A DNA stretch of 20,292 nt from a virus, in IMG/VR virus record IMGVR_UViG_3300013797_000020, positions 1-20,292 of that record; one strand, given 5' to 3'. A program made the position numbers and the translations under genes. The notes beneath the pieces are model-generated. The model did no database searches, was not told where the DNA came from, and was given only the letters and a program-made list of their open reading frames with translations. Each line of letters starts with the position of its first letter. Position 1 is the stretch's first letter. Shown here in pieces: positions 1 through 20,292 of the stretch.

Positions 1-137
1 TTTACATAGAAAAATACACAACTTTAAAATTACAAAAAGAAACAGTAGCATTAATGTTTGAACAAGCAAGAAGTTTTATGAATGAAAAAGCAGTAAAAGA
101 AGTAGAAGAGTTTTTAAAAAAGGAAAAGGAGCTATAA
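1..137 (+). CDS. C-terminal end of an unknown protein (partial)
   Basis: An open frame enters from the left edge and ends with TAA at 135-137. The visible 45 or so residues are helical and charged, ending in a Lys/Glu-rich stretch (EEFLKKEKEL). The start lies outside the window. The Shine-Dalgarno AAGGAG of the next gene (126-131) sits inside its last codons, so the two genes are coupled. No family is recognisable from this fragment. Confidence 0.6.
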   Translation, partial: YIEKYTTLKLQKETVALMFEQARSFMNEKAVKEVEEFLKKEKEL

Positions 138-139
138 AA

Positions 140-592
140 ATGAGATGGCTATTTTTAAACAAAGAATTTAAAGAACCACCGCAGGATTTATATGGATTTG
201 TTTATTTACTAGTTTATAAAAATAAAGAAACAAATGAACAAAAGTATTATATTGGTAAAAAGAATTTTTGGTTTTATTACGAAAGAAAAGCATTAAAAGA
301 CAACAAAAAAAGGGATAATCATATATGTTTCAAAAAAAGAAGAAAAAATGGCAAATTAGAAATCTATGAGCTATTTAAAAAAGAGTCTGATTGGAAAACA
401 TATGTTGGTTCTTATAAAGGAAATTTAGATGATTTAGAGCTTATTGAAAAACAGATATTAGATTTTGCCAAAACAAAAAGACATTTAACTTATCTTGAAA
501 CTAAAATGCTATTTAAATTTGAAGTATTGGAAAATAATAATTTTCTAAATGAAAATATATTAGGAAAGTTTTATAAAGGAAACATTATCTAA
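140..592 (+). CDS. GIY-YIG-like phage endonuclease
   Basis: A 150-aa protein with the signature of small phage GIY-YIG nucleases: GFVY at residues 19-22 and YYIGK at 36-40 stand for the GIY and YIG strands. They are followed by a basic stretch (45-72), the SDWKTYVGS block (83-91), and YLETK (118-122), whose Glu120 is the likely metal-binding catalytic residue. The order SDWK..YG..S then Y.E.K is known from T4 Seg-like and related phage endonucleases. Such proteins cut DNA either as free-standing homing nucleases or as resolving/degrading enzymes; which applies here cannot be told. The start is set by AAGGAG at 126-131, 8 nt before ATG. It lies two bases after the preceding stop and leads a row of small genes. 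Confidence 0.72.
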   Translation: MRWLFLNKEFKEPPQDLYGFVYLLVYKNKETNEQKYYIGKKNFWFYYERKALKDNKKRDNHICFKKRRKNGKLEIYELFKKESDWKTYVGSYKGNLDDLELIEKQILDFAKTKRHLTYLETKMLFKFEVLENNNFLNENILGKFYKGNII

Positions 593-604
593 GAAGGAGT
601 TTTA

Positions 605-811
605 ATGGACAAAATTAAAATAATATTTGCACTAGATAAGAACAAAAAAGATGTGTTTTATGTTGAGTACAAAGACAGTAAATTTTTTACAGTAGAACCA
701 ACGATTGACTTAGAATTGGTTAAAAATACTTTAGATTGTGATGAAAAAGAATTAAAATATATTAAATCTAGATTTGATGAGTGGAAAAACAAATGTTATA
801 GGGAGGATTAA
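605..811 (+). CDS. small phage protein of unknown function
   Basis: A 68-aa protein that I do not recognise. The first half alternates hydrophobic and polar residues as in a short beta-sheet (KIKIIFALD, DVFYVEY, KFFTV) and the second half is a charged helix ending in KSRFDEWKNKCYRED. It has a strong AAGGAG site 6 nt before ATG, and its TAA overlaps the ATG of the next gene by one base (TAATG), so translation is coupled. The composition matches its neighbours and it fits an early accessory protein, but no function is visible. Confidence 0.7.
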   Translation: MDKIKIIFALDKNKKDVFYVEYKDSKFFTVEPTIDLELVKNTLDCDEKELKYIKSRFDEWKNKCYRED

Positions 812-1059
812 TGATATACAATTATGATCTTTTATATGGAGTTAGTATAAAAGAATATGTTAAAAGACATAATACTAAAATTGACAACATAATAAAAAAA
901 ACAGAAATAGATATAGCTATATTAAAGGAAAATTTATTAAAAATAACTAGAGGTAATTTGAAACATTTACCAGAAAAGTATCCTTTAATTGAAAAGGAAA
1001 TATATGATTTAATAGATAAGAAGAAAAAACATCTAGAAAGATTAAAGGAGTGGAGATGA
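811..1059 (+). CDS. small helical phage protein of unknown function
   Basis: An 82-aa basic protein that I do not recognise. Two long predicted helices, roughly residues 12-45 and 58-82, are rich in Lys, Ile, Leu and Glu, suggesting a coiled or helical-hairpin fold. Its start overlaps the previous stop (TAATG) and its TGA overlaps the ATG of the MazG-like gene (ATGA at 1056-1059). The 3' end also carries the AAGGAG of that gene, so it belongs to the same polycistron. Confidence 0.68.
   Translation: MIYNYDLLYGVSIKEYVKRHNTKIDNIIKKTEIDIAILKENLLKITRGNLKHLPEKYPLIEKEIYDLIDKKKKHLERLKEWR
1045..1050 (+). promoter_or_regulatory. ribosome binding site of the MazG-like gene
   Basis: AAGGAG lies 5 nt before ATG 1056. 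The competing in-frame GTG at 1050 would begin on the last base of this site, so the site decides the start in favour of ATG 1056. Confidence 0.75.
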
Positions 1060-1496
1060 ATTATATAAAAGAGATAGCTAAATGGCAAAAAGAAAGACAA
1101 TTAGATAAACAACCTTATAATTGGACTAATGAAGTAACAAATATTGTAGAAGAGCTATTTGAAGCTAACGGATATACAATAGATAAAAAAGATAGATTAA
1201 AGTTTTCATCAGAATTACTATTGAGATTAATTGATATTAAAGAAAAATTGGATTTAAAAAATGAAAAAATTACAACAAAAGATGCAGTAGATGCATATTG
1301 TGATATTATTGTTTTTTGCGTTGGTTCTATAATGAAATTAGGTTATGATCCAGAATGTGCATTAAAAGAAACAATAAAGGAAATATCATCAAGAACTGGT
1401 TCTATTGTTGATGGTAAGTTTCAAAAAGATACTTCAGAAGAAGCAAGAAAAAGGTGGTATAAAGCAGATTATTATAAATGTAAAAAGGATAAGTAA
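1056..1496 (+). CDS. MazG-like nucleotide pyrophosphohydrolase
   Basis: A 146-aa all-alpha protein of the MazG / dUTPase-2 / HisE fold, which hydrolyses (d)NTPs to monophosphate and pyrophosphate. The metal-binding signature is visible: an acidic helix with EExxE (E32, E33, E36) and a second helix with DAYCD (D79, D83). The family-typical C-terminal stretch SSRTGSIVDGKFQKD follows at 111-125. I place the start at ATG 1056, not the in-frame GTG at 1050, because AAGGAG at 1045-1050 is 5 nt upstream and gives the usual ATGA overlap with the preceding gene. Together with ThyX downstream it suggests control of the nucleotide pool. A role in lowering (p)ppGpp is known for some MazG proteins but is not shown here. 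Confidence 0.8.
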   Translation: MNYIKEIAKWQKERQLDKQPYNWTNEVTNIVEELFEANGYTIDKKDRLKFSSELLLRLIDIKEKLDLKNEKITTKDAVDAYCDIIVFCVGSIMKLGYDPECALKETIKEISSRTGSIVDGKFQKDTSEEARKRWYKADYYKCKKDK

Positions 1497-1792
1497 TGTT
1501 TAAAGAAGAAATGAAAAGGATTGTAAATGAACTAAATAGAAACATAGAAGAAAAAGATTTAAAAGTAAACATAAATATAGAAGAAGACTTAGTGGTAACT
1601 GCATGCTGGTTCCCTAATAGAGAGTTTGAGTGTATTTATTCAGGTGATAAAACAATGTTTATATGGCTAAAAGCAAATAGATCATATTTTGATTATTGTG
1701 AAACTCCAGATATTGTCAAGAATTTCTTTAGAAAATCATTAAAAAAAGCAGAAAGGATGAAGAATGAACGAAAGAAAGAAGCTATACGGTAA
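1496..1792 (+). CDS. small phage protein of unknown function
   Basis: A 98-aa protein that I do not recognise. It has an N-terminal charged helix (about 1-22), a beta-rich middle with aromatic residues (VTACWFPNREFECIYSG, then MFIWLKANRSYFDY), and a basic C-terminal helix. Its ATG overlaps the MazG stop (TAATG). The last 29 nt overlap the start of the DUF6378-like gene, and the ribosome site of that gene (AAAGGA) lies inside this one. Confidence 0.68.
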   Translation: MFKEEMKRIVNELNRNIEEKDLKVNINIEEDLVVTACWFPNREFECIYSGDKTMFIWLKANRSYFDYCETPDIVKNFFRKSLKKAERMKNERKKEAIR

Positions 1793-2087
1793 TTTTAAAA
1801 ATTTAGCAGAAATATCTCAAAAAATTAAAGATATATACTATACAGAAAATAATGAGCTAGATCCAACAATTAATGAAACATTTGAGATGATTGTACATAA
1901 ATTATCAAGAATAATCAATGGTGGTTCTAGATATATAGATAATTGGAGAGATGTTGCAGGATATGCACAGTTGGCTATAGATTATCTTGAAAAAGATGCT
2001 GATAATGCAATAGATAGCAAAGTAACATATTTTAGAAAATCTCATGGTCAAAAATTTACAGAATTTAATTTAGAGGAGGAACTATGA
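1764..2087 (+). CDS. DUF6378-like phage protein
   Basis: A 107-aa protein matching the pattern I know from the phage family DUF6378: a YG-N-F-AEISQ-I start (LYGNFKNLAEISQKIKDIY), a central helix FEMIVHKLSRIINGG, then DNWRDVAGYAQLAIDYLE. Such proteins are often found beside nucleotide-metabolism genes in phages and have a conserved His/Asp set (H45 in IVHKLSR, D61 in NWRDVAGY), but their activity is not established. The start at ATG 1764 is supported by AAAGGA 6 nt upstream. It overlaps the previous gene by 29 nt and ends in an ATGA overlap with thyX. Confidence 0.72.
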   Translation: MNERKKLYGNFKNLAEISQKIKDIYYTENNELDPTINETFEMIVHKLSRIINGGSRYIDNWRDVAGYAQLAIDYLEKDADNAIDSKVTYFRKSHGQKFTEFNLEEEL

Positions 2088-2701
2088 ATACAAAACAAGA
2101 AGTAGAACTATTATATGCAACTCCATTGTATTTAATTTCAAATGGCATTAGATATTCTCATGCTAATTGGAAACCAATGGAAAAATTTGATAATGAAGAT
2201 TTAGAGCTTATTAAAAGAGTTGGATTTAAACTAAAGCACGAAAGCGTATTAGAGCATAGTTTAATATCCTATCATTTAAAACTATCTCAAAAAGCTTTAT
2301 TAGAAGCAACAAGACATAGAATTGGAGTTAGTTGGACAGTTACAAGTAGTAGATATGCTTTAAGAAAAATAGATGTAGAATTAGAACCAACAGAAGATAA
2401 AGAAGTTAATGATAAATTTAAAGAAATAGAAGAAATAATAGCAGATTTGTTACTGTTTAAAAGTAAGTCATTAGATAATGTATCCAAATTATTACCTCAA
2501 GCATTTCTATACATAGCACAAGTAACCTTTAATTTGAGAAGTTTAATACATTTCTTGAAATTAAGATTATCTAAAGATGCACATAGAGATATCAGAATTG
2601 TTGCCTATAAGATGATAGAAGAACTACCAAAAAATTATCAAGAGTTGGTTCTTTTAGATAAAGTAATAAAAGAAAATTATGAAAGGATGAAAAATGAATA
2701 A
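2084..2701 (+). CDS. thyX: flavin-dependent thymidylate synthase ThyX
   Basis: ThyX methylates dUMP to dTMP using methylene-tetrahydrofolate, with FAD and NADPH. The 205-aa protein shows the family signature: the KHESVLEH segment (51-58), then the RHR motif at 77-79 followed by serines and SRY at 89-91, and the C-terminal NLRSLIHFLKLRLSKDAHRDIR block (150-171), which contributes substrate and flavin contacts. The signature loop is one residue longer than the RHRX7S spacing I know (T88 takes the position of the usual serine and S89 follows). The overall pattern recalls, from memory, Campylobacterota ThyX. It starts in an ATGA overlap with a strong GAGGAGGA site upstream, and it works with the MazG-like enzyme in dTTP supply. 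Confidence 0.88.
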   Translation: MNTKQEVELLYATPLYLISNGIRYSHANWKPMEKFDNEDLELIKRVGFKLKHESVLEHSLISYHLKLSQKALLEATRHRIGVSWTVTSSRYALRKIDVELEPTEDKEVNDKFKEIEEIIADLLLFKSKSLDNVSKLLPQAFLYIAQVTFNLRSLIHFLKLRLSKDAHRDIRIVAYKMIEELPKNYQELVLLDKVIKENYERMKNE

Positions 2702-2933
2702 TGTAAAAGTATATACCGAAGAGTTTTTAATAATAGACATAAGTAAAAATGATAAAGAATATATAAGGGAAGTTGTTATAGAAAGTTTAGATATTTCACG
2801 ATTTAGAGAGGAATTTGAACTAATGAAAGATAATGTTCTTCATCTTATTGATTTAGAACTATTAGATAGTAATATTGAAAATTGTTTAAACAATGCAAGC
2901 AGAATAATTTTAAGATTTGGTAAGGTTATATAG
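2694..2933 (+). CDS. small tandem-paralogue protein, copy 1
   Basis: A 79-aa acidic protein of unknown function, homologous to the next gene (about half of aligned residues identical by my alignment). Shared blocks are the MNNV start, LIID (12-15), a helix ending in LDI, the LIDLxLL core (51-57) and the LNNxSRI end (65-71). It overlaps the 3' end of thyX by 8 nt, with AAAGGAT as the ribosome site. The pattern suggests a small globular alpha/beta protein; nothing indicates catalysis. Confidence 0.68.
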   Translation: MNNVKVYTEEFLIIDISKNDKEYIREVVIESLDISRFREEFELMKDNVLHLIDLELLDSNIENCLNNASRIILRFGKVI

Positions 2934-3002
2934 ATATTACTTTTTATGCAATAATAGATACAGATAGATAAATTAATAAAAAAAATTACAAAAGGATAAG
3001 AA

Positions 3003-3230
3003 ATGAATAATGTAACAGTATCTATTGAGAAACTGTTAATAATAGATTTAAGTGATTGCAATAAAGAGCATATAGAAAAGATTAAAGAAAATTTAGATAT
3101 CAAACAACATAAAGGTGAAATTGATGTAATGGATGATGATGTTTTTTATCTTATTGATTTAGGATTATTAAATAATGACATTAAAAGCTATTTAAACAAT
3201 ATAAGTAGAATAGCTTTAAAATTCGATTAA
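3003..3230 (+). CDS. small tandem-paralogue protein, copy 2
   Basis: A 75-aa acidic protein paralogous to the preceding 79-aa gene and almost collinear with it: MNNV, LIID, the LDI helix end, LIDLGLL and LNNISRI are kept, while the middle (KQHKGEID) has diverged. One residue is deleted near position 26. The leader AAAAGGATAAGAAATGAATAATG resembles that of copy 1, so the ribosome site was duplicated as well. A 69-bp AT-rich gap (2934-3002) separates the copies and shows no feature I can name. Function unknown. Confidence 0.68.
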   Translation: MNNVTVSIEKLLIIDLSDCNKEHIEKIKENLDIKQHKGEIDVMDDDVFYLIDLGLLNNDIKSYLNNISRIALKFD

Positions 3231-3248
3231 GCTTAGGAGTAAAAAACA

Positions 3249-3398
3249 ATGGAAAAATACTTTTATAAAGATAAAAAAATTATTAAATGTTCAGAGATAG
3301 ATAAAGAACAAGATTATATAAATATTACTTTTAGTGTTTTTAATTTTAGTCAAATGTTATCACTTGTAAAATTAGGTTGTAAAAGGATAAACAAATGA
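3249..3398 (+). CDS. 49-aa hypothetical protein
   Basis: An ORF of 49 codons starting at ATG 3249 (MEKYFYKDKKIIK...) and ending at TGA 3396-3398. It has AGGAG at 3235-3239, 9 nt before the start, and an ATGA overlap with the next small gene, the same packing as its neighbours, which supports it as real despite its length. It is Lys/Ile/Phe-rich with no recognisable motif. Confidence 0.55.
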   Translation: MEKYFYKDKKIIKCSEIDKEQDYINITFSVFNFSQMLSLVKLGCKRINK

Positions 3399-3544
3399 TG
3401 GCATTGGAATGGATAATAGCTTTTATAGTATTAAGTTATATATTTGTAAAATTGTTTATATTTTGGATTAAGACTATAGTTAAAAAATGTATAAAAGAAG
3501 AAGAGAAGAGAAAGAAAAGATTTACTATTGATGATATTACTTAG
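3395..3544 (+). CDS. 49-aa single-pass membrane protein
   Basis: An ORF starting at ATG 3395 and ending with TAG at 3542-3544. Residues 5-24 (EWIIAFIVLSYIFVKLFIFW) form one hydrophobic helix, followed by a strongly basic/charged tail (KKCIKEEEKRKKR) and a short acidic end. This is the architecture of small inner-membrane phage proteins such as holins or membrane anchors, but that remains an inference. It begins in an ATGA overlap with the preceding ORF and has AAAGGAT just upstream. Its last 8 bases overlap the end of the giant minus-strand gene in a convergent arrangement. Confidence 0.55.
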   Translation: MMALEWIIAFIVLSYIFVKLFIFWIKTIVKKCIKEEEKRKKRFTIDDIT

Positions 3545-6500
3545 TATGTACAAAAGGCCAAAGATCAAACGGGAAAACCAATCTAAACAAAGCATCTTCA
3601 GATAATACAACAGATGTATTAAAATTGCCACTTGTTATTGGAGGCATTGTAGGGAACCAAGAACCAATATAGTAATATGTTTCATCACCTAATTTAATAA
3701 AATGATTATCTTTAAACCACTCTTCTCTTTTGTTCAAGTTTTCTGAATATGTTATTCCAGGTGCAAATAAAGCAGTTAGTGATACTACTAATGTTGCTTT
3801 AGGTTTGTTTCTAGAGAACATATAAATCATTTTTGGATAATTAACAGCATATTTCATATATGGACTAATTAATTCAAATCCAGAAATAACAGGATGTAAA
3901 TTTATACCATAATTAGGGAAATGCATAATAACTTTCTGAGCAGCTGTGGTTCTATTTAATCCAGAGTTTAATCCATCAATATATAGTGCAAGTTTAGGTA
4001 GCATTTCAGTATTATCAAAGTATTCTCCTAGTTTCATACCAAGTTTAGTATCAGGTAAACCAAACCATATCTTCATAAATTCATATGCTTGTTTATCTCT
4101 GAATAATGGTCTTATAGTTTTAAATAATTCATTTTCTTTGTATGCATTTACCTTTAATGCATCCTGTCTCAATGTAGATGCTAACCCATTATTAAATGCA
4201 TCATGTAAAGGGTTATCTTTTATTTTTTCAAGTATTTCATTATATTTTTTTGTAACATCACTAACTTCTAAACCATCAACCTCTTTTGCCATTATTTCAT
4301 TTTTTATCTTTGTTAATTCTGTCATATCTTTTTTGTATTGATCTATTAGTCTTCTAGCTTTTTTTATATTTGATATAAATTCTTGAGGATTATTAGATGC
4401 TAGTGCATATGTTATATATGAACTTATGCTACTATTTATATATGAAGCTAAGTTATAGTTAATTGTAACACCTTTTATAATCTTTGCTATACCAATTAAA
4501 CTTCTCAATACTTTAGCTTCTATAAAATATTTTAGTTCTGGTAAATTTTTTAATGGTTTAGTCATTACTTTAAAATTAAATCCTTTAGAACCAAGTAGTT
4601 GGTGTTTAAATCTTCTTTGTACATATAGTGTTCCATAATCTTTTGTTTTAAAGGCAATATATTTTTCTTGTAATTCTGGACTTAGCTCTTCATAGTCTAA
4701 TTTATTTATTACTACTTTAGCATCTTGTAATATTTTCATTTGGTATGCTCTAAAATTTCTTGCTAAACTGTGTGATTTATAAAGGTATATGTTTCTTTGA
4801 TACATTGTTGATATTCTTATATCAGCAAAATCATCATGTAATCCATTTAGTTTTAAATTAAACATTTCATCAGCTGATAGTTTATATAGTAGTTCAGAAT
4901 GGTTCTTTTTTGTTATTACTTTAAAGTTGCTATCTTTGCCTATATATGCCTTATAGTTGTTCTTATTTTTAATATACCAACCTCTCTTTGGATCTTTGTA
5001 AACTTTAGCAAATACTTTAGCATTATATATACCTTTTTCAAAGTTCTTTGGAGAGAATTCAACAATTATTGGATCTTGATCTCCTACTTTTACATTTGGC
5101 TCATCAGCTAAAACCATATACATTCTAGTATATTTGTCTAGCTTTATTGTTTTTAGTGTTCTATACTTACTTGATTTAGGTTTATGTTGCATTAAATATA
5201 TTTTTCTATCAAGATTTTCAAATTTTAGATCAGGGTTAAATCCAAATAATTGTTCATATTGTCCTTCTCTTTTTAATATTGTTTCATGTATTTTCCAATT
5301 TTTTACTGCTTCATTAAAATTATCTATGTTGTTTTCTAATGCTTTTAAATGTGTATCTAAGAACTCTTTACTGTTGTTCTTTAAAAAGTACTCAATTCTT
5401 TTCTTTGCTAATATTTCACCAAGTTTCTTTTCTATCTTAGGTTTATCTTTGTTAATTGTATTATACCATTCAATTTTTAGATCCATATTGCTTATTAGTC
5501 TTCCTCTTTCTTTTATTAGATCATTTGCTAGTTTAATTTCATTTATTTCTTTTTTAAGTGCAATATCTCCTTTAAGCTTTTCTATTTTTCTATATAGATG
5601 TTTTCTTATTTTGTTTCTATTACTTGTATCCTCTAGAGCCAATGCATCAAGTACCTCTTCAACATCATCTTTTACATTAATAAAGAATTTTTTCCAATTG
5701 GTTCTTTTTCTAGTATTTATTTCTCCTTTTAAAAATTCTAATGCATTGTCTATTCTATGCATCCCGTTATACATTGCTCTACCAAGATGGTAATCTAAGA
5801 TATTTTTGTTTTCTACTGATAATCCATCAAATATTTTTTTAGTGAACCAATCCTTTGAGCTAGATACCTGTTTTATCAGTTGATCTTCAAAGCCTTTATG
5901 CATAGAAGCAATTTTTTCTATTGCTTGTTTTTGTTCATCTATTTTAAATATTTCAAGTAAACCAATATTGTCTACATATTCAGACATATTTTGAAATACT
6001 TCGTGTTCAATCAATGGATCTAAATAACTATTACCTGTTGCATACTCTTTAAATCTATTTGTAAATTTCTTCTGTATAGCAAGTTTTATTGTAGCATCAG
6101 AGTTTATAGCGTTGAATATTGATCTTTTATACTCATTAAGAACAAATTTAAACTTTTTCCTTTCCTCTTCTATTAAACTGTTATTAATAAAATTATAAAA
6201 ATCTTTTAATAACTTTTTATTTGCTTTTGATTTGTATATATTTCTTAGAACAACATTTTTTTGATGATCTAACATTTCGTGTGAAAATATTACTTCAAGA
6301 AATTTAGGAACCAACTCATCTTTTGCTTCATTATTAAGTAAGTAAAACCTTGGTTCATTTATTTTAAATAACTTTTTATATTTACTACCTTGATCGCTTT
6401 CTAAGAACTCAATAATTGTTTGTCTAAATAGATCAAAGTCATAGTCCAGATTTGTTTCTTTTGCTTTTATTTTTAAAAACTCATCAGACATATGAACCAA

Positions 6501-9500
6501 CTCGTGAACAATACCTCTTAATAAATTAATATCTTCAGCATCATCTATCAGTTTTCTATTTATTCTTAGTATACCTTTTACTATACTACTGCTTGTATCT
6601 ATTGCAATTTCAGCATTTTGTATAGCACTCATTGTATCAACTATTTCAATATCTTCTATTTTAACATTTGGTACTATGTTTTTATTATTTCCAAGATATA
6701 TTTTAGTTTGTATGTTGTCAAATATTTCATCAATCTTTGCTTTATCTTCAAGTTGGTTCTTTTCTATATATTCTTCTATATATTTTCTAACTGTTTCATT
6801 TTCTTTTTCATATTTTTTAATTACTTCTTCATATTCTGGTTCAGCATATTTTCTTTTAATATCTTCTAGTTTTTCTACTATCTCTTTTGTATATATATTT
6901 TCTAATATCTCGTCATATTTACTATATATTTTATTTACTTCTCCCATATTTTCAATTAAGCCATCCTTTTCATTTTTAAGGCTTTCTATTTCTTCTTTTA
7001 TTTTTTCTTTTTCTATTTCATTTTCATCTGCAGTATTTTTAAGATTTTCTTTAAGTTTTTTTATTTCTTTTTCAATCATCTCTTTTTCTTTAATAAATAA
7101 CTCTTTTAATGATTTATTTTTATACTTATATAACCATTTATTTTCTTTCATAAACTCTTTTATAAACTCTTTATCTTCTAGTGGATCTTTATTTAGTTTA
7201 TTTTCATTTTCTTTTATTTTTTTTTCTATTTTTTTAAACTCATCAGAGTCTTTTTTTAAATTTTTTAGTTTATCTTTTAGTTCTTTTATATTTTGTTGTA
7301 TTTTGTTGTGATATGCACTAACAAAGGTTCCATCTTCTGCTATCTTTCTTTTTATTATCATATTTCTAAAGTTTTCAGAAGGGTTATTTGCCTCTATGCC
7401 CTCAATATATTTTTTAAAACTTTCTAATGTCTTTTCTACTGTTTCTTTTTTAGCAAGATTTTCATCTATGTTTTTAATTGTAATTTCTATTAAGTTTTTT
7501 AGTTCATCTTTTTCTGCAATTTTACTTTCTTCTATTTCTTTTTTTAGTTTTTCTAGTTTTCTTTTTAAATCATCTACATTTAAATATGTTACTCTAAAAA
7601 AACCATCTTTTGGTTTATTTTTTAACCTCATAAATTCATCTAAAAGCATATTTGTTTTATATTTGGAATTTGTTTTATATTTTCTTTTACCATAGAAATT
7701 ATTTTTGTTTGTACCACGGGAAAACTCAATACTATATATTCTTTTATTTTTTATATTTCCAATATCTCCTAAAATTCCTTTTTTTTGGAAATTGCCGCTT
7801 AATATTGTTGAACTTTTTCTTTGATATTTGTCTCCAGCATGTCTGTAAAGTGCTTTAGTATATCTATCTAATACATCTAATATACCTAATACAGTATTTT
7901 TTACTTTTTCTCTTCCTTTAATATATTTAGTCTTTTTTTCAATGTCTTTTATTTTTTCACTCAACTTGGTTCTTTCTTTAACCATTCCTTTCTTCTTTTC
8001 TCCAAATAGAAAATCGTCTATCTTTTCCATATTAGGGACTATTCTATATTTAAAAGATTTTCCATCTTCATACATATCATATGCATATTTTAATTTATTT
8101 CTTTTTGCTATTTTTCTATGCGTTGGTTCTGACATTTCATTATCAGAAATTATCTCACCAGCTGAATTCTTTTTAGTGTTTTCTTCTTTAACAATATCAA
8201 GATATTGAAGATCTTCTGCTTCTAAATCTTTTTCAATTGCTTCTCTAATTTTTTTTATTCCTTCTTCGTCAATTCTATCTTCTCTTAAATCTTCTATTCT
8301 TTCGGTAAAGTGGTCTAATACTTCTTCTCTGTTTTCTTTAAAAAATTTTTCCTTAACTTCTTTTATAGAAGTATCATCAAGACTATCAGTAACAGGTATT
8401 TCATCTCCATCTATAAAACTTTTTTGACCAACCATTACATCTTTAATATCTCTTAATGCATCTGATATGGTTATTTTTATCTTTTCTTCTTCAGAAAAAT
8501 TTGTTCCTTCATTCTGTCTCCATTCATTAAATACTCTTTTTCTTATTATTGCTTTTACTTTTTTATCATTTCCTTTACCAAGAGATGTTGCTACTTTATC
8601 AGCTACTCTTTTTGCTTTATCAATTATACTTCCTTCTTCTTTAAATGCTTTAATTGCATCATCAATAAGTATTTCATACTCAGCTTCAAGACTCTTTTTT
8701 ATTTTTCTATTAGAACCAACAGTTGGTTCTTTATAGTTTTGATCAGATAGACTAAACAGTGGTTTACCAGCTACTTGTTTTCTTATAGCTTCTGGAGTTA
8801 TTTTTGCTGTTTTTGTATCAATAACTAAAGTATTGCCATTATCTTCTATTTTACCTTTAAATATAAATGGTGACTTTCTATCTGGCATTATATTAGATAT
8901 TATTTTATTAGTCTCTTCATCTATAAATACTGAGTTGTATTTGTCTACTAGTTTATTAGCTTCATCTTCATCTATCTTTTCATAATATAGGTTTTCATTA
9001 AGTCCTTTCTTGATCTCTTGAAAAGAACCATCTTTCTTTTTAACTATGGCATAACCTTTATTTTCTAAAGCCATTCTTACAATTAGGTCTATAGGTTTAA
9101 TATCTTTTCCTGTGACTTTCTGAATTGCACTAGTATCAAACTTAGCTGATCCTGCATTAGCTAATTTTGCACTAAAAACTCTATTTTGCAATGCATTTGT
9201 TGCTTTACTATATACAGTAAAAGGAAGATAGAAGACTGATGCTAATGCTAAGCTAGTCCCTACATTTTTACCTAAATCAAGAGTATCAAATTCTTTAATA
9301 TCTACTTTTTGGTTCTCTAAATCAAGTGATGTATTTTCTTTAACTGTTGCATCTGCTCCTTCTACAAAAGCCATATATGTTTCAGCTGCCATTATATCAG
9401 ATGGAGTTAGTTCTGATGGTTTTCTTTTTGCTTTTCCTAATATTGTTGTTGTTATTGGTTTACTACTAAGCTTTGATAATTTATCAGTTAAATATTTATT

Positions 9501-9854
9501 TGCTAACAATCTTGTACCTTTTGATAAAAGAATACCACCACCAACAGTTCCAGCAAAATTAGTTATTGCCTCTATAGAACCACCATAAGTAGGTATACCA
9601 CTTTCATCAACTTTTCTATCAGAAAATTCTTTTTCTAGATAAGAAGTATCACCAGTAAAAGCTGAATAAAGAGTTGCAACAGGAAGTACAGTTGTATCAT
9701 GTATAGCGTTTCTTAATTGTCTAGTAATGCTATCATCTATAGAAGCGTTATATGCTTCTATCTCACTACCTCTTCTAACTGCTCTTTGAGATCTTGTACC
9801 TCTTTCTAATTCATTTCTTATTTCGTTATATAACTCAGTTATTTTTTTATCCAT
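3537..9854 (-). CDS. giant internal-virion-like protein (2105 aa) with HExxH metallopeptidase motif
   Basis: The largest protein of the window and the last gene of the structural operon. The N-terminal part has two hydrophobic stretches (about 88-115, Gly-rich, and 193-215). A Lys/Glu-rich coiled-coil region spans about 730-1060 and another helical region about 1400-1540. At 1117-1121 stands HELVH, preceded by a beta-strand and GIV, with downstream acidic helices (EAKDELVPKFLE) that could give the third zinc ligand. This is a plausible gluzincin-type peptidase of the kind found inside large polyvalent phage proteins. The C-terminal 300 residues show helical segments with an aromatic/proline pattern (HFPNYGINLHP, PYMKYAVNYPKMIY) seen in podovirus ejection proteins, and a hydrophobic stretch at about 2018-2036. 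Size and position match T7 gp16 or the place of the N4 virion RNA polymerase, but I see no RNA polymerase motifs. The start overlaps the previous gene by 16 nt, with AGGGAT upstream. Confidence 0.75.
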   Translation of the reverse strand: MDKKITELYNEIRNELERGTRSQRAVRRGSEIEAYNASIDDSITRQLRNAIHDTTVLPVATLYSAFTGDTSYLEKEFSDRKVDESGIPTYGGSIEAITNFAGTVGGGILLSKGTRLLANKYLTDKLSKLSSKPITTTILGKAKRKPSELTPSDIMAAETYMAFVEGADATVKENTSLDLENQKVDIKEFDTLDLGKNVGTSLALASVFYLPFTVYSKATNALQNRVFSAKLANAGSAKFDTSAIQKVTGKDIKPIDLIVRMALENKGYAIVKKKDGSFQEIKKGLNENLYYEKIDEDEANKLVDKYNSVFIDEETNKIISNIMPDRKSPFIFKGKIEDNGNTLVIDTKTAKITPEAIRKQVAGKPLFSLSDQNYKEPTVGSNRKIKKSLEAEYEILIDDAIKAFKEEGSIIDKAKRVADKVATSLGKGNDKKVKAIIRKRVFNEWRQNEGTNFSEEEKIKITISDALRDIKDVMVGQKSFIDGDEIPVTDSLDDTSIKEVKEKFFKENREEVLDHFTERIEDLREDRIDEEGIKKIREAIEKDLEAEDLQYLDIVKEENTKKNSAGEIISDNEMSEPTHRKIAKRNKLKYAYDMYEDGKSFKYRIVPNMEKIDDFLFGEKKKGMVKERTKLSEKIKDIEKKTKYIKGREKVKNTVLGILDVLDRYTKALYRHAGDKYQRKSSTILSGNFQKKGILGDIGNIKNKRIYSIEFSRGTNKNNFYGKRKYKTNSKYKTNMLLDEFMRLKNKPKDGFFRVTYLNVDDLKRKLEKLKKEIEESKIAEKDELKNLIEITIKNIDENLAKKETVEKTLESFKKYIEGIEANNPSENFRNMIIKRKIAEDGTFVSAYHNKIQQNIKELKDKLKNLKKDSDEFKKIEKKIKENENKLNKDPLEDKEFIKEFMKENKWLYKYKNKSLKELFIKEKEMIEKEIKKLKENLKNTADENEIEKEKIKEEIESLKNEKDGLIENMGEVNKIYSKYDEILENIYTKEIVEKLEDIKRKYAEPEYEEVIKKYEKENETVRKYIEEYIEKNQLEDKAKIDEIFDNIQTKIYLGNNKNIVPNVKIEDIEIVDTMSAIQNAEIAIDTSSSIVKGILRINRKLIDDAEDINLLRGIVHELVHMSDEFLKIKAKETNLDYDFDLFRQTIIEFLESDQGSKYKKLFKINEPRFYLLNNEAKDELVPKFLEVIFSHEMLDHQKNVVLRNIYKSKANKKLLKDFYNFINNSLIEEERKKFKFVLNEYKRSIFNAINSDATIKLAIQKKFTNRFKEYATGNSYLDPLIEHEVFQNMSEYVDNIGLLEIFKIDEQKQAIEKIASMHKGFEDQLIKQVSSSKDWFTKKIFDGLSVENKNILDYHLGRAMYNGMHRIDNALEFLKGEINTRKRTNWKKFFINVKDDVEEVLDALALEDTSNRNKIRKHLYRKIEKLKGDIALKKEINEIKLANDLIKERGRLISNMDLKIEWYNTINKDKPKIEKKLGEILAKKRIEYFLKNNSKEFLDTHLKALENNIDNFNEAVKNWKIHETILKREGQYEQLFGFNPDLKFENLDRKIYLMQHKPKSSKYRTLKTIKLDKYTRMYMVLADEPNVKVGDQDPIIVEFSPKNFEKGIYNAKVFAKVYKDPKRGWYIKNKNNYKAYIGKDSNFKVITKKNHSELLYKLSADEMFNLKLNGLHDDFADIRISTMYQRNIYLYKSHSLARNFRAYQMKILQDAKVVINKLDYEELSPELQEKYIAFKTKDYGTLYVQRRFKHQLLGSKGFNFKVMTKPLKNLPELKYFIEAKVLRSLIGIAKIIKGVTINYNLASYINSSISSYITYALASNNPQEFISNIKKARRLIDQYKKDMTELTKIKNEIMAKEVDGLEVSDVTKKYNEILEKIKDNPLHDAFNNGLASTLRQDALKVNAYKENELFKTIRPLFRDKQAYEFMKIWFGLPDTKLGMKLGEYFDNTEMLPKLALYIDGLNSGLNRTTAAQKVIMHFPNYGINLHPVISGFELISPYMKYAVNYPKMIYMFSRNKPKATLVVSLTALFAPGITYSENLNKREEWFKDNHFIKLGDETYYYIGSWFPTMPPITSGNFNTSVVLSEDALFRLVFPFDLWPFVHTK
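8712..8730. repeat. perfect 19-bp inverted repeat of the TGGTTCT motif inside the giant gene
   Basis: AGAACCAAC and GTTGGTTCT face each other around a single A. Each half contains one copy of the dispersed motif. The structure looks like a protein-binding palindrome, not an RNA hairpin, because there is no room for a loop. Confidence 0.65.
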
Positions 9855-11488
9855 TTTTTTAATCCCTGTTCTATTGATTTAGCTATACCTTTATCATTTA
9901 CTTGTGACCAAAATGTTTCTAAAATAACAGTATCAAGAAAAATGTCTTTAACATCATCTTTTGTTAACATAACATTAGTTTTCTTTTTTGGTAACCATAC
10001 TTTATAGGTTTCTTCATATAAAGGGTTTTTTGCTATTTCTTTAACTGAATTAATTACTGATCTTATATCTTCACCTGCTATATTTTCAAAACCTTTCTCT
10101 TCTAATATATCTGAAACTCTATCTTTTTCCCAATCCCAAGTTCCTACAGTACTTGCAAGATTTCTCCCTAATACTACAAATCTGTTTTTGAAGTTGGTTC
10201 CTCTTAATGTTTCATCAATAGTATATGGATCATAACCATCATTTACTTGCAATAAATATATTGTCCTTCTAAGCCCTTCAGATACTCCAGGTAGTATTTT
10301 TTCTTCACCCCCTATTTGTCCTAACTTATAAAGATCCACAAAAGGACTTAGCAGGTATTTCAAAGATAGTGTCAAAGCTCCACTTTTAGTTGCATATGCA
10401 AACATTCCATAAAGAAATGATTTATCATTAAGTAAATCTTCTGACAAGTAACTGGAACCAAATGCTTTTATTATTCTTCTTTCTACTTCTGGACTATCTA
10501 TATTACTTCTACTTAGTATCGTTCCTACTATTTTGTTTCTTTCCTCCATTGGCATACTAACATTATCAAGAGTTTCAGCTAATTTTACAAATGCTGTACC
10601 TTTTATTGCATCTGCTTCTTTTTTATCTAAATATGAAGATATTTTGTTTACATGGTTTAAAATTTTCATTACTTGATTTTTACCATCAGAATAATCAATA
10701 TTTAAGTTTTTTATCATTGGTTCTAATATTCTTATTGCCATTTCTCCTCTGGTTCTACTATCTTGTATAGAATTAAATACTCTATCTAAATTTGCACCAA
10801 AAGACTTATAGTTTCCTCCAGGGTTTTTAAAAAATAAAGGTATATTACCATAAGCTATTGTTGATATACCGTCTTTACCAGTTAATAGTTTAACTGCATT
10901 AGTTTGTTTGTTAGGTTTTCTTATGCCTGGATAACTATTTATATTTGCCAAACTATTTACACCTGGATAACTATTTATATTTTTACCTAGGTAACTGTAG
11001 TTATTCTGAAAAAGTAATGAAAGTGGTATAATATTTCCATCTATTATAGCAAATGTTGTTTTTTTATCTTCTATTGTTGGTATACCAAAATCATTTATTG
11101 TATAACCCTGAGTATATCCATTAAAGAGTTTTATTTGTCCTTTGTTTTCATTTTCAAATTTTTGTTCTTCAAGCTTAAGTTTTCTTTCTTTTATATCTAA
11201 TGCTTTTTTTTCTACATCAAGTGAAGACTCAGATATTTTGAGTTGTTTTTCAGCTATCTCTTGACTTAATGTATCAAAATAGGCATCTTGCATTAACTTT
11301 GTTGTTTGTATTAGTTCTTGGTTCTTCCTTGCTTCTTCTTGTTCAAGAAGTGTCAACATTTTTACTGCTAAAGAACCGGCTGTATTAAAAGCATTAATAG
11401 AGTTAGACATAAAATTAGAAGCAACTGAACTAGTCTTGCTAGCTAAAGAACCACCTGCTGTTAATGCTTCCATATAAGGGTTTTTCAT
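9839..11488 (-). CDS. structural protein with coiled coil, probable ejection-complex component
   Basis: A 549-aa protein that I cannot assign by motif. Residues 1-45 are Ala/Ser/Gly-rich, about 46-116 form a long charged helix or coiled coil (EQEEARKNQE..., KKALDIKERKLKLEEQK), and residues 170-188 carry a short duplicated NINSYPG unit. The rest is mixed helical with many Lys/Glu/Asn. It lies between a small Ala/Gly-rich hydrophobic protein and the giant protein, so by size and order it could play the part of T7 gp15. This is inferred from synteny only. It has GGGGGA as ribosome site, starts one base before the end of the upstream gene region, and overlaps the next start by 16 nt. Confidence 0.7.
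   Translation of the reverse strand: MKNPYMEALTAGGSLASKTSSVASNFMSNSINAFNTAGSLAVKMLTLLEQEEARKNQELIQTTKLMQDAYFDTLSQEIAEKQLKISESSLDVEKKALDIKERKLKLEEQKFENENKGQIKLFNGYTQGYTINDFGIPTIEDKKTTFAIIDGNIIPLSLLFQNNYSYLGKNINSYPGVNSLANINSYPGIRKPNKQTNAVKLLTGKDGISTIAYGNIPLFFKNPGGNYKSFGANLDRVFNSIQDSRTRGEMAIRILEPMIKNLNIDYSDGKNQVMKILNHVNKISSYLDKKEADAIKGTAFVKLAETLDNVSMPMEERNKIVGTILSRSNIDSPEVERRIIKAFGSSYLSEDLLNDKSFLYGMFAYATKSGALTLSLKYLLSPFVDLYKLGQIGGEEKILPGVSEGLRRTIYLLQVNDGYDPYTIDETLRGTNFKNRFVVLGRNLASTVGTWDWEKDRVSDILEEKGFENIAGEDIRSVINSVKEIAKNPLYEETYKVWLPKKKTNVMLTKDDVKDIFLDTVILETFWSQVNDKGIAKSIEQGLKKWIKK
10926..10982 (-). repeat. in-frame tandem repeat in the 549-aa structural gene
   Basis: The 21-bp unit CCTGGATAACTATTTATATTT at 10926-10946 recurs exactly at 10962-10982, a period of 36 bp (12 codons). 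It gives NINSYPG twice in the protein (residues 170-176 and 182-188). A weaker third relative (YSYLGKN) follows just to the right on the plus strand. Confidence 0.75.
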
Positions 11489-11489
11489 T

Positions 11490-11879
11490 CTATTCCCCCA
11501 TATATCTTCTAGTTAATTCTTCTCTTAGTGTTTTAATCCTTGCTAACTCTTCTTTTGTTTTATCCCATTGTTCTCTAGCTATTCCTAGTTGATTTTTAGC
11601 AAGTTTGTAATTCTGAAAACCTAACCATAAAGAACCAAGGGTGGATAGTCCTTGAGCTATGCCAAGTGCTGGAACAATATATTTTCCATATATTCCACTG
11701 TTCATATTTTTTTGAGTTTTATAAAAATCAATTTTAGTTTTATAAAGATCAACTAGTGTATTTTTTAGTATGTCATCAATGTTTGGTTGTTGAGGTGTAA
11801 CAACTATTGGTGAGCTTAAAAAGTCCCTTAGAAAATAATTATTACTAAATCCTGATAATGTAGGAAAATTTTCTCCCAT
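11490..11879 (-). CDS. small virion-like protein with hydrophobic segment (possible gp14-like)
   Basis: A 129-aa protein. Residues 62-90 (SGIYGKYIVPALGIAQGLSTLGSLWLGFQN) are a Gly/Ala/Leu-rich hydrophobic segment, followed by an amphipathic charged helix (LAKNQLGIAREQWDKTKEELARI). Podovirus pore-forming internal proteins such as T7 gp14 often combine a membrane-active segment with a helix of the LAKxQ...Q pattern. With a 549-aa and a 2105-aa protein downstream, a role in the DNA-ejection channel is a reasonable inference. The start is supported by AAGGAT 7 nt upstream. No enzyme motif is seen. Confidence 0.68.
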   Translation of the reverse strand: MGENFPTLSGFSNNYFLRDFLSSPIVVTPQQPNIDDILKNTLVDLYKTKIDFYKTQKNMNSGIYGKYIVPALGIAQGLSTLGSLWLGFQNYKLAKNQLGIAREQWDKTKEELARIKTLREELTRRYMGE

Positions 11880-11890
11880 AATATATCCTT

Positions 11891-12205
11891 TTATATTCTT
11901 TGAACATTATATTTACTCACAAACCTTATTTTAGCTTTCTCCATATTACCTTCTCTTGCTATTCTATTAGCTTTCTCCTGAGGTATTTTTAGGTTGTTCA
12001 TTATTTCTCTTACATTAATTCCATTATCATCAACTCTTTTTGGTTCTTTCATTCTTTCTATTGTTTTAACATCATTTTCAGAAACTATAATAGGTACTTC
12101 AAAAGGAATAACTTTTCCATTTACTTTTACATAGCCTTCTCTAAATGCATTATCTGTTGCTGGTTTAACTATTATCTTTACTCCATTTATTTTTGATCTA
12201 GACAT
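11891..12205 (-). CDS. small protein downstream of the capsid gene, unknown function
   Basis: A 104-aa basic protein that I do not recognise. Its first half looks like a small beta-sheet domain (INGVKIIVKPATD, GYVKVNGKVIPFEVPIIVSE), its second half is helical (VREIMNNLKIPQEKANRIAREG) and ends in a short strand. Small proteins right after the capsid gene in phages are often capsid decoration or head-completion proteins; this is only position-based. AAGGAG lies 7 nt before ATG. A 42-bp gap containing a perfect hairpin separates it from the capsid gene. Confidence 0.68.
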   Translation of the reverse strand: MSRSKINGVKIIVKPATDNAFREGYVKVNGKVIPFEVPIIVSENDVKTIERMKEPKRVDDNGINVREIMNNLKIPQEKANRIAREGNMEKAKIRFVSKYNVQRI

Positions 12206-12224
12206 TTGCTAACTCCTTTTATTA

Positions 12225-12253
12225 ATATAAGAACCAACAGGTGGTTCTTATAT
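12225..12253 (-). promoter_or_regulatory. 12-bp perfect hairpin at the 3' end of the capsid gene
   Basis: Arms ATATAAGAACCA (12225-12236) and TGGTTCTTATAT (12242-12253) pair perfectly around a 5-nt loop (ACAGG on the plus strand). The minus-strand transcript passes the capsid stop codon (12248-12250) inside the first arm. No run of T follows on the minus strand, so it does not look like a classic intrinsic terminator. It is better read as a weak attenuator, an RNA stabiliser or processing site, or as a DNA-level pair of the TGGTTCT motif. Confidence 0.6.
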
Positions 12254-13324
12254 GTTAAATATTGCTTTTACTAATCCAATTCTTTCTGGATTGATAGTCA
12301 ATGCTCCTAACCAAGACTTCCAACCAACCAATTGTGTTCTATTAAGTGGATCTGATTTATCATTGGTATCAAGTCCTTTAACAACTACTTCAATTCTCTT
12401 TTTGCCTCTAATAGGAACATTAGCTGTATGCTCCTTACCTAGAACCAACATATAACCAATATATTCTCCAGAAGTACCTGTTTCTTCAGTTAGCATATTT
12501 TCATTTTCTATTAATCTAATATCCTTTATCATACCAATTTCACCATCTAGTACTTTTATACCAGAAGCATATTTTTCTAGTGGTACAAAATCTGGATTAT
12601 CCTTCATTGCTTCTCCCATCATAGGGTTAACAATACCAATATACCTTGACCATACTGGTTCTGTTCCATAATTTGGACTTGCTTTTAAGATTTGATTTAC
12701 ATATTTAGCTCCACTTAGCTTCAATTGTAAACTTATCTTTCTAGCAGAATTACTAAATTCGGTACTAGTAACATTATTATCTGGAGCTGTATTACCAGTG
12801 ATATCCTGTAGATGTCCTGCACTATTTATATATAAATCTCTATAAAAACCATCAATATAAAATGAAGCTACATCAGAGTATTGCTTAACATTTTCAGCTA
12901 CTGTATACATATCGTGGAATAAATTAGTCTCTTCAGTAACTTTCATCCACATACCAATAGGAAATACTTCAGTCTGTAGTTCTACTACTTTCATTTGTCC
13001 ATTTTCAGAACCACTGTCTCCTTCAGGCAAGATTATGTTATTGTACGCATTTGGTTCTATTAATGTAGCTATTCCTTCTCCTGCTGTTGTTACATTATTT
13101 CCTGTATAGTTTAGATAGATGTTATTTGCGATCATAAGATCCTTCATTGGTACCCATCTTCTAAATTTAATAGTTTTACCACTATTTTCTGGCAAAGCTT
13201 TTTGAATAGATGCAAATCTATCAAAGATAGTTTTTTGTGCAACCTCAGTAGTCATAAGCTTATCTAAATAAGCTTGTTGAGGTGCACCTAATCCACTACC
13301 TTGTGTTCCGTAAGTAAGTGCCAT
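12248..13324 (-). CDS. major capsid protein, N4-gp56 family
   Basis: A 358-aa protein that resembles the N4-gp56 family of HK97-fold capsid proteins. The N-terminus (MALTYGTQGSG) is followed by a helix with TEVAQKTIFDRFASIQKALPENSGKTIKFRRW, then a loop of the E-loop type, ELQTEVFPIGMWMKVTEE, the segment RDLYINSAGH, and the SGAKYVNQILKASPNYG helix before the last beta strands (RIEVVVKGLDTND..., LVGWKSWLGALTI). It would form the capsid shell. Its length is usual for the family. AAGGAG stands 7 nt before ATG and the scaffold-like gene precedes it, as expected for a head module. Confidence 0.85.
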   Translation of the reverse strand: MALTYGTQGSGLGAPQQAYLDKLMTTEVAQKTIFDRFASIQKALPENSGKTIKFRRWVPMKDLMIANNIYLNYTGNNVTTAGEGIATLIEPNAYNNIILPEGDSGSENGQMKVVELQTEVFPIGMWMKVTEETNLFHDMYTVAENVKQYSDVASFYIDGFYRDLYINSAGHLQDITGNTAPDNNVTSTEFSNSARKISLQLKLSGAKYVNQILKASPNYGTEPVWSRYIGIVNPMMGEAMKDNPDFVPLEKYASGIKVLDGEIGMIKDIRLIENENMLTEETGTSGEYIGYMLVLGKEHTANVPIRGKKRIEVVVKGLDTNDKSDPLNRTQLVGWKSWLGALTINPERIGLVKAIFNI

Positions 13325-13327
13325 TTT

Positions 13328-14305
13328 TTACTCCTTGAATATTTGTTTTTCTAGTTCTTCAAGTGAGACATTATCATCCCACACCTTATCGTAATCATCA
13401 TATTTATTAACTACAGTTCTTTTTTTGGTTTGTTTTTTTTGAACTGCAGTTGTTGGTTCTTTTTGTTCTTGTTGAGGTTTAACAATATTACTTGCAATTG
13501 ATACATAGGCATCAATCCAACTAATTGATGGATTTAGCGCTTTAAGTTTTACTGTTTCTGGATATACCTCATCAAATTCTCCAGATAAAACAGATCCAAC
13601 AAAAGCTTTGAAAAGATTAATATCTGACATAATCTCTTGTTGAAATCCTTCTTCCATCTGGTTGTATGTATCAAGTACTTTCCCAGACTCTTTTGGGTAA
13701 GTTTTAGAAAACTCATTCCAAAAATCAATAACAGGATTGTCCTGTTTTTGCTCTACTTCTGGTTCATATTTTGGTTTTTCTTTTTTATTATCTTCTTCAA
13801 AAAAGTCATCTTCAAAATCATAATCCTCATTAGCTAACTTAATGTTATATTTGTTAGCTAAATACTCTAATGCTTCTTGCTTGCCTTCTTTTATATCAGC
13901 AAGTGCTTTAATATCAGCTGGTTCTAATCCTGTTTTTTCAATAATATCTATTGCTTGTCTAAAAGGTTTGATACGAGACATTTTAAACTCGTAATCAAGT
14001 CCTTTTTGCATCAATACAATAGCTTCGTCTTCACTTTTAACATAAATCTCTCTACCTTTATGCTTTAAAGGTTTTGTAATTAATACTCCATTTGTAGTAT
14101 CTTGTTCTGTTTCTGTTTCCTCTACGTTGGATCCAACATCTTCTTGATTGAAGATATTTTCTTCCTCAACATTTTCTTCCCATACTTTGTCGTATGTATT
14201 CTCATCTTCTACAACATTCCCTTCTTCGGGAGTAGTTGCTAATGTATCTTCTTCAGAGTTAACATTAGCATCCTGAGGAGTAGCTAAAGTTTTATTATCT
14301 TCCAT
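13328..14305 (-). CDS. putative scaffolding protein
   Basis: A 325-aa, very acidic, low-complexity and helical protein directly upstream of the capsid gene and after the portal: the composition and place of a head-assembly scaffold. The first 90 residues are Glu/Asp/Asn-rich, a folded-looking block (95-150) contains KHKGREIYVKSEDEAIVLMQ and TGLEPADIKALADIKEG, and an acidic linker (160-185) and a helical part follow. The motif YDKVW[ED][ED]NV occurs at 38-46 and again at 305-313, next to a basic stretch (KKQTKKRT), typical of a C-terminal capsid-binding helix. The start has AAAGGA upstream; it ends 3 nt before the capsid start. Confidence 0.72.
   Translation of the reverse strand: MEDNKTLATPQDANVNSEEDTLATTPEEGNVVEDENTYDKVWEENVEEENIFNQEDVGSNVEETETEQDTTNGVLITKPLKHKGREIYVKSEDEAIVLMQKGLDYEFKMSRIKPFRQAIDIIEKTGLEPADIKALADIKEGKQEALEYLANKYNIKLANEDYDFEDDFFEEDNKKEKPKYEPEVEQKQDNPVIDFWNEFSKTYPKESGKVLDTYNQMEEGFQQEIMSDINLFKAFVGSVLSGEFDEVYPETVKLKALNPSISWIDAYVSIASNIVKPQQEQKEPTTAVQKKQTKKRTVVNKYDDYDKVWDDNVSLEELEKQIFKE
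13367..13393 (-). other. scaffold motif YDKVWDDNV, C-terminal copy
   Basis: Codons 305-313 encode YDKVWDDNV, preceded by a basic stretch and followed by a short amphipathic helix. This is the expected place of a scaffold's capsid-binding region. Confidence 0.7.
14168..14194 (-). other. scaffold motif YDKVWEENV, N-terminal copy
   Basis: Codons 38-46 of the scaffold-like gene encode YDKVWEENV, nearly identical to codons 305-313 at the other end of the same protein. A short peptide repeated at both ends suggests two equal binding sites on one chain. Confidence 0.7.
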
Positions 14306-14315
14306 TTACATTCCT

Positions 14316-14537
14316 TTATTGTTTTTTAATTTGTTCAATATTATCATAATCTAATGCATAATTCAAGAAATCTCTAAGAATTTTCCTTGCTTTTAACTCA
14401 TCTCTAACACTTTCATTATCTACATTGTCTTCTAATGTATATGTAAGAATACCCTTTTCAATAAATTCTTTTAGAACCAACTCTTGGAAATCTTTATTGT
14501 TCATCAGGTCTTTTGCCATCTGTGACATTGTTTTCAT
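14316..14537 (-). CDS. small protein between portal and scaffold genes
   Basis: A 73-aa helical protein (MKTMSQMAKDLMNNKDFQ...) of unknown function. I choose ATG 14537 over the TTG at 14546 because AAGGAG (14547-14552) lies 9 nt before the ATG but directly abuts the TTG. It overlaps the 3' end of the portal gene by 44 nt in another frame and ends 10 nt before the scaffold start. Small genes at this place are common in podovirus head modules. Confidence 0.7.
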   Translation of the reverse strand: MKTMSQMAKDLMNNKDFQELVLKEFIEKGILTYTLEDNVDNESVRDELKARKILRDFLNYALDYDNIEQIKKQ

Positions 14538-16383
14538 CTGTATCAACTCCTTTCAATTTATTAACTACATCAGCATATTTGTTTGCTACATCAGCATCAA
14601 TAGATGCCAACTCTTTTTGTGCTCTAGCTTCTGTCGCTTTGGTTCTTGCTAATGCATTTTGTGCCAATGCTTGTTCTTTTTGCGCCTTAGCCTGTTTTTC
14701 AGCCATTTCTAGTTGCATCATTTGTTGTTGTAATGGATTTGGCTGCTGTTTGAAATTAGCAACTTTTTCAGATAGATCTGGATAATCAAATAGTTCAAAT
14801 AGTTTAGCAAGTAGTTGTTGTATTATTTCTGGTGGAACAGCACCAGCTTGAACCAAAGATGCGCTTTGTTGCATAAGCATATTTATCTGATTGATCTTTA
14901 TTTGTTTTAATCCATCAGTTCCTATTTGTATTTTTATATCATATTTAGTTGTTTCTTTATCAAATACTTTCTCTACTTCTTGCATAATTAACATCATTGC
15001 TTTTTGAGCTGTTTCTTGATCAAGTTCTTCTAAGTTATATTCTCTTTTTAGTTTTTCAATCATTTTAGCTTTTTCTTCAGCAAATGTGGTTCCAGATATT
15101 TGTAATACTTGTTCTTCAGTTATATAATCTAATATCATCTCTATCCACATAAAGAAAAGTTTTTTTAATCCTCTACTAACATTATTTTCAATATCAAGTA
15201 ATCTTATTTGAGATTGTGTCATTATCGTTTGTGTAGCTGTAGCTGTAGAGTTTTGTAAATCAATTAATCCTTGCATATATTTACTAACTCCAGTTAATCC
15301 CTCCGCTTGGTTCTCTATTATTTGTAATAAGTTATATACACTTGCAGGTAATTCATTAAAACTACCATCCCTAATAACTCTACTTACATCATCAGTAGCA
15401 TTTATTTCAACTACTGGTTTACCCTCCATTAAGTTCTTGAAGTTTATGCTATCTAGTGCTCCTTTTTTAACAAACTTAATACCATTGTTACTCATAGCCA
15501 TATTATCAATAACACCTCTAACAATAGAAGTCATAAACTTTTGTTCATCACTAATTATATCAGCTAATGCTCTACCCCATATATTAAATTCTTCATCATA
15601 AAAAGGAAAATCAATAAAAGGATACCAGCTATATTCATACTCTTCATTAGATAATATTTCTGTATTTTTATCATCATTTATAAAAGATATTACATATACT
15701 TTATCTTTCTTTTTATACCAATATTCATAAAGAAATGTTTCATTATTTTCTTCCCTCTTAAAAGAACCAATCTCTCTATTGTGTAGGTCATCAGTAAACT
15801 CGTCACTATCTTCTTCTTGCAGTCTTTTAAAACTATTTATTGCTTCTTTATCATATATAGGGTTACTTTCTAGTTCTTCATATGTGGTTCTAAATCTATG
15901 AATTATAAATTTACTTTCTTGTAGTGATGAAGCATCTGGATCTGTAAATATATCTTCATTATAAAGAACTTCAGCATATGGTTTGTTTTCTTTTTTATTT
16001 TGGATCCAACTAACTTTAGCAAATGCTATTCCTTCTTTAACCATAACCCTTACAAGAGTTTTTATAAATTTAACCTTATCAAATTCTTTATTGAAAAAGA
16101 AATTTAATAGCTTATTGTCTATGTTTGCCTTATGAATGTCATACCTAGTCCGTGGTTCTAAATTAATTACATCAGAACCAGTTAGGAATGGTTTAACAAG
16201 GTTAGCAATAAGTATTTCTCCGTGCTTTTTAATTAACTTCCATACTATTTTGCTTCTACCCTCTATTTCATTACCATAGGGTTCTCCATTATATTCATCT
16301 GTCCATTTTTTTATTTTGTCATTTATCTTTTGTTTATGTTGTTTTGCATTTTCTAAATCAACAATTATTGTTTGTCTGTTCAC
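14494..16383 (-). CDS. portal protein
   Basis: A 629-aa protein that would form the ring at the capsid vertex for DNA passage. The middle contains the typical segment FNIWGRALADIISDEQKFMTSIVRGVIDNMAMSNNG, then YNLLQIIENQAEGLTGVSKYMQGL and TATATQTIMTQSQIRLLDIE, which I recognise from P22/N4-type portal proteins. The C-terminus (about 540-615) is Gln/Ala/Lys-rich and helical (EMAEKQAKAQKEQALAQNALARTKATEARAQKE), like a barrel or coiled coil. The start is GTG 16383: AAGGAG at 16389-16394 lies 5 nt upstream and overlaps the stop of the preceding gene. It is followed by a small gene, scaffold and capsid, the expected head order. Confidence 0.85.
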   Translation of the reverse strand: MNRQTIIVDLENAKQHKQKINDKIKKWTDEYNGEPYGNEIEGRSKIVWKLIKKHGEILIANLVKPFLTGSDVINLEPRTRYDIHKANIDNKLLNFFFNKEFDKVKFIKTLVRVMVKEGIAFAKVSWIQNKKENKPYAEVLYNEDIFTDPDASSLQESKFIIHRFRTTYEELESNPIYDKEAINSFKRLQEEDSDEFTDDLHNREIGSFKREENNETFLYEYWYKKKDKVYVISFINDDKNTEILSNEEYEYSWYPFIDFPFYDEEFNIWGRALADIISDEQKFMTSIVRGVIDNMAMSNNGIKFVKKGALDSINFKNLMEGKPVVEINATDDVSRVIRDGSFNELPASVYNLLQIIENQAEGLTGVSKYMQGLIDLQNSTATATQTIMTQSQIRLLDIENNVSRGLKKLFFMWIEMILDYITEEQVLQISGTTFAEEKAKMIEKLKREYNLEELDQETAQKAMMLIMQEVEKVFDKETTKYDIKIQIGTDGLKQIKINQINMLMQQSASLVQAGAVPPEIIQQLLAKLFELFDYPDLSEKVANFKQQPNPLQQQMMQLEMAEKQAKAQKEQALAQNALARTKATEARAQKELASIDADVANKYADVVNKLKGVDTDENNVTDGKRPDEQ

Positions 16384-16388
16384 ATTAA

Positions 16389-16394
16389 CTCCTT
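16389..16394 (-). promoter_or_regulatory. ribosome binding site fixing the GTG start of the portal gene
   Basis: AAGGAG (minus strand) lies 5 nt before GTG 16381-16383 and shares bases with the TAA of the upstream gene (16393-16395), giving a TAAGGAG junction. An ATG one frame away at 16383-16385 runs straight into TGA and cannot be used. Confidence 0.7.
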
Positions 16395-18066
16395 AATACA
16401 ATGTAAAATCTACTCTACACATTGCGTCAATAGCTTCTAGTTGATTATATTGAAAACTATATATTGTATCGTAGTATGAGTCTACTAGATCTAGAGGAGA
16501 GTATAAAGCATTCTTCCTCATCTCTCTTATTTCTTCAGTATATTCTTCACTTTCTCTTCTATATTTTTCTATCTCTCTGTATGTTTTAGTTACTTTTAAA
16601 TCAAGTTCAACTAAAAATAGATCAGATGTCATTTTTATTGACATAAATGCAGTATCAAATGCTTTCAATTTACCAGCTTGATATGCTTTAAATCCTCCAT
16701 ATAGAACCAACCCTATTTGAACAGCTAATTTAATATATTTATTATCAGTTAAAGCTGATACCGCTGTTGTTGCAGCAAATGAAATAGCCGTAAGAACTGG
16801 ATTAATGTAAAAACCAAATCCAAGAGTAAATACCATAAAAACAAAACTAAAAAAACCAGATTGATACCATTTCTTTTTTACAGTTACTTCTGCATAAAGT
16901 AGTACATTATATAGATCTCTAATAATATCATATTTTTCTCTTAATGGTTTTCTTTTTATATAGTCAAATGGAATTATGACTGCTTCTAAATCACTACTTT
17001 CTACACCTGTTTTAGTTCCTTTGTATGTCACTTTTAATTTTAAACTATCACCTTCATTAATCCAGATATATCTTATTGTTATTTCACCTTGATATGTAAC
17101 ATCAATTGGATTATACTCTGTTCCATATACTTCTTCTATTGTATCTTTAAATTTAGGATTATTATATCTAGTAGAAGTTATTATTGCTACATCTTTTACT
17201 TTATCATCTGACATAATGTTTTCTTCAAAATCAGAACCAAGGGAGAATTTATGATATAAAGCATTTTTATATCTTGTTCCAGTAGCTACAAATTGACCAT
17301 CTTTTTTAACAACATATAACAGTGCTTTTCTGTTTATAGTTATACGACTGACATCTGATGATGGTATTATGATATATCCATCATAATCGTCTTGAGTTAC
17401 TGGATAATTAAGTACAAATTCTCCATATGCTGTTAAGTAAAATATTCTATTATCAATTGGAGTTACTATATCTATTATATCTTCTTCATCATTTTCATTA
17501 TATAACGTAATAGTATAAGAACCATCGTTATTCATACCATAATTAATTACTTTATAATAGTTTCCATTATTATGTATATCATATTTATAGATTTTGTTTT
17601 CAACTGTTACAACTCTACAATCAGAACCACCGGAAGCATCATAATAATAAGACTCTGTTATTATATCTTCATGACTAGTATCATACGGGTATGCATAGTT
17701 TAAATATTCTGATATGGTAACTGTTTCTCCAGATATAACAACTCCATAGCAATCTTTTGTAGTTATAACACCAAGTCCTAAGTAGTTTAGATTAATTCCA
17801 GTTTTTTCAGCAACAACTCTTTTAAAATCTTCATGATCCATCTCTTCAGATTTTAAGTTGCCATCAATAATAACACCAAACCTTTCAAGCATTTTATTAT
17901 TAAAGAATACATTTATATTTTGTATCATCTGTTTTGTAAATACGATTGGGTCTATTCTTTTTGTTAAAGCAAAAATTCTTAGAATGTCTTTTGTAAATAG
18001 GTTATCATCTTCATCAAACATATTTGTTATAGTTATTTCACTATATGTTGTTGATTTACTACCCAT
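16393..18066 (-). CDS. structural or tail protein with hydrophobic segment, unknown function
   Basis: A protein of 557 aa (ATG start 18066) or 564 aa (GTG start 18087). I prefer ATG because it gives an 8-nt overlap with the previous gene; neither start has a strong ribosome site. Residues 1-395 look beta-rich and are Asp/Tyr/Ile-rich (YDIHNNGNYYKVINYGMNN..., DEEDIIDIVTP...). A hydrophobic stretch (about 404-438, GFFSFVFMVFTLGFGFYINP and AISFAATTAVSAL) and a weaker one (447-459) follow, then a charged helical C-terminus (REIEKYRRESEEYTEEIREMRK). Located just before the portal it could be a tail or tail-tip protein with a membrane-active segment, but I do not recognise a family. Confidence 0.65.
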   Translation of the reverse strand: MGSKSTTYSEITITNMFDEDDNLFTKDILRIFALTKRIDPIVFTKQMIQNINVFFNNKMLERFGVIIDGNLKSEEMDHEDFKRVVAEKTGINLNYLGLGVITTKDCYGVVISGETVTISEYLNYAYPYDTSHEDIITESYYYDASGGSDCRVVTVENKIYKYDIHNNGNYYKVINYGMNNDGSYTITLYNENDEEDIIDIVTPIDNRIFYLTAYGEFVLNYPVTQDDYDGYIIIPSSDVSRITINRKALLYVVKKDGQFVATGTRYKNALYHKFSLGSDFEENIMSDDKVKDVAIITSTRYNNPKFKDTIEEVYGTEYNPIDVTYQGEITIRYIWINEGDSLKLKVTYKGTKTGVESSDLEAVIIPFDYIKRKPLREKYDIIRDLYNVLLYAEVTVKKKWYQSGFFSFVFMVFTLGFGFYINPVLTAISFAATTAVSALTDNKYIKLAVQIGLVLYGGFKAYQAGKLKAFDTAFMSIKMTSDLFLVELDLKVTKTYREIEKYRRESEEYTEEIREMRKNALYSPLDLVDSYYDTIYSFQYNQLEAIDAMCRVDFTLY

Positions 18067-18487
18067 TGTATACCCATATTGTTTCACTTGTTCTTAATAT
18101 ATAGGGCTTAAATCCAACTAGTTTATTTAACCTTTTTGCTTCTTTATACCAGTTTGCTGTTTTAACAAAGATTGTTTTTTCATAATTATCTGTATACCAT
18201 TTAGCAAGTTTTTTTAATTCTCTAACAAAACTAATAGCTTTATTAGGACTAAGTTCTTTATTTACAAAGAATGTCAAATAACCACACCTATTTAATACTA
18301 TTGGTGCTATAACTTTATTATTATCAACAACTAGAAAATATCTTGAATATCTTTCAGATGCTCTTTTATAACACTCAAATACTGTTTTACAGCCATATTG
18401 TTTAGCTTCTTTAATATCATCTTCTCTATACTCTATATTTTCAGCTTTTTCAAGTAGTGTTTTTTTGTCAACTATTTCTACAGTCAT
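18059..18487 (-). CDS. GNAT-fold internal virion protein-like (T7 gp13-like)
   Basis: A 142-aa protein with a pattern I associate with the T7 gp13 / internal virion protein A group, which has a GNAT-like fold without known catalysis. It has an N-terminal helix with EDDIKEAKQYG, the strands YFLVVDNNKVIAPIVLNRCGYLTFFV, a helix FVRELKKLAKWYTD, a strand TIFVKTANWYKEAKRLNKLVGFKP, and a last strand. The order is the compact acetyltransferase-like one and the length is close to T7 gp13 (about 138 aa). In T7 the protein acts in virion assembly. It sits two genes upstream of the portal gene, unlike T7. A true acetyltransferase is an alternative I cannot exclude. AGGAT stands before the ATG. Confidence 0.62.
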   Translation of the reverse strand: MTVEIVDKKTLLEKAENIEYREDDIKEAKQYGCKTVFECYKRASERYSRYFLVVDNNKVIAPIVLNRCGYLTFFVNKELSPNKAISFVRELKKLAKWYTDNYEKTIFVKTANWYKEAKRLNKLVGFKPYILRTSETIWVYNG

Positions 18488-18494
18488 TGTTATC

Positions 18495-19025
18495 CTATAA
18501 ACTATTAACTATATCATCATAAATGGTACTAGCCTTGTCTTGACTAATTATTGACGGTTCTCTTGTCAACATACCAGAACTAAACATCATAGACCATGCA
18601 TTTAGTTGTGCTTCTAGCAATTTAAGTCTTACATTATCGTTAAATCCTTGTCTCTGTCTTTGATATAGTAGTTTTTGTTCCTGTTTTATTTCTAGATCTT
18701 TTTGTGATTGATCTTCAGAAATATTTCTATCACTATTCACTTTACTTGCTTGTGCATTCTTAAGTGCTATTTCAGCATTTTTTAACAATAAGTCTTTACT
18801 AGATTGTGCTTCATTTATTGCCCTATCACTATTTATTTTTCTAACTTGTGCTTCATTTAATGGAGATTGAAATGCTAATTGTAAACATCTATCCATCAAT
18901 TGTGCATAAACATTTGCATAATCAGTTCCCTTTAATCTACCCTTTTCAAACTGTTCATCTAAGTCTTCTTTTACCTTTTGTGTTAAACTATCATAAATAG
19001 AACCAACCTGTGATATATTATACAT
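18495..19025 (-). CDS. helical repeat virion-like protein, unknown function
   Basis: A 176-aa protein, mostly a charged helix. A 21-residue unit, AQxxKxNSDRxIxExQSxKDL, occurs at 59-79 and again at 91-111 (14 of 21 identical), a 32-residue period, followed by a Lys/Gln/Arg-rich helix (KQEQKLLYQRQRQ). The end is a shorter folded part (NVRLKLLEAQLNAWSMMFSSG). Such rod-like proteins with Gln/Ser/Lys repeats occur among phage virion parts, including tails and internal cores, but no specific family is recognised. It overlaps the metallopeptidase gene by 8 nt, with AAAGGAT before the ATG. Confidence 0.65.
   Translation of the reverse strand: MYNISQVGSIYDSLTQKVKEDLDEQFEKGRLKGTDYANVYAQLMDRCLQLAFQSPLNEAQVRKINSDRAINEAQSSKDLLLKNAEIALKNAQASKVNSDRNISEDQSQKDLEIKQEQKLLYQRQRQGFNDNVRLKLLEAQLNAWSMMFSSGMLTREPSIISQDKASTIYDDIVNSL
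18693..18851 (-). repeat. two 21-codon repeats, 96-bp period
   Basis: Codons 59-79 and 91-111 of the 176-aa gene are related, with 14 of 21 residues kept. The DNA also keeps similar stretches, such as CTATCACTATT followed by a TTGTGC core, in both copies. It looks like a recent-to-moderate internal duplication that lengthened a helix. Confidence 0.65.
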
Positions 19026-19377
19026 TAGATATCCTTTCTTTAGCTTCTTTAAAATCTATATTTAGATTATACTTTGTTGATAAATACATTGCAAATTTGT
19101 CAAGACTATTTGGACTATATTTTAATTGAGCTCTATATGCTTCTACTTCAGCTTTTAATCTATACTTTTTAGAGAACAAGTATAAAAATAAATGTAATCC
19201 AAATGTTCTGTATATTTGTTTAATATGGGTTAACTCGTGTTGTAATAAGCCAATATCATTCTCATATTTTTTGTTAATAAGAATAACAAAGGGATATGTA
19301 TAACCAGCAAAGCCATTTGGTTTGTTAGAAACATAAATTATAACAGCAAAAGGTTTTTTGTTTATTTTAAATTTCAT
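19018..19377 (-). CDS. small HExxH metallopeptidase-like protein
   Basis: A 119-aa protein with HELTH at 47-51 and a downstream EVEAYR element (77-82), whose Glu would be the third zinc ligand. A hydrophobic strand (PFAVIIYVSN) and a Gly-rich bend (NGFAGYTYPFVILIN) come before it. This is the layout of small zinc metallopeptidases of the M48/SprT-like type seen in phages, which can act on a virion or host protein; the target is unknown. It is coupled by ATGA to the DUF1353 gene upstream and overlaps the next gene by 8 nt. Small size and the absence of a secretion signal leave open that it is a non-catalytic relative. Confidence 0.65.
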   Translation of the reverse strand: MKFKINKKPFAVIIYVSNKPNGFAGYTYPFVILINKKYENDIGLLQHELTHIKQIYRTFGLHLFLYLFSKKYRLKAEVEAYRAQLKYSPNSLDKFAMYLSTKYNLNIDFKEAKERISNV

Positions 19378-19709
19378 TTTCTATACCTTATGATATGATA
19401 TAGTCTAACAGTAAAATAAATAATGTACAATTTAAACTTTGGAGTATCTAATTCTTTTCCAGCTTCTAATAAATACTTATCAGCTTTTTTGTATTGCTTT
19501 AAATCACATAAATAGTCGTGTATGCAATATACAGGCAAAAAAGTGCTTTCATTTGGAGGTAAAAAGAACCAAAACACTCTTGGAACATTACCCCCATTGG
19601 TTCTATAACCTTTTGGAACCACAATATCTTTAAATTTAATATCTTCTATTATTTTATATCTGTGGTTCTTTAAAGGTTGTAAAATAAAATTAGAGTACTT
19701 TAATTTCAT
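19374..19709 (-). CDS. DUF1353 family phage protein
   Basis: A 111-aa protein with the DUF1353 pattern: VPKGYRTNGGNVPRVFWFFLPP (33-54), then VYCIHDYLCDLKQYKKADKYLLEA (60-83) with the typical His-Asp pair. The family is common in phages and often lies near endolysin or tail genes, but its activity is not established. Here it is coupled on both sides by ATGA overlaps to the 193-aa protein and to the small metallopeptidase-like protein. The small ATG-coupled trio may form a functional unit. Confidence 0.78.
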   Translation of the reverse strand: MKLKYSNFILQPLKNHRYKIIEDIKFKDIVVPKGYRTNGGNVPRVFWFFLPPNESTFLPVYCIHDYLCDLKQYKKADKYLLEAGKELDTPKFKLYIIYFTVRLYHIIRYRK

Positions 19710-20287
19710 AGTGGATACTCTGGATATATTGGTTCTCTATTTTCTTCTATTGCTTTTTTAAGTTCACTTTTGCATCTTTGAACCCAAGTAACTCTTATAC
19801 CAACTTTTAATAATTGTAGATATGCTTCTCTAGTGTCATCAGTTAAATCTTCTATAGTATTCAATACTTCGTCTATTGTTTGTCCATCATAATATTTTGA
19901 TACTATTGATGCAATGGTTGCTTCAAGATTTTGAACACCATTTGCTTTTAACAAGGTAGAATAATATTCTTTGTCTGCTTGATCACTAGCTTGTTTTATT
20001 TGTGAATAATATTTGTAAATATGATTTTTAGTTTGGCTATATTTTTCATTTATCCATTCTTCTACAGTTCTTTCATAATCAATTACAATGTTTTCATTAT
20101 TATCAAACATATAAAATATTTCACTAAAATGTCTCTGTTCATCGTCAGGTACAGTTGGCAGGTTTTCTGGATTAACTTTTATAAATTTAACAGAACCGTT
20201 TTTCTGTTTTTTTAAAAACTCATCTTCTGTTATACTAACTGGTAATGTTATCTTGTATAGTTTGTTGTTTAGTTCTCTAAAGATCAT
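19706..20287 (-). CDS. unknown protein at the right edge
   Basis: A 193-aa protein with ATG at 20285-20287; the ribosome site would lie beyond the window. The first 70 residues look alpha/beta (NNKLYKITLPVSITEDEF..., FIKVNPENLPTVPDDEQRHFSEIFYMFD), followed by an acidic helical part (EEWINEKYSQTKNHIYKYYSQIKQASDQADKEYY) and a conserved-looking tail (AYLQLLKVGIRVTWVQRCKSELKKAIEE, then PIYPEYPL). I do not recognise a family; the pattern is compatible with a phage tail or assembly protein. Its TGA overlaps the next ATG (ATGA). Confidence 0.65.
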   Translation of the reverse strand: MIFRELNNKLYKITLPVSITEDEFLKKQKNGSVKFIKVNPENLPTVPDDEQRHFSEIFYMFDNNENIVIDYERTVEEWINEKYSQTKNHIYKYYSQIKQASDQADKEYYSTLLKANGVQNLEATIASIVSKYYDGQTIDEVLNTIEDLTDDTREAYLQLLKVGIRVTWVQRCKSELKKAIEENREPIYPEYPL

Positions 20288-20292
20288 TTTAT

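Follow-up and report, generated by a model that had tools for sequence, protein, structure and literature searches.

Gene content of the window

The window, i.e., the whole 20.3 kb stretch of DNA analysed here, is a fragment of an N4-like bacteriophage of a deep-sea-vent type. Its major capsid gene, which marks the phage family, lies on the minus strand at positions 12248-13324 (phrog_1357, E 1e-38), and a portal gene is found on the same strand at 14494-16383 (PF23899 SU10_portal, E 3e-81; phrog_1216, E 3e-96). A third minus-strand gene, at 3537-9854, codes for a 2105-aa late protein in the position of the virion RNA polymerase (vRNAP); its C-terminus alone aligns to that of vRNAP (hhalign, prob 95.6, E 1.2e-8), the virion RNA polymerase of Schitoviridae being about 3500 aa long. 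Taken together, the window and its relatives possess the N4-type portal and capsid and the block of primase, Sak4, SSB, exonuclease and RuvC genes that define membership of the Schitoviridae. The primase gene itself is absent from the window fragment. A family A DNA polymerase (gp39; DNA_pol_A) was not detected in vent contigs of up to 46 kb, which are incomplete, while the N4 control was positive.

A heptamer dispersed over both strands

The heptamer TGGTTCT occurs 51 times in the window as exact matches on either strand, the first copy starting at 172 and the last at 19730, with a mean density of about one per 400 bases. Twenty-nine copies read TGGTTCT on the plus strand (406-412, 1322-1328, 1397-1403, 1922-1928, 2646-2652, 3947-3953, 4900-4906, 5699-5705, 6754-6760, 7967-7973, 8124-8130, 8724-8730, 9310-9316, 10718-10724, 10750-10756, 11319-11325, 12041-12047, 12242-12248, 12656-12662, 13052-13058, 13454-13460, 13919-13925, 14640-14646, 15308-15314, 15885-15891, 16153-16159, 19598-19604, 19663-19669 and 19730-19736). 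The 22 others read AGAACCA on that strand and thus TGGTTCT on the minus strand (172-178, 694-700, 2383-2389, 3660-3666, 4587-4593, 8712-8718, 9024-9030, 9576-9582, 11447-11453, 11631-11637, 12230-12236, 12441-12447, 13007-13013, 14473-14479, 15763-15769, 16174-16180, 16703-16709, 17233-17239, 17518-17524, 17623-17629, 18999-19005 and 19565-19571). The copies at 12230-12236 and 12242-12248 form the two arms of an intergenic inverted pair (12225-12253). An earlier note on this DNA had rightly reported that both orientations and both operons are used (29:22 copies; 2.4/kb in the early and 2.5/kb in the late operon). Its positions for TGGTTCT sites are shifted by one base (5700, 7968 and 8725 for 5699, 7967 and 8724), and its orientation counts for the 6-mer, about 31 against 24, have to be corrected to 35:29.

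Base composition predicts 1.9 copies, so that the observed 51 represent a 27-fold excess, close to the 25-fold first claimed. The excess also holds beyond Markov and codon-shuffled models: a trinucleotide Markov model yields 6.1-6.4 expected copies against 51, and synonymous-codon shuffling within called ORFs 8.4±2.5 against 47 (z=15.7). TGGTTCT/AGAACCA ranks first among over-represented 7-mers under both the base-composition and the trinucleotide models. The extended motif is AGAACCAA followed by a position where C is preferred to T and G, and AGAACCAAC was seen 125 times in seven contigs against 2.2 expected. Sense and antisense genic copies are balanced (23:26), and non-ORF copies roughly match the expectation from length. 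The word had been described as independent of reading frame, which stands insofar as every frame is occupied; there is nonetheless a clear preference for one phase, which holds 31 of the 49 genic copies, 18 of them in sense and encoding Gly-Ser and 13 in antisense and encoding Glu-Pro. No relevant match and no earlier description of the word were found in the literature searched.

Conservation and strand alternation in vent relatives

The enrichment extends outside the window and is present in all close relatives, a comparison on which the original claim had been staked. In about 20 related vent contigs the word ranks first or second among the 7-mers, and under a codon-preserving null z reaches 22-34 in the long ones. 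Between relatives (80% nucleotide identity), 62-73% of the sites are retained versus 23% for other 7-mers. Adjacent sites alternate strand 559 times versus 462±15 under permutation, 6.5 SD above chance, and the spacing of sites on the same strand averages 440-860 bp depending on the contig. A regular spacing of all sites was rejected, the gaps having a CV of 0.6-1.2 and not being periodic; strand alternation alone is clearly non-random. The signal in contig L061 was at one point suspected to be a peptide-repeat artefact (EPEEP), a suspicion that was dropped; contig L316, from the same metagenome, is likewise enriched. Codon shuffling, site retention, strand symmetry and alternation all support the earlier proposal that selection acts on the DNA and not on codons or peptides.

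Dialects of the word among N4-like phages

An unbiased scan of all words under the codon-shuffle null was carried out on a panel of N4-like phages. TGGTTC, TGGYTT or TTGGTT came out as top words in N4, Axy10, LUZ7, KPP21, BUCT194, SP-076, Sulfitobacter AX and TEMp-D2; N4 alone bears 140 copies of TGGTTC versus 43 expected (z 14.7), distributed 67:73 between strands. CTGGCTT is the top 7-mer of Arno152, and the word or a dialect of it is strong in the Rhizobium phage RHph. The gp43-type phages sharing these dialects infect E. coli, Achromobacter, Rhizobium, Pseudomonas, Photobacterium, Salmonella and Sulfitobacter. Among 45 primase loci from IMG/VR, a TGG[TCA]T hexamer is on top in 20 versus 0.5 expected; the other 25 have no such top word, some for want of power. 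Because about half of the IMG/VR loci tested lack it, as do VBP47 and pYD6-A (Fuhrmanvirinae, of close architecture), the word is widespread but not universal among N4-like phages, words of this kind being over-represented in most of those sampled. T7, phiKMV and Campylobacter phage CPX exhibit no enrichment. Strand alternation across the panel amounts to 870 versus 810±19, and is weak or missing in some genomes (SP-076, RHph). Alteromonas phage R22Y has another top word, GTAGTT, along with restriction-like palindromes.

The AEP primase of the relatives

An archaeo-eukaryotic-type (AEP) primase is conserved in the long relatives that span the corresponding region. It was found in vent contigs G004-G007 and also in G023 and G024, all of which carry the word, G023 weakly. 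This helicase-AEP primase is homologous to gp43 of N4 and Schitoviridae (phrog_2135, E 1.3e-66) and consists of an N-terminal ATPase/helicase, the AEP domain and a helix bundle; a PriCT_1 match at its C-terminus falls slightly under the cut-off. DxD and TTKxH motifs are conserved, residues D72, D74, T95, T96 and R112 being invariant and H99 nearly so among 32 sequences. Sequence profiles of the primase retrieved no relative from the PDB. An AF2 model of the AEP domain built from 3 sequences was poor (pLDDT 57), and the model from the 32 sequences (pLDDT 92.6) was used instead; its sole significant PDB match is the AEP domain of S-2L PrimPol (E 7.5e-7, prob 1.00). With its DxD and sxH motifs and, in the model, an RRM-like core, the gp43-like protein belongs to the AEP superfamily. 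Neither biochemical work on gp43-type primases nor an established mode of lagging-strand priming in N4-like phages turned up in the literature searched.

A probable template site for the phage primase

Among the candidates listed in the earlier note, the evidence favours a primase start site, and we consider it probable that the gp43-like helicase-AEP primase encoded by the phage itself recognises the word on the template as its start site. The enzyme would bind 5'-(G)TTGGTTCT-3' on the strand being copied, probably via the helix bundle behind the catalytic core, and would lay down a primer adjoining the word. Since a word of 7-9 bases would be rare by chance at 27% GC, selection would keep one copy per strand every ~0.5-0.9 kb, approximately the length of an Okazaki fragment.

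Next to the primase gene lie conserved genes for a PD-(D/E)XK exonuclease, a Sak4-like annealing protein, SSB and RuvC; Sak4, SSB and exonuclease travel with the primase, so the protein that reads the word could be any one of these. As an alternative, the word might be a Chi-like recombination signal by which the phage regulates its own exonuclease/Sak4 annealing system, encoded in one operon with the primase, a reading that the conserved neighbourhood favours and under which both strands would likewise be enriched. Such a signal does not, however, predict strand alternation at ~0.5-0.9 kb per strand, and the independent -TTGGTT- precedent, that of NrS-1 PrimPol, concerns priming only. We are not aware of any Sak4-type system whose regulator is sequence-specific, and regard this alternative as unlikely.

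It is quite improbable that the word is the site of a phage DNA-modification enzyme or of a sequence-specific packaging or nucleoid-like protein. Dense sites could be selected by any sequence-specific DNA-binding protein, and the adenines of the word are open to a one-strand methylase; yet Pfam and PHROGs scans, which covered part of the vent ORFs, revealed no methylase, alternation is again not predicted, and phages usually lose restriction/modification sites rather than gain them. The methylase and nucleoid-protein candidates raised earlier drew no specific support.

That the phage matches a host signal, either Chi or a DNA-uptake sequence, appears very unlikely. The word is non-palindromic, dense and present on both strands with some inverted pairs, like uptake sequences, and the vent phages probably share Campylobacterota hosts, their ThyX being closest to that of Campylobacter phages and metagenome 3300005095 coming from a vent chimney (PMC7329443). 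Nevertheless, N4 (E. coli) and Axy10 (Achromobacter) have the word or one of its dialects as their top word and RHph (Rhizobium) is strongly enriched, whereas T7, phiKMV and CPX lack it. The host signals suggested in the earlier note fit poorly because dialects are shared by gp43-type phages of unrelated hosts, and not by T7 (E. coli) and phiKMV (Pseudomonas). Ten bacterial and archaeal genomes among the matches listed contain 9-42 copies of AGAACCAAC per 1.2-6.8 Mb, about a hundredfold below the phages. A motif-pair scan of genome contigs gave, among the matches listed, scattered hits with no vent clade prominent, and a TerL-alignment scan of genome contigs revealed no relative. Chi of E. coli is GCTGGTGG, while N4, on E. 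coli, has TGGTTC as its top word and so does not match the recombinase signal of its host.

A compositional or codon artefact, arising from one lineage's favoured dipeptides (Gly-Ser, Glu-Pro-Thr) and codons, would account for the strong frame preference but is scarcely credible against a z of 15.7-34 under codon-preserving nulls, equal numbers of antisense and sense copies, non-ORF copies near the length expectation and site retention far above background.

Extended to N4-like phages at large, the start-site reading would amount to a genome-wide AEP "priming code" of 6-9 nt, strand-spaced and selected, with the lineage dialects TGGTTC, TGGYTT, TTGGTT and TTGGTTCT, and the enzyme of the vent clade, in whose contigs no conventional DNA polymerase was found, may copy the genome alone from >100 primer-independent starts; this wider form is possible, if rather doubtful. 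If the start-site reading is right, genome sequence alone would give the start site of a primase, its dialects and its spacing, and primase specificity would become readable and testable over hundreds of sequenced phages, N4 as the laboratory model among them. Unusually, a replication enzyme would then have shaped coding content genome-wide (frequent Gly-Ser and Glu-Pro-Thr in unrelated proteins).

Comparison with known systems

Chi sites and the uptake sequences of Neisseria and Haemophilus resemble the word in being dispersed, non-palindromic, selected and present on both strands, but they are defined by the host, whereas the present word follows a phage replication module over unrelated hosts. 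T7 gp4 and pRN1 ORF904 also start primers at specific sequences of the template strand, GTC and GTG respectively; unlike the word, such 3-nt sites need no enrichment, and T7 displays none for TGGTTY. To our knowledge, primases mostly require just 2-3 template bases, NrS-1 being the exception. Likeness to N4 and Schitoviridae gp43 (phrog_2135) extends over the whole protein, and the N4 genome is enriched for TGGTTC, although this word is shorter and enriched 3-fold versus 6-8-fold in the vent phages; N4 also has a family A DNA polymerase, found in none of the (incomplete) vent contigs.

The PrimPol of the vent phage NrS-1 was shown experimentally to start at template 5'-TTTGGTTA-3' (Zhu 2017, cited in PMC8718748), and its 8-nt requirement is unusually long among PrimPols (PMC7102993). 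No match between the NrS-1 enzyme and the vent primase was found at the sequence level. NrSPol also uses GTG, and its own site occurs in only 2 copies per genome, proposed to be origins, as opposed to ~50 here within 20 kb, spread over the two strands. Its domains are ordered Prim/Pol, HBD and C-terminal helicase, whereas the order here is helicase, AEP and helix bundle, so that the vent enzyme departs from the NrS-1 type in its domain order. Both are vent-phage AEP enzymes that combine the AEP domain with a helix bundle and a helicase in one protein; the NrS-1 template site is long (8 nt), like the one proposed here, and the two share a TTGGTT core.

Enrichment of the word in the window

The window (a virus record of 20,292 bases, 27% GC) holds 51 copies of the word on its + strand, 29 as TGGTTCT and 22 as AGAACCA, where base composition predicts 1.9 and a trinucleotide Markov model 6.1-6.4. 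This bears out the earlier note, which had counted 51 copies against about two expected, in both orientations and both operons; the density is the same in the two operons. Its claim that codons do not account for the word was upheld by shuffling synonymous codons with all proteins and codon usage preserved (dicodon bias ignored): within ORFs defined by length, 47 copies were seen against 8.4±2.5 expected (z=15.7). The proposed frame independence holds in part. The 49 genic copies, assigned from hand-picked gene coordinates, are balanced between sense and antisense (23:26), whereas their reading phase is non-random (Gly-Ser in 18 sense, Glu-Pro in 13 antisense copies), as expected if selection acts on DNA while proteins tolerate some readings better.

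The remaining two copies form an intergenic inverted pair at 12225-12253, TATAAGAACCA-ACAGG-TGGTTCTTATA, a long hairpin directly past the capsid gene stop and ahead of the ribosome-binding site of the following gene. It may be an element, made of two motif copies, that acts in RNA processing or termination. A hairpin AGAACCAAC-N3-GTTGGTTCT, repeated in five retrieved loci of the Lachnospiraceae MAG C.B3_9 (L169, L182, L198, L214, L225), looks like a terminator-like repeat family unconnected with the phages.

Conservation and strand alternation among relatives

Relatives were retrieved via capsid, portal, terminase and motif-pair scans. Enrichment extends beyond the window: the word ranks first or second among 7-mers in 18/18 loci with terminases 52-100% identical to the query, and likewise in V28534 (33%), while it lies at background level in other relatives of similar GC at ~29-33% (L336-L338). 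Density is 1.9-4.2 copies per kb over 12 assembled contigs. Pooling seven related contigs gave a longer motif, AGAACCAA[C], with G2, A3 and A7 nearly inviolable and A4 and A8 weakly tolerant; AGAACCAAC occurs 125 times in this pool against 2.2 expected, and the opposite strand of the extended motif reads 5'-GTTGGTTCT-3'.

Between relatives of ~80% nucleotide identity, 62-73% of aligned word sites are intact versus 23% for other 7-mers; at 84% identity, the figures are 73-80% and 34%. Unshared sites are present in both members of each compared pair, so sites turn over under purifying selection. Neighbouring sites switch strand above chance (559 alternations vs 462±15 in orientation permutations), with a mean same-strand gap of 440-860 bp per contig. 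Alternation also exceeds chance in an N4-like panel (870 vs 810±19), most strongly in LUZ7, KPP21 and TEMp-D2.

The source metagenome of one contig (IMG 3300005095) was used in a deep-sea hydrothermal sulfide chimney study (PMC7329443) and the vent phage ThyX is nearest, among cultured phages, to that of Campylobacter phages; the host is therefore likely a member of the Campylobacterota. A 104-aa ORF of locus L004 (19579-19893, minus strand) carries a sigma-70 region-4-like sequence (GVTRERVRQIENSALRKIR) and may encode a phage sigma factor; contig V488_4 (L132) has a homologue at 642-902.

Dialects across N4-like phages

Every hexamer in 40-50 kb of each N4-like genome was scored in an unbiased codon-preserving scan. 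TGGTTC came out on top in N4 (z 14.7) and Axy10 (z 12.0) and second in RHph_X3_15 (z 7.7). TGGCTT and TGGTTT lead in LUZ7 (z 12.0 and 11.7), Photobacterium TEMp-D2 (13.5 and 11.6) and, in reverse order, KPP21 (TGGTTT 10.8, TGGCTT 10.2), and the top 7-mer of Arno152 is CTGGCTT (z 10.1). TTGGTT is on top in BUCT194 (z 12.7), SP-076 (z 10.0) and Sulfitobacter AX (z 9.5), and second in Vibrio 1.261.O (z 6.3). TGGTTC also leads in two primase-bearing metagenomic contigs, G024 (113 kb, z 13.6) and G023 (67 kb, z 6.4). The 113-kb virus contig IMG 3300048629_000034 (L372-L377) encodes a gp43-like primase and is enriched in TGGTTC (202 copies vs 80), so the signal extends to larger phages. Of the IMG/VR primase loci, 45 with a length of 11 kb or more were scanned: a TGG[TCA]T hexamer was on top in 20 vs 0.5 expected, and in 1/20 control contigs. 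As these loci are mutually related, the binomial P should not be read at face value.

Some N4-like lineages lack the signal: VBP47 and pYD6-A have no such top word. Alteromonas phage R22Y (L352) has another, GTAGTT, which is evenly split between the strands (z 8.8); the palindromes CCCGGG and CTGCAG are also over-represented there. None of the dialect words is enriched in T7, phiKMV or Campylobacter phage CPX (z -0.9 to 1.6). The literature searched, which covers subscription papers in part, yielded no earlier description of this word for N4-like phages.

A host-driven origin of the word appears very improbable; within the vent clade, the host may still contribute. The TGGTTC dialect is common to phages of Escherichia, Achromobacter and Rhizobium, and TGGYTT to those of Pseudomonas, Photobacterium and Pectobacterium, all distant hosts, yet both are absent from the other same-host phages tested (T7, phiKMV); moreover, Chi of E. 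coli differs from TGGTTC-type words.

Replication genes and a candidate priming site

Most early replication genes are absent from the window and are carried by longer relatives: an SSB-like protein, a PD-(D/E)XK exonuclease, Sak4-like protein, RuvC-like resolvase, UvsW-like helicase, ThyX, MazG-like protein and a 698-aa helicase-AEP fusion. The latter is homologous along its length to the Schitoviridae 'DNA primase' gp43 (phrog_2135, E 1.3e-66); in its AEP part, which is closed by a helix bundle, DxD is invariant and TTKxH near-invariant. The only significant PDB match of the AF2 model of this part (32 sequences, pLDDT 92.6) was the AEP domain of the S-2L primase-polymerase (E 7.5e-7). A family A DNA polymerase was not found in the vent contigs, which are incomplete; the N4 control was positive.

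Elsewhere in the window, the early operon encodes a SegE-type GIY-YIG endonuclease (140-592, PF19835), and two neighbouring similar small ORFs at 2694-2933 and 3003-3230 (MNNVKVYTEEFLIIDIS... and MNNVTVSIEKLLIIDLS...) are apparently a tandem duplication. A 2105-aa late protein with a HELVHM zinc-peptidase-like motif (3537-9854) occupies the N4 vRNAP position; alignment with vRNAP (hhalign 95.6%) is confined to its C-terminal ~290 aa, and vRNAP is longer by ~1400 aa. The late protein may therefore lack the RNA polymerase domain.

The earlier note had listed a primase start site among its candidates. We observed the enrichment of the word, its strand symmetry and alternation, the retention of its sites and its co-occurrence with the primase gene; that the word is read by a gp43-type primase, and that priming occurs there, we infer. 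Such a primase would read the word on the template strand, and selection would retain one site per strand within about an Okazaki-fragment length. According to PMC8718748, in its citation of Boudet 2019, AEP enzymes bind their site through a helix-bundle domain, and in the phage protein, too, the AEP core is followed by a helix bundle. The template site of NrS-1 PrimPol (PMC8718748), at 8 nt unusually long for such enzymes (PMC7102993), has TTGGTT in common with the template-strand form of the word, 5'-GTTGGTTCT-3'; we estimate that under 1% of random 8-mers would match it over six consecutive bases on either strand. We therefore propose the gp43-type primase as the putative reader.
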